Below, piece by piece: positions 1 to 64,000 of a stretch of DNA of 64,000 nt. Both the position numbers and the translations under genes were made by a program. The stretch covers positions 18,701,765-18,765,764 of the forward strand of contig NC_087078.1 of the NCBI RefSeq assembly GCF_026151205.1, written 5' to 3'. Source of the stretch: Bolinopsis microptera (lineage: Eukaryota; Ctenophora; Tentaculata; Lobata; Bolinopsidae). Positions within the stretch are counted from its first letter, which is position 1. Each line of letters opens with the position of its first letter. The notes beneath the pieces are model-generated. The model saw nothing but the letters and a program-made list of their open reading frames with translations. It searched no databases and was not told the DNA's origin.

Positions 1-80
1 TGCTGCTTGATGTGCTGATCAGGTGGAGTTGCCGGGTGCTGCTGGTTGTGGGGCGGCGGTTGCTCACCCACTGTCCCCAC
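1..80 (-). CDS. Partial Pro/Gln-rich exon running off the left edge
   Basis: On the minus strand an acceptor (…CACAGTGAG|GTGGGG) opens a frame with no stop to the window edge. It reads VGTVGEQPPPHNQQHPATPP and continues Gln-rich. The composition matches the Gln/Pro-rich exon at 590-1724, whose donor leaves phase 0; this acceptor also accepts phase 0, so I join the two. An acceptor four bases earlier (CACAG) would put TGA in frame at once and is less likely. The function is not recognised. The exon is truncated by the window. Confidence 0.5.
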   Translation of the reverse strand, partial: MGTVGEQPPPHNQQHPATPPDQHIKQ

Positions 81-589
81 CTCACTGTGAGGTAACACGG
101 AAGCCTGTATGTGGGGGTCATCCTGAAGTGGTACGTCGTCTGGTTATTGGTTCATTATCGAATGATAATTGCAGAGTAATTAGGGAGAAGCAAAGGCTGA
201 CGAGCACGGAAATTGTATTTAACTACTATTATTCAGGGATAATCAAGCTATACTTATAGCTATTGTATATATGCAGGTCGGGCTGTGTAGTCTTAAATAA
301 TCATTATTTTAGCAGCGCTTCCAATTAGCATGTTAACAAGGTTAGACCGCGGCCTATCAACCAGGTACAATGAGGATTGAGGAGCAAGGGAGTAGTGGTG
401 TAACGTGGTACATAGTTTACAAGCTAGTTCTATCTTCATACCATCTTACTTAATGTTTACCATATAAATTGTTCTACTTATTCAGATAAGCGTAAATTCC
501 TTATTTAAAAAATTCAAAATGCTTTTTCAGTATTACATGATGGATGGAAATACTATGGAATATCAATCCTATCAACTTATATCACCCAC
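81..589. other. Short intron between two Gln/Pro-rich exons
   Basis: AT-rich, with no coding signal beyond the exon ends. If the donor at 589/588 is not used, the upstream frame reads four more codons to a TGA at 574-572. Confidence 0.4.
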
Positions 590-1724
590 CTGGTAGGTGA
601 GACTGTTAGGCACATAGACATCAGTTCCTCGACCTCCCCTATCAATGGACATGCTCTTCATCAGAGGACGAGAGTGTGAAGCTCCGGAGGTAACCGAGGG
701 AGATCTCTCCAGGGCCCTGGAGTGTGCCCCTTCCAGGAGATCTTTATGTTGGAGAGACGGTGGAAGGTTGTTCAGGGAGTTGAAGCTCGAGGGGAGGGTT
801 GAGGATAATCTAGGGTTCATTTCGATTTCGGAGAAAGGGGATTTGGATGGAAGAGTGTTCATTTTGTTCGGCCCGACTCCATGTTGAAGTTGATGAAGTT
901 GTTGCTGATTTGGGTATTGAGGCTGTTCAGTAGGTTGATTTTGATGAAGCAGCTGATTCTGTTGATTCTGCAGATGTTGACTTGAGAGCTGATTCTGTTG
1001 ATGTTGATGTTGAGATATTTGTTGCTGCTGCTGCGGATTCTGCGGTTGCTGTTGTGGAGGCGGCAGTTGTGGAGGCGGCTGTTGTGGAGGTGGCAGTTGT
1101 GGAGGCGGCTGTTGCGTGGGCGGATGTTGCGTGGGCGGATGTTGCAGCTGCTGATTAGATGGCTGTTGATGCTGTTGTGAAGGCATCGGCGGCTGTTGTT
1201 GCGGAGGCATCTGTGGCTGTTGTGGCAGATGATTCTGAGGCTGTTGTGGCTGCTGTGGTTGCTGTTGCGGAGGCATCTGCTGTTGATTCGTTGCCTGCGA
1301 CTGCTGTGGCTGTTGTGGCTGCTGTTGTGGCTGCTGACTCTGCTGCATTTGCTGCTGGAGCTGTTGGAGTTGCTGCTGTTGCTGCTGTACTGTCATCTGC
1401 TGCATCATTTGCTGAGGAAACATCGGAAAGTTCTGAAACTGCTGGCTGCCCAAATTCTGTTGACTGCCGGCCAACGGCTGGCCTCCTAACATTCCAAATC
1501 CAGGCTGTTGAAACGCGCCGACCTGCTGTGGATTCTGTGGAAACTGGAACTGCTGACTGCCCATGCCTCCCTGGTAAGGATTAACCGCTGGGAAGCCAGG
1601 TTGTTGGGGAGGGAAGAACCCCGGCTGACTGGTTGTCATCAGGAGACCAGAGTTAGTGTAGAGCTGAGGCTGAGAGCCCAGCTGATGAGTGGAACCGCTG
1701 GTCTGATTCATTGAGCATACCTTA
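590..1724 (-). CDS. Large Gln/Pro-rich exon (low-complexity protein)
   Basis: The frame is open for 378 codons from an acceptor (TCTATCCCCAG|T) in phase 2 to a donor (TACCAG|GTGGGT) in phase 0. The first ~100 residues are Gly/Gln/Phe/Pro-rich (GFFPPQQPGF, NPYQGGMGSQQ). Residues ~105-270 are almost pure Gln/Pro/His with runs of Q5-6 coded by mixed CAG/CAA. The last ~110 residues are Ser-rich with basophilic-kinase-like sites (RALERSPSVTSG, MKSMSIDRGG). There are no folded domains, signal peptide or TM. Such prion-like regions occur in transcription, RNA and endocytic adaptor proteins, but I cannot name the family. An internal ATG at 1711 has a poor context, so it is more likely an internal exon. 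The mixed codon use of the Q tract argues against simple triplet expansion. Plus-strand frames here are shadows. Confidence 0.7.
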
Positions 1725-4700
1725 CTGGGGATAGAACTGTTACATTATTTACATTCCTTATGGAGTTAACGTGAACTAAATATACAACATACAATAAATG
1801 TTTTTGGTCCTTCTCGGCTTGAAAGCAATACCATGCGGCCGATAGATTAATTAAAACAAGTTTCAAATATCAAGCTAGATACCACTCGACGCAGTCAGAC
1901 GTTAGAAATCATAGACGACATCTGAAATTACAAACCAACCACAGATCTAAAACAGACCGGAAAGTACCCAAATCACCGGTTGGCACTCCTGAACCATCAA
2001 ATGAGAAATTAGCCGAAATTAACTACGATTTATGAATCAAACGGCAATTTGGAAGAGCAATATTAGCTGAGATCTAGTTAAATTTGGGTCACGTGACTTT
2101 CCCGTCTACCTGGATGTTCAGGAACTACCAATGCAGGGCTTACTGTTTATGGATACTATTTACATAACCATATTCCATTAAGGCATGTAACTTATTTAGG
2201 GATTAGCTTTACGCTGCTTATCTAATATCTACCTGCAGGCTTAACTACAACTGATGATGAAGAGCTATGGCAACTGAGAGTTGCCATGGCAATAACAGGA
2301 TTGTTGTCTATTGTTCAGGCTTAATAAATGATCTACCTTGGCCAATATCAATTAGGTACCGGGTACAATATAGAATAGACATATTCAGTAGATGATTCAT
2401 TTATTAGTCATATTATGACCTTGTAGTGAATACTGAATATAACCACTGATAAGCATTTTTGTGCAGCAGCCGAGAAGTTGGAACGGAAGTAGTTGGATAC
2501 GTAAGATGGTAATTAGTGGGTACTAATAAAGGTAGGGTCATACTATTATGTACTTATATTACCAGGATTAATAATAGTAGTAGCTAATTATTACACCAAT
2601 GTCTGTAGACTATATAAGTAAGAGTTGGATAAAAAAATCTTTATCAAAGAATAGAAGTACGCGCGTGTAACACCCTTGGTAAACCATCTGCAAGCTAAAT
2701 CAAACAGTTGTAAGAAATACTGATGTAGGTAATATTACAAAATTTGTATTTTAATGAGAAGGAAATATGGACGGATTATGGACATCAGCAGACTTCTGTT
2801 AATAGATTAATAAATGGTTGAGAGAATTTTGTTCGTTGATAACTCCAAATTTGATCGTTACATAACATTAACCCAGCTACAGCAAGGAAATTATACTATC
2901 AGCAGTTTTGTTGAAAAGATGAGTAAGATATCCTCATCAATAACATTTGCAGCTCAGAGGGTAAATTAAGATACTCTTCAGGGACTTTTTCGTGGGTAAA
3001 AAACGGTAGAATTTAATGAATAAAAATGCCAACGAGTTCTCATAATTCCTCGGCCATTTAGCTCGGCCATTAGTCTCAAGTAAGGCAGCTAAACGGCCAT
3101 TAATAGACGAATCTCTGTATGATTGATGTGAAATAGATGCTAATTGGGATTCTACCTTCTGAACTGTAACAATGTAATTCAAGGCAGAGCAGAGGTCAAA
3201 CTGTAACGAAGGAGAAATATCACAGAATATCGTCATCAGTAATACGTGGAGTGGCTGTGATTCCTGGAATTGAGCGCGTGCCAGGTTCATGCGACCCTGA
3301 TATGAATCAAATATGAACGACGCAATCTTATTATATATAGGCGGGAGGTGCGCACATATAACGCACTCTTCACGCACAATAACATACCCAAACACGTACT
3401 AAATATAATTTTGAGACCGAAATGAATGTCTAAATCTGTTTACGATCAGTTCGATTAATTAAACAGCTCACTGTTCTGTAAACTTTAGAAAGTTTTAAGT
3501 AATTTCTGAAACGTAATGACTTGAACCGTTCAAATTAAATAAAATTTAGTGATTGGTTCGTACTAAGACATAAGTGTTTACTGTTTACCGTTTAGCTCTA
3601 ATAAATATATGAAAGATTGGCTGAACTTCAGATCAACAAACATTTTTTTAATGGTAAGGGTTAATAGTCGGTGATCTGCCGGTTCCCAATGTTATTAATC
3701 GGTTCCCAATGTTATTAATCGGCTACACAAAAGATAAGACCCATGTCTCTTCTGAGAAGTTCCTAATAAATGGTGATTTTTGGCGAAAGGAGACAGACAT
3801 TTTTAAATAGCAGAAATAATTTCCTACCTTAGTTGGACACTCCAAGAAAGATAGGACCCCAGTAACGACAGATCAATTGAGTCTCATTGAAAGGTCGTAT
3901 ATCTAATATTTGTGTTGAGAGAGAGTAATGACCGATCTAAGTGATGTTCCAACATACCTGCACGTCATACTTGTAGTCTCGTACAGAAATTACGTACTAA
4001 ACGATCAATACTGCCAAGCTAAACAAACTGTCGTGTCCGCGAAGTTCAGACTCAATGCTTTGAACGTTGATCGTTGAAAATTACGTTAAATTATCAGAGA
4101 TAATGGTAAACTTAGCTCACACACGTTAACAAAAGAAATGACGGTTAAGACGAAGGAGAGACGTATGAACGTAAAACTAAAAACGAAAATTGAAAATTAG
4201 AAAAATTAGGCTGTGACGTAGGTTGAGATGAACGAAAATAAAAGACAAACTACTCTAAACAAAAGCTGTAAATCGTACAATTTAAATCTCTAAAAGTTGG
4301 ACCATATCGTTCAGCGTTGATTTCATAATTAACCTGCGCTGATTTCATAATTAACCTGTACGGCGCAGATACATTTCTTCCCTGAATGTCTCTAGAAAGT
4401 CGTCCAGTTCATGATGTTGTCAATGAAACTGACCAGGGAAAGAAACGTTTCGAACATAGTAACATTGCCTTATATGGCAGTGTAACCATAGCAACATTGC
4501 CACTTTTCGACCACTTAGCTGCAAAATTAGCTGAAGTGACATTCCTTCATGTGCCAAATGTTGCATTGATAAACCACCTTCCTCCTAACCTTAATATACT
4601 CGTCATTTTAGACAAGCAACAGATACAAAAAGCACGGTTCGTTGTCAGCAACGAACAAAATTTAAATGATAAATCTGGCCTTAACCATTTGACCCAGTTT

Positions 4701-5180
4701 TTATTTGAATAATTGTACTATTTACAGAGTGTGTTTATCAAGTATTGTCTTTTATTTTCGTTTATCTAAGCTTAACTAAGTCAGTAAGTAACTTGTAAGT
4801 TATGACTTGATTGACACTCATTTTTTTAACGAGTGTCACCTAATCTATTTATTTGCTTCAGTTTACCATCTCTTATTTTACGTCATTTTTTAACGATCAA
4901 TGTCCCTCTTAACTATGTCTGAATCTTGACGAAAAACAGCTTGCTGCTGCATCAAGACCTCTGTAACGCTATATCAAACACGAAAAAGACACGATTAAGA
5001 TATCTATAACGAATTCTCAAATGTTAAGACCACCGTGACAACTAACAGAAAGATGCAACACGAGTTACTACAAACTACTTAAAAATGTAATGACCTGTTT
5101 TATAAAACCCCTGTAGCAATTACGATAAATATAATCTCTGTAAATACAACATGACATTTTTCTGTAACTAAAACAACTAC
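1725..5180. other. Intron or intergenic, no convincing gene
   Basis: AT-rich. It contains a 20-bp direct duplication near 3680-3720 (cggttcccaatgttattaat twice) and a 20-bp duplication near 4320-4360. Open frames at 2937-3395 (minus, non-ATG) and 4386-4712 (plus, ATG) lack splice or homology support. The E-box-like palindrome TCACGTGA-type appears near 2090. Confidence 0.5.
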
Positions 5181-6360
5181 CTGCTGTGACTACAGGAAAG
5201 ATAAGAACCCTGTTGCAACTACAGGAAAGATAAGAACCCTGTTGTGACTACAGGAAAGATAAGAATCCTGTTGTGACTACAGGAAAGATAAGAACCCTGT
5301 TGTGACTACAGGAAAGATAAGAACCCTGTTGTGACTACAGGAAAGATAAGAACCCTGTTGTGACTACAGGAAAGATAAGAACCCTGTTGTGACTACAGGA
5401 AAGATAAGAACCCTGTTGCGACTACAGGAAAGATGAGAACCCTGTTGCAACTACAGGAAAGATAAGAACCCTGTTGTGACTACATGAAAGATAAGAACCC
5501 TGTTGCAACTACAGGAAAGATAAGAACCCTGTTGCGACTACAGGAAAGATAAGAACCCTGTTGTGACTACAGGAAAGATACGAACCCTATTGTGACTACA
5601 GGAAAGATAAGAACCCTGTTGTGACTACAGGAAAGATAAGAACCCTGTTGCGACTACAGGAAAGATAAGAACCCTGTTGCAACTACAGGAAAGATAAGAA
5701 CAGGAAAGATAAGAAACTACAATAAAGATAAGAATCCTGTTGTGACTACAGGAAAGATAAGAACAGGAAAGATAAGAACCCTGTTGTGACTACAGGAACG
5801 ATAAGAACCCTGTTGTGACTACAGGAAAGATAAGAACCCTATTGTGACTACAGGAAAGATAAGAACCCTGTTGTGACTACAGGAAAGATAAGAACCCTGT
5901 TGCGACTACAGGAAAGATAAGAACCCTGTTGCAACTACAGGAAAGATAAGAACAGGAAAGATAAGAAACTACAATAAAGATAAGAATCCTGTTGTGACTA
6001 CAGGAAAGATAAGAACAGGAAAGATAAGAACCCTGTTGTGACTACAGGAACGATAAGAACCCTGTTGTGACTACAGGAAAGATAAGAACCCTGTTGCAAC
6101 TACAGGAAAGATAAGAACCCTGTTGTGACTACAGGAAAGATAAGAACACTGTTGTGACAACAGGAAAGATAAGAACCCTGTTGCAACTACAGGAAAGATA
6201 AGAACCCTGTTGTGACTACAGGAAAGATAAGAACCCTGTTGTGACTACAGGAAAGATAAGAACCCTGTTGCAACTACACGAAAGATAAGAATCCTGTTGT
6301 GACTACAGGAAAGATAAGAACCCTGTTGCAACTACAGGAAAGATAAGAACCCTGTTGTCA
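5181..6360. repeat. 29-bp minisatellite, ~40 copies, with higher-order structure
   Basis: Tandem copies of a 29-bp unit built on gactacaggaaagataagaa followed by ccctgttgt. Variants at the tgt/tgc/caa positions are interspersed. A rearranged block (a short unit plus aaactacaataaagataag) occurs at 5701 and again at about 5953, 252 bp apart with the same neighbours, so a multi-unit block was itself duplicated. Confidence 0.95.
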
Positions 6361-7560
6361 CTATAATACCACAGGATACTAGATAATACCCCAATAACCA
6401 CAACAAGATACAGCTACAAAGAGCTCAGATTACAAAGGGTAGCCCTCACGCACGCAACAATTCGGAGTGGAGATTTGTAAAGGCTTCAAGTAGGGGACAC
6501 CTGCACCTCACTCTAACGAGCTAAACTGTATATTTTAAGAAACGATTAACGTTAGTTTAGAGGTGCTCTGGGTGATACAGTGAATATATAACGTTGAGTT
6601 TGGATCCCTGGATCAGTGCTCTGTAATGAGCAATATTACTGTGTAGATGGGAAATGTCCGCACGTGCTGGTGTAATGGGCGTCACGTGACGTCATGGCAA
6701 CATCATGTGACAAGCTAAAATACACGTGACCCTCACTGTCTCTTCCCAGTGGTTGTTATCAATGTAATTACGTTCTAAGCACGAGCTGGCTGTATCACTG
6801 GTACAAGGACCGCATACTCTAGCTCTCTCTAGGCAAGAGAGAGAGGAAATAAGAGGTTTAATGTCTACACTGTATTTGTAATTACAGGTTGTAGTCTTCA
6901 GTGTACTGCCCAAGATAACCAAAACACCAGCTCTCCTCCAAATAATACTGTGTGTGTGCTGTCCACACACACAAGGGAAAATAACCCGGCTCTATTATAT
7001 GTGGCCGGAGCAGGGTCAAATCATTGGCAAGGAGTGTTGGTACGGCTGACGGAGCACGGTAATTAATGCACTAAATTTCATTTATGTTGGGCAAGTAGAT
7101 TGCGTGATGGTCTTGTTTGTCCTGTGCTATTATAATAGAGTAAGACCACATGGTAGACCACAAATTTACAACAGACATCATCTTAAAATAGCGCACTGAT
7201 AATTCCCAGGTCACTGCTTGGATTATCATTTGATTATAAAGATTAGAGCACAGTGTGATTACCTTGTGACTACAACAACATCACTTTCAAACCAACCATT
7301 CACTGACCAACTCTCATAAGATCAGCAAATCTTTTGTTCTATTTAGCTGCAATGCCTTTCCGTACCTCAGCTGGACACTAACTGACATTAAAAATATTAT
7401 AACAAAAACATGCTTACCCCTTTTTAAGGTGCTGGTGACTGTAAAGTGGTGTTTTTCTCATCTCGCCAAAACATTAACAAGAAATTGTTAGGATGCATAA
7501 ATGAAGCACAATCCGTAAGAACAGGGCGTGTCTGAGTAAACCTTTTCCTCTGCCTACTAA
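6361..7560. other. Non-coding stretch
   Basis: AT-rich. It holds a GTCACGTGACGTCA-type composite palindrome near 6682 (E-box overlapping a CRE). No exon with credible splice sites was seen. Confidence 0.4.
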
Positions 7561-7764
7561 TGACAAAGAAAACAGAAGAAAACAAAAGATAACAGAAGAA
7601 AACAGAAGAAAACAGAAGATAACAGAAGAAAACAGAAGAAAACAGAAGAAAACAAAAAAATAACAGAAGAAAACAGAAGAAAACAGAAGAAAACAGAAGA
7701 TAACAGAAGAAAACAGAAGAAAACAGAAGAAAACAGAAGAAAACAGAGGAAAACAGAAGAAAAC
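7561..7764. repeat. Purine-only (AACAGAAGAA)n tract
   Basis: About 200 bp of aacagaagaa/aacagaagat units with strong strand asymmetry: the plus strand is A/G with C at one position. Read on the minus strand it gives artificial Phe/Leu/Ser/Val hydrophobic frames, which I do not annotate as genes. Confidence 0.95.
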
Positions 7765-10040
7765 GCTGGTTCATCAATCATCAATGCGAAATCCAGTTTC
7801 CACAGACTACGGGTCACTTTTTCCATCAATGGTTTAGAATTACATAGTAGTTTAAACTTTAAAAACGAAGTTATTTAAAGTCTAGAGCCATATCACAGTT
7901 TCATGTAGCTCAAGCTAGAAAACTTGAGCACAACATGCTGACATTCTAGGATATCACCCTAAGTCTGAACCATAGAACAGATGTAAGAAATTGCCTGAAA
8001 GTGAAAAGTGAAGGTATCAATAATGAATCAAGTACTGAAGAATTGTGTCATCTCAGTAGGACGCCAAGTCACAACTGAGAATAAATTGGATTGGTTTTGA
8101 AGATGTTATCTTGTGTTTAACTTGCAAGCACATGAATATAAAGTGGGAATTATAATATATCATATTGTGAATGTTCATGTGATGATGTGTATAGGTTACC
8201 ACCTCATTTGCTCTAACCCTAACATTATTTGAACAGCCCCAAAGTTAATGTAGCTCCTGCTATGTGTTGGTTCAGCAGAACTATTTATCACATAATCAAG
8301 TTTATCTTTCTACTTAAGTTAGTTGTTATCCGACCACACAGTTTGCAACTTATATTGCAATATCATTGTTTCCATTAGTAACTTGGTAATTGTTAATAAA
8401 CTCTCACTTACGTATACTATAAAATAGAAAAGCACATACATCAAATATCTGCTGTGAATTTTTGTGACATCACATTATTTCATGCTTCGAGTTCAATTGT
8501 AATAATATAAGTGGACAAACTTTCAATTGCAGAATAACAAGTTAGCCAGTTCAGCTCAGAGTATTTCAAATGAAATAACAACATGTGATTTAGAAAGAAC
8601 CCTATCCAGGAATAACCTTGCTATAACGTGAACCTTGCTGAAACAATAAATATGGATATTAATTTCGAACATCCTTATGAGTTTTACATCTTATTCTCGA
8701 CAGAGCAACAAAATTCGCAATTAAAGTGATGCTGCAAATTTTTCGGTTGGGCACTTTGTTTGTTCTACATTCCGAGTTTTACAGTATGGTCAGTTATGAT
8801 CTGATGAAAAGACCAACAACGTCTGCAAATTAGCAGCTTAACATTGTGCCCTTAAAACGTCGCTGAAATCTACACCTGGGGTCACAAGGTGTAGCTTTGG
8901 AAAGATTATAGAGGATTAAGGTAATTTTGTTGTCCTTCATTTGCGCTAGGCTACTACTTCAGAAATTGTTTATTGTTGCACAAGTTTTAAGATTTACTCT
9001 ATAGTTTTTTGCAATGAATTTGACGATAAACCATTGATACAATTTGTACCAGGCAACTTAATCCAATATCTAAATTATGATTACTAAGCCCTAAAGCATG
9101 CAGAAATTTACAGGAAGGTGCCAGCCCTTCACTCAGCAATAGCTTCAAGTGTTTATGAACACTTAAGCCTGAGGTCCCTATGTAAAGAGCTACTTATTGA
9201 GGATATGCTGTAAAATACGTCGCTATGTAAAGAGCTACTTATTGAGCTACTTAGTGAGCTACTTATTGAGGATATGCTGTAAAATACGTAGGATAAACTT
9301 GGTGCTACCCACTACCCAGTGTAATTTGCATAGAATTTAGAAATCCTCCTTTAAAGCTAAGTGCTCTTCTCTCGGTCACAATCCCCATCTTTCAGAGTGA
9401 ATTAATTCTCCATCGTCCATATTTCAGTTTTTCTCACTGGGTATTGCCTATTGTATATCTACAACTCCTGATTCCACAACATCAAACATTTGTTGTTTTA
9501 ACTTTTATTTCCGCCACTTATATAATAATATGACCGTCACTATCTTTTTGTATATAGTATGGGTACGTGAATTTGTATTAAAAAATTTCAGTATGTACTT
9601 TTTGTGCTGTCGACCTAAAAATGGAAAAAATTGTAGTGCCAGTCGATGAGTCTTGTCATCATTAAACGAACAATCTAATAGCCAATAATATTTGCTGGAT
9701 AGGATACTCAGGTAACATTACGTATATTTACCTGACACGCCAATCCTAACATAATGCGCGGCACTATTTTTGCTAGCTTCTCACATATACAATATACATA
9801 AGATAAAAAGAAGCGAGTAATAGAATATAATTATTTTTTTCTTAGATTGCTAGTCTATTTAATTGCTCGCTTCTCTGATCACGCGTATAATCATAAGCGA
9901 GAAGCTCGGGAAGAACACCGCGCATTGTAATTGGTAATGGGATTAGCGTCGCGTTCCAGATATAATGAACTAAACAGCGCAACCTAAGTAACAATTATAA
10001 TTATATTCACTTCAAAGTAGCGCGCGGTTTTTCATTTCTT
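7765..10040. other. Non-coding stretch
   Basis: AT-rich. A local direct duplication (gtaaagagctacttattga…gatatgctgtaaaatacg) lies at about 9180-9290. No supported gene. Confidence 0.4.
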
Positions 10041-10240
10041 CTTACCTGGAGACCCCAGGCTATTATATTTATGTTTTCACCTAACCATGTGCTTTCGCGC
10101 CGCTGCGGGCGCGCTTGCAGCTTGTTTCACAACGTGAGGCGGGCGCGCGCTACTGCAAGCGCAAGGGCTCTGGATAGAGCAAATTTATGTTCATAATGGA
10201 GATTTGGCGGAATGACAGGCTGAACGCCGCCCATGATCAG
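10041..10240. repeat. Interspersed element, copy A (interrupted)
   Basis: It shares the block cttacctgg(a/g)gaccccagg, then ctattatatttatgtt, then ggcggaatgacaggctga and cgccgccca with a second copy at 13188-13270. In this copy the two halves are separated by about 110 bp of GC-rich DNA (10079-10186) with an inverted repeat built on gcgggcgcgc and its near complement. Confidence 0.75.
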
Positions 10241-10288
10241 TAAATTTCTTTTAATTGAAATTTTTATTCCGGGTTAGTTCAATAACAT

Positions 10289-10324
10289 TGTAGGATACAA
10301 GGATACAAGGATACAAGGATACAA
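10289..10324 (-). repeat. 8-bp tandem tail of the LINE (TTGTATCC)n
   Basis: Four to five copies of an 8-bp unit (minus strand TTGTATCC) lie just downstream of the LINE reading frame in its own orientation. Some LINE clades (CR1-like) end in short tandem 8-mers instead of poly(A); I infer the same here. Confidence 0.5.
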
Positions 10325-10452
10325 AAGTGATAATTATTTTATTGAATTCACAATAGTTATAATTCTGAAATAATTTAAGGTTACACAATTCTAGTTATTT
10401 ACAAATGTGTAGGGATAAAATAGAAATGTTTTATAATACTATTTTTGAGGTC

Positions 10453-10982
10453 CTATAGCATTATGCATTGGCCAGTATTTGAGTGGAAATCTGGGCTCTT
10501 ATAGTAGGCTGTAAAATTTTCGTTCACCGAGAGAATTGAATGGATTGCTCTTGCTGTGGCAGTAAATTTTGTATGGTCTAGTGTTTTATCGGATAGCAAA
10601 CCGGCTAGGTCAGTAATATTTTTGGGATGGAAGTTAAATTTTTCTCTAACTGAGGAGTAGAGTAAACAGTCAGTTAGAACATGAATTTCGTCCTCAATAG
10701 GCTTAAGCCCCTTGCTGAAAAAGGGGGGGTTTCGTAACGGCCCCTCTCAATGTAAAGATTGTGCCAGCTAATACGAAACCTTGTTAAGCTTTTCCGAGCA
10801 TCGGGGATCTTAACCACTCCTAAGTATGTTTCTGGTTCAAAATCATGTTTAATTTGATTGTAGAATTCTAATTTAGGTGAGGATGCCTTGGCAGATTTCC
10901 AGGTATCCACAAATTCTTCCCTCATGTTGTGACTGATTTGGGTAGAGAGCTTGTATAAAAACCATACCTGTACAATATTCAT
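10453..10982 (-). mobile_element. 5'-truncated LINE, C-terminal end of ORF2, frameshifted
   Basis: The minus strand encodes the very end of a non-LTR retrotransposon polyprotein. The first part contains SLTRFRISWHNLYIERGRYE, typical of the region after the reverse transcriptase. After a homopolymer run (seven G/C bases near 10730) the frame shifts and resumes with EDEIHVLTDCLLYSSVREKF, which matches the E-x-H-x(4)-C part of the terminal CCHC-like motif. It stops at TAG 10455-10453. The usual length is far greater, so this is a dead, 5'-truncated copy, as target-primed reverse transcription often leaves. The plus strand holds no gene. Confidence 0.8.
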
Positions 10983-11344
10983 TCGGAATATTTCAATTTT
11001 ACTGTATTATAAAGTAAAAGTAATAATTTAATTTGTGCGCATTGCAGCAAATCCGTTCAAACTTTAATACAAATCAAATCTTTTGCAATACATCTACAAT
11101 CTGTAAACATCAATATATGCGTTTATACAAATAACTTGGAATACTTTTGAAAATACTTTTGTCATTTGTCAATATGCATTGTGCAATGTGTCTTCAAAAG
11201 TGATTTAAAACAAATAACAATTTCCTGTTTACATTTTTTCAGCACACGTCACATACACGTCAACATTTATTTTATACTCGGCACGCCAGTCCCTGTGTGC
11301 GGTGCTCTTTTCAAGCTTCCCGTAGAGCAATTGACTAGCATGAG

Positions 11345-12209
11345 CCCATGGCGAAAAATACTTTAGCCCGGAGAAAAAGACTTTTGCCCGGCGAAAAAGA
11401 CTTTAGCCCGGCGAAAAAGACTTTAGCCCGGCGAAAAAGACTTTAGCCCGGCGAAATTTAGAAGCTTTAGCCCGGCGAAAGACTAAAATCTTAAGCCCGG
11501 CGAAAAAGCCCGGCTCAAGCTGTTCATAGGAATAAGATTATCGTGCGAGTTTTGCGTTGTGGCCCTAGACTTTAGCCCGGCAAAAGCTGCTTTATAGCCC
11601 GGCGAAAGAACTTAATCTTGGCAAAAGACATGAAAATGAAATTATTAATATTAGCCCGGCGAAAGACTGAAATCTTAACACTTAAGCCTGGCGAAAAAGA
11701 CTAGACCTGAGCCCGGCAAAAGCTGCTTTAGCCCGGCGAAAGCTGCTTTAGCCCGGCGAAAGAAGCTTTAGCCCGGCGAAAAAGGTTTTAGCCCGGCGAA
11801 AAAGGCTTTAGCCGAGCGAAAGGAGCTTTAGCCCGGCGAAAGGAGCTTTAGCCCGGCGAAAAAGACTTTAGCCGAGCGAAATGAGCTTTAGCCCGGCGAA
11901 AAAGACTTTAGGCCGGCGAAAAAGACTTTAGCCCGGCGAGAAAGACTTTAGCCCGGCGAAATTAAGAAGCTTTAGCCCGGCGAAAGACTAAAATCTTAAG
12001 CCCGGCGAAAACGACTTTAGCCCGGCAAAAGCTGCTTTAGCCCGGCGAAAGAACTTAAGCTTGGCAAAAAACATGATCAATGATATTTAGTCCGGCGAAA
12101 GACTAAAATCTTTAGCCCGGCGAAAAAGACTTTAGCCCGGCGAAAGCTGCTTTAGCCCGGCGAAAAAGACTTTAGCCCGGCGAAAAAGACTTTAGCCCGG
12201 CGAAAAAGA
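11345..12209. repeat. 20-bp minisatellite (tttagcccggcgaaaaagac)n
   Basis: About 40 degenerate units in an AT-rich setting, each with a GC core (agcccggcga). Longer composite blocks (gaaattaagaagc…gactaaaatctta, and gctgctttagcc…gaacttaa) occur in both halves at about 11450-11640 and 11950-12085. That shows a segmental duplication inside the array. Confidence 0.95.
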
Positions 12210-13187
12210 ACGTATCGCGCTACAAATTAGAGTTAATATATTTGTTTACTTCGTCCACTACACCAAAAATTAACTTGACCAGGCCTCGGGAACACCTGAA
12301 AATTTCTAATTTCTTTCCAGGATTTTGTGATCCTGGCCTCGCTTTGATGTCTGAGTCTGTCGTGTCCAGCTGGTACGCAACATACCGAGCACCGCGACTG
12401 ATTACCTGATCGAAAATGAAATTAACAGAAACTACAACATACAAGAGGCGTACAAGATGTTCTTGCATGCCTGCCGATGCAGCTCTAACCTTTTATTAAT
12501 TGAGTCTAGCCCTGGGTTTCTAAGAATTGAAGCATTCCCGGTGCAAGAAATGTATGACCTTTCTCTATGACTATAGCAGAATTATTTCCGGTTATATTAA
12601 TGCATGGTATGCGGTAGTACTGGTATCATGAACTTCAAGTATAGTAGTAGTAGTACTAGTACTACTATTAGTATTAGAAGAACACCCTGTTATATTTTAC
12701 TTTTTGAGTTTTTGTCCTCACACGAATGTTAATATTAATAACTCTTTGCTCAATTTTTATGTTTTACTTTTACATCGCAATTATTTTTTAAACTAGTCCT
12801 AAAGGCAACCGCAAACCGTATTATTTTGATACACGTGTGATAAAACCTCTTATCACTTGCACTTAAAAAAAAAATTAGTTATAGTTATAGTTATACAACA
12901 TGTTTCAAATTGTAGGTTTATAAGTATAACTATAACTATAAGTATAACCTATCAAGACGCACGCGCCGAGTTGTATATTGGACTCGTCGACGGTCTTATA
13001 CATATTTGAAAAATATATTTTACGAGTGGCGAGTATCACCCGTTAAGAATCAATTTACAATAATTATTTGATATTTCGTTTCAAATTCATTCGCCAGGCA
13101 TTTATTGTCAGTGTCACAAGTTGTAAACCCGCCGCGCACGTGTGCGCGGATGTATCGGGGCTTTCGCCCCGATTCCGCTAAGTTAAA
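12210..13187. other. Non-coding stretch
   Basis: It contains short (tagttata)n and its inverted partner (tataacta)n around 12876-12950 that can form a hairpin. GC-rich perfect stems lie near 13129-13180 (ccgcgcacgtgtgcgcgg and cggggctttcgccccg). No gene was seen. Confidence 0.5.
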
Positions 13188-13278
13188 CTTACCTGGGGAC
13201 CCCAGGCTATTATATTTATGTTCATAAATAAAGATTCGGCGGAATGACAGGCTGAGCGCCGCCCAGTAAAGTTAAACG
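13188..13278. repeat. Interspersed element, copy B (uninterrupted)
   Basis: Second copy of the element at 10041-10240. It reads straight from accccaggctattatattt into cggcggaatgacaggctgag without the 110-bp insertion seen in copy A. The adjacent GC-rich hairpins at 13129-13180 probably belong to it. Confidence 0.75.
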
Positions 13279-14398
13279 ACATGTAATCATATCCGGTCGA
13301 TATAATCATGCTTTAAGGTTCATGTTGCTATTAATTTTAAAGACCTGCGACACTCAAAGGCTTTATGTTGGGAGCTACTTCAACTTGGGTCCTAATACGA
13401 TAATTTTGCTATTTACTCGTTATAAAGTTTGCATAGGGTAGTGAAATGTTAACCACACTCTGACTCAAGGAGAGTGACGTCAAATACATATAAATCTTTA
13501 TTCTCTATAAATTATCAAACTGCTTTGCATTTTGCATTGTTCCCTTCGCTGGCCCGGTCAACTTTTTATAACGAACGTACAACCGATTTTCTATCGGTTC
13601 ATAATTCACTTTATGCTTTAAATTATCATAGTTTTTCAGTTATATTTGGCAATTGGGTAACTGGAAAATTTCTTACCTCACCCTTCATTGACATTAGGTG
13701 AAGAGATAATTATAACATAAGTTATAGAATTAAAACTGAGCGTTTAGTTTGTAAAAAAACTTAGGTTCTGAGAGTATAATGGAGTGACAATGACATTCAT
13801 AAAAATAAATTATCAATTCAAAAGAAAAGAAGTTCGAATCAAAATGATAAGAAAGCCATATTATGATACTCTTTGATATCGATCCATGATCACTACATAA
13901 CGCCCTCGGCCTTAAACTAAAATCGTTTGCGAGGCTATCATTAATTCAAATCTAATGGGTTTTTTATAATTCTACAATAATTCCTCCATATTATCCTGGA
14001 AATACATTCTAAACATATCGTTAGTTTCAATTCAGAATATTGATAACTTCATTCGATGCGTGAACTAGATTTTCTCAAATCATTTCTTTAACGAATGGTA
14101 ATAATCTATTAACAAACTTTTCTGAAATACGAAACTAAAACTCTGACGGCAGTGAATTTATGTAACCAATAATCAAAGTATTTACGGGTCCTTGAAAAGT
14201 TAAACTTAAATCAATAAACCATGCAAAAATTCTTTAAATTCTGTCAAAATTCGTGTCTTCTTCGAACCTGTTCCAATTCCATACAAAATTTGGGTTATAA
14301 CATAAAATTAGTTATTTAAGTTCCTCGGCTGATAGCAATTAATTTAGCAGATCTGTGAACCAATAAGATAGTGAGATAATGATGGGGTAGCTGTCTGT

Positions 14399-14477
14399 TC
14401 AGAAGTTGTAGATCGCTGTTTGTTTCGGTGGTAACGTCTGAGCTTTGCCGTATTTGTGGTTTTCTTTCGAGTCACCC
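14399..14477 (-). CDS. Small terminal exon of the giant gene
   Basis: Minus-strand acceptor CCAATTTTTCAG|G, then an open frame of 25 codons ending TGA at 14401-14399. It includes GDSKENHKYGKAQTLPPKQT and ends IYNF. Its phase (2 in) fits the donor at 15068 (GATGA|GTATGT) of the preceding exon. The LPPK motif echoes the alternative proline-rich exon at 20931-22035. The hydrophobic C-terminus of pattern Y-x-F could be a class II PDZ ligand, which is inference. I take it as one natural end of the giant gene. Confidence 0.6.
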
Positions 14478-15012
14478 CTGAAAAATTGGATCATGGTAAA
14501 ACTGGGAATGTTGTAAAATGTTTGTAGTAGGAAGGGCTAGTGTATATTTATCGAAAGTAATTAAAAGTTGATTGTTGTTGTCTGATTGAAGAAGATCGTT
14601 ATCATTTTTCATACCACTATTTTCAACGACAATAAATTCCGTGGGATCATTTGGAGGATCTGTGTTCTAAAGAAATCATCAATGTTTAATAGGACTAGGA
14701 CAAATTGGTCCTGTACCGGAAATTATGTTCTTCCCTTGAAACATTTTTGAACAGTACCTGATCAAATGTAAATCTGTTCTGACTGCTCTTTTTAACGACG
14801 CCACGGAATATTTAACTAACATTGCCTTCTCTACAACTCTGGTTACGTCTAATACCTAGGAAGCCGAGAACGATGGTTCTTTCAATCCTGTTACCATTAA
14901 CAGTTTGCTTCCAACTATCACGATCGATCCATAATTCCGCTACCACTAAAACTACTCGATCAAACTTTTCATGACCACTCAAAAATACATATAACTAACA
15001 ATTAACTTCCAA

Positions 15013-15832
15013 TCAACTGAACTGCCATTCTTCCTCTTCCTCTTCATGGGCTTTAAACAAAACATACTCATCATCTGAGACAGAGGTTAACGTTGAGACT
15101 GTCGAAACCCTGAACATATCATCTTCATACGGATCAAAGAAACCACCAATATCAACAGTTTCAACAACGGCCTCAAGACCAATTACACTAACAGTAGGAA
15201 CCTCACTTCCACCTAAAAACTGATCTAAGCTATGCGTTACCGAACCCTCACTAAGAAGAGAAGCAGAGGACTGTCTCCTCCGTCTGGTGGTCACCACCGG
15301 AGTCAGGGACCTCAGGAGATCCTTGTAGGAGTCATCTGGGCTGGTAGTCCTTGAGAGGGGGCTGTAAGGAGCAGGACTGTTTGTTTGATCAGACAGAATG
15401 GGATAAGTGTCTTGGTGTGAAGGTCCTGCCCGCTCCTCCTCTCCTCCCCGCTCCTCCTCTAACTTGGGCTTATCTCCAGCAAAGTAACTGAATCCATCCT
15501 GACGTTCTGTTCGAATAAGCTGCTGTTCCAATAATTTACCCAGCTGTTTGACTCCTACAGCAGGTTCCTCTGGTACCTTCTCTAGTGTTCCTATACCTTC
15601 CAGCTCCTCCTCTTTTATCTCCCAGATATTGGCTAGACTCCGTTTTACTTCCTTTCCCTTGCCTCTTAGTGTTCCCCCGGTTAGTGAGGCGTTGCCGATT
15701 GATAGAGACATCCGTCTCTTTTTATCTTTCGGTATGTTAGTTTGTTTGTCTGTTTGTCCGTCTGTTTGTCTGTCTGATAAGCGGAAGCTACCAAATAGGT
15801 CACCGAGACTAGGTGACCTGGCTCGTACTAAC
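15013..15832 (-). CDS. Ser/Glu-rich exon, internal or alternative 3' end
   Basis: The exon is entered through CACAAG|G, about 20 bases after a perfect TTACTAAC branch-point, in phase 2, matching the donor of the exon at 19784. The frame runs 272 codons. It contains RARSPSLGDLFGSFRLSD, an acidic block with SLANIWEIKEEELEGIG, SPAPYSPLSRTTSPDDSY (Ser/Thr-Pro sites), TRRRRQSSASLL (basophilic-kinase site) and an acidic end EEEEEEWQFS. Two outcomes are possible: splicing at GATGA|GTATGT (15068) in phase 2 to 14477 or 1724, or read-through to TGA at 15013. There are no folded domains. The ATG at 15711 has a weak context and the frame is open well upstream of it, so I extended to the acceptor. The family is not recognised. 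Confidence 0.75.
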
Positions 15833-18800
15833 CTTGTGATAGATGTACCCCGTTAGTAATATGTGCTGTAAATTGTAATTTTATTGTCACTAAATGGAAA
15901 TGCACAGGTTCGTCAGATGGAACCTATTGCCAAAAAATTAGGTTTTGTAATCGAATATTTTGTAATCTCAATGCTCCAAACTTACATAGGGTGGTTCCCG
16001 CTTTATGCTAAACCTAAAGTGCCTGCAAAGTATAAAATCATGCATGCAAAATCAACCAATGCGAGAACTAGAAAGGGTCATGCAAAGTTTTATGTTATCT
16101 GTAATAAAATTAAAACACATGAACATGAAGTGTGTGATAACTGATAAGGTGTAAATATAAGTTGTTAGTAAAAACATGTAAATTGATACGACGGTGAGAT
16201 TAGGCACGTGACTCTACGTCATATAAACGAGATTACAGGGCATTTATTATGAATAAGGTCCCGAGTTGTTGGGATCTGCACCGTGACACTCATTAATTTG
16301 AACCAATGCTACTCGCCCGTGGCTACATTGCATCTCCTTTCGAGCTCAGTGAACAGCTCTCTACCGGCGGCTCGACCCCACATACAGAGATGGTCGTATC
16401 ACGTGTTGTATCACGTGTTGTATCACGTGATCTGACCGGGAGATCACGTGATCTGACCAGCACTTCAATTCAATTTCACAGCTCTTTCTACGTGGTGCTA
16501 ATGATTTCGACATTGCTACATCGCAAATATATACACTGTAGTTTTATTGTTACAAAGCTTGATCCTAGGCTGCTGCTACTGCTACTTGAACATAAGCTAT
16601 GATATTATATCACAAGTTTTGCTAATGGTTAGTGGTAACACCTTGCTGTCCTTGTGTGTACTTACAAATGTCAAGCAAGGTCTTTACAGCAGGGGGCTCG
16701 CTTTTACCCGTAGCATATTCGAGAACAACATTAACGTTTATTGTTATGTGTAGCACTTTCCATGAGCCGCATAATTACTTTCCATTAGCCACATTATTAC
16801 TTACTATAGCGTAATTACTGATCATATCATATATTTTACATTGTATATATTTTATTTGTTGTTTTATTTTCCTTCTATTTTTGCGACTATTGTTTGTGGT
16901 TTCAAGTTCTTACCATTCGCCCACGTGATAACGCGCAACTCAATCTAAGACACGTATTCGTATAAAGGACGGAGCTCCTCAATTGTTGAGTAAACTTCCT
17001 CCAAAGCCAGAATATTGCCATCACATGATCGCATATGTGCCAAATTCTTCAGAAGTAATCGAATTTGATAAACTTTTAATAATAATATAACCCTTAATAT
17101 AACAAATCAAAGTTGATAAACCCTTACAATAATTACATCACATAAAATATAAATAGAACCTGGGAAATAATTTGATAACCAAACTTGATAAAACCTTACA
17201 TGGGTTGCTACGGAACCACGTGACCCCTGACCGGTGGTGAGCGGTGTCTCCATTAATTACTAAGTAGTTAAAATAGATAAAGTTAAGTTGCCAGGACACT
17301 GATTTTTATTTCAGATTCATTTCAACTTTGCTACGCGACATCTGAAACCTTGGCAGCTGCATTGCCATTACTAATTATCCCTTTCTAAAATTTCGAGATC
17401 TTCTTTGCTTTTAATTTTCGGCTCCTCTACAGTGCTTAACGGATAGTATCAATTGAGGAATTTGTCTGCGAGCGATGGAACTGTCATGGTAGCCTCAATG
17501 AAAGAATTTTTGTCTTTTCCATTTCACTTAAACTATTACCGCTGTACTACAACCGAGTGATAAATACACGCACGAATGATAAATGCACTTACAAATGCTT
17601 TGCACTATCGCAATTTCTATACTGCTTTTGATTTGATTGAGTACTAAGTAGACACAGTTAATATGTTGTAGTACAGCGGTAATAGTCACTGTAAAGATAT
17701 AACTCTATCAACCAGTAGAACAGCCCGGCTTCCATTAACGAAATGAACCACAATTAATGAGATCACAGTCCCGCTAACCATGCCAATAATATCCTTTCTT
17801 CAATGCATTTCATGACTTCTCGTCCGGCGGTGCTGAAGTCAACATATGTACCGACTGGAAGATTGAATGGACGAATAGCAACATGCCAATCACAAAAGTT
17901 GCATCACGTGACCATTATTAGACCAATCACGGCCGAGGTCTAGTCTAGGAGTTGATGCCGTCAATCTCCAAAACGTCACTAGTCGCACAACTTAATAAGC
18001 TGAGGGTGGGGTTATATACGAGGATATTAGCAGACATTCGCCAGATTCATATGTTATAATACTATTGTCGGTTCTAGCCCTTCTATCACTAATTTGATAG
18101 GGTGGACGAAGGTCCGATTTTGTGTTCATTCGGCTTCCCCAAAGTGATGAGTCTTTAAACATTTACACTACGATTCTGATCGGTTACTTGCTACTTTCGT
18201 TAACAATCAATAGGAAAACTTATCTTGATAAATAGTTACTAGACACCGGTAATAACAGTAGACGGCGCCCGAAACCTGGCACCCAGCCCGAAACCTGGCA
18301 CCCAGCTGTCCTACACAAATATTAACCGACCTCTGCAGGTAATTTGGGCAAACAAACCCCTCATCAGTTGCTGCGTCCCGTTGCGTAGATCTGGGTGTTA
18401 TTAAATTTCGTCTTCACACGAATCTCGAGTTCAATACCATTGTTTCCCGGGCCCGGGCGGGTGTTTTCGCCTGATAATTGTTATTATAATCTGTACGGGT
18501 AGCAGGGGGGGGGGGGGGGGCGCCCCGTCCTACTCAGACACTGGTACTTAGCTTAGACTCTCCCATTTGTTGCTAGGTTACCCCCAGTTAGATAGTAGTG
18601 TTCAGATATTTGCGGTTATTTCCGTTTCTAAAGCTCTTTAATTGCGATGGAACTTATTTGCCATGCTCGGGGCAGAGTCCGTGATTCTTAAGCGTTATTG
18701 CATTCGATTTTCATTCCATTGTTTTGAAAGCATGGTATTTCACATTTTTACAGTCACTCTACTTGATGATTTATAGATATTCTTTGTTCGTGTAGCAGAA

Positions 18801-18895
18801 GATTGCCAGTATAGCAGTATGAACGCGGTTTTACACATTTGCCAACTCGATGTATAGCGTTTTAAAATCCGTTTATTAGAACACTAATTTTGCAG
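15833..18895. other. Large intron with dense CACGTG palindromes
   Basis: No minus-strand exon was seen. TCACGTG motifs cluster at 16396-16450 (three direct 14-bp units, then two inverted) and recur near 16205, 17217 and 17905. A 16-base G run lies at 18505-18520. A 19-bp direct duplication (cccgaaacctggcacccag) lies near 18270-18305. Confidence 0.5.
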
Positions 18896-19371
18896 GGGAT
18901 GTAACGAGGGCGGGTGAAACTAGGTTCTATCTCTGCCATGCAGCTGACACTCAGACAGCCAAGGTGACACTAAAGCGACTTAACTACCCCGACAGCATTG
19001 CTTCGTTCTCAGAGTTTGATCTGGTTCTTGTTTTTCACCCTTGCGCTTCTTCTGCAACCATAATTAACTCAAGAGACTGAAATCTCAATCTTGCTGGGCT
19101 GGTACCAGGCTCTCATTTTACTCTCGAACGAGGTGGGAATCATAAGAGAATGAGGAAACTAAACGGAGGTGAGGTGCTCCTCCTGATATCCCCCATCCTC
19201 CTGGTCTCACTCCTTGCAGTGGTTCTGCTCCTGATAGCAGCACGGGGTCACGTGCCAAGACACGAGAATAAGATTGAAGATAAGAGTCCAGAGTTTGCAG
19301 ATTTGGAGAGGGAGAGTGCAGAACAGTTTGAGATGATGACAGCTTCTCTGACCCCGATTGTAGTGGGTTGA
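18896..19371 (+). pseudogene. Nested FN3-like/transmembrane exon with one in-frame TGA
   Basis: After an acceptor (ATTTTGCAG|GG) the plus frame is open for 60 codons, meets TGA at 19078-19080, then stays open in the same frame for 96 more codons to TGA at 19369-19371. The first part reads like an extracellular beta-sandwich (GETRFYLCHAADTQTAKVTL, then FDLVLVFHPC). Just after the TGA comes NLNLAGLVPGSHFTLE, which fits the L-x-x-L-x-P-G-x-x-[FY]-x-L signature of the E-F strands of fibronectin type III. A 22-residue hydrophobic helix follows (VLLLISPILLVSLLAVVLLL) and then a ~43-residue charged cytoplasmic tail ending TPIVVG. This is the C-terminal end of a type I membrane protein. The TGA may be a nonsense allele, a base error, a pseudogene mark, or a recoded codon. 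An ATG at 19150 could give a 73-residue TM peptide alone. It lies in an intron of the minus-strand gene. Confidence 0.5.
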
Positions 19372-19783
19372 GAAGTGGGATTTCTGGACAGATAACTTAT
19401 TTGTATGGTTACTTAGTTACTTTGAAACTGGGTTACTTGGTTACTTTGAAACTGGGTTACTTGGTTATCAGGCAACATATCGTGAGAAAGTTCATTTCCT
19501 GAGTTCACTAAGCTCAAACAACAAGTACAGTGAAGTATTAATATTCAGAGATAGGAAATGGACACACAATCATGAACGAATACGGATGAAAGTGAAGATG
19601 AGATTAATTTGATGGTGTGAGAGATCAAAAAGACAAAAAGCGAAGAAAATATAATATTTTGATGTGTAAGATAAATGTGCGTTACACCGGCCTCTTTTCT
19701 AAACAACATGTATAACATACTTATTGACAAATTATAACTTAATTGCTTATAATAAAAAAGTATTAATTGACCAGGTAATTTAC

Positions 19784-19878
19784 CTTGGAGCGAGCGTACT
19801 GTCCCGCTTATTGGAGTCTATTTTTCCACCGTCCTTTTTCTTCTTTGTAACGAAGGAATGCTTGTATTTCTTCCAAGC
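19784..19878 (-). CDS. Lys-rich exon of the giant gene
   Basis: Acceptor CTGTTACCCAG|G and donor CCAAG|GTAAAT bound a 95-base exon, phase 0 in and phase 2 out. It encodes AWKKYKHSFVTKKKKDGGKI followed by DSNKRDSTLAP. Both neighbours (20119 and 15832) match in phase. The other two frames contain stops. The cluster of lysines could be a nuclear-localisation or lipid-contact patch, which is inference only. Confidence 0.75.
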
Positions 19879-20118
19879 CTGGGTAACAGAAGATTTTTAA
19901 TATTCTGGTAGCAGAGTACCAGAAAAATGTATACATTTTTATTAGAAAATGTTTATTATATAATAATTATATGATAATATCAGTTTTTGTTAAATTGTTT
20001 TGTAAAATTCTTTGCTAGTATTGAAGTACATGTGCGCTAGTATTAAAGTTCATGTGCGCGGCTTAGCTAAATGCCATAAAATAACACATGCTCCTTCACA
20101 AATAAAACAACAAATTAC

Positions 20119-20215
20119 CTGGTTGAGGGTCTGGGCGCGTTTGGGGGTATTATCGTTAATGTCGAAACCAACGGATTGGTGCTTGGATAGCTTCCTCAGA
20201 GCTGGATTTGTGTGG
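20119..20215 (-). CDS. Basic exon of the giant gene
   Basis: A classic acceptor TTTCTTTCAG|C and donor AACCAG|GTAATT flank 97 bases, phase 2 in and phase 0 out. The protein is HTNPALRKLSKHQSVGFDIN then DNTPKRAQTLNQ. The incoming phase is the same as for the proline-rich exon at 22035-20931, so the two can be mutually exclusive choices after the ankyrin exons. The function is not recognised. Confidence 0.75.
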
Positions 20216-20930
20216 CTGAAAGAAATTATTATTACTACATAATATAGTATAATATAATAATAGATATAAGTATAAATTAGAAGACTGAATAATTTTATAG
20301 ATTCTCTGATTGTTGACGGAATAATAACTGGTTGGAATTTAAAATAAACTTAAAATTGTTTGACAACACTGATGATATATAGAAAATACATATGACATTA
20401 ACGAAATCTATAACAGGCTAGTTCCACCACAGTGCTTCACTTGTAATAACGGATATACTGTTGCAGCTTCCACATATCCTTACCAAGAAAATAACTACAA
20501 AGCTTTTATCATTCAACAAGCTGTGTTTCACAGAGTCGTTATATGGTCAGTTGATTGTCTTCAGTTCACTGTAAGCTGTCTTTTGTAGATGTTGGTGTGA
20601 CGGAAAACAATAATCAATTAACCAATCCATTAACGATCCAAGGGAATTGGTAAAATATTGAGTCGGCCAAGTTGAAATTTTAATCTAACAATTGATATAA
20701 ATTTCTGTCGAATCAAGCGATGAATTTTCCGTGATATTAAAATAAATCAGGAGTTCGATTCTAATTTCTCAAAGACAATTTTGTAATACAATGCATTCCT
20801 CCATTAAATTAAATTAAAGAGCGTATTGTCAAATTTTTTGATTTAAGTACTCCTTATACAGCATCTCCCAAAACGACGTGTCAAAATTAAAAGAATGTAT
20901 TTCATTCATAATATGAGTTATTAAAAAATA
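20216..20930. other. Intron, nothing recognised
   Basis: AT-rich sequence. A minus-strand stretch near 20500-20600 has AG/GT dinucleotides but no frame worth calling. Confidence 0.4.
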
Positions 20931-22035
20931 TTAAACGTCAGTTACTTTACTTTTCGGAGGTAAAGCAGGAGGTCGGTCGCTATTATAAGTGGAAAGTTTC
21001 GGCGGTAATCCAGGTGGGTGAGTGTTTTTTGGCGGTAAATGTGCGGTCAGTACATGTTGTTTTGGCGGTAATTTCGCTCCATTCTTTGGAGGGAGAGCGG
21101 GAGGTAGTTGGTTCCTCCCTTTGGGAGGGAGACTTGGTTTCATTTCAGGCCTTGCTGGTTGTAGAGGAGGGAGACTTGGTTTCTGTTCAGGCCTTGCTAG
21201 TTGTAGAGGAGGGATACTAGGTTTCTGTTCAGGCCTTGCTGGTTGTAGAGGAGGGAGAGGCCTGTCCCAATCCTCTGGAGACGGAGTACTGTCCCACTCT
21301 TCCGGACTCATGTTCCACTCGTCAGGGGCCTCCCAAGTGGACTTCAGTCCTTTCAGAGTTTTCTCTCTGTTTAAACCTTGTTGATTTACAGATTTGGGAG
21401 GAAGGGGAGGGACGTAAGGAGATTGGGGGTGCCTCAGGGATATGTTCTTGGGTGGTAAAGGAGGTGGCGAGGACTCTGCTATCTGGTTAGGATCAATATT
21501 CCACTCAGGCGGACAGTCCCAATCTGACTTGATACTCTTCCTGACAACCTCGCTCCGGACCCTGCGCCTTGATCTGGGGCTCCTCCTATTATCCACTCTC
21601 CTGACTGACATCCCCCTCACCCTCACTATTTCCTGCTCCCCTCCATCTTCCTCCTCGTCCACCATATCCTTTACGCTCTTAATCATCTCCACTTTGTGAA
21701 GTGATCCAGAAGTGTGCGCGAGTTTGATGTCCAGCCCTGTCACTCCTTTCTTCAACAGCTTCTTCCTTCGCTTCTTCTCTGCTTTGTCTAGCTCTGGGTT
21801 CCAACTTTTATCAGTCTCTGAGTCCGTGGATGAAACCAAGAACCCAAACTTCTTCTTTTTAGCGACGGGGGTAGAGTGAGGGGTGGTTCTTGGGGAAACC
21901 CCCTTCTTCCCAAGCATTCTTCCGAGGGTCATTGTTTTGTGTTTGTTGTCAGTAAGCGTAAGGTCAGTTTTACTTTTAGTTGAAAGGGTCATGTCCGTGT
22001 CGATCAGTTCAGCAAACTCCACCCGTACAGCTGAC
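20931..22035 (-). CDS. Proline-rich SH3-ligand exon with PDZ-ligand-like tail (alternative 3' end)
   Basis: The acceptor AGCATCAG|G follows a TACTAAA branch-like site. From it the frame is open for 367 codons to TAA. The first third is basic, with VAKKKKFGFLVSSTDSETDK and an R/K-rich stretch. The middle carries repeated DW/EW modules (DWDCPPEWNIDP, EEWDSTPSPEDWD). The last half is packed with P-x-x-P-x-K motifs (PPPLPPK, VPPLPPK, PPALPPK, PPGLPPK and others, at least eight), which are class II SH3 ligands. Three near-identical 14-residue repeats (PPLQPARPEQKPS) sit within. The C-terminus KVTDV fits a class I PDZ ligand (T-x-V). The incoming phase 2 matches the donor at 22963, making this an alternative last exon of the ankyrin gene. 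An internal ATG (codon 15) leaves a separate gene possible. Confidence 0.75.
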
Positions 22036-22070
22036 CTGATGCTAGGTCGTGGATTTTAGTACGGTGTTGT

Positions 22071-22772
22071 CATACATAGTAATACTATACATAGCATAGT
22101 AATACTATACATACTATACATACTATACATACTATGCATACTATGCATACTATACATACTATACATACTATACATACTATACATACTATGCTTACTATGC
22201 ATACCATGTATACCATGCATACCATGCATACCATGCATACCATGCATACCATGCATACCATGCATACCATGCATACCATACATACCATACATACCATACA
22301 TACCATACATACCATACATACCATACATACCATACATACCATACATACCATACATACCATACATACCATACATACCATACACACCATACACACCATACAC
22401 ACCATACACACCATACATACCATACATACCATACATACCATACATACTATACATACTATACATACTATACATACTATACATACTATACATACTATACATA
22501 CTATACATACTATACATACTATACATACTATACATACTATACATACTATACATACTATACATACTATACATACTATACATACTATACATATTATACATAC
22601 TATACATACTATACATACTATACATACTATACATACTATACATACTATACATACTATACATACTATACATACTATACATACTATACATACTATACATACT
22701 ATACATACTATACATACTATACATACTATACATACTATACATACTATACATACTATACATACTATACATACT
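22071..22772. repeat. 9-bp minisatellite (CATACTATA)n, ~77 copies
   Basis: Pure 9-mers with sub-blocks of CATACCATG, CATACCATA, CACACCATA and CATACTATA. The unit length is a multiple of three, so frames stay open on both strands (Met-Tyr-Ser on minus, His-Thr-Ile on plus). These are repeat translations, not genes. It lies in the intron just upstream of the proline-rich exon. Confidence 0.97.
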
Positions 22773-22931
22773 AACGAGAATAGTACAATTTAAAAACTAG
22801 TCGATTGTCACTGTCCCAGTTGAAATAATAACACGTGCCTTAGATCACAAGTTAGATATTTACAATTTATCTGATAAACTATACCAGAGCGAAAATGAAA
22901 GAATATAGGAGAAAAAAAACATGTGAAATAA

Positions 22932-23077
22932 TCAGAGAGTGTACAGTCTTTTAAAGACTAACTTGACTAGTCGGGGATCGTGTACATTGAGAAGGCCCTT
23001 AATCTCCTCTGGGGCAGTGGGGGGGAGGTAGTGACCTGATTTCTTCCCTTTATGATCTCTGATGTCCTTGTCTGCCC
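22932..23077 (-). CDS. Last SOWAH-module exon; alternative donor or stop
   Basis: Acceptor ATGTTTTCAG|GG, phase 1. It completes the second ankyrin repeat and the conserved tail of the module: GADKDIRDHKGKKSGHYLPP, then TAPEEIKGLLNVHDPRLV. The -RD-x-x-G-K-K-x-x-x-YL pattern is typical after the last ankyrin repeat in Sosondowah proteins. Read-through ends KRLYTL and TGA at 22934-22932. A donor GTCAA|GTTAGT at 22963 leaves phase 2, which suits both the exon at 22035 and the one at 20215. So the module can end here or continue into either tail. Confidence 0.8.
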
Positions 23078-23391
23078 CTGAAAACATAGTTGTAATGTTG
23101 TGATATTGCATAATTTATTGTAAATATAATATATGTTTCAGAATTATGTAATGTAACGCGATGGAAATATTTTAAACGGGCATATCCTGTCCAAACCCAG
23201 GATGCACTACATGAAGAATTCGTTGTAACTTTATTTGAATAGCATTAATAGTTGGTCAGTACGAATATGGAATAATCACCTTTTTTTATCTTCTAAGTTA
23301 GGGATAACTGAGTCATTTCAAAAACATGTCCTCACTAAAACAATATTTCAAGATTTTTATTAGTAAAAGCAGAAAGTAAAATAAAACAAAC

Positions 23392-23550
23392 CATATCTGA
23401 TGATGAGTTCAATAAGGTCTGTCTTTCCGGTCTGGGCCGCTAAATGCAAGGGAGTGTGACCACTATTACTCTTCATGTTGACTTCACTGCCTGCTTCTAG
23501 TAGTATCTTAGCCATATCTATTCTACCTAACTTACACGCCCAGTGCAGTC
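23392..23550 (-). CDS. Ankyrin-repeat exon (SOWAH module)
   Basis: Acceptor CTTACCACAG|G, donor ATATG|GTTTGT, 159 bases, phase 1 at both ends. It encodes the end of ankyrin repeat 1 and most of repeat 2: GLHWACKLGRIDMAKILLEA and GHTPLHLAAQTGKTDLIELI, with the canonical TPLHLAA loop-helix. Symmetric phases would allow clean skipping. Sosondowah (SOWAH) proteins carry this pair of repeats; their biochemical role is poorly known. Confidence 0.9.
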
Positions 23551-23750
23551 CTGTGGTAAGAGGGGTTATCTTACACATATTGTAATCGTTTATCTAACTA
23601 ATAAGTCATTTAAAGTGGCAAATTTCAGTGAAATATTGGTTATTTCTGTAACATCTACCAAAACTGGTAGGTTGAAAAGTTCAAAAAATAACGGTGAACA
23701 CATAAAAGTAAAGTTTCCAAATCAGGATTTCACACAACTGAAAGACCTAC

Positions 23751-23936
23751 CAGTGTAACCGGAGATGAAGTCCTTGTAGTACACCAAGTTACTTACCAGT
23801 GTAACCGGAGATAAAGTCCTTGTAGTACACCAAGTTACTTACCAGTGTAACCGGAGATAAAGTCCTTGTAACTTACACCAAGTTACTTACCAGTGTAACC
23901 GGAGATAAAGTCCTTGTAGTACACCAAGTTTTTATC
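23751..23936 (-). repeat. Four 46-bp copies of an exon end plus its 5' splice site
   Basis: The 3' end of the next exon (coding VYYKDFISGYTG) together with its donor GTAAGT is repeated in tandem at 23751, 23797, 23843 and 23891, with a period of 46 bp (once 48). Three copies carry GTAAGT and the outermost carries GTAGGT. Only the first junction in transcription order (23891) keeps the frame; reading past it gives TAA two codons on. Confidence 0.9.
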
Positions 23937-24040
23937 TGTTAACAGAAGTCTGGAAATAGTGTTGCAGTCTCCCAGGGCTGACTTTACTATCCATTCCTTC
24001 TCACCTTGTTCCAAAGGTACGTTCGAGCAACCACTCTCCA
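23891..24040 (-). CDS. SOWAH-module entry exon
   Basis: Acceptor TTTGTTACAG|TG, donor ACACTG|GTAAGT, 150 bases, phase 1 both ends. It encodes EKEWIVKSALGDCNTISRLL followed by KDFISGYTG. The [EH]-x-W-[ML/IV] opening, the short leucine helix and the DF-[IV]-[ST]-GYT joint into the first ankyrin helix are the hallmark of the Sosondowah family, from recognition of vertebrate SOWAH proteins. Its donor region is tandemly quadruplicated (see the repeat entry). Confidence 0.9.
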
Positions 24041-24749
24041 CTGTAACAAAGTAATACGTTAGTTACTATCAAAGTCACGTGATGCCCATATAAGGTGAAC
24101 TGTAGTAGTCACGTGATGCCCATATAAGGTTAGTTGTGAGGGATTTGTTAACTCGGATACGGCTGTTGAGGCGAAGTCTTAGTGACAAATATTGACCTAT
24201 CGGGGATATGAACGACACCAATAAAAAACGACTGGTGAATCCGCGAGTCATATCGCCTTCACCTCAACAACCGTAGTTAATGTTATCGAGTATTGATAAA
24301 TTATTTGATTGATAATAAACTTAGTGTTCAACCACAACCTAGAACAAACAAATGCCAAGAGAATAATTCAAACCACCCAGATTAAGATTCATAACAAAGA
24401 AACTGTGATCAAACAACTGCGGGTCCCATGTCCATGCAGCATTCTTACGATAACCTTTTTCTTTACTCATTAAAAAGATGCGTGTTACCAAACTACAAGT
24501 ACTCATTCATATACTGTAATTCTACACGTACACGCTTCATCATTTCATATCTTGAACGTTTGTGAGAATGCTTAATGGTTTAAAATTATTTTCATAAGAT
24601 TAACTTGTTAATTTTACCGTGCACTGTGGTTGTATAATTATTATAATTATAATTGTATAATTATTATGATTATAATTGTATAATTATTATAGTTATACCA
24701 AACAAAGACCAGGCACCCACCACACCCCTGCAGCACGTATCCTACTCAC

Positions 24750-25173
24750 AGGATGCAATAGAACTCCGTCTGCTCCCGTACGTCATATCAAACAAAGCGG
24801 AGTTAATAGAAACTCTGGACAGTCGGTTGTTCCTCCTCTCAATAATCTCCGCAGTGATCTGAGTGCTGGATCTCCTCCGCATGACCACCGCCGCGTCACC
24901 CTGGCAACACGTTACACTCCCCTCGCTCTTTGCACGTGGTATGGCGAAACTATCACGGTCGTAAGCTTGGAGGTTCTCTATTTTGCGGGGCAGCGGGGGT
25001 TTGCTCCCCGAGAAGATACGGTTACATGTGGTGTGTTCAGGGGTTTTTAGAGGAGTTGCTGCGGGGGTTGTTGAGGTTGGGGGTTTCTGAAATCGGTTGA
25101 GAGATAGGAAACTGTTGCTCTTCTTCCGGTCGAATATGTTGCCGAGTGTTGTATCTACTGCCAGACCTTCCAT
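24750..25173 (-). CDS. Ser/Arg-rich exon upstream of the SOWAH module
   Basis: Ends at a perfect donor GCATCCT|GTGAGT in phase 1, matching 24040. Protein features are FDRKKSNSFLSLNRFQKPP, SGSKPPLPRKIENLQAYD (a PPLPRK SH3-type ligand), VVMRRRSSTQITAEIIERR and YGSRRSSIAS: several R-x-x-S kinase-type sites and a probable short helix. There are two ways to start. ATG at 25173 has a strong context (AAGAATGG) with TGA just upstream, giving a 292-residue protein with the next three exons. Alternatively, acceptor GGTCTGGCAG|TA (exon from 25157) in phase 1 continues from the exon at 26035. Both may be used, the ATG from an internal promoter. Confidence 0.8.
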
Positions 25174-25261
25174 TCTTCAAATACCTCCAGACAGCTTGAG
25201 CTACGAGTATAGTATTCGGTAACAAGTTGTCCAGGAATAAGATTTAAGTAATTATATCACT

Positions 25262-25441
25262 CAACACAACCTGGACAAGTATTCAACACAACCTGGACAA
25301 GAATTCAACACAACCTGGACAAGTATTCAACACAACCTGGACAAGTATTCAACACAACCTGGACAAGTATTCAACACAACCTGGACAAGTATTCAACACA
25401 ACCTGGACAAGTATTCAACACAACCTGGACAAGTATTCAAC
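25262..25441. repeat. 22-bp minisatellite, ~8 copies
   Basis: Unit acacaacctggacaagtatt plus ca, nearly perfect; one unit has gaatt for gtatt. It sits about 90 bases upstream of the possible internal start at 25173. Confidence 0.95.
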
Positions 25442-26034
25442 GGAGAGCTAAAAATAAAACTAAAAATAAAACTAAATTTATTGAACTAAACCTGTTTAAA
25501 GCAGGTGCGGTTAAAGTTAAGCTGGAGTGACACTATTGTCAAATGAAATGTTTGAACCATACTACGACACGTCAACAGGCAACTTGTGCTAAGTTTTTAG
25601 CAGGACTGTGCCAAATACCCCCAAACAGTCCTTATTTAGCATAATTACTTGCCAGTAGCTAGCAAGTAATTTAGCTAGCAAGTAGCTAGCAAGTAGCTAG
25701 CACTTAGCTCTATACAGAGTTAATCACCATGTGGGCGGGTTTGTAAAAATATGGAATGCAAAACCACTTGATTAATGATACTTTCAGTTGCAATATAACA
25801 CAAATAAAAACAAGTGCGTGGGAAATTGTTACGTGAAAGTGCTGGTGATTATTGGGTTGGATGTTAATAATGGTGCTGTAAAGAAGTAACAGCAAACCCT
25901 CCATATTTTGTAAATTTAAAAAAAAACTTTCGGCAAAACGTATTGGTTTTTAATTTTCCCGCAAAATATGAAGGGTAAACTGTCAGAATCTGATAATCAC
26001 GTTTTGGTAAGTTTAGAGGAGGGTTCACGGTTAC

Positions 26035-26148
26035 CTAGCATTACGGACCGCCGTGCCATATTGTCTCGTAGAATCGAGTGAAAGTTCCTCGATGCCTTCC
26101 ACGGATGGTTGATGGACATGTGCCGGACATGTTCAATGTGGCAGTCTA
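26035..26148 (-). CDS. Conserved-looking exon linking the two halves of the giant gene
   Basis: Acceptor TTGTCTGCAG|TA, donor ATGCTAG|GTAACC, 114 bases, phase 1 at both ends; the other frames have stops. The protein is DCHIEHVRHMSINHPWKASR then NFHSILRDNMARRSVML. Upstream, the exon at 34262 can leave phase 1 (TTTTATG|GTGTAT); downstream, 25157 takes phase 1. The composition is that of a folded segment rather than low complexity. The domain is not recognised. Confidence 0.7.
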
Positions 26149-28554
26149 CTGCAGACAACGCCAGATCAACAGGAAAAAGCTTACTTCTAGCCTCGTGAAT
26201 TGAACAAAACGGAAAGGAAAGAGAAGTAAAAGAAAGCTTGAATGGCGGAGTTGGGAGTTAGCAGTTTGTACAGACGCGGTTAGTCACGCCCACTTCAGAC
26301 ACAGTGCTCTATCCTTACAAGAACCCCTACACCATCGCAACCAATCGGAGATCCGGCTGCCTGGCAAACAGCACAAACCAACCAATCCTGTGCTTTACGG
26401 ATCTGACACGTGGGGTGACACAGCCAATCAATATGTGACATTATCAACAAGGGTTATCGCCTGATAACACTCGTGTGTGGAATATGTGCACTATCAACGG
26501 CTTCATGACAACCCAAAGGTTTGACGTTTAACAACAGAGAACCGATTTCCCCGAGTGCTGCAGGGTGTAACCTGTTACCAGGGTAACCAGTGTAACCTGT
26601 AACCAGGTAACCTGCAGCCTAGGTTTATCGTGATTGAGGCTGGTAGTGTAGTGGTGGTCATGCTCCTCAAGAAATAGCATAGGTATGAAAAGCATTATAG
26701 CATTGATCCAATAGAAGGCCTATTTTTTATTCAACCTTAGTGATACAATATTACCATATTTATAATCACTCCTTAGTGATAAAAGACTACCCTATTTATA
26801 ATCACTTCAAGGTAAAATTGTAAGATACAGAGTACAGAAAGATCATTCTACATCAGATAGAGGTTAAATATCAAAAGACAAATGGTTCAAAACCTTAATG
26901 CGCAGGGTAGAATGATGCATGATCACGACTCTGAAAAGATGTTGTAAAAGGAACAGCTCAGTTATTCTACAGCTATAAGCTGTACCCAGCGCCCACCACT
27001 GATATATAAAAATAACTGAAACCAGTTGAAGTCATTCTTCCATAAGAAGTATAATTACCTTGAGATAAGAGTGCAGAAGCACCAAGAAGAATGGGCAAAG
27101 AAATCAAACAGCAAAAAAAAAAGGCAGAGCAGGGAAACTATAAATGTGTTCAAAAAGGATTCAAAACTGTCAACTTGATAAAGCTGTGTGTTAACCATTG
27201 ATCTGTATGACAAGGATGAGCATCCCGCATGGTAGGAGTTGCAGCCTCCATTGCAGCCTCAGTGTTCTGACCATGCTTTAGATAGCTTATTATATGTACA
27301 GCGAGTAGTAGAGAGTAGTAGAGAGGATATATACAATATTATATTATATTGCCTAGGACTACATTTTTGATTCCTTCAGAAAACTCAAAACTGATATAGT
27401 TACACAACTAAGTTTCTCAACATTTTACTTGAAATTTTGGCTATGAAAACAAATTATCCAGAAGGAGATGGCCATAGCAACATGTAACCAATATAAAGCA
27501 ATAAAATTAAATAAGAAATGCGCACATGGATGGTTACCGGATCAGTGACAAGGTACAAACTGTTGAAAATATTTATCTCACACCACGCAATGACAGACAT
27601 CATCTGCACCACGTGCTTAAAAACTTTTGTGCACGTGCGAAAAATAACCAATAAGCGTTGAGAACTATTTGCACGTGCAGATAACGAGCCATTAAGAGGT
27701 TGTTTTAAAATTGCCACACGACAAGGAGGGATCTATCAAATATGGGGGATAAAGAAGCCTATGAGCTGCGGGTTATATAGCATACTGGTGGGATTGAAGC
27801 ACCCATTTACTGTGTCCTGAGAATTGTCATGATTTACTTCGGAATACTTTTATTTACAGGTTCAAATTCTTGGCTCTCCGTCGATTTTAAATGTTACAGT
27901 CCGTACCAAAAAAGAAAGTAAGTATAAGAAATATTACAGAGCGAGTAAAAGCTTACTAAGCAAAATTACAGCGACCGTAAAATATCTTCGTCGCATTAAC
28001 ATTAAAAAACAACTATGATTCTCGATCATCCTCCATCAAATCAAACTGGCACGGAATTTATCTCGGTCCAGGGTTCAAGCCGATCTGCATTACAACATAC
28101 AAATTACACTTAGAGAGTCAACAGGTACACAGTACTTGACAAGGAGCCTCTCAGGTCAGCACACAGTGACCATGTGATCACATAATGACCCAATTAGACT
28201 GATTAAAGGAGCAAGGAGATGATAGTTACTCCGGTTACCCGTAGTAATTCTGTCAAGACAGACGTGTGAGGGGTTCGGAGGCAAGGTTGGTGTAAGGAGC
28301 TCTGGTTAACAAAGAAGCGCGGACGTCGCACGTGCTGGATTTCTGACACGTGGGGAGGTGTATTTGTTTTTCAAGCGCACGTGTAAAAGTAAGCTTGAAA
28401 AGAGATCCTGTGCTTTTATTATGCGACATAATTTCGCCTAACAAGATGGTATTGTAACATGATTTACGTAAAATAATTAGAGTCTGAGATGGATCAAAAG
28501 GTTGAATTGTTTGAAAAGAAAGATGCAAACAACTCAGAAGTATTTAACAGACCA
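26149..28554. other. Intron of the giant gene
   Basis: No additional exon was supported. It holds several CACGTG sites (near 26409, 27612 and 28330) and AT-rich sequence. Confidence 0.4.
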
Positions 28555-28790
28555 CAAGCAGCTCACACGTGACACAGTGGAACACAGCTGTGACAGTGTG
28601 ACACATCACCTCAAAGCTGTAACACTCATGTGACACCACACAGCTGTGACAGTTTGACACACATGTGACACATCACCTCTCAACTGTAACACTCATGTGA
28701 CACATCACCTCACAGCTGTAACACTCATGTGACACATCACCTCACAGCTGTGACACTCATGTGACACCACACAACTGTGACACAGTGGAA
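28555..28790. repeat. Degenerate 28-32-bp minisatellite
   Basis: Units around cacctcacagctgtaacact followed by catgtgacacat, with cagctgtgaca variants, about 7 copies. The plus frame that starts inside it and ends at 28985 (…FFSGRVQMVEYLEEHGGW…) has only a GTG start and no clear acceptor, so I do not call it. Confidence 0.85.
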
Positions 28791-29382
28791 CACAGCTCGA
28801 GGGAAGCTGAAAATGCTCTAATCGACTTTAGAGAAGGGAGAAGAATAAATAAATACATGGGTCCTCAGCAATGCTCTGATACGTGTGACTCGTATGGGAT
28901 AATTATGGTGTTCTTTTCTGGCAGAGTACAAATGGTAGAATACCTGGAAGAGCACGGTGGGTGGTCCCTTGTCAAGTCTCAGTAGTTAAGGATATCAGGT
29001 TGGATATAATCTCCCATTTCCCCGTAATAACTGCTTTTTATTATGGGGACCGTTCATAAGCTCAGATGATTATACATTCTTGGGAGGTCCTATTTGCATA
29101 GAAAGCCCTTTAAGCAGAGAAGAATTACTTCAAATTCCCTCTAGTTAATAAGTCAAGTTGTACAGAAAACAAGAGCAAGTAAATGATAAAAGTAAGCAAA
29201 AGCAAAAAGAGCAAATGATAAAAGCGGTTGTAGTTGGGTAACGAATGAAAGTAGGGGAAGAAACAAAGAAATGAAGCCTTATATTGTAATTTAGAAACTA
29301 CTACTCCAGCACAGCAAATGAGCAGAGAATAGAACAGTATAAATAGTAGAAATACAGTGAGCAACTCAGCAGTTAGCCGGAC

Positions 29383-29492
29383 AATTAGTGCCGTGTATTA
29401 CCGTGTAGTGCCGTATTAGTGCCGTGTATTACAGTGTAGTGCCGTGTTAGTGCCGTGTATTACTGTGTAGTGCCGTAATAGTGCCGTGTATT
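29383..29492. repeat. ~31-bp minisatellite (gtgccgtgtattac…)
   Basis: About 3.5 imperfect units of gtgccgtgtatta followed by (c/a/t)(c/a)gtgtagtgccgt(a/g)ttag. It is short and AT-rich on both sides. Confidence 0.8.
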
Positions 29493-30683
29493 ACTGGATA
29501 TAACAGGTTATCATTAGGGTAAGAAAATAAAGAGTATAAAGGTAGGTTAGTGAGGTAAGGTAGGTTAGTGAGGTTAGTGAGGGTTGATGTCATTATATTT
29601 TGGGCAAATAGTTTTAGAATATTTATGTTGAGAGGAACTACCTTTACCATCCTAACTCAGTTGGACAGGTTGCATTTAAATTGGAGTGAGTTTAAAGGTT
29701 GATTATGACATCAAGGAGACAAATATAAGGTCATGTTTTCAGAGAACTTGAAAATTAAAGTGTCATCAAACCAGCAAATAATTCGGACCGTTTAAAGCCC
29801 CCTTCTCAAACAATAAAGAGTGTCAACAAGCGTCAAAAGGCGCGGAAATTGTTGAGTTGCGGAGTATGTGGTCACTATTGGTATGGATAGAAGGGCCTAT
29901 TAAAACTGTTTACAAGAGAATTACAAATAGTGCAGTACAAGTACAAGAGTGGAGGGTCAGGGCAGACAAGGTGGAAACAATGAGGAAATGTACTTTACAC
30001 CTACAGTCATAATATTACCACGTGACTGTCACGTGGCTATTCGAGCTTTTCATTTACAATTAAAACAAGTCCTTCGTATTGTGGAGCCAGGGTGTGGACT
30101 ATATGGAAATGGCAATGGATTATAGCGCTCAAAAAGCACAAACGAAAATGTTGGTACGTGAGCGAATAAATTAATAACTTGAAAACAAGCAACAAACGAT
30201 TATATTTCAGTAAAAGCGAATAACAAACAATCATTGACGTTTACTTCTCCGAGGGAGGTATTTATCAATCAATGATCGCTAACAGAACTATCTCGTTAGT
30301 TATCGGCAAATACATTCCAATCAGGACAATGCGGCCTGATTACGTCAGATACCAAACATTTCATAGGTGTCGTGCGACAGATTTAGAATTACTTAGATAG
30401 ATCCTGTGAAAGAGTTGGGTATGTTGCATTAGCTAAGAATAGGTTGGATTTGATAGCCTCTATTGCTGATTATTATATATATGATCAGTTTGAGATTAAA
30501 GATCCAATTATATGTATGATTTAGTTGGCTGGTGACTTGAAATTCGTTAAAATTAAGTTTCGTTATTGCTTCTATAATAGTGCTAATGATGAAATATGCC
30601 AGTCAACGTAAAACACAATCGTCAGGGAACATCACGTCTAACAGAGGAATATTGTTAAAGAGTTAGAATACTTGGTACCTGAT

Positions 30684-30704
30684 CCCCCCCCCCCCCCCCC
30701 CCCC
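30684..30704. repeat. Poly(C) run, 21 bases
   Basis: An uninterrupted homopolymer. Its length is likely unreliable in the assembly. Confidence 0.9.
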
Positions 30705-30931
30705 GCTTGGGGCCAGAGGAAGGTAGTTACGTATGCTTCCAGGAAATGGTATACAATAAACTGCATGTAACAAGTAAAGGGCTGCATGCTGCAGCCAACT
30801 AACCAACAGTAGGGATAATATGAGCTGTGGGTAACATTACGTAACTATAGTTACACAGTACATACTTCATGACTTCAAAGCTGTGGTTGAGAACATGACT
30901 ATAGTTGGGGTCACGTGATAACATGAGGCTG

Positions 30932-30962
30932 ATCACGTGATCACGTGATCACGTGATGTTAG
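30932..30962. promoter_or_regulatory. Tandem ATCACGTG palindromes
   Basis: Three overlapping 8-bp units of atcacgtg give three perfect CACGTG E-boxes in about 24 bases, with a further one near 30913. CACGTG binds bHLH-ZIP factors (Myc/Max, USF, MITF/TFE families). A role here is inference. Confidence 0.4.
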
Positions 30963-32039
30963 TGGTACAGGATTAATGATCAGTGACCTCGTGTCACATG
31001 TGAGTTGGGGGATGTTCTTGATGTGGGAAAACTGGGGATTGAGTAGAAAACAAAATATAACTTTAGAAAAGATCATAACAGTTATCTTGAAAGAATGTAC
31101 TACGAAACAAATTCACGATGTTCGATAACTAGAAAATTCTGCTGTTTAAGACATGCCTGTTCTCACTTGAATTTGTTAACTTATTTATTTTTAACAAACT
31201 TATTTTAGGTTTTCGTAAGAAAAATATCGAAACAATTGAAACTTGTGACATTTTATCGTTGCAAGAGACAAGTTTTTTTCTAATTTTCACATTGATTGCC
31301 CTAAATGTTTTTGAATGTTTTATCCAATCGCAACTTTGATTTCCCAGAAATAAGTTGCTTAATAATTTCATATGTAAAAGTTCAAAATTATTGCGTGACC
31401 ATCACACTGATATAAATTATCAACTATAATGACAAACTCATATTATGGTAAACATGTGGAGATACCCTAAAACATAAAGATGTTGTGTTCAACAGCCGTT
31501 ATTGGTGATAGTTTCCAAACAAGTGCTCGCCAGTAGTAACACATCATTTTTATAATACGCCTGGTCTGTTAAACACAAATAGACGAATCGCGGATTTAAG
31601 TAGAAGAATGTCTAGATTTAAATAACGAAAATTGTACGATGGGCGTAAACAAATAAGACATTTAAAATCCAACTGCACTGAGGGATTAATGATGATGAGA
31701 ATTTTGGCACCATATTGTAAGTTTGTAAGTTGCAGATCAGAGGGAGTTGTCGTACCAGTTTTCTGTCATTCAATTAATAACCTCGTACCATTCTGATAGT
31801 AAAATGTTTGCACAGGAATATACAATATATATATATATATCAGATACAATAAATATAACAACCGACTGGATAAAATCCCTTATAAGATTTCTGATAGAAT
31901 ACGCAAGTGTCATTGTCTCAACCTGATTGCCGCGAAAAGACGGGAAATTGTCTGTTTCAATATATAACTAGCTGTTAAATACCTTAAACTGTGAAACGCA
32001 AAGTTTTAGGAGAAGCATTTATTTATTAACGCCGCTTGA

Positions 32040-33100
32040 CAAAGACAGAAAGGAAGATCGTAGGGGGGTGACATGTTATGTACCAGATCAACGTTTCATT
32101 TTAATCACGTGGTAAAATTGAAAACTTTAGTTCCAGTCGCGAGCGTAGCGTAGCAGAATTTACTTACTCGCGACAGTTTTCCAAACATCCCAGTTACGGG
32201 TAATATCAGAGAATTAAGGGTCTTATTTTGTACAGACTGTTGGAATCTTAGTATTATACTGCTCACATACCTGAAGTAGCTGCGCGTTGCTCGCTGGACA
32301 GACCCATTAGTTAGAGCTCATATAACAAATACTTTTACGAGGACGGCACGATTGAATATTACTGCGAAAGTTCGAGTGCACTTCGGTGGATGACATTCAC
32401 TATAACTACTATTAGCCAGACAACTTACTACAGTACTACAAAACCAGCCTGTCAACAGATTTGGCTAATGCCACAAATTCACGAGTTCTGACTTCTGCTC
32501 AGTCAATGAGGTCCGCTCATGAGTCTTGTTAGAATTTCCAATATTCAGGATTGTAGTCATTTGATGTTGTGACGATTTCTATGCCAATTCTTATGCATTA
32601 CTCGTAACTCGAGCGTTCAATATCAATTGCATTTTTAAGCAAACGAAAGCAGAAGTGTAAGCTTTTCCCCATTATGCTAGCTATTTATGGTTGTCATAGC
32701 AGAAACCTTTATCGCTCAAGGCTGAAGGGTAAAAAGGAAGATAGTAATAATAAATCTACGTTTCATTTCATCGCGTGGAGTTGGATTCTATTGTAAGTTT
32801 TTATGTAAGCTTTTATTGTATGCCAGTGTACAACACAGTTGAATTTTTACGACGAAAGTTTTCGAACAGTTCTGTAACTTTCCTAAGTCTTTGCAGACAA
32901 CCTATTGCTTTTATTTATTTGTGGCATGAAGTAGCCAGTCTGTCAACAGAGTGTCAGAGTTGGCCGATGGCGCGAGTCCAAAAGTGGAAATTCTGATTTC
33001 TGCCGAATGAACCCCTATCATACATCTTATCAAAACTTGCAATATTTCAGGATTGTAGTAATTTGATGTAGAGACGGTTTGTGTGTTACGTGGTACGATA
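32040..33100. repeat. Diverged tandem duplication of a ~450-bp segment
   Basis: Blocks in the same order recur about 680 bp apart: aaggaagat(a/c)gta…acgtttcatt, then ctgtcaacaga, then ttctga(c/t)ttctgc, then caatattca/tttcaggattgtagt followed by atttgatgt. The identity is only partial, so the duplication is old. Frames inside it are not convincing. Confidence 0.6.
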
Positions 33101-33432
33101 ACCTGACTAAATATGGAAGTGTTTAATGAAATAGGCGACAATATTTAAGACTAATAGCCGACTGTGACGCAAATTAATAAATCAAATAAAAGTCTATAAA
33201 ATCAAAGAAGATTTATGTATTAGCCAGAGATCCATAACAATATCAAATGAAGACTTTTATAGACAACAACGGATTTTTTTATTATACTCGTTATCACTAT
33301 TATTTATGTGTTTATGGCACATAATATAATTTTATAATTATCAATCCTTAAATGATGCTGTAACCTCACAAAAATATATTTGGTTCCAAGAATGTTAGAA
33401 TGGGCCAGGTTTAAAATTAATTTTTTGCGCAG

Positions 33433-33593
33433 TACAAGTAGGAACAGTTAACAGCAAGAAAGGAACAACCAAACAAGCTGTCATTTTAGACTCGGAAACA
33501 ACACACAGAGAAACTGGAGAAGAATGCCGGCAATGTAACATTACAATAGAAACTGACTACATTATAGGTAGCCCTTTTCTCGCTGTAACTTGA
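33433..33593 (+). CDS. Netrin-module-like exon fragment, nested
   Basis: Acceptor AATTTTTTGCGCAG|TA opens a frame of 52 codons to TGA 33591-33593, with no ATG at its start, so it is an internal or terminal exon. It reads QVGTVNSKKGTTKQAVILDS and then ECRQCNITIETDYIIGSPF. The C-x-x-C-x-[IL]-x-[IL]-x-x-x-x-[YD]-Y-[IL]-I-G pattern resembles the core of NTR (TIMP/netrin/C345C) modules, which are extracellular. A donor-like ATTATAG|GTAGCC lies inside and could continue the domain. Upstream exons were not found. Opposite in strand to the surrounding gene. Confidence 0.4.
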
Positions 33594-34261
33594 CACGAAA
33601 CTACTGGACTACTATACACTCCCCCAATGTGGCAACTGAGACGTGTGTGTACTGTGTCACGTGATCAAATGCAAAATAGACAATATTACTAATTACACAC
33701 ATATTATCCCATAACTAGACAACATTACATACTACATATTATTATCCCATAATTAGGAATATATCCCACTAATTAGGGATCTGAGAGTGCTTGATGAGGT
33801 GTGGGAGACGGGAAGGGAGGGTGTGTACTAGTGAACTGTAAGTTGAGCTCTTAACAGTTAACATGCAAACACATATCGTGCAAAACTCAGGACAGCACAT
33901 CGGGCCAGCCTATTGTGGTGCGTTCCTTTAAACCGCTGCATGCTGCGCGCTCCGCAAGTTACTGGCCCAATATGTACGCTAAGTTTTCCACAGACTTTTA
34001 CATGCTCATTTACAACAATACTTGTTTTAATTGAACCCAAAACATTTATTATGTACATATATTTAAGATAAATAAACCATCTGCAACTCGCTTTCGCGGA
34101 ACAAAACAAACAAAACAACACATGGAATTGTTTTACCCAAAAAACATTCGTTTTTACGCAATATATTTACGAAAACATTTGTGTTGACATCCCCTAACGG
34201 GAGGCCCTGAAACACACCCATCATACCATACGACACACAACTATTCATACTATTCATACAC

Positions 34262-34528
34262 CATAAAACGTACTGTACGGATCAAAGGAGTTGCGTCTGA
34301 CATGAGCGTATCCAGGGTGATTCACTTGCAGCGTGTCTCCGTCTCCGCTGCTATCCAGGGGGAGCGACATGCACCTCGTCCGTCCCAGGTCCTCGTCCTG
34401 ATCCTCGCAGTGGTCGTCTGTAACACTGCACGACCTCGCACCCACCCCACTCCGGAGTATCTTATACTTGTTCCGGATATCCAGCATCTTGGTTGTGTTA
34501 CACCGGGGCAGTGTCTTCCTTCTCAAGC
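34262..34528 (-). CDS. Exon of the giant gene
   Basis: Acceptor ACGGTACAG|GC in phase 1 matches the donor at 35926. It encodes LRRKTLPRCNTTKMLDIRNK (a basic, possibly helical start), then an acidic patch (DDHCEDQDEDLGRTR), SLPLDSSGDGDTLQVNHPGY and RRNSFDPYSTFY. Donor TATG|GTGTAT leaves phase 1 for the exon at 26148; a GTACGT donor lies a few codons earlier, also phase 1. Without splicing the frame ends TGA at 34256-34254, so this may also be an alternative end. The acceptor has a weak pyrimidine tract. Confidence 0.65.
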
Positions 34529-35925
34529 CTGTACCGTTGTTACCGGGGTAACCACACGTGACGTCATCAACATCACATGACGTCATCACGTGAGCGTCAA
34601 ACTGGTACCGTGACGTCATGGTGTCTTTAGAGTTCATTCCATGCACGACGAAAAACAAAGACACCCCGACAAACAAAAAGAGATAAATTCCAAAACAACG
34701 AACAAAGGACAAAAGTTACAACAATAAAATATTTCGCTCTGACACAGTTGTCTCAAGCGTGACAAAAGGAGACGTATGCTAGTTTTACGTCGTTACCATA
34801 GTAACGGTGCGTGTCGTTACCGTAGTAACGGTTGACATGACGACCCGCGCCCAACGCTTCAACACAAGACACCTTGCAGTTGTTAAAGTTGAGGCCTGTC
34901 ATTAGGCAACTTATTTAACAGTTCACTTTTCGACCTTTATTGGTAAATCTTGCTGTTAAAAGATGCGACTTTGTTCAATCGAACGTTTCTTTACTGGGCA
35001 GTACAAAACTTTGGTGAAGAGTCAACTTTCCCGCGATTTTTTCTCAAATTTATGGCTAAGGATCAGAGTAAAATACAGTTTTAAGTTGCAAGCTAATTCA
35101 AGATAATATGCAAGATACGCTCGACAAGGATAAATTAACAGATGGGAGAAGCGGCGATTGAGCACAGTCAAAGAAACACATAAGTGGGAAGCCAGTAATA
35201 TAGATTAGTAAATTTAGGAGGGGCTTCACTCGATAGCAGTGTTACACTGGTTCTAGGGTGAATCATGAGAATATTGGAACATATTTTGTAGAGACAAACT
35301 ATGTTGGGAATGAAACTACAGCGTATAGTTTCCAGGGTTAAACTTAGGTTATTTTGGCTGTGCATGGTCAATAGTGACACTGTTAAAGACACGTACAAAC
35401 TGATAGTTTAGTTGCTATATATTCAGTCACCATTGGGAGACATAGACGACCAAGTTTTGTCAGATACATGGTCCTAATTCTGCAATTTTAGAAATAAACT
35501 GGGCTACAGTAAGATTGGAGAACAAACTTTAAACCTTTTTCTTGGTGCAGATTGGGACCAACAAAATACAATCTTTAAAATTACAGCTCAACTCCATGAG
35601 TTTTGCATATTCAAATCCTGAAATATACAAGGTGCGAGAAAACAACAACGAAACAACACTCATTTCCCATGCAATAATTGACAAACACTCAAGAAGGTCT
35701 AATACGATGACATGCAGTCTCATATCACATATATATCCGATAAAGAGTGAAATTTTACCAGGTACAATTACTGGTTATCAGCATATATCAGCATCCAATG
35801 AGTGCTACAAGCCTGCCTCCCTCTAATAGTAAAGATTATTGTAATCATCAGAACATGAATCAGAATGCTTTAAGAGAGACTGCTATACAATTGTAATGAA
35901 AAGTAAGTGGAAGTTATGGACTTAC

Positions 35926-35971
35926 TTTCTTCTCGGAGGTCTTCATGGGTGTTAGAGTCGAGTGTGTCCGC
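35926..35971 (-). CDS. 46-base acidic micro-exon of the giant gene
   Basis: Acceptor CCAATTTCAG|GCG and donor GAAGAAA|GTAAGT are both strong; phase 0 in, phase 1 out. It encodes ADTLDSNTHEDLREE. It joins VFVDK (46848) to the LRRKT exon in frame. Confidence 0.75.
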
Positions 35972-37346
35972 CTGAAATTGGAGGAATGTTACTCCTTTAT
36001 AATATTATCACTGCTTTATTATTCAACAATTACAGTCTGATTCAGATTTATAGGCAAGTTTTAGAACTTAGTGTTATTGGTGGCTTGTTTTAGTTTTACC
36101 AGATAGTTAAGAACTAGAAGGAAAGTGTCTAAAAGTTATATATTTCCATTGAATCCGATAAAACCAAAATTTAAGGTTTCTTCAAAAATTTATAAAATTG
36201 TTGATGTATATCTCAGTTTCATAACAAAAAACATGCCACTCAGTATTTTTGATGAATTGTTGATAACTGGTTTTTCAGACCGTATACGAGTTTCTAGATA
36301 GAGGTTGGGATGTATGATAACAATCTTGTTACTGTCGATAATTTGTTAAAATTTCAGGTACGGTACATACATATATCGAAGACCGATATTTGCACAGTAG
36401 ATTTCCAAAATGTCAAGAGTGACAAAAATAGTCCTGACATTCTTGATATTTTCGACGTGGGTGGATGAATGTCAAACAAGTGGGAAAATTTATTGAATTT
36501 TTCTAAATTTCTGACAAGCCCATGTTAAGAATTTCGAAGGAATTTGTTGACAATCTCTTATGACACACCATAACCTGAATTTTAAAGATGGATGTCGGAA
36601 ATGTGGAAAGTTTTGAACATTTCTCAACCTCAAAAATTACAATATTTTGAGATGGACTACCCCAAACTGTAAACTTCTCTGTGAGAAGTACAGTGACATA
36701 AAAATTGAAAGCTCACGCTCAGTGGTCATCTAATTTTTAAACCACATTGATAAGTCGTGATTACAGAAAAATATAAAGTTCACTAGTTGACTGTTTTTGA
36801 TTGGGTGTGCAGTGAGCAGCTAAAGTCAAACTCAGATTAGCTAGGCAATCCGTTAGTCGTGCGTCATATTATGCTTTTAACACAAACTAGCTAACTTTAA
36901 CACTAACTAGCTAACTTTAACACTAACTAACTGTGATAACTAATAAAAAACAGTCTAAGGAACAAAGCTGGCCAACATATTTGCGATCAAGAACCACAAA
37001 TAACTGGGTTAACACTTAACAAGTTGGATTCTCTTACAAGGGCGTAGCCAGGAATGAGGAAAATTCAAGAAAAGTTATATTTTCCCATTTTTTGCTAACA
37101 ACAGCCCCGGTCTTACAATGCATGTATCTCGAAAAGGGGTATAAGATGACTGAGGTAGAGGGTAAAAGGCCCTGGCAGAGGCTTGGAAATAAAGCAGGCA
37201 TCTACCCGAATATCCCACACCAAAAACATACAGTACCTCAGGCTGGAACAGGGACAAAGTCCTGATAAAGTTCGCGGTCGAGGTAGATGGCGAGGTCGAG
37301 GGCGAGGTCGAGGGAGAGGTCATGGTTAAGAGTCGAGATATGCACT

Positions 37347-37412
37347 ATGGTCACAGAGGAGTCACAGAGGAGTCACAGAGGAGTCACAGAGGAGTCACAG
37401 AGGAGTCACAGA
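37347..37412. repeat. 11-bp tandem repeat (gtcacagagga)n, ~6 copies
   Basis: Perfect direct units inside the giant gene's intron. Just upstream (37284-37322) there is a run of cgaggt(a/c)ga hexamer-like repeats. Confidence 0.9.
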
Positions 37413-37797
37413 GTTGTCTCAGAGGAATCACACTACGATCACAGCACAGTCAAACAGTATGACAACAATTGGATGACGCCCAGAAATCTAGCATACACAC
37501 AGAGAGAGCAAGGAACCACTCAAACTACACGATGTGTGAGAGATATGCAAATATGTGACTGAGTGAAGAACGGCAGGACTAGTGCAGGAACACCTATACA
37601 CAGTACAGATAACAGAGAGGGGTTGTCAGTGTAACTATACACACACAATGACAGGATTACTAGAGCCAATGTTTGGGTTGAGTACCAAATAGAGGTGACT
37701 GGCGCCACAAAAATGTGCAGAGCATGTTGTCATCAAGGTTATCGGGGGATATAATCATGGATATCTGTGACATATTGTGGTGATAAGACTTACTACA

Positions 37798-37868
37798 ATG
37801 CATGAACTAAGGGTCCTTATTTTGTCGGCACTGCACTGGTTCCTCGCGGTTGCACCAGGATCTTATCA
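37798..37868 (+). CDS. Signal-peptide exon of a nested secreted protein
   Basis: ATG CAT GAA… encodes MHELRVLILSALHWFLAVAP followed by GSYQ: a short polar start, a 14-residue hydrophobic core and an A-V-A cleavage-type site. It ends at donor TTATCA|GTAAGG in phase 2, and the next codon unspliced is TAA. The downstream exon at 38465 takes phase 1, so at least one exon between them is still missing. The donor region is tandemly repeated (37848-37935). Confidence 0.45.
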
Positions 37869-37935
37869 GTAAGGAGCACCAGGATCAGTAAGGAGCACCA
37901 GGATCAGTAAGGAGCACCAGGATCTTATCAGTAAG
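37848..37935 (+). repeat. Tandem copies of exon end plus 5' splice site
   Basis: The block gcaccaggatc(ttat)ca|gtaagga occurs four times in a row, with and without the ttat insert. Each copy recreates CA|GTAAGG. Only the first keeps the signal-peptide frame. Confidence 0.85.
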
Positions 37936-38326
37936 GAGCGTTTGAACAGTTTCAAAATAGTTGACAACTACCACGTCGGTGTTATTTCCACTACAAAGAA
38001 ATGTTGTGCCAATCTGTGTAACCTAACTTGAATCAAACCCAATAAACACATTTTCAACCGAAAAGGCTTCGCAATAGGTCACCCATGACCATTGACCAAA
38101 TCAGTAGTTACAATTCCCCCATCAGGATACATGTTTCCCACGTTTACCAAAAAGTCATTTACAGGATAAAGTAAATTGAAAATGTAATTTTATAAACGAG
38201 CGACTACTCAATCCCCGGGACAGTTTAAAGTTGAAAAAAAGGCCAAATTCTTGAATTTTTCTGATCTGGTCTAGGATTAACTGGTCGGAAGTTTGAAATT
38301 TCACTACATCCCAAATAGCTTCATAC

Positions 38327-38412
38327 AGTAAAACCCCGATTTACCACAGAGTTTAGAGGAAAGGAAACATCCGCGGTAAATAGGGGTTCGCGGTAAATCG
38401 GGGTTTAGTTTG
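38327..38412. repeat. Inverted-repeat element (AAACCCCGATTTACC ends)
   Basis: AAACCCCGATTTACC at about 38332 is mirrored by GGTAAATCGGGGTTT at about 38392, with an internal degenerate copy (ggtaaataggggtt). The ends and the ~80-bp size suggest a small MITE. Confidence 0.7.
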
Positions 38413-38464
38413 TTTGTTTAAGTTACCCTGTCATCATCATCAGCTTGCACGTGCCAAATAACAG

Positions 38465-38611
38465 CTGATATTATCTCCCTCTGCCTGCTCTTCCTCCGCA
38501 AGGTATTCCACTCCCTGGGCGAGATACCGTCCGTGTTCTCCGAGTCACAGCTCCACGACCGAGAGTACGAAGAGGCTCGTCTCGTCGTCATGGTGACGGA
38601 TCACGTGTCAG
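38465..38611 (+). CDS. Helical exon of the nested secreted-protein gene
   Basis: Acceptor CCAAATAACAG|CT, donor GTGTCAG|GTAACT, phase 1 both ends. It encodes DIISLCLLFLRKVFHSLGEI, then PSVFSESQLHDREYEEARLV and VMVTDHVS. It is amphipathic, probably alpha-helical, with one cysteine. The GC-richer, stop-free frame contrasts with the flanks. It joins in phase to 39059. The donor is repeated three times in tandem. Confidence 0.6.
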
Positions 38612-38656
38612 GTAACTTTGTCACGTGATCAGGTAACTTTGTCACGTGATCAGATG
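38605..38656 (+). repeat. Three 21-bp copies of a 5' splice-site segment
   Basis: The unit gtaactttgtcacgtgatca plus g follows the exon end, giving …GTCAG|GTAACT, ATCAG|GTAACT, ATCAG. Each AG|GT is a potential donor, and each unit contains TCACGTGA. Confidence 0.9.
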
Positions 38657-39058
38657 TATGTGACGTGATTATCAGCCGAAAATCAGGTTTGAAAACAACT
38701 GGAAACGATTTTACGGTAACAAAGTATCCCTGACACAACTTTTCACTGAGGACAAGTCACCAAGTCTAGGGCTTGAAAAGGTCAGATTCTGTAAACAGAC
38801 GAGGAATAGTCGGAGGAATTAGTTTCTGAAGTCTTCTGACTTGGCTGTAACGTAACCACTCCCAAATACCGTCTGTTATGGGACAGTATGACAACTTTTG
38901 AGCGAGATGTTGTCCTGAAAAACACGACCAGTGTCTATTTCGCTGCAAGGTCGTTTTGAAAGAAGCACTGAACTGGCTGCTTACCCTATTTGAATCGTTT
39001 CCTAAATTCTCTTTCAACGAACTAACTCTTTAAAATCTCGTCTTGGTGTTTTTCTCAG

Positions 39059-39175
39059 CGTACGTGAAGTTTCTAAACCAGTATCTGAAGAATATGAGGT
39101 GTCGTAGTGAAGTTGCTGCGCCTGCTGTCGACATTCCACACTACATGAGCTGGGAATCTAACGAAAAGAGTAAAA
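39059..39175 (+). CDS. Helical exon of the nested secreted-protein gene
   Basis: Acceptor GTGTTTTTCTCAG|CG, donor AGTAAAA|GTGAGA, 117 bases, phase 1 both ends. It encodes AYVKFLNQYLKNMRCRSEVA and then PAVDIPHYMSWESNEKSK. The joined upstream sequence reads DHVSAYVKFLNQYLK without a break. One cysteine. Confidence 0.65.
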
Positions 39176-39418
39176 GTGAGACGCGTTTGTCAAAGGGAAA
39201 AAAGCAGCAGCCGTACTTGAATAGTAATCGTACGAGAAAGGCACTCAACGCATTTCTATCACCTTTATGCGCATAATTAGCTTCAACTTATTCGTATATT
39301 AAGTTTGTAGTTAAGTAAAGCGTGTCATGCGCTCATTATCAACCCAATAGCAGCTGCCTGGTATCGGCTCGGGCACGCTGGGCTAACTCCGTGTTCTGTC
39401 ACTTTTCATTTGAGCCAG

Positions 39419-39543
39419 AAGACCGGACCAAGTGTCACAAAGTGCTGCTCTGGGAGCGTTCATCACACGCGGGGAGGACGGCGCGGGAACTGTTCACACA
39501 CCGGCGTGTGGTAGAGGGTAGAGTTCCCTCAGTATCTTACTGA
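39419..39543 (+). CDS. Terminal exon of the nested secreted-protein gene
   Basis: Acceptor TTTTCATTTGAGCCAG|AA in phase 1 fits the previous donor. The frame reads DRTKCHKVLLWERSSHAGRT then ARELFTHRRVVEGRVPSVSY, and TGA. With the three upstream exons this makes a leader plus a >=125-residue, Arg/Lys-rich, mostly helical protein with three cysteines. I do not recognise it. The small secreted helical layout is reminiscent of cytokine-like factors, but that is speculation. Confidence 0.55.
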
Positions 39544-40690
39544 TCAGTACTCAGAATATGTTAGCTCATGGTGAACCGAGAATGGGAAGATGTCGAGTAT
39601 ATATAAATAATATATAAATATTATATGTAATGTGAGCTGCAGCGTTTCTCAAGACCTAGGCCACGCCTCGCACACTAACACGTAGCACCTAGTCGGACAC
39701 AACGATAATGGAGGTGGGAAACTGTGTCAAAGAAATCTTAATTTTGGTAGAGAAAATAAAGAAGAATAAAGGATCACATGAGGTCGTGAACTTTAAGGAG
39801 GAACACGTGACCAAGTAATGAGAGTAAAATCTTTGTGCGGAGGTAAAGTGCAGGTAAAATTGGTAAAGGTTGTTAACAGTGCTGGTTAATGCTCGTTACA
39901 CTGGGTGGTTATGTTACCTTCCCGGGGGAGCAGGGGGCGCTGCAAATTTGTCCCCATCGGGCCCAACATACTCTAGTCGGCCTTGATTAGGGTAATTTTA
40001 AAGATCGAGCAGCGTGTTGATGTTCTTAATGTTACAAGGCGGTAAAGATAATTCGTATAAAGATATCCATCCTAATGAGAACATTGGTTACCCGTTACTG
40101 TCACTAACGAAATAACTCCTCTTTCGATTAGCATGCAATCGCTTTTACATTATGTTTATTGTACAGATCAAGATTAGAGCTACGGTTCATGACTCCATTA
40201 TCCATCAAACTTGAGATATTTCCAAATTATCAGATTTAGCGTGCTGCCTGCTGGAGGCATGGTACAGGAATACAACTATAAAGCCCGGAGCAGATCAACT
40301 AGGCACATCATATTAGCACACAAAATAAAAACAATATACCAAACTGACAGACTAATTGGTACTTATTTCGTTAAGATAGAAAAGTTGTGAAATCGGTCAA
40401 AACCAAAAAACGCGTACAGACTTGTCGGCAGGCACCAATGCAAAGTGCGCGCAGAGAGGTATATATTTTTCAGCGTGCTAAAACGATATTTATCTTTACT
40501 GCTGCGCGCCAGACATGAAGTCTGGCTTTCTAACGCTCAATTTTAGTTCGATTGATTGGCGCCCATTCTGGCTTGAGTTATGTTTTGAAATTCGAGCGAG
40601 TAGGCGTGTTTCTGGATTGCCATATATCACGGTGTTCACCTAATAAACGGTTATTTGTAAACAATGTGCATTTTATGCTATTGTTTAGAG
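39544..40690. other. Intronic, non-coding
   Basis: AT-rich with a short hairpin ccagacatgaagtctgg near 40511. No exon was seen. Confidence 0.35.
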
Positions 40691-40885
40691 TGGATATATA
40701 TACATATCACCGGAGACTCGCGGGCGGAACAAAATATTGCACGCGCACGCGCGTGCAATATTTCATATGTCCCCGAGGGCGCTAGCCCGAGGAGGACATA
40801 TTTTCGTATAGCACGGAGGGCCCATCGGGCCCGAGTGCTATACGATTTTTCCGCCCGCGGGTCGAGGTGATGTGGATTATATCCA
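40690..40885. mobile_element. Fold-back element with nested perfect hairpins
   Basis: Consecutive palindromes: aatattgcacgcg…cgcgtgcaatatt; atatgtcc(ccgagggcgctagcccgagg)aggacatat; gtatagcac(ggagggccc…gggcccga)gtgctatac. All lie inside the outer arms cgcgggcgga…tccgcccgcg and (further out) gatatatata…/tggattatatcc. The GC-rich loops and nested symmetry suit a non-autonomous fold-back transposon. The frames here are artefacts. Confidence 0.7.
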
Positions 40886-41459
40886 CCAGCGGGCGTATTA
40901 CAGTTAATATATAATTTTATAAATAAACAATGGAGCTTGTATAAAAGTCATCTCTAGAAAAGGTCGCCACTAATTGTTGTAACCATGGTAACACGTCACG
41001 TGTTCAATGTAAGTCAATCATAAAGGGCTGTGTCGTATATAGGGGCTGGAGATGCACTGCATTCCTGGGCCGTGGGAATAATGAATGTAATGTCAGTGAC
41101 GATGAATATCAATAATATAGGGGGATTATAGTGCTGATGTGTATTATGTAGTGTGTTATAATAACTTTGATATAAATCAAAGTATCATGTCATCTGCTCA
41201 CGAGCTGCATGAACAGCCCTACCGGACACCAAAATAAAATGTATATAGTCAGTGTAATAAGGAATTTCACATGGAGACGATACAGAAACTGAAAATATTT
41301 TAGAGAACTCCGGGCTATATTGCTACTGGTCAAATTAAATGTCACTTGTTAGCGGGCTATATCATGAGCGGGCTGTAGAGATATCGGGCCCTTTGACAGC
41401 GGGCTGGTGATAGCCCGCTATGCGAAAAAGCGCACGCTGGTGGATATAATAACAAATAA

Positions 41460-41625
41460 TCGTCTGCGTGGGAAGCGAATAGTGCATTATAGTGCATTGT
41501 AGTACATTATAGTGCATATTGATATAGTGCATTGTAACAACACACTTCATGTTATAGTGACGTCACGAGATAGGCTGGAAGAGCGTGGGAAGCGAATGTA
41601 TTAACCACTATACCACCCGGCCACT
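41460..41625 (-). mobile_element. SINE-like sequence with a tRNA-type head
   Basis: On the minus strand 41622-41585 reads GGCCGGGTGGTATAGTGGTT then AATAC…, which has the D-arm and box A (TGGTATAGTGG) of Asp/Glu/Gly-type tRNAs. No matching box B or acceptor 3' half follows, so it is not a functional tRNA. The adjoining segment (tgtaacaacac…catgttata(g/a)tgacgtcacgagata preceded by agtgcattgtagtgcatt units) recurs at 42113-42181, as expected of an interspersed element. Confidence 0.5.
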
Positions 41626-42198
41626 ATATCATGTATATGGATGGATATTTGTTCAAAAATTCCAGCAATTTCCAAGCTTCTATCGTTTCAAATAAACGTA
41701 CAATGAGCTATTGAAAACAGTCTGACATTGAACCCAAACTTCAACATAATTACACGGATTTTAAAAAATATCAATATCTCAGCAATCCAAGTTTTCCAAG
41801 AGACAAGAGTTGTGCGCTCTGAGATCAGTATGGCTACAATAACTACATCTACACAAATACAATGATACCAAATATTTTAACCACCTAATATTAAAAGTTT
41901 TACAATCTTGGCAACGAATCACGAAAACAGCAAATTAAAAGGAAGACTTTTATGTGTTGTGTCTAGCTGTCTGCAGCACAGCTTGCGATCACACCGTTAC
42001 CACGTGATCACAAAGTTACCATGACAACTTGGTTACATGACAAAAGGTCGACAAACATGGCTATTGTAACATGGTGTGAGTACTAAAATAGAGAGCTTTG
42101 TAACAATACCAAAATAGTGCATTGTAGTGCATTGTAGTGCATTGTAACAACACCCTCCATGTTATAATGACGTCACGAGATATTATTATGAAGTCTGG

Positions 42199-42474
42199 AA
42201 GTTGGGTGGAAGTTGGGATTGTAAGGGACATAACTCTCAAGTACAATGGTCTGATTTGTACAAGTCGGGAAACTTCTGGAATACATCACCCTCAGTTGAC
42301 AGCTCTATTCCGACTGAGATCACGGTATGTTCAGAGCAGCGGGCAAAATCCAAGGGAAGTTATAGGCTTGAATACGTGTCAATACAGAGTACATACTGGT
42401 GTGAAATAGCAAGAGGAGGTGTTATTTTCAGTAACCACGGACAAAGATTTGGAGGATTTAATTCAAAGAAATAG
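42199..42474 (+). CDS. Ig V-like exon, nested
   Basis: The plus frame runs from about an acceptor-like TCTGGAAG|TTG to TAG 42472-42474. It has the two-cysteine Ig layout: GSWDCKGHNSQVQW (B-strand Cys, C-strand Trp ten residues on) and SYRLEYVSIQSTYWCEIA (L-x-x-V…Y-x-C of strand F). The C-to-C spacing is about 60 residues. A donor-like GAGGAG|GTGTTA after …CEIARG would leave phase 1, the usual Ig exon phase. The frame starts only with non-ATG codons, so it is an internal exon. It abuts a SINE-like repeat. A hydrophobic frame at 43550-43700 followed by DRSLRKQPGTRITISDLIDQ might be the TM and tail, but its acceptor is weak. Confidence 0.45.
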   Translation, partial: KLGGSWDCKGHNSQVQWSDLYKSGNFWNTSPSVDSSIPTEITVCSEQRAKSKGSYRLEYVSIQSTYWCEIARGGVIFSNHGQRFGGFNSKK

Positions 42475-43100
42475 GATTTAAGAAGGTCTTAAAAAGCTGA
42501 TTGATAATTTGAAGAACTAGGATCTAAGGAGTTCTGAGAAAGCTGTTGAATAATTTATATAACTATAAGCAACCATGAACTAATAAATGTCACAACTATG
42601 TGGGCGTATCAGTTTGTCAATGGCGAGAATTAGCATTAATCGAGACAAATTTAAATAAAATTCTCTGAAAATAATTAGTCTCGGAGTGGTTGAGAACACA
42701 GCTAAAGAGGGCAGTACGTTACACCCTTACGCAGTTCACCTCACCCACTCCCCACTAGTTGACCTCACCCACTCCCCGCTGACGGAGGGTTACTTCGTGG
42801 GTGGGGCCAGATTAACTACAACTCAGAGAGGCGTCAATATTACCATACTTGTTAAATAATCCCAGTCAAAGTAAATGAGCATATTAACAAACGCACTAAC
42901 GCAAAGGCTCTTTAACTTTATTTTATGAGTCAATCCAAGTCAAGATCTGAGGAGCTGGGAGGGATGTGGTTTGCTGCGGAGTGTTTAGTTAAAGCAAGGA
43001 ATTAGAGGTGGATTATTAGAGGTGGTTTATTAGAGGTTTGTTAGAGGTGGTTTAATCGTGCAGGTAGATTGCTATTTCACAACATTTAGATTAGTGTGGA

Positions 43101-43292
43101 TCTAGGGGATGTAGAGGGTAGATGTAGGAAATGTAGACAGTAGAGGGTAGATTAAGGGAATGTAGAGGGTAGATGTAGGAAATGTAGACAGTAGAGGGTA
43201 GATTAAGGGAATGTAGAGGGTAGATATAGGAAATGTAGACAGTAGAGGGTAGATTAAGGGAATGTAGAGGGTAGATGTAGGAAATGTAGATA
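43101..43292. repeat. 51-bp minisatellite, ~3.7 copies
   Basis: The unit contains ggaatgtagagggtagatgt, then aggaaatgtagacagtag and agggtagattaag. Copies start 51 bp apart near 43151 and 43202. Confidence 0.9.
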
Positions 43293-45740
43293 ATATATTA
43301 AGGGGAGGTAAAGCGTAAGAAAACAGGCTGGAAATATTTTTGACTCCGGCTAGACGTAAAAATGCAGAGAATGAGAGGTACTGGAAGTGTACCAAAGAAT
43401 GCGGTGGATATATAGGGTGTTTTTATGAAGGAGCAATCTATATATATATTTGTTAAATAAGTGCGGACATGTGCAGGTTAGCGGATGTCTGAATTGCTTG
43501 CGGAGGTCTGAAAGTTGCTAAATCAGAGACTGAAATAAACTGAAACAGTAAGTTGTGTACTTCATAGCAACAACTGTCTTAACTTTGTTACATATTATGT
43601 ATGGGAGTTCTATTTTTCTGATTTGTTTTTTAGATAGGTCACTCCGCAAGCAACCAGGCACCAGGATTACTATTTCAGACCTTATCGATCAATAACATTT
43701 AAGAGTAGTAAACTTCAAACCCTAAACGCTACATGACACAAGTAAATATATAAACCTAAACAAAAATGTAAAAGTTGTACAAAGAATAAAGTGTCGAGCA
43801 AAGTAAATTTAGATGTCACGAAAGTGAGATGTAGTTTTAAAGAGCGGCTCACGAATCAATCGAATTTCGTTAAATGTTAAAAGTATATTTTTAAAAGCAA
43901 ATTTTCAAAATTCCACCACAAAGAAAAGGTTCAAATATTTAAAATGACCAGTAATTTTTCTTTAGCAGAGTTAGTGAGTTTACTACAGCTTCGTTACCAG
44001 AAAGGCTTATTATTAAGAAACGTCAAGTAAACTGAGATGAACCGCTTACTACTAAGCCCAAAAATAGGCTTGGTCAAGGAAGTCGACTGTATGCTTTGGC
44101 AAACACTTGTGTGGTCTTTAATTATCTAAACTTATTCCTACCCTGTATCCTTCTTCAATTATGGCACTAAAAGTAACATTCATCAAATCTAATCTTAAGT
44201 ACCCTGTACCTATTCATATCTCAAGTGTTCACAAGGACTACACAATGACGCACAAAATAGAGTTCCGAGGATGGACTATAGGATGGAGCGGACTATTTTA
44301 AATTCTCACGAATTCAATGCGAGGAGCGTTCTTCTTCTAATTGTTAAGCAGCCAATACTGTCCGCAGGATGCAGGAGTAGAAGGTAAGAAAGCTGCACAG
44401 GGGACACAGAAGTGTGCATTAAGTGTGCTGGCATTTGTTAACGATATAAGCAAGTAAAGACACACCTTCCAAATATCTGTACACTGAAGTTTATATGAAG
44501 CTCATTAGTAAAGAGTATAATATATAAAGAAAAGTGGCATTAGTATAGAGTTTCTCGTGGGACTGATCGATCGAGGAAATCAGGATTTAATGAAAGAAAG
44601 TAACAAAGTTTACTCTGTTGTATCCCCCTACCCCCTTTTTTCCACAGAAGCGATTGCTAACTCGCCGATGGAGCCTCCGCCTTCCGGAAAAGGAAATTCT
44701 TCAGTCAAAAAACCTCGTAGTTCATACGGAAATTATTATAGACAATATAAATATTCAATCATGGAATTTCAGGGCTTTATTAACGCAAAATCACGATAAG
44801 AAGCCAACTGCAGTGCGGAAGGGCACTCCAAAAAGTGAAACTGAACTTTGTTGCACATTTTAAAAGCGGAACTAAACTATCTATCTCCATTTCAACGGGA
44901 CACGATAGCACATCTTTTTGAATATCCCTGAATAATTTACAGCTCTGACATCTCCACTGAATATGCAGCTGCAGGGCGTGAACTGGCAATGCATACAATT
45001 TGTCGCGGGAAAAGTTTCACACTTGAATGTTTTCTAGTGACCTACAATTACACCTGATAATACGTGGCAGAGCATGCCGGAATGAGAGGTAGAGTTTGAA
45101 GACCAAACACCTGATTACCTTATTTGGAAGTCAGTTTTAAAAATGCGGAAGTTTGCGGTCCATTAAGCATACCAAGTGGTCACGTGGTTGAGATATTCGG
45201 ACGTTATTTCAGTGACGCACGTGTGACAAACGTTTGATAAGCTGCGTGAAATACGCTGGATAAAACCACGAGTTAAGCCTATAACAGTAAACGTACAATG
45301 TTACAACTCGGTAAATACGTAAATATAGCAAGACTAAGTTCTAACACAGCATAAAATTACAGTGGTCTAAGATGGAACACTGTCACTGCAATCAGTTACA
45401 CAGTTACACAGTATGTATTGAATGGACCATTGAAGGGCGCTAGCGGGAAACGTCCTCGTTTTAAATTGCCGGGTTGGTATTTCAGGAAGCCTGACTTATC
45501 TCGGAGAGCGGCAGAATCAGCGTCTGGTGCACCCGATCAGGGGAGCGGAAGGGAGGGACACAAACAATATGAATACGAAGAGAGCTGAATAAAATGTCGA
45601 ACAAACCAGCATTTTGTCATTGTACAGATTCCCAGTACTCGGTCCTGACTTGCAGGCACAACCTCCCCCCCTGCTCCCGTCATGACATACTAGTTCTAAT
45701 TTTACTCAAAGATAAAACATTACATTGTTAAGATTTCAAG

Positions 45741-46033
45741 AATGTTGTTTTCCCAAAACGGCCATCATGAGACAAACCAAATACAGCGCGGCAAACCTAA
45801 AATATCGCGTTAAACTATATGATAAAAACTCAACACTTAGCAGTACTCCGGAGAGGGAGGATCTCACTGTGCATACTGATGTAGACAATAGGTTTTGTGA
45901 GTTAAACCTAACGAGTGTGGACCCAGCCCGAGAAGAGACGAGAAGCCCAGAAAGCTCGAGAACAGACCTGAGTACGGCAGGAGGGGGGAAGTTTAGTTGT
46001 AATGATTCAGAGTCAGATTGTATCATGGTTTGA
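45741..46033 (+). CDS. Tail-like terminal exon, nested
   Basis: From a possible acceptor GATTTCAAG|AA the plus frame is open for 96 codons to TGA. It includes TAIMRQTKYSAANLKYRVKL and YDKNSTLSSTPEREDL. It then has an acidic Ser/Thr-rich part (SVDPAREETRSPESSRTD) and the end FSCNDSESDCIMV. It is hydrophilic with no TM, and I-x-V at the C-terminus fits a class II PDZ ligand. It could be the cytoplasmic tail of a receptor whose upstream exons are not identified, or a small gene from ATG 45767 (88 residues). It lies in the same giant-gene intron as the Ig-like exon. Confidence 0.4.
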
Positions 46034-46847
46034 GATGATGCGGTGTCAAAATGTGGTTATCAACAATTTGGTAATGTTGTCTGTTTGACAAGTTTTCTGT
46101 GCCAACTGCACCGTGGAAATGATATCATAATATGTCTGAGTTCTAACCGTGGCTACAACGGAAACTAACGAGTAAAACTACAGGTAAATGAACTTTGTGA
46201 GTTTAACAAAGGAAACGTATAATGGTTCAGTTCACAATTATAATATCCATGCTGTTATTGGCATTGTGCGCTGTTTGTGCTCTGTTTGTGCGCTGTTTGT
46301 GCGCTGTTTGTGCGCTGTTATTGGCATTGTGCGCTGTTCTATGTATAATTGTATAATTGTGGGGTGGTGCCTGAAATATCACTGAACTTTAGTGTGAGGG
46401 CTATTTGAACGATAATCTCAGATTAAATTTTGTTGATAATTTTAATAAGGCATTAGGGGGCCAAGATAATTGTTTCTCGTTATTTTGCAAAAATTATAAT
46501 TGACATTCGTTCTGAATTACGTCATTACGCATACATGTAAAATTACAACTGTCAACTTTCCAACTGTCAACTTTGAAACTCCGTTTATGGTATGCAGTGT
46601 TTAAGGTATGCATAAAAGAATTCATTGCACAAGATTTTTAAAATTCTCTAGCTTCCATATTCGCAAATTTAATCTGTGCGTTCTACATCAATTAAAATTC
46701 GAACTCAAGTGGCATATTATAAATCACTTATAGTGATGTTCAAGCCAACATTTTCAAATGACAGTTTTTAGGGTGTCAACCCCCGCCCACCATGACCTAC
46801 CTTGGTTTCCCTGTTTAACATTAATGATCCCAAAATAAATAACTCAC

Positions 46848-46941
46848 CTTGTCGACAAAAACACTGTTCCCATCTTCTTCTTCTTCTTCAGCGACTTGAT
46901 CCGGGAAATTAACAGCTACCGGCGGCTTCTTCTGCTGAGCT
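46848..46941 (-). CDS. Exon of the giant gene, acidic run
   Basis: Acceptor CAAATTCCAG|A, donor GACAAG|GTGAGT, 94 bases, phase 2 in and phase 0 out. It encodes AQQKKPPVAVNFPDQVAEEE then EEDGNSVFVDK. One of the other frames ends in TAA within 11 codons. It joins 47688 (AC|A) and 35971 in phase. Confidence 0.8.
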
Positions 46942-47687
46942 CTGGAATTTGAATGTTTTGTCAATATTCAGTCAGTGGTAAGATATACGTTTTAATTGTT
47001 TGTAGAAATGGGGGAGGAGGATATTAATTTAACAACCGACTCTAGAAAAGGAATGGTGAGCAAATTGGCATTTTAATATCAGTATAATCCATCTAAAAGC
47101 CATTACGATGAATAATTGGTAAACATTGCCTTTTTTAATTTCTGCAAAATTTCGCTACGGTTGGTTGAATGGAGTGTCATATTGGGCGTGATTTAGGCGA
47201 CACTAAAGTCACACCCACGCTAAATTCGTGGCAGGGAAGCTAATTAAAGTGCACGCAGGAGTTGACGTTAAATGTTGTAATTTTGTTTCGTTCAGACCAC
47301 ACAGAGCTGTCAACAAAACCGAAATGTGACGCACAACACTAGAAACGCTATTTGTAGTGGGTAGAGTTTTGAGGTCATCACCGTGTTATATAACTTGTTT
47401 CTTTTACTTTTGACAACGTCAAGTAAAGTGGATGAATTAGAAGTTGTTATTTGGGGTTTTGGGGTCATCACAAAATGTAAATAAAATCCAGTACAATGTA
47501 AAAAGTGGAACAGTAAAGTAGAAAAACAAAACGTTAGTTAATGAGGATTTTAGGTCGTCAACAAACATGAATGTAGTACAGTTTATTTTTAAAAGCGTAA
47601 GTGAAAAAGTCAAGTAGAAAATAAAGAAAAATTGCTGATTACAATATATCCTTGTGTTTGAAATTTGAATAGAGGTAGACTACTTAC

Positions 47688-47782
47688 GTTCTATTGAACA
47701 TGTTGATCGCATTGATGGAGGCTTTTCTGATTTCAGGTCTTTTAACTTGTGTGGGAGTTACGACAGCATTTTCATTCTGAGG
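47688..47782 (-). CDS. Exon of the giant gene
   Basis: Acceptor TTTATTTTTGCAG|CCT and donor AATAGAAC|GTAAGT, 95 bases, phase 0 in and phase 2 out. It encodes PQNENAVVTPTQVKRPEIRK and then ASINAINMFNRT. Both splice sites are near consensus. It continues the frame of the right-edge exon (…DNVP|PQNE). Confidence 0.8.
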
Positions 47783-48597
47783 CTGCAAAAATAAATTGTC
47801 AGAAAAGCAAGCATTTTGATTAGAGTTCCAGAAATTCAGTAATATTTTAGGGAACGAACTTTCCCTCCCTCAACATTTCACCAGTTGTTGCCGGATTAAA
47901 TTAGAGACTGGTTGTGGGTAGATAAATGGTTAGAGTAACGGAAAATATTAGCTGTCAATTGCTGGGACACATGTTGAGGGACATGTGTTGATGGAGGGAA
48001 AGTCGCGAACCCACATTTGCATCATGAAAATTCACAACGCTTAGAACAACGCCAATACATTAAAAATACACTAGAAGGTGGAAGATAATTAGCTATAACT
48101 CAAAGCTAGAAGAGATTGCTGTCACCACTAACTGATTACAACCGCAAATGATAGCACCCCGTATTATAACCCTTACACAGGTGTTTATTTAAACGTTATA
48201 GGAACAGCGTGACAGTCAATTTCAGTGATTCAAGGAGATAATCCAATGTCTCGTGACAATGATCTAGATTTATCGTTATGCATACGAATAGCGCCTGGCG
48301 GCAATGTTATTACGATACTGATCGATACATTAAAAGACTTCAGCCTAGCACCAGTTTTAATATTGTAGACATTGTCTTCGGACGGTTATATCTAATGAAG
48401 GGACCTGTTATCAGATTCTAGACTAAGGTGCACCCGAACAGCCAGGTATAACAATAAACATTGTAATGCACAATACGGACTTCGCTTGAACTTTTCGATC
48501 CTCTTTTAACGAAAAGTGAGAAGAAAATAAATTACGATTAGATACAAGATTCCTCATCTCATGATGTTGAGGAACAGCTACAAAGCAGGTTCCGTTA

Positions 48598-48764
48598 GAG
48601 GTCGTTCACATATTACGTAATCAGGTTTTGGACAATTTGTAACCCCCCCCCCCTCCCCCTCCGTAATCAGTTTTACACATAGCTATTGTGTACAAATTAC
48701 AATAGTGTAATCATTTGGAAACCCCCTTTCCCCTCGGCTGATTACGTAATATGTGAAAGACCCC
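48598..48764. mobile_element. MITE with CACATATTACGTAAT inverted ends
   Basis: Left end ggtcgttcacatattacgta and right end tacgtaatatgtgaaagacc are inverted copies with one mismatch across ~24 bp, 165 bp apart. There is no coding capacity; the interior holds C-rich tracts. A half copy lies at 50641-50668. Confidence 0.8.
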
Positions 48765-49046
48765 TTATTTGTCTTGCCCATAGGTTTCCAATTCAGCCTC
48801 CGAAAACATGTATGATTATGAGGCATAAATCTAAAGACCGAAGTAGTAAGTTGCACTGTAAGTATTGGTGGGGAGCATCACGGCTCTCAGCAATACGTGT
48901 GACAAAATCAAATAGAGCGAATAACTTAACTATTATGAACCAGTAAATAAATAGTACAACCAACATTTCAGCACGCAGTTGCCTTTTACTAAGGTCATGA
49001 CTAATGATTACGAATCATTTGTTATAAAATTCCTAACATTTTTAAG

Positions 49047-49427
49047 TTATTTGATAACCTCCTTCATGATGAAGATGACATCATGATTGAACTCATCTAC
49101 CTTTACAAAAGAAAGTGCTCAGAATTTATAGCAAACCCAGAATGTTGGTGCTCTAAAGATAGCGATACTGCGAAAGGTGGATATCGTCGAGCAATTTGGC
49201 CCTTCGACAGTTTGACTGTTTTTGTGCCGTGTCCAAAGAGACAGAAAAAAATGAGGTTTCACGTACAGGTAATCACATCATGCGTTCAATTCCGTTTCAA
49301 AGAGAACCATTTCCTGCAATTATTAAGCATGCTGCCTGCCTGCACAATTTTGAATTTGAAGCATGATAATAATCAACGTAACGCGCGCGTCAAGCGCCGC
49401 GCTAATCTAATTGAAAGCGCAGTGTAG
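49047..49427 (+). CDS. Open frame of unknown nature, possibly a transposase remnant
   Basis: After a pyrimidine-rich acceptor (AACATTTTTAAG|TTA) the frame is open for 126 codons to TAG; ATG at 49083. It includes LFDNLLHDEDDIMIELIYLY, FIANPECWCSKDSDTA and VQFRFKENHFLQLLSMLP. The last stretch faintly recalls the helix before the catalytic domain of Harbinger-like transposases, which is weak. A CAG|GTAATC donor at 49268 could end an exon. It is not recognised with any confidence and may be chance. Confidence 0.25.
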   Translation, partial: LFDNLLHDEDDIMIELIYLYKRKCSEFIANPECWCSKDSDTAKGGYRRAIWPFDSLTVFVPCPKRQKKMRFHVQVITSCVQFRFKENHFLQLLSMLPACTILNLKHDNNQRNARVKRRANLIESAV

Positions 49428-50640
49428 ACCACAAATTGCGAGCTCGCGAGCCACGACTTTGTCTTATTTTGAACTCCTAGTGTCCCATAAACTAGTTAGA
49501 ACTGCGCTAAATCTAATTTCTCTCACACTGAAGCCATGACCCTATGGTGAAGCCTTTACTTAGCCGCTTCATTCAGGTTATTTCCATGAACATTCTCAAG
49601 TTGGGGCCAGCATCGCTAATTTAAATCGTTGGTAGAAGAGAGACTTTAAAATTACGCTAGACTGTTGCACATTTAGCCTTGCGTTTTGTGAGTGTTAAAT
49701 TCAGCGGAAATTCACGAAAGAATTTCTTTGAAGAATAATATTAATATTCAGACACATAATCTCCTTAACTTCGTACACAAACGTTAAGTCACGAGAAATC
49801 AAGATTTGTGGCCACCGCGGCACCGCCGTTTTAATGTTTTGTTACGACAATCATTCACCGACCCAGTCATTGAAACGTGACACGAAGCATCCTAATCACA
49901 GGACGGTAAAGAGTGCAAATAGTTAACATTCCACAGAAGGTTTATACAGTACGTGATATTTTATTTTTGTAATTCACTTTTCTCGAAGTATTGGGTCCTA
50001 CTGCATATTATGCAACCTTTCAATTCGATTATCCTGTACATAGTTCCTAAACTAAAAACATCACATGCGGCCTTTCTTCAGCTTTCACATTTCAGGTTAT
50101 TTTTATAGAGGGTCTCAGTTTACAAGTATTTATATACCCAAGTTAAGCGTATATTCATTCAGACTTTTACTTAAGTCTAGTTATACATTACTATATCATA
50201 TATTATCGAACTAAGGTGTAGTATTGCCAGATCCAAGTTCATTTTGTAACGGAGTTTTATATTAACAGAAACGATGTAACAGAGTCGATATATTTTAATG
50301 TTGCCATGGGGTGGCAAGTCCCCATACATCGTGGTCCGGTAGTTTCATTGCGTCCTAATATAATGCAATCTTGTCACCGACCAATGATTAATAACTGTGT
50401 AATGGGATATTATATGATAAATAATTGTGGGGATAATGAGTTAAATTAAGATTACACTTGTCCTCAAACGAATCAAATTAAGATACATTTCCTCTGCTTA
50501 CATATCGATATCAATATTATCAGATAAGGGTATTTGTGAACAATTACATAGTGCATGGTAGGTCAATGTCACCAGTTTGACCTATTCATATTCTTCACTA
50601 ACAATGGAGGTAATATTAGAAGGCACCTGGCACAACCACA

Positions 50641-50668
50641 AGGGGACCGTTCACATATTACGTAATCT
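50641..50668. mobile_element. Solo end of the CACATATTACGTAAT MITE
   Basis: ggggaccgttcacatattac then gtaatc matches one terminus of the element at 48598. No partner end was found nearby. Confidence 0.6.
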
Positions 50669-51556
50669 TTTTTTACGATTTTTACCCAATATTAATGTAC
50701 AGATGCAGGGTTATCCAGAATTATTGTACATTCTGCAGAATTTTCCAGCTAATATTCCTCCGAGAAGTGTGATGTTTTTAATAAACTGAACAATTATATT
50801 ATTGTAGTTTTACTGCCTCTCAATGTGGAGTATATTTGATAAGTGCGGCATAAAGGCAAAGTAGCGTTGAGTAAAAATTAGCGCCAAAGAAACCATATAG
50901 TTTTAACATTAGTATGGTTACTTGTTTTCTTCTGCTTTCACCTTTCGGGTAATTTTCAGTTATTATTAGTTATACACTGTAATGTTTACACGGAAACATT
51001 AAATGTATCAAATAATAAAACTTGTACACTCTTCTAATATTCCATTACATAATACATATTTTATTAAAAAGGGGTGATGTTTGTGATATTTTGGATGAAA
51101 TGGCTGTTTATTTCAGCAAAGGCGACGTGGGGCTTCAAAACCGGCCGAGTATGAGAAATAAGCAGTTCCAGAGAACCCATAATAGTTAGTATGGTTTAGC
51201 TGACCGCGTCACACCACGTGACACGATCCAGGGCGGAAGTGGTTATTCCCTTGAGAATAACACATGATAACAAGTAATTCTTATATCACCTGGGATCAGC
51301 ACTGCACAATATCCTCTGACAGTATCCTTTTATTATTTACTACTACCTACTTAGACAATATCCCTGTCTAGTGTCTACTCTCATTGTCAAGCTACCGTGT
51401 GACACTTGAGTAAGTGTTCGTACCGAGCAGTTTTTCTCAAGAAGAAGAGTTACTAAACCTGAAGGAAGACCAAGAAAGAAGGAGGGCTGTATTTACATGG
51501 GTTCTGTTTGAACTTTACACACTGAGTTAGATACTGACCGTTACACAAAGAGAAAA

Positions 51557-52699
51557 CTACAAGACAGCTACATTTGCTACAAGACAGCTACATTTGCTAC
51601 AAGACAGCTACATTTGCTACAAGACAGCTACATTTGCTACAAGACAGCTACATTTGCTACAAGACAGCTACATTTGCTACAAGACAGCTACATTTGCTAC
51701 AAGACAGCTACATTTGCTACAGACAGCTACATTTGCTACAAGACAGCTACATTTGCTACAGACAGCTACATTTGCTACAAGACAGCTACATTTGCTACAA
51801 GACAGCTACATTTGCTACAAAACAGCTACATTTGCTACAAGACAGCTACATTTGCTACAAGACAGCTACATTTGCTACAAGACAGCTACATTTGCTACAA
51901 GACAGCTACATTTGCTACAAGACAGCTACATTTGCTACAAGACAGCTACATTTGCTACTAGACAGCTAGATTTGCTACAAGACAGCTACATTTGCTACAA
52001 GACAGCTACATTTGCTACAAGACAGCTACATTTGCTACAAGACAGCTACATTTGCTACAAGACAGCTACATTTGCTACAAGACAGCTACATTTGCTACAA
52101 GACAGATACATTTGCTACAAGACAGCTACATTTGCTACAAGACAGCTACATTCGCTACAAGACAGCTACATTTGCCACAAAACAGCTACATTTGCTACAA
52201 GACAGCTACATTTGCTACAAGACAGCTACATTTGCTACAAAACAGCTACATTTGCTACAAGACAGCTATATTTGCTACAAGACAGCTACATTTGCTACAA
52301 GACAGCTACATTTGCTAGAAAGACAGCTACATTTGCTAAAAGACAGCTACATTTGCTACAAGACACCTACATTTGCTACAAGACAGGTACATTTGCTACA
52401 AGACAGGTACATTTGCTACAAGACAGCTACATTTGCTACAAGACAGCTACATTTGCTACAAGACAGCTACATTTGCTACAAGACAGCTACATTTGCTACA
52501 AGACAGCTACATTTGCTACAAGACAGCTACATTTGCTACAAGACAGCTACATTTGCTACAAGACAGCTACATTTGCTACAAGACAGCTTCATTTGCTACA
52601 AGACAGCTACATTTGCTACAAGACAGCTACATTTGCTACAAGACAGCTTCATTTGCTACAAGACAGCTACATTTGCTACAAGACAGCTACATTTGCTAC
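51557..52699. repeat. 20-bp minisatellite (acaagacagctacatttgct)n, ~57 copies
   Basis: A highly uniform array; two units lack two bases and one has an extra base. Twenty is not a multiple of three and the unit has no stop in any plus frame, so all three plus frames are open for up to 370 codons and cycle through the same 20-residue peptide. I regard these as repeat artefacts. Confidence 0.97.
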
Positions 52700-53885
52700 C
52701 TGGTAGATAGTTTGACAAATAACTTTCAGCTGGAATGATTGCTTTGCTATAATTTGCCATCCCAATCTTAGTGGCCACTGGTTTTGACATGTTATCTGTA
52801 TAATTATAAGCCTATAACACTGGTTTCTTTATGCTATTTTTGGAGATAAAGAGGGATAAAAAATGTAACCAGATCAGTTGATAATTTGTATTCTTAAAGA
52901 AACGTATCTCCGTTACACACTGTAGCATAAGCTTAGAGACTATATAGTTTTCTAGGGTGAGATGAATAACACAAATACAATATGATACTCATTTACAAAG
53001 ATTATTAACTAAACAGGAAATATTAGAGAGCCTCCTATTCGTATAGTGTTACAACAAGACTTTTCCAGCAACGACTTGTTTCTATTGTAAAATAAGTATA
53101 ACTTAGCTCTTCACTGTGTATGGCGACACTGCATTAACTAATTCACTGACTTTCCAAGAGGTGTGTTGAGTTTACTACAGGCTTCAAGCTAATTCTACAA
53201 ACTACTTGAGTCAACAACTTTGTTATGAATATAGTGTAATTTAACAGCTCAGCAATGTTCCACTGCCAAAATATATTTAAACCTGTTACATGCCAAAAAA
53301 TGTCAATTCCGCTATTTCAATAAGTCAACACTTTTAAATAGTTAGACGTAAAATATGTAAAATATGTACGTTTGTTGTGACACGTGACATATCTGTTAGC
53401 CGTTTTGTCCCCAGATACCACTACAATCATCCCGTACAGCTATGTGTTGTTCACAAACTTCACATACATTCCTCGTAAACTCCAGAAATGAAGCTGGCGT
53501 GTGTGAGTAACAACATTAAGTGATAAGATGCTTGTTTTTATACCGCATGAAATCTACGAACATTAAGTGTCTCTGTGTGTGTGTAGCATGTATTGTAGCA
53601 CACACTACACTGTGTATACACTTACTTAATTACGAAGCAACTACACCGTGTTTATCTCAATATTAACATTTATATCCTAACATCGCATCTTAACCATGCG
53701 TGATATGTATCTTTACCAATTAAACCATGTTTTTAACATGTATTTTAACATTTTAACATTATTTTATCATGTATTTAGCACTTACACTGAGCAAAACGGG
53801 CTGGTTTCGTTCTAAGAAGTGGGGTAGAGAATGTTAGTTTGGCACCACGTACAGATACCGTTATTCAATATAAGTTCACACTGTT
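52700..53885. other. Intronic, non-coding
   Basis: AT-rich with short tgtgtg runs near 53575. No exon was seen. Confidence 0.4.
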
Positions 53886-54331
53886 TCTCCCAGTACTACT
53901 GCAGTACACGTCCTATACAACACACATTAAATATCCTGTCTCTCCCAGTACTACTGCAGTACACGTCCTATACAACACACATTAAATATCCTGTCTCTCC
54001 CAGTACTACTGCAGTACACGTCCTATACAACACACATTAAATATCCTGTCTCTCCCAGTACTACTGCAGTACACGTCCTATACAACACACATTAAATATC
54101 CTAAATCACACTGTTTCTCCCAGTACTACTGCAGTACACGTCCTATACAACACACATTAAATATCCTGTCTCTCCCAGTACTACTGCAGTACACGTCCTA
54201 TACAACACACATTAAATATCCTGTCTCTCCCAGTACTACTGCAGTACACGTCCTATACAACACACATTAAATATCCTGTCTCTCCCAGTACTGCAGTACA
54301 CGTCTTATACAACACACATTAAATATCCTAA
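53886..54331. repeat. 55-bp minisatellite, ~8 copies
   Basis: The unit contains tctcccagtactactgcagt, then acacgtcctatacaacacac and attaaatatcctg. Copies are nearly identical. Two units end instead in ctaaatca, and one is missing tac. Confidence 0.95.
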
Positions 54332-54830
54332 ATCATATTAAACATGTACTAAGGTAGTACCTAAACAAACAGTTCCCTCTGCACGCACTACTCACTACTA
54401 CTTTAGTGTTTGAACTTCTAAATATTTGTAATTTTAGGTTCCCTTAGCGTAAATAAATTAGGATAAATTTAGAAATAACCTAGTAACTTTATAAATAGCC
54501 TCATTAAAACTTTTAAAACAATTTTACCACTATTTTCTCAGTCTGTTAGTCTGACTAATGACTTCCTGTTATTACGGCTGGTAAGCAAGGTTAGCGTGGT
54601 ATGTCTGGCATTTAGAATATGTTTTGCGAGTAACCCCGTAACCTAAACCCCGTAACCTAGTATATAATCTAACAGCGAGTATCTTTACCTCTATTTACTG
54701 ACTACCTCCTATTAGAATGTCTGGTAAAGTTAATATCTAAACGGGGTATTCAGCGTTTAAACAGGTCTTAAAGTATCCTAGATAGGTAATCTAATTCTAG
54801 AATATAATCTTGCAATAAAAAGCTTGGATT

Positions 54831-54950
54831 CAGGTATGTTCAGGTATGTTCAGGTATGTTCAGGTATGTTCAGGTATGTTCAGGTATGTTCATGTATGTT
54901 CAGGTATGTTCAGGTATGTTCAGGTATGTTCAGGTATGTTCAGGTATGTG
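54831..54950. repeat. 10-bp tandem repeat (caggtatgtt)n, 12 copies
   Basis: Perfect but for one t-for-g change. Each unit contains CAG|GTATGT, a complete 5' splice-site consensus on the plus strand. Confidence 0.95.
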
Positions 54951-57035
54951 ATGGAGGCCTAGACCCCGGTTTTAACAAATCCCGATAATACGACCAGACG
55001 TATTGAAAGGTATTCTACGTCACTGGAAAGTGAAAGTTATGTGAGAATATACGGATTTAAGGAGTAAGGGGATGAGAAATGTTGATAGTAGGGGGACTCA
55101 GGAATGCCACGCCCTATTATGGAATGCCACGCCTACAGTGTAAACATGATACGTATTCACTAATTGATAGGCTGTCTGAATAGTATCGGGGGAGAATTGA
55201 ATTGGATGTATATATGAGAAATGTCAAGCTAGACCACATATTTTATTACTCTAATGTTGTAGCGCCTCCCTACAATTTGTGCCCCAAATTTTAAAAGGGT
55301 ATTTTGGTTTACCCTCAGGATATAATGACCTCACTAGTATTTAAAATGTACATTATACAATGTATACAATGTATACGATGTACCATCGAATGTAGCGTTA
55401 CAAATGAAAGTACCAAAGAGAAACTACACACTTGAATAGACATGATAACGCGACACACAAACCGTCAACGAGAAACAAATTAAGCGACCGATATTACAAT
55501 ATCCCCAATACGTTACTACTAATAGTATCCACTATTTTAATTAAGTATCAACTTGCATTTTATCGGTATTTATTGTCGCTATTTTATCGCTATTATTTAG
55601 TATCGCCTTGTGTTATTTAATAAAATGATTTCTGAATTAGAAATGTTCTAATGCTCAGACATATGATTACACTACACTATTTGATAACACTACAGATCTG
55701 TAACAGATCTGCCAAAATATGACAGATTAGCCGGCAGTTATTTCCAGATCATTAGTCAATATTAACCATCATTCACTAATCTAAGACTCATGACATGTGA
55801 CATGTGACATGTGAAGGAAGTTGCCTAAATTTCCATGATAAATTTCAAGAACCCTAACTTTTAACATATATCCGTCAGGAATGTATAAAACTGGAAATTT
55901 GTAAGTACTAAGTACATTTCTTTCTGCAGAATAACTGTGAACGAAAACAGGTATAACGTCATAAATATTAGCCACCTAGGCAGAATAATATGTACGGGCA
56001 AGTTCTGTAACTTTACTGTGATGATAACATCCTAAGTTCACAACTCTATCATTGTCGACAAGTGAGCACTTGCTAACGTCAACTTTCTGCGCTTCAATCC
56101 CACAATTATGGGGATGTTAATAGATACTTAACTTTAATGTGACATGTAACAACTTTAGTGTTTAATGTGACATGTAACAACTTAGTGTTTAATGTGACAT
56201 ATTAGAGCGGGTAAAAGCCAGTCCAAACCCTGGCTCCATATCATGAAGGCCTCGTTTCAATTTGTATTGAAAAGCACCAATATAAAAAACTTTAGTGATT
56301 AATGTGACATGTAAAAACTTTAGTCCAGTGTAATTCTACGAGGGAACATTGTAAGAGCCTTTCTACTTTAAAGGGTACATTAAAATGAGCTTTAGTCTGA
56401 ATGAGCGAGGTAACGTAACTGGTAACCCTCTAGATGTGTGTCTGGGTGTGTGTGATGTAAGTTATGTAAGGTGCGGACCTACCTCTAGATGTGTGTCTAC
56501 TGTCTGGGTGTGTGTGATGTAAGTTATGTAAGGTGCGGTATGAATGGTATTTTCAGGTAAGATAACGTCATTATAATCACCTTTAACACTGACGCTCGGG
56601 AAACTTGGTGTAAAAGTATAATGTAATCGTTAAAACTTACATAAGTTTATATTGTATAACTTGAGTGACGTAATATAACGTCACTCTTGCGTTTTTTAAA
56701 ACTTCTGCTAACAACTTGTTAAGTGTGTAGCTTAGTACCTCGTATAAGTCGACATTCTAGAATATCAGCTTGATCTAATTTAAATATTTTTATAAGATTT
56801 TCAAACTGATTACGGTGACATTATCATCGAGGTAGATTGATGTCCACTAAGATTATCAGAATTAAGTAAAATAATAATAAGTAAAGTTCATGATCATTAG
56901 GGTTCCTTATGACTGAGTAGTGAGTATCTGCAACCATTAATTTAGCAGGATGGAACCAGCTGCGAGTAGCAAGCAGTTCAAAGCAACTCTTTACAATATC
57001 AAGACCTGATTTAAATATTATCTGGCCTCTAGCTC
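54951..57035. other. Intronic, non-coding
   Basis: It contains short direct repeats only: aatgccacgcc near 55103-55132, tgtgacatgtaacaactt(tagtgttt) near 56140-56200, and tctagatgtgtgtc… near 56432-56540. No gene was seen. Confidence 0.4.
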
Positions 57036-57533
57036 GGTGCAACGGAGGGGCGTGCGCAGGGGGGAGGCAGTGTAACGGAGGGGCGTGCGCAGGGGGGAGG
57101 CAGTGTAACGGAGGGGCGTGCGCAGGGGGAGGCGGTGCAACGGAGGGGCGTGCGCAGGGGGAGGCGGTGTAACGGAGGGGCGTGCGCAGGGGGGAGGCGG
57201 TGTAACGGAGGGGCGTGCGCAGGGGGGAGGCGGTGCAACGGAGGGGCGTGCGCAGGGGGGAGGCGGTGCAACGGAGGGGCGTGCGCAGGGGGAGGCGGTG
57301 TAACGGAGGGGCGTGCGCAGGGGGGAGGCGGTGTAACGGAGGGGCGTGCGCAGGGGGGAGGCGGTGCAACGGAGGGGCGTGCGCAGGGGGGAGGCGGTGC
57401 AACGGAGGGGCGTGCGCAGGGGGAGGCGGTGTAACGGAGGGGCGTGCGCAGGGGGGAGGCGGTGTAACGGAGGGGCGTGCGCAGGGGGGAGGCGGTGCAA
57501 CGGAGGGGCGTGCGCAGGGGGGAGGCGGTGCAG
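57036..57533. repeat. G-rich ~32-bp minisatellite, ~15 copies
   Basis: The unit is cggaggggcgtgcgcagggg with gg(a)ggc(g/a)gtg(c/t)aa, varying by one G. It is a GC island in AT-rich DNA with all G-runs on the plus strand. Frames on either strand are repeat translations. Confidence 0.95.
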
Positions 57534-58733
57534 GCCATGTTTTACCTACTATCCTGCTTTACCTACTATCCAGATCTTTCCGGGCTAAAACGTGTATCTT
57601 CAAGGATTTCCTGGTTCAATTTCCTGATTCATAATGATAATGCCAAGCTCAGGGAATGAAGTTTCGCTTTTGCAGCGTGTAATGATACTTAACATCAATA
57701 TAGAGCTCTACAGTACAGTAAGAGTGGGAGTCGCTTATTATATTACATATTATTTAATGTCATGATATATCATATAATGTAAATAAAATATAAATATTGT
57801 TTACACGGAATATTATAAATGGACCATTGCCCTCTGTTCATGAGATCATAACCCATTACTAATATTCTTAAGATAATACGAGTTTTACAAAGAAACAATT
57901 GTCATGGCGTAACGAACTCTCCATCCATCCATTAATTCTGAAGAAACTTCCCGAGTTACAATACAATGACGATGGTTTTTATTGGCGTATTAATTAAGGA
58001 CGTCAATTGTTCATTTAAGTACGTGTGTAGGGAGGAGGATAATGGACTTTACCTGTTAGATCATTCTTCAGTTATATATAATAACTTATAATCAAAGGGC
58101 GTCCTCTATGGTGTCCTTTACTTGCAGCAGAGATATTATATGTTTTACAACAGGGATAATCTTTACTTTGTTACAATTAACAATATTACATAATATCAAC
58201 ACCCTTTATATGGTTATGATCCAATATCTCACCTACGTTAATGTAACTTTTGCAAAAAAACACGAACGTAATAGACTAATATCCTTAATTACTTCTAAAG
58301 CTGGTATTTGCAATGAAACAGCCTTCTGCAAAAATTACAGCTGTCCGATATCTAATAGTAATGTGACATAATATGAAAAGCTAATTTCAGACCAGATGCA
58401 ATATTTCCCAACTATTTTCGCAACCACTATGAAAAAGCACAGCTACGCTACGCTGCCTTAAGATTAGATTTAGATCTTCTAAAGCTAGATTAGATTACTC
58501 AGCCCCCTCATTTTCAGTGCCAGTGTAACCTCGCCGCATTCCAAAACAAATACCAATCACAGAATCAGGTGCACAGTACACCTGAAGCTGAGTAACATGA
58601 GTAACATGAGCCTGAGCGCGGCTCCCACATTACATATGAGATTGTGTGTACTGTGTAGGCTCTCTGTAATGGCTGCATGTTAGGGCAAATAACAGAGAAT
58701 GTAGGCAGGTGGTCACTACTCACTACAGCATCT
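57534..58733. other. Intronic, non-coding
   Basis: AT-rich. An 87-codon ATG frame at 58108-58371 has no supporting signal. Confidence 0.35.
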
Positions 58734-59363
58734 GGTGTGGGGTAGTATTGCACTCTGGTGTGGGGTAGTATTGCACTCTGGTGTGGGGTAGTATTGCACT
58801 CTGGTGTGGGGCAGTATTGCACTCTGGTGTGGGGTAGTATTGCACTCTGGTGTGGGGTAGTATTGCACTCTGGTGTGGGGTAGTATTGCACTCTGGTGTG
58901 GGGTAGTGTTGCACTCTGGTGTGGGGTAGTATTGCACTCTGGTGTGGGGCAGTATTGCACTCTGGTGTGGGGTAGTATTGCACTCTGGTGTGGGGCAGTA
59001 TTGCACTCTGGTGTGGGGCAGTATTGCACTCTGGTGTGGGGCAGTATTGCACTCTGGTGTGGGGTAGTATTGCACTCTGGTGTGGGGCAGTATTGCACTC
59101 TGGTGTGGGGCAGTATTGCACTCTGGTGTGGGGTAGTATTGCACTCTGGTGTGGGGCAGTATTGCACTCTGGTGTGGGGCAGTATTGCACTCTGGTGTGG
59201 GGCAGTATTGCACTCTGGTGTGGGATAGTATTGCACTCTGGTGTGGGGCAGTATTGCACTCTGGTGTGGGGCAGTATTGCACTCTGGTGTGGGGCAGTAT
59301 TGCACTCTGGTGTGGGGTAGTATTGCACTCTGGTGTGGGGCAGTATTGCACTCTGGTGTGGGG
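58734..59363. repeat. 23-bp minisatellite, left part
   Basis: About 27 units of ggggtagtattgcactc plus tggtgt, with tag/cag alternation at one site. It ends abruptly at the hAT-type element. Confidence 0.97.
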
Positions 59364-59971
59364 CAGGCACGTAGCCAGGGGGGGGGGCTAGGGGGGCGGC
59401 AGCCCCCCCCGGAAAAAATCGAACCCCAGAAAAAAGATAAGCCCCCTAGTCCCCATGGTCGCCTGGTAACTGGGCTGTGTTTATGACTGCAGTCAGTCAA
59501 AGATTTGAACTGTGGATTAGTAAATATATGTCATTAAATCCAAGCAAACATTCTAGAAGACTTCTATAATTATAGTCAATAGTGTCCCCTAGACCGTAGG
59601 AAATGTAAAAATCTTAAGACGATGAGGCCTGAGTAAGTCGTAAATTCTGATTGGAGAATGCAGATTGCTGTTGTGAAGTTACCAAATTTACGTGAGTACT
59701 TGATTCTTTTCAATCCCAGTTTATTGCTGTCCTACAAATTTCTTTAATGCCAAATGTCGTCTAAAACACCCTGTTTCGCAAAAAATTTCCGGGGGGCTGC
59801 GCCCCCGTAGCCCCCGCCAAGGGGCTCCGCCCCTGGACCCCGCTGGGGGCTGCGCCCCCAGACCCCTGCCACAGCTTGCTCGCTTCGCTCGCTGCGCAGC
59901 TTGATTGGACGCGTCGGCTCGCTTCGCTCGCCGACAGCCCCCCTCAAAGAAAAATCCTGGCTACGTCCCTG
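59364..59971. mobile_element. Non-autonomous hAT-type element, 608 bp
   Basis: Its ends are CAGGCACGTAGCCAGG and CCTGGCTACGTCCCTG, 16-bp terminal inverted repeats with one mismatch and the CAGG start seen in hAT elements. The host gtgtgggg is present on both sides (59356-59363 and 59972-59979), an exact 8-bp target duplication as hAT transposases make. No transposase frame is present. The interior is GC-rich near the right end, with self-complementary stretches (gggggctgcgccccc, cgctcgcttcgctcg). Confidence 0.85.
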
Positions 59972-60135
59972 GTGTGGGGTAGTATTGCACTCTGGTGTGG
60001 GGCAGTATTGCACTCTGGTGTGGGGTAGTATTGCACTCTGGTGTGGGGTAGTATTGCACTCTGGTGTGGGGTAGTATTGCACTCTGGTGTGGGGTAGTAT
60101 TGCACTCTGGTGTGGGGTAGTATTGCACTCTGGTG
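59972..60135. repeat. 23-bp minisatellite, right part
   Basis: Seven further units of the same 23-mer in register once the 8-bp duplication is removed, so the array predates the insertion. Confidence 0.95.
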
Positions 60136-60457
60136 GGGTATTACTGTAGCTGCTATTCTCATTCCATGTTCTCAGGTCTAGCATAATGCTATCTACAGTA
60201 TCTGCATAAGATGCAGCAGGCAGTAGGGCGGAGCTCACTGCTTTATTTATACATTACTCTAGCTCTTTCATCAGTATTCTAGCTTGATAGACAGTATAAC
60301 ATGGGGTCACCTGTTCGTTGCAGCAGACACCCCCCCATATTGACGTATAATGGTAAAAACTACTGTAGGTCTAGACGAGTATTACGTATTAAATTCTCTA
60401 AAACTTAGTGGGGTTTTTTAGTGATCTAACTCTATAACATAAAATGTCGAGATAAAA

Positions 60458-60548
60458 ATGAACAATGATAGTTTAACTGTCTATAGGATAGAGTCGAAAG
60501 CAGGTGAAACATTAAACCAGACAGAGATATACAGAATGTACAGGGTTG
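60458..60548 (+). CDS. First exon of a possible small nested gene
   Basis: ATG after an in-frame TAA. It encodes MNNDSLTVYRIESKAGETLN then QTEIYRMYRV and ends at a strong donor GGGTTG|GTAAGT in phase 1. The next candidate exons (60883, 61332) chain in phase. No family recognised and no signal peptide. Confidence 0.35.
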
Positions 60549-60882
60549 GTAAGTTGGGATGTCTAGTTTTGGGCACTCGAAACTGGAGGTTGAGTATGCG
60601 ATATGACTCGTGGAATTATTATTACATCCTGTCAGTAAACCGTGCAGCGAATCTCTCTTGAGAGAAAACCTGCGATTCTGCGAGCATTATATTGACATAT
60701 TATACCTAGAGCCCAGCAAGCATTAACTCAACCCCTGTATTGACCACACAGTTATATAATATATATACCATGTGACTTGTTTGTGACTTGTTTGTGACTA
60801 GTGAAGTTAGGACTGCAATGCTAAATAGAGCTGTAAAAGTAAAGTAAGTGACTTGTTTGTGACTCGTTCGATATCCTGGTAG

Positions 60883-60923
60883 TAATACGCACTACATCCT
60901 GGTATTCCTGGAGAAGGAGACAG
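60883..60923 (+). CDS. 41-base possible second exon
   Basis: Acceptor ATATCCTGGTAG|TA, donor GAGACAG|GTATAT, phase 1 in and phase 0 out, encoding IRTTSWYSWRRRQ. An alternative frame (NTHYILVFLEKET) is also open but does not chain. It is very short, so low certainty. Confidence 0.25.
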
Positions 60924-61019
60924 GTATATGAGTTACTTTCTCCCGTGATGATGGGAACATAACTAATTACTGTGCAGCCCTGTCATTTACTGCGGTCCAT
61001 ATTCACCCTTAATGTGTCA

Positions 61020-61270
61020 GTCGTACTGACGCACTCTGCGTACTGACGTACCCTGTGTACTGACGTACCCCGGGCCGCGTACTGACGTACCCCGCGCGGC
61101 GTACTGACGTACCCCACGTACTGACGTACCCCACGTACTGACGTACCCCGCGTACTGACGTACCCCGCGTACTGACGCACTCTGCGTACTGACGCACTCT
61201 GCGTACTGACGCACTCTGCGTACTGACGTACCCCACGTACTGACGTACCCCGCGTACTGACGTACCGTCT
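61020..61270. repeat. 17-18-bp minisatellite (gtactgacgtaccccgc)n
   Basis: About 15 units alternating gtaccccgc, gtaccccac and gcactctgc endings after gtactgac. It lies in the putative intron between the small plus-strand exons. Confidence 0.95.
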
Positions 61271-61331
61271 ACTGTTAACACAATGATGCAACAACAACTC
61301 CCGCTTATAGGTCTGGTTTCCTGTTTTACAG

Positions 61332-61403
61332 TGGTATTATGAGAGTGAGGAGCTACCCAACATTGAGCTGGAGCACCCAGAACACAGAGCACAGAGCTGT
61401 TAA
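61332..61403 (+). CDS. Possible terminal exon of the small nested gene
   Basis: Excellent acceptor GTTTCCTGTTTTACAG|TGG, then WYYESEELPNIELEHPEHRA QSC and TAA. Phase 0 in fits the donor at 60923. A second frame is open as well (ends LNLNT), so the frame choice rests on chaining. Confidence 0.35.
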   Translation, partial: WYYESEELPNIELEHPEHRAQSC

Positions 61404-62876
61404 CAAATACCTGAACTTAAATACCTGAACTTCGGTATTCGTTGAGGGATGCCCATCATCAGCATATCTTTAATTCTGTCAATATATAACGTTAACTTCC
61501 GGCTGAGATTTCAAACTGTTAACACCAATTAACCGCTATCATTAGCTAAATTCTCATGCTAACAAAGATAAGAGTATCTTGGGCCACTGTAAACACAAGT
61601 TTCTCAATTTAGCGCCCTGTAAGAATGTAAGCTCTCACACTTAACACATACACACTACACACTGAAGAAACAGTGTACAGAGGGTACAGTGTACAGTGCA
61701 GTGTACCCTCGGTACACTGCCGGTACAGCTGAACTGGTGTCGACAGATCAGGGATGAAACTGACAGTCCTACTTCTGACAGTCCTACTAGTAACTTGTTC
61801 TATATTATAAGCTGGCCCGGCCTCCTGAGCTCGGGGTGTTACATTGACCAGTCTTCATATTTATTATGGATATTATCTGCCTCTGAGAACTCGGTGTCCT
61901 TTTCGGAGTCTACCCCTAGAATTCACCTCCCAGACTTGGCTAGATCCTTGATTGGGAGTTATTCACATGTGCACACTACTATACTACCACACTACGCATT
62001 CTTAACACGTCTTGTTATGGTCTAGTTACATGAATAGGCTGGCTAAGGTATGTAACAGTGTCTACTGGTATGCTCATCAGGGACAGTTCAGATTAGTACA
62101 CACAGCACCACATGTACCGTGTATTGTACTGCTTAGTGGGTTGTTGTTTTGTAACAAACACAGTGGTGGCCCACTGTGCAAGGGTCCCTCAACACTGTAT
62201 ATCACACTCAATACTGCACTGGGACGGAGTGGGTCTCATTTTAAAGCAAAGATTCCTAATATTTGTGCGTACCTGCTTGATCTGAGCGGCTTCTTCTATT
62301 TTAACATGATAACTCGGAGGGATTAACGGCCCTTAAAACCGAGTACCCCCCCCCCCCCCCCCCCCCCCCTCCGAGCACCAACATCTAACAAACAGCAGCT
62401 TGCCAGCATTCCGTACATGTTGTTTCCTGGTCCCACAATAACAAAGTCAACTTTCTCCTTTTAAGAGAATGAATAAATGCTATACTTTTAAACACAAGTT
62501 AAGTCCTGGTGGAGGCAGGTCCGGCGGAATGAATCACTGCTATTTCTCAAGCTGGGAGCATCAAGTCAAAACAATGCCGTGCTGAGCCGTATACAGGCCG
62601 CCCAAAAGTTTAACAGCAAGAATTAAAATAAGTGTTAAACAATGCCACAATGCATTCGAATAGATGAGTCAATCAAGACAGACAAGGGAAGGTATTATTG
62701 CAATAAATAACTATAAATGATATTGTTATTGTTTGTGATACGGTGTGATGCAGCAGATAGTGAGTTTTATTAATGGTGAGTAGCTGGCACCAGCTCAGGT
62801 AATTGTTCTAGGTAAATATTGTAAATATTGATAAAACTATGTATACAGTCCAGGGTGCAGGTGTATACATTCCAAG
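61404..62876. other. Non-coding or unresolved stretch
   Basis: Two overlapping non-ATG plus frames (61696-62025 and 62012-62326) could be a frame-shifted remnant but show no recognisable motif. Poly(C) of 24 bases lies at 62346-62369. Confidence 0.3.
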
Positions 62877-63031
62877 CTAGGGTGTGCAGGCAGTTTGACG
62901 AGAAGAGAAGACCCTTTTCTCTTGCAAAATTAAGATACAACGTTAAAAGTTTCCTACACGAACTACAATATATGGCACGTGCGGAGAGAAGTGACGTTGA
63001 CTTTATTGCAAAGCGTCAAGATAACCTATAA
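62877..63031 (+). CDS. Possible terminal exon on the plus strand
   Basis: From ATTCCAAG|CT the frame reads ARVCRQFDEKRRPFSLAKLR then YNVKSFLHELQYMARAERSD and VDFIAKRQDNL, and TAA. It is charged and probably helical, with coding-like composition. An upstream ATG exon (MQQIVSFIN, donor AATG|GTGAGT at about 62789) would match in phase. Not recognised. Confidence 0.3.
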
Positions 63032-63201
63032 ATTATAGACGCATATACAACCACACGGACAAAGTTTTTTTCCCCATTTTTAGGCTATCTTGTTCCTAAA
63101 TCCTGCAGGAACCAGAAAAGTGACAGCTAAAGAGTTACCACGTCTGTCGAGGCGGGTTAATGAGGGTAATTTACTGGGAAATATGTGTCTCGTGTAACAC
63201 T

Positions 63202-63462
63202 ACATACCCAACAAAGCTACATCCTACATCCTACATACCCAACATAGCCACATCCTACATACCCAACAAAGCTACATCCTACATCCTACATACCCAACAT
63301 AGCCACATCCTACATACCCAACAAAGCTACATCCTACATCCTACATAGTTACATCCTACATCCTACATACCCAACAAAGCTACATCCTACATCCTACATA
63401 GTTACATCCTACATACCCAACAAAGCTACATCCTACATCCTACATAGTTACATCCTACATTT
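63202..63462. repeat. Composite minisatellite (acatcctacatacccaacaa…)
   Basis: Units of acatcctac joined to ataccc, aacaaagct, atagtt or aacatagcc modules, in a repeating order of about 24-45 bp. Confidence 0.9.
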
Positions 63463-63642
63463 GATATTGTAGAGATAATGAGTGTTGTTGTTAGATAGAT
63501 CCCATATTATAGTGGGTATTGTAATATAATAGGGTGCTAAGTGCCACTAAAATGTCGAGACGAGCACAGTGCTACATAGAATTGATTAAATAAAGTAAAA
63601 TTAAACAGACTGCAACTGTCGTCATAAAGAAACTGTACTCAC

Positions 63643-64000
63643 CGGAACATTATCCACCTCCTCAGGACTAGCGGCACTGCTGGGAGGACTTGTAGCAGTG
63701 GTGGTGGTGGTGGTGGTGGTGGTGGTGGGTGACCGCTGTGGCGCTGTGGTGGTGGTGGGTGACCGCTGTGGCGCTGGACTCCTCCTCTCATGAGCAGTCC
63801 TCCTTGTCCCGCTCCGGGGACTGCGCTCCTGAGTCAGCTGTTTGGGAGTAGTGGGAGTTCTAGCAGCAGCACCCCCCACTTTGTCCTGCTGAAACTCACG
63901 TGACTGGTCACGTGTTAGTTGGCGCTGAGGGTCCCGCTGGAACTCCCGCTGATCATCCTTACTGTACTCCCTGTGTATTTTGTCACGTGATTTGTCTCTC
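63643..64000 (-). CDS. Right-edge partial exon of the giant gene
   Basis: The minus frame is open from the window edge to a strong donor GTTCCG|GTGAGT (phase 0). It begins with a highly charged, probably helical stretch (QREFQRDPQRQLTRDQSREF) and moves into RSPRSGTRRTAHERRSPAPQ. A run of ten threonines coded by a (GTGGTG)-type microsatellite (63700-63730) and TSPPSSAASPEEVDNVP follow. No folded domain is visible. Its phase matches 47782, about 16 kb downstream; further exons of phase 0-0 in that gap cannot be excluded. A SOWAH-type N-terminal domain, if present, would lie beyond the edge. Confidence 0.75.

Follow-up and report, generated by a model that had tools for sequence, protein, structure and literature searches.

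Sowah (sosondowah) genes are known chiefly as hosts of Iroquois enhancers, and adjoin Iroquois genes in most bilaterians. This linkage is said to be conserved across bilaterians (PMC5803294, PMC12311624, PMC5585340, PMC8255886). The amphioxus paper speaks of Bilateria in connection with Sowah, and reports that in tetrapods the parental Sowah gene was replaced by a retrogene copy (PMC5803294).

The window considered here is a stretch of 64,000 nucleotides from the ctenophore Bolinopsis microptera. GFP and PGA_cap, looked for as indicators of the phylum, gave no match, the GFP result being an uncontrolled one. Very probably, its minus strand carries a ctenophore Sowah gene, which starts with an ATG at 64977 (beyond the window), contains long introns and ends in a stop codon at 20931 or 15013 (Table 1). 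This large, intron-rich gene is, as judged by its sequence, a member of the known animal Sowah family, and the locus thereby adds to this family an entry in the informative placing of a ctenophore. N-terminal domain and ankyrin module are shared, with the same landmarks, with vertebrate SOWAHA-SOWAHD, relative to parts of human SOWAHB. The ctenophore gene differs from the vertebrate genes in being multi-exonic, the intron past exon 3 measuring some 16 kb or more. Large introns are shared with Drosophila sowah, for which gene structure was compared; the fly gene adjoins the Iroquois complex and its introns house enhancers of the neighbouring Iroquois genes (PMC12311624), whereas in the comb jelly one Iroquois homeodomain used as query displayed no Iroquois gene adjoining Sowah, with no match within 194 kb (best E 6.1). 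Genome-wide, such a single query found no Iroquois homeodomain, the 3 matches resembling SIX genes; this agrees with the absence of Iroquois reported for Mnemiopsis. With Sowah present and Iroquois unmatched in this genome, the gene apparently occurs here without its bilaterian partner.

In a ctenophore lacking a detectable Iroquois gene, the presence of a Sowah gene with both domains and large introns makes the age of the gene separable from the age of the linkage, and provides an outgroup for asking which role the gene and its introns play without Iroquois. Ctenophores have been argued to be sister to all other animals (PMC10232365), in which case Sowah would date to the animal ancestor. As a long shot, one may speculate that Sowah with two domains and long introns predates the partnership with Iroquois, that the ctenophore introns were perhaps already a regulatory landscape for another neighbour, and that in Bilateria a host gene already present was drawn into the block. 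Bolinopsis RNA-seq and Iso-Seq reads are reported in PMC10232365, and mapping of transcripts to the locus is therefore feasible now.

Table 1. Features of the Sowah locus; positions refer to the window and, where above 64000, to sequence beyond it.
Feature	Position	Strand	Details
Coding exon 1	64977-64860	minus	ATG at 64977, outside window; part of N-terminal domain
Coding exon 2	64527-64466	minus	outside window; part of N-terminal domain
Coding exon 3	64296-63643 (window part 63643..64000)	minus	end of Sowah N-terminal domain, then disorder-like linker of ~200 residues; donor 7.2
Candidate inner exon, unproven	47688..47782	minus	31 codons; acceptor 2.0, donor 3.2; too short against chance
Candidate alternative first exon, unproven	38427..38591	minus	55 codons; ATG following an in-frame stop
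Candidate exon or alternative first exon, possibly coding	34262..34637	minus	ATG 34637; no good acceptor
Candidate inner exon, unproven, weakest	26035..26148	minus	acceptor 0.1, donor 1.5; frame score -0.02
Likely linker exon ahead of ankyrin module	24750..25157 (start 25157 or 25086)	minus	phase-1 junction with 24040; donor at 24750 scores 3.3
Ankyrin exon 1	23891..24040	minus	genome search E 5.1e-22
Ankyrin exon 2	23392..23550	minus	Pfam Ank 6.8e-14; genome search E 5.8e-30
Ankyrin exon 3	22963..23077	minus	genome search E 4.1e-19; exit phase 2
Tail exon	20931..22041 (start 22041 or 22035)	minus	eight class-II SH3-ligand motifs; TAA ends at 20931
Second long ORF	15013..15852	minus	279 codons; TGA ends at 15013; last exon of Sowah gene or separate gene
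Short ORFs, final step of the earlier chain	14399..14666	minus	unsupported

The two Sowah domains

Coding exons 1-3 are open throughout (278 codons). The N-terminal domain, which we take to be the winged-helix-like Sowah domain, and the ankyrin module, whose landmarks we assume to be Sowah-typical, were both compared with what we take to be parts of human SOWAHB. The N-terminal piece reached a score of 113 (1000 shuffles: mean 22.8, best 44), which assigns it to the Sowah family. The ankyrin piece scored 220 (1000 shuffles: mean 27.7, best 54), and this score together with the Pfam Ank match identifies a module with the landmarks of the family. Its three exons (24040-23891, 23550-23392 and 23077-22963) join in phases 1 and 1 and exit in phase 2. 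Of 28 ORFs searched singly against Pfam, the ankyrin exon was the only one to pass a curated cut-off. For the N-terminal domain, Pfam displayed no Sowah family, the only entry being RIH_assoc at E 0.0014, short of the cut-off; among solved structures none matched (best E 0.39).

A search of the genome (264.65 Mb, E<=1) with the N-terminal domain yielded 3 matches only, all in the three upstream exons (E 4.4e-18, 8.8e-8 and 2.3e-6). On that strand, the ankyrin module (24040-22963, minus) follows 40 kb further downstream. As this genome has two ankyrin loci of the kind, simple arithmetic puts the chance of finding both halves of a family protein 40 kb apart, on one strand and in the right order, at about 1.5 in 10,000. 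N-terminal domain, ankyrin module and long tail ORF follow one another on one strand in the order of the Sowah family, which argues for a single gene spanning 44 kb or more. The preliminary description had proposed, on the grounds of phase agreement, that a single gene on the minus strand encodes an ankyrin module of Sosondowah type; the proposal is supported by the upstream N-terminal domain, unique in the genome at E<=1, on the same strand and in family order, and the phase argument falls away. It is the homology to Sowah that shows the gene; agreement in phase does not. The description of the product as a disordered scaffold is in keeping with the composition, and composition only, of the parts outside the two domains.

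Candidate exons between the domains

We infer that N-terminal domain, ankyrin module and tail are joined in a single transcript; the join across 38 kb has this standing because the exons between 63643 and 25157 are all unproved. By chance alone, a 64-kb strand is expected to contain about 138 open runs of at least 55 codons. The ORF at 34.6 kb comprises 153 codons, a length expected 0.52 times per strand, and the frame of 34262..34637 scores 0.25 bits/codon, the other five frames ranging from -0.24 to 0.01 (frame scores cover the ORFs other than those at 38.59 and 14.66 kb). Preference among synonymous codons, learnt from 12 ORFs with 6192 codons, was powerless, as the ankyrin exons scored no better than random open stretches.

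With a generic splice matrix, the junction 63643/47782 combines a strong donor (7.2) with a fair acceptor (2.0). Junction 34262/26148 scores -0.6 and 0.1, and junction 26035/25157 scores 1.5 and < -1.5, with an alternative acceptor at 25086 reaching 2.8. Such low values do not refute a junction, since sites of the same gene that are supported by homology score low too (24040 acceptor -0.3, 22963 donor 0.0, 23392 donor < -1).

The unproved state of all inner exons also bears on a quite improbable alternative, in which Sowah would be split in this animal: a first gene, encoding N-terminal domain and linker, would end after 63643, and a second, encoding ankyrin module and tail, would start at an ATG near 34637 or 25173. 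ATGs do open ORFs at 34637 and 25173, and the 34.6-kb ORF is without a good acceptor; however, alternative first exons of a single gene would explain these ATGs equally well. Moreover, the two domains share a strand in this order and belong to one protein in the relative compared, human SOWAHB, which favours the single gene.

Tail and 3' end of the gene

The gene ends at 20931 or perhaps at 15013. Each of these two stops closes an ORF too long for chance, whereas the earlier chain reaches 14399 through short ORFs; of the candidate ends, 14399 has the lowest probability. The 101 poly(A) signals found in 68 kb mark out none of them.

A second Sowah-type locus of the same genome, at C8:16.98 Mb, informs on the tail. 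Among the matches listed, ankyrin exon 2 is 56% identical over 48 residues and exon 3 48% over 29; the intron phases around these two exons are the same, and a tail exon follows, which lends support to the tail exon of the window gene. In contrast to the latter, the paralog displays no match to the N-terminal domain at E<=1, and no ankyrin exon 1 was found by motif within about 20 kb upstream. Between the window tail and the paralogous locus, nothing significant occurs among the matches listed (best E 0.018, in a repeat).

Were the gene to stop at the TGA at 22932, just past the ankyrin module, the 22-kb ORF would be a separate gene starting from 21992. In the generic splice matrix, ankyrin exon 3 has a donor score of only 0.0 at 22963 and the tail acceptor one of < -1.5, and a simple gene finder favoured this end at 2 of 3 penalties. 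Yet the matching exon of the paralog, in the same phase and with a strong donor, splices into its tail exon, and the frame upstream of 21992 is open as far as 22055; we consider this end improbable. The second long ORF (15852-15013) is coding, judged by its length, and we give somewhat less than an even chance to its being the last exon of the Sowah gene, with the end at 15013 instead of 20931. It lies on the same strand, and joining the donor 20951 to the acceptor 15773 keeps the phase and leaves the frame open to 15013. However, this donor is weak (-0.4), the TAA at 20931 makes a good end, and the ORF carries its own ATG at 15711; a genome search with 15711-15016 as query found no other match, and hence no relative by which to decide.

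The tail contains 8 class-II SH3-ligand motifs as compared to 1.45 in shuffles (0 of 1000 shuffles reach 8); class-I motifs number 0, compared with 1.5 in shuffles. Tentatively, we hypothesize that the Sowah protein acts as an adaptor. The ankyrin module may bind one partner, the tail could collect SH3-domain proteins through its class-II motifs, and the N-terminal domain might provide a further contact, with presumably disordered linkers between the domains.

Phase agreement and the earlier exon chain

The preliminary description had chained 14 exons with AG/GT borders from 64000 to a stop at 14399, naming three of the junctions, and considered the chance of such phase agreement small. Minus-strand open stretches with such borders do exist at these places, and a TGA does end at 14399; the particular chain is unsupported, several of its inner exons being no longer than chance ORFs, and the gene starts outside the window. 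The small chance was not borne out. When 14 random ORFs were drawn 2000 times, with repeat-rich ORFs excluded beforehand and junctions assessed pairwise, bare AG/GT borders on the opposite (plus) strand gave sets free of conflict in 47% (ORFs of at least 40 aa, n=238) and 85% (at least 60 aa, n=78) of draws, and minus-strand ORFs in 44% and 69%. Loose site cut-offs reduced these values to 1.5% and 16% (plus) and to 0.6% and 3% (minus); at two stricter cut-offs, 0 of 2000 draws were free of conflict in every case. Searching the plus strand for chains yielded phase-consistent ones of 6-40 exons under all four penalties, every time from 10 of 10 starts.

That the 14-exon chain with its end at 14399 is exact thus appears very improbable, as chains of this kind arise easily by chance. 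Phase-compatible borders can be picked for it, and the final acceptor at 14477 scores 3.3, but its last ORFs are short, and the 31-codon exon exits in phase 2, for which the 34.6-kb ORF offers acceptors only near its end or with poor scores.

The simple gene finder and the constrained chains placed tandem-repeat "exons" into introns and were used as controls only. The best minus-strand chains scored above all plus-strand controls (e.g., 109 vs 43-80 at the highest penalty), much of which is owed to repeats at 58-60 kb.

Homology evidence for one large gene

A large minus-strand Sowah (sosondowah) gene is real as judged by homology, which replaces the reasoning of the preliminary description, where one gene had been claimed from 14 exons in agreeing phase between 64000 and 14399; that observation holds in part. 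An ATG at 64977, beyond the window end, opens exons 1–3, which read continuously for 278 codons and encode the Sowah-type N-terminal domain, for which we assume the name "winged helix". With assumed sequence parts of human SOWAHB for comparison, the N-terminal piece reached a score of 113 (mean 22.8 and best 44 over 1000 shuffles). The ankyrin exons, joined in phase 1 into a Sowah-type module, reached 220 on the same basis (mean 27.7 and best 54 over 1000 shuffles). Searching the genome with the N-terminal domain gave three matches at E ≤ 1, all within exons 1–3; Pfam returned no Sowah family for it, offering RIH_assoc alone (E 0.0014, under its cut-off), and solved structures gave no match (best E 0.39). 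The ankyrin query yielded at least 42 matches at E ≤ 1e-5 among 150 scored of 345 candidates, three being the gene's own. The best scored match elsewhere lies on contig C8, in a second Sowah-type locus, and the other 38 listed were taken for ordinary ankyrin repeats because of lower identity. By arithmetic, two halves of a single family protein would come to lie 40 kb apart by chance, sharing a strand and correctly ordered, in about 1.5 of 10,000 cases.

Phase agreement is cheap when borders are freely chosen, and the controls do not bear out its use as proof of one gene. When 14 random ORFs with bare AG/GT borders were drawn 2000 times (repeat-rich ORFs removed), conflict-free chains arose on the plus strand at rates of 47% for ORFs ≥40 aa and 85% for those ≥60 aa; on the minus strand the rates were 44% and 69%. 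Loose splice-site cut-offs lowered the plus-strand rates to 1.5% and 16% and the minus-strand rates to 0.6% and 3%; two stricter ones left 0 of 2000 in every case. A best-chain search of the plus strand returned phase-consistent chains of 6–40 exons from all ten starts at each of four penalties. Minus-strand best chains outscored these controls, an excess not counted because tandem repeats at 58–60 kb supply much of it.

Features of the gene, its surroundings and the C8 locus (window positions unless a contig is named)
Feature	Position	Strand	Remark
Exons 1–3	64977–64860, 64527–64466, 64296–63643	minus	N-terminal domain
Minisatellites	51557–52699, 57035–57532, 58731–59366, 59969–60135		20-, 33-, 23-bp units; in large intron after 63643
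Candidate inner exon	47782–47688	minus	splice sites fair
Candidate exon	38591–38427	minus	may be alternative first exon
34.6-kb ORF	34637–34262	minus	may be alternative first exon
Candidate inner exon	26148–26035	minus	weakest
25.1-kb ORF	25157–24750	minus	
Ankyrin exons 1–3	24040–23891, 23550–23392, 23077–22963	minus	
Exon-end tandem	23748–23930	minus	46-bp unit, about 4 copies
Microsatellite	22059–22796		9-bp unit, about 77 copies
15.8-kb ORF	15852–15013	minus	
ORF fragments	10456–11006	minus	resemble end of non-LTR retrotransposon polyprotein; no Pfam match
Glutamine-rich ORF	575–1744	minus	390 codons
Second Sowah-type ankyrin locus	C8:16978424–16980960		tail ORF finishes in cysteine- and arginine-rich stretch

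Middle region and gene end

No exon is proved between 63643 and 25157. Its frame score makes the 34.6-kb ORF look coding, but it lacks a good acceptor; runs of 135 and 153 codons arise 1.2 and 0.5 times per simulated 64-kb strand, often enough that length does not prove the 34.6- and 25.1-kb ORFs. Low splice-site scores cannot refute exons, because homology-supported sites score equally low (24040: −0.3; 23392: below −1). Splicing straight from 63643 to 25086 is also compatible and gives an open reading of 901 residues. The minisatellites of the large intron are open in several frames and misleading for exon finding.

Within the ankyrin module, the end of exon 1, together with the adjoining 5′ splice site, is tandemly copied into the intron, with exon ends at 23891, 23843, 23797 (GTAAGT) and 23751 (GTAGGT). 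Of these donors, the first alone preserves the frame, because GGT AAG TAA comes next; the fourth copy may be the old boundary.

The ORF closing at 20931 (the tail) is open for 374 codons and that closing at 15013 for 279; as all runs in 100 simulated 64-kb strands stayed below 278 codons, both are coding. Ankyrin exon 3 exits in phase 2, compatible with a tail ORF from 22041 or 22035. The microsatellite abuts this ORF upstream, at the expected site of the acceptor and pyrimidine tract. The 15.8-kb ORF, without another match in the genome search, can be joined in phase through a weak donor and may belong to the gene. The final short ORFs that had carried the gene to 14399 are not supported. A simple gene finder adds exons to the glutamine-rich ORF past position 1; therefore, it is probably a separate downstream gene.

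In three sequence stretches around the C8 locus, ankyrin exon 2 is 56% identical to the window's over 48 residues and exon 3 48% over 29. Intron phases are the same (entry 1, between exons 1, exit 2), and a strong exon-3 donor (7.0) precedes a tail exon; the shared exit phase and this tail exon support a window gene that would continue past 22932. The window tail had no significant match at the C8 locus. A motif search there found no ankyrin exon 1, and the genome search with the window's N-terminal domain (E ≤ 1) found no such domain.

Iroquois linkage and possible function

The Sowah family is known; the interest lies in a ctenophore setting without a detectable Iroquois gene. A query with one assumed Iroquois homeodomain sequence gave no match in the surrounding 194 kb (best E 6.1) and three genome-wide (40–48% identical), which we take to resemble SIX genes. 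Seven of 26 homeobox places were inspected, and we regard three as SIX-like, two as Meis/Pknox-like, one as Pbx-like and one as without clear label. Iroquois is likely absent here, judging by these searches. Published accounts describe a linkage between Sowah and Iroquois genes in bilaterians and, in flies, Sowah introns that carry Iroquois enhancers (PMC5803294, PMC12311624, PMC5585340, PMC8255886). An excerpt of PMC2959044 gives no Irx homeodomain for the ctenophore Mnemiopsis, Irx being known from Amphimedon, Trichoplax and Nematostella.

The predicted protein has two domains, linkers and a proline-rich tail, with 12–27% order-promoting residues in linkers and tail. In the tail, class-II SH3-ligand motifs number eight, versus 1.45 in shuffles (none of 1000 reached eight), and class-I motifs zero, versus 1.5. 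Such a protein may act as an adaptor. Published excerpts place SOWAHB among potential novel methylation-specific readers in a yeast three-hybrid screen (PMC5784651), describe an influence of chicken SOWAHA on granulosa cells (PMC8255886) and term the fly gene a predicted cell adhesion protein (PMC12311624); these accounts, as excerpted, disagree on a single role.

For Bolinopsis microptera, PMC11797021 gives 265 Mb in 13 chromosomes (largest 26.2 Mb, N50 20.8 Mb, 346 scaffolds). Photoproteins mark the genome searched here as a ctenophore's. An aequorin query gave 55 photoprotein matches on C1, C2, C3, C5, C9, C10 and C13 (15 on C5), most in tandem arrays, many with a period of about 0.94–1.03 kb and equal scores. 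Against solved structures, one copy matched berovin (E 1.8e-124) and mnemiopsin (4.2e-124) far above cnidarian photoproteins.
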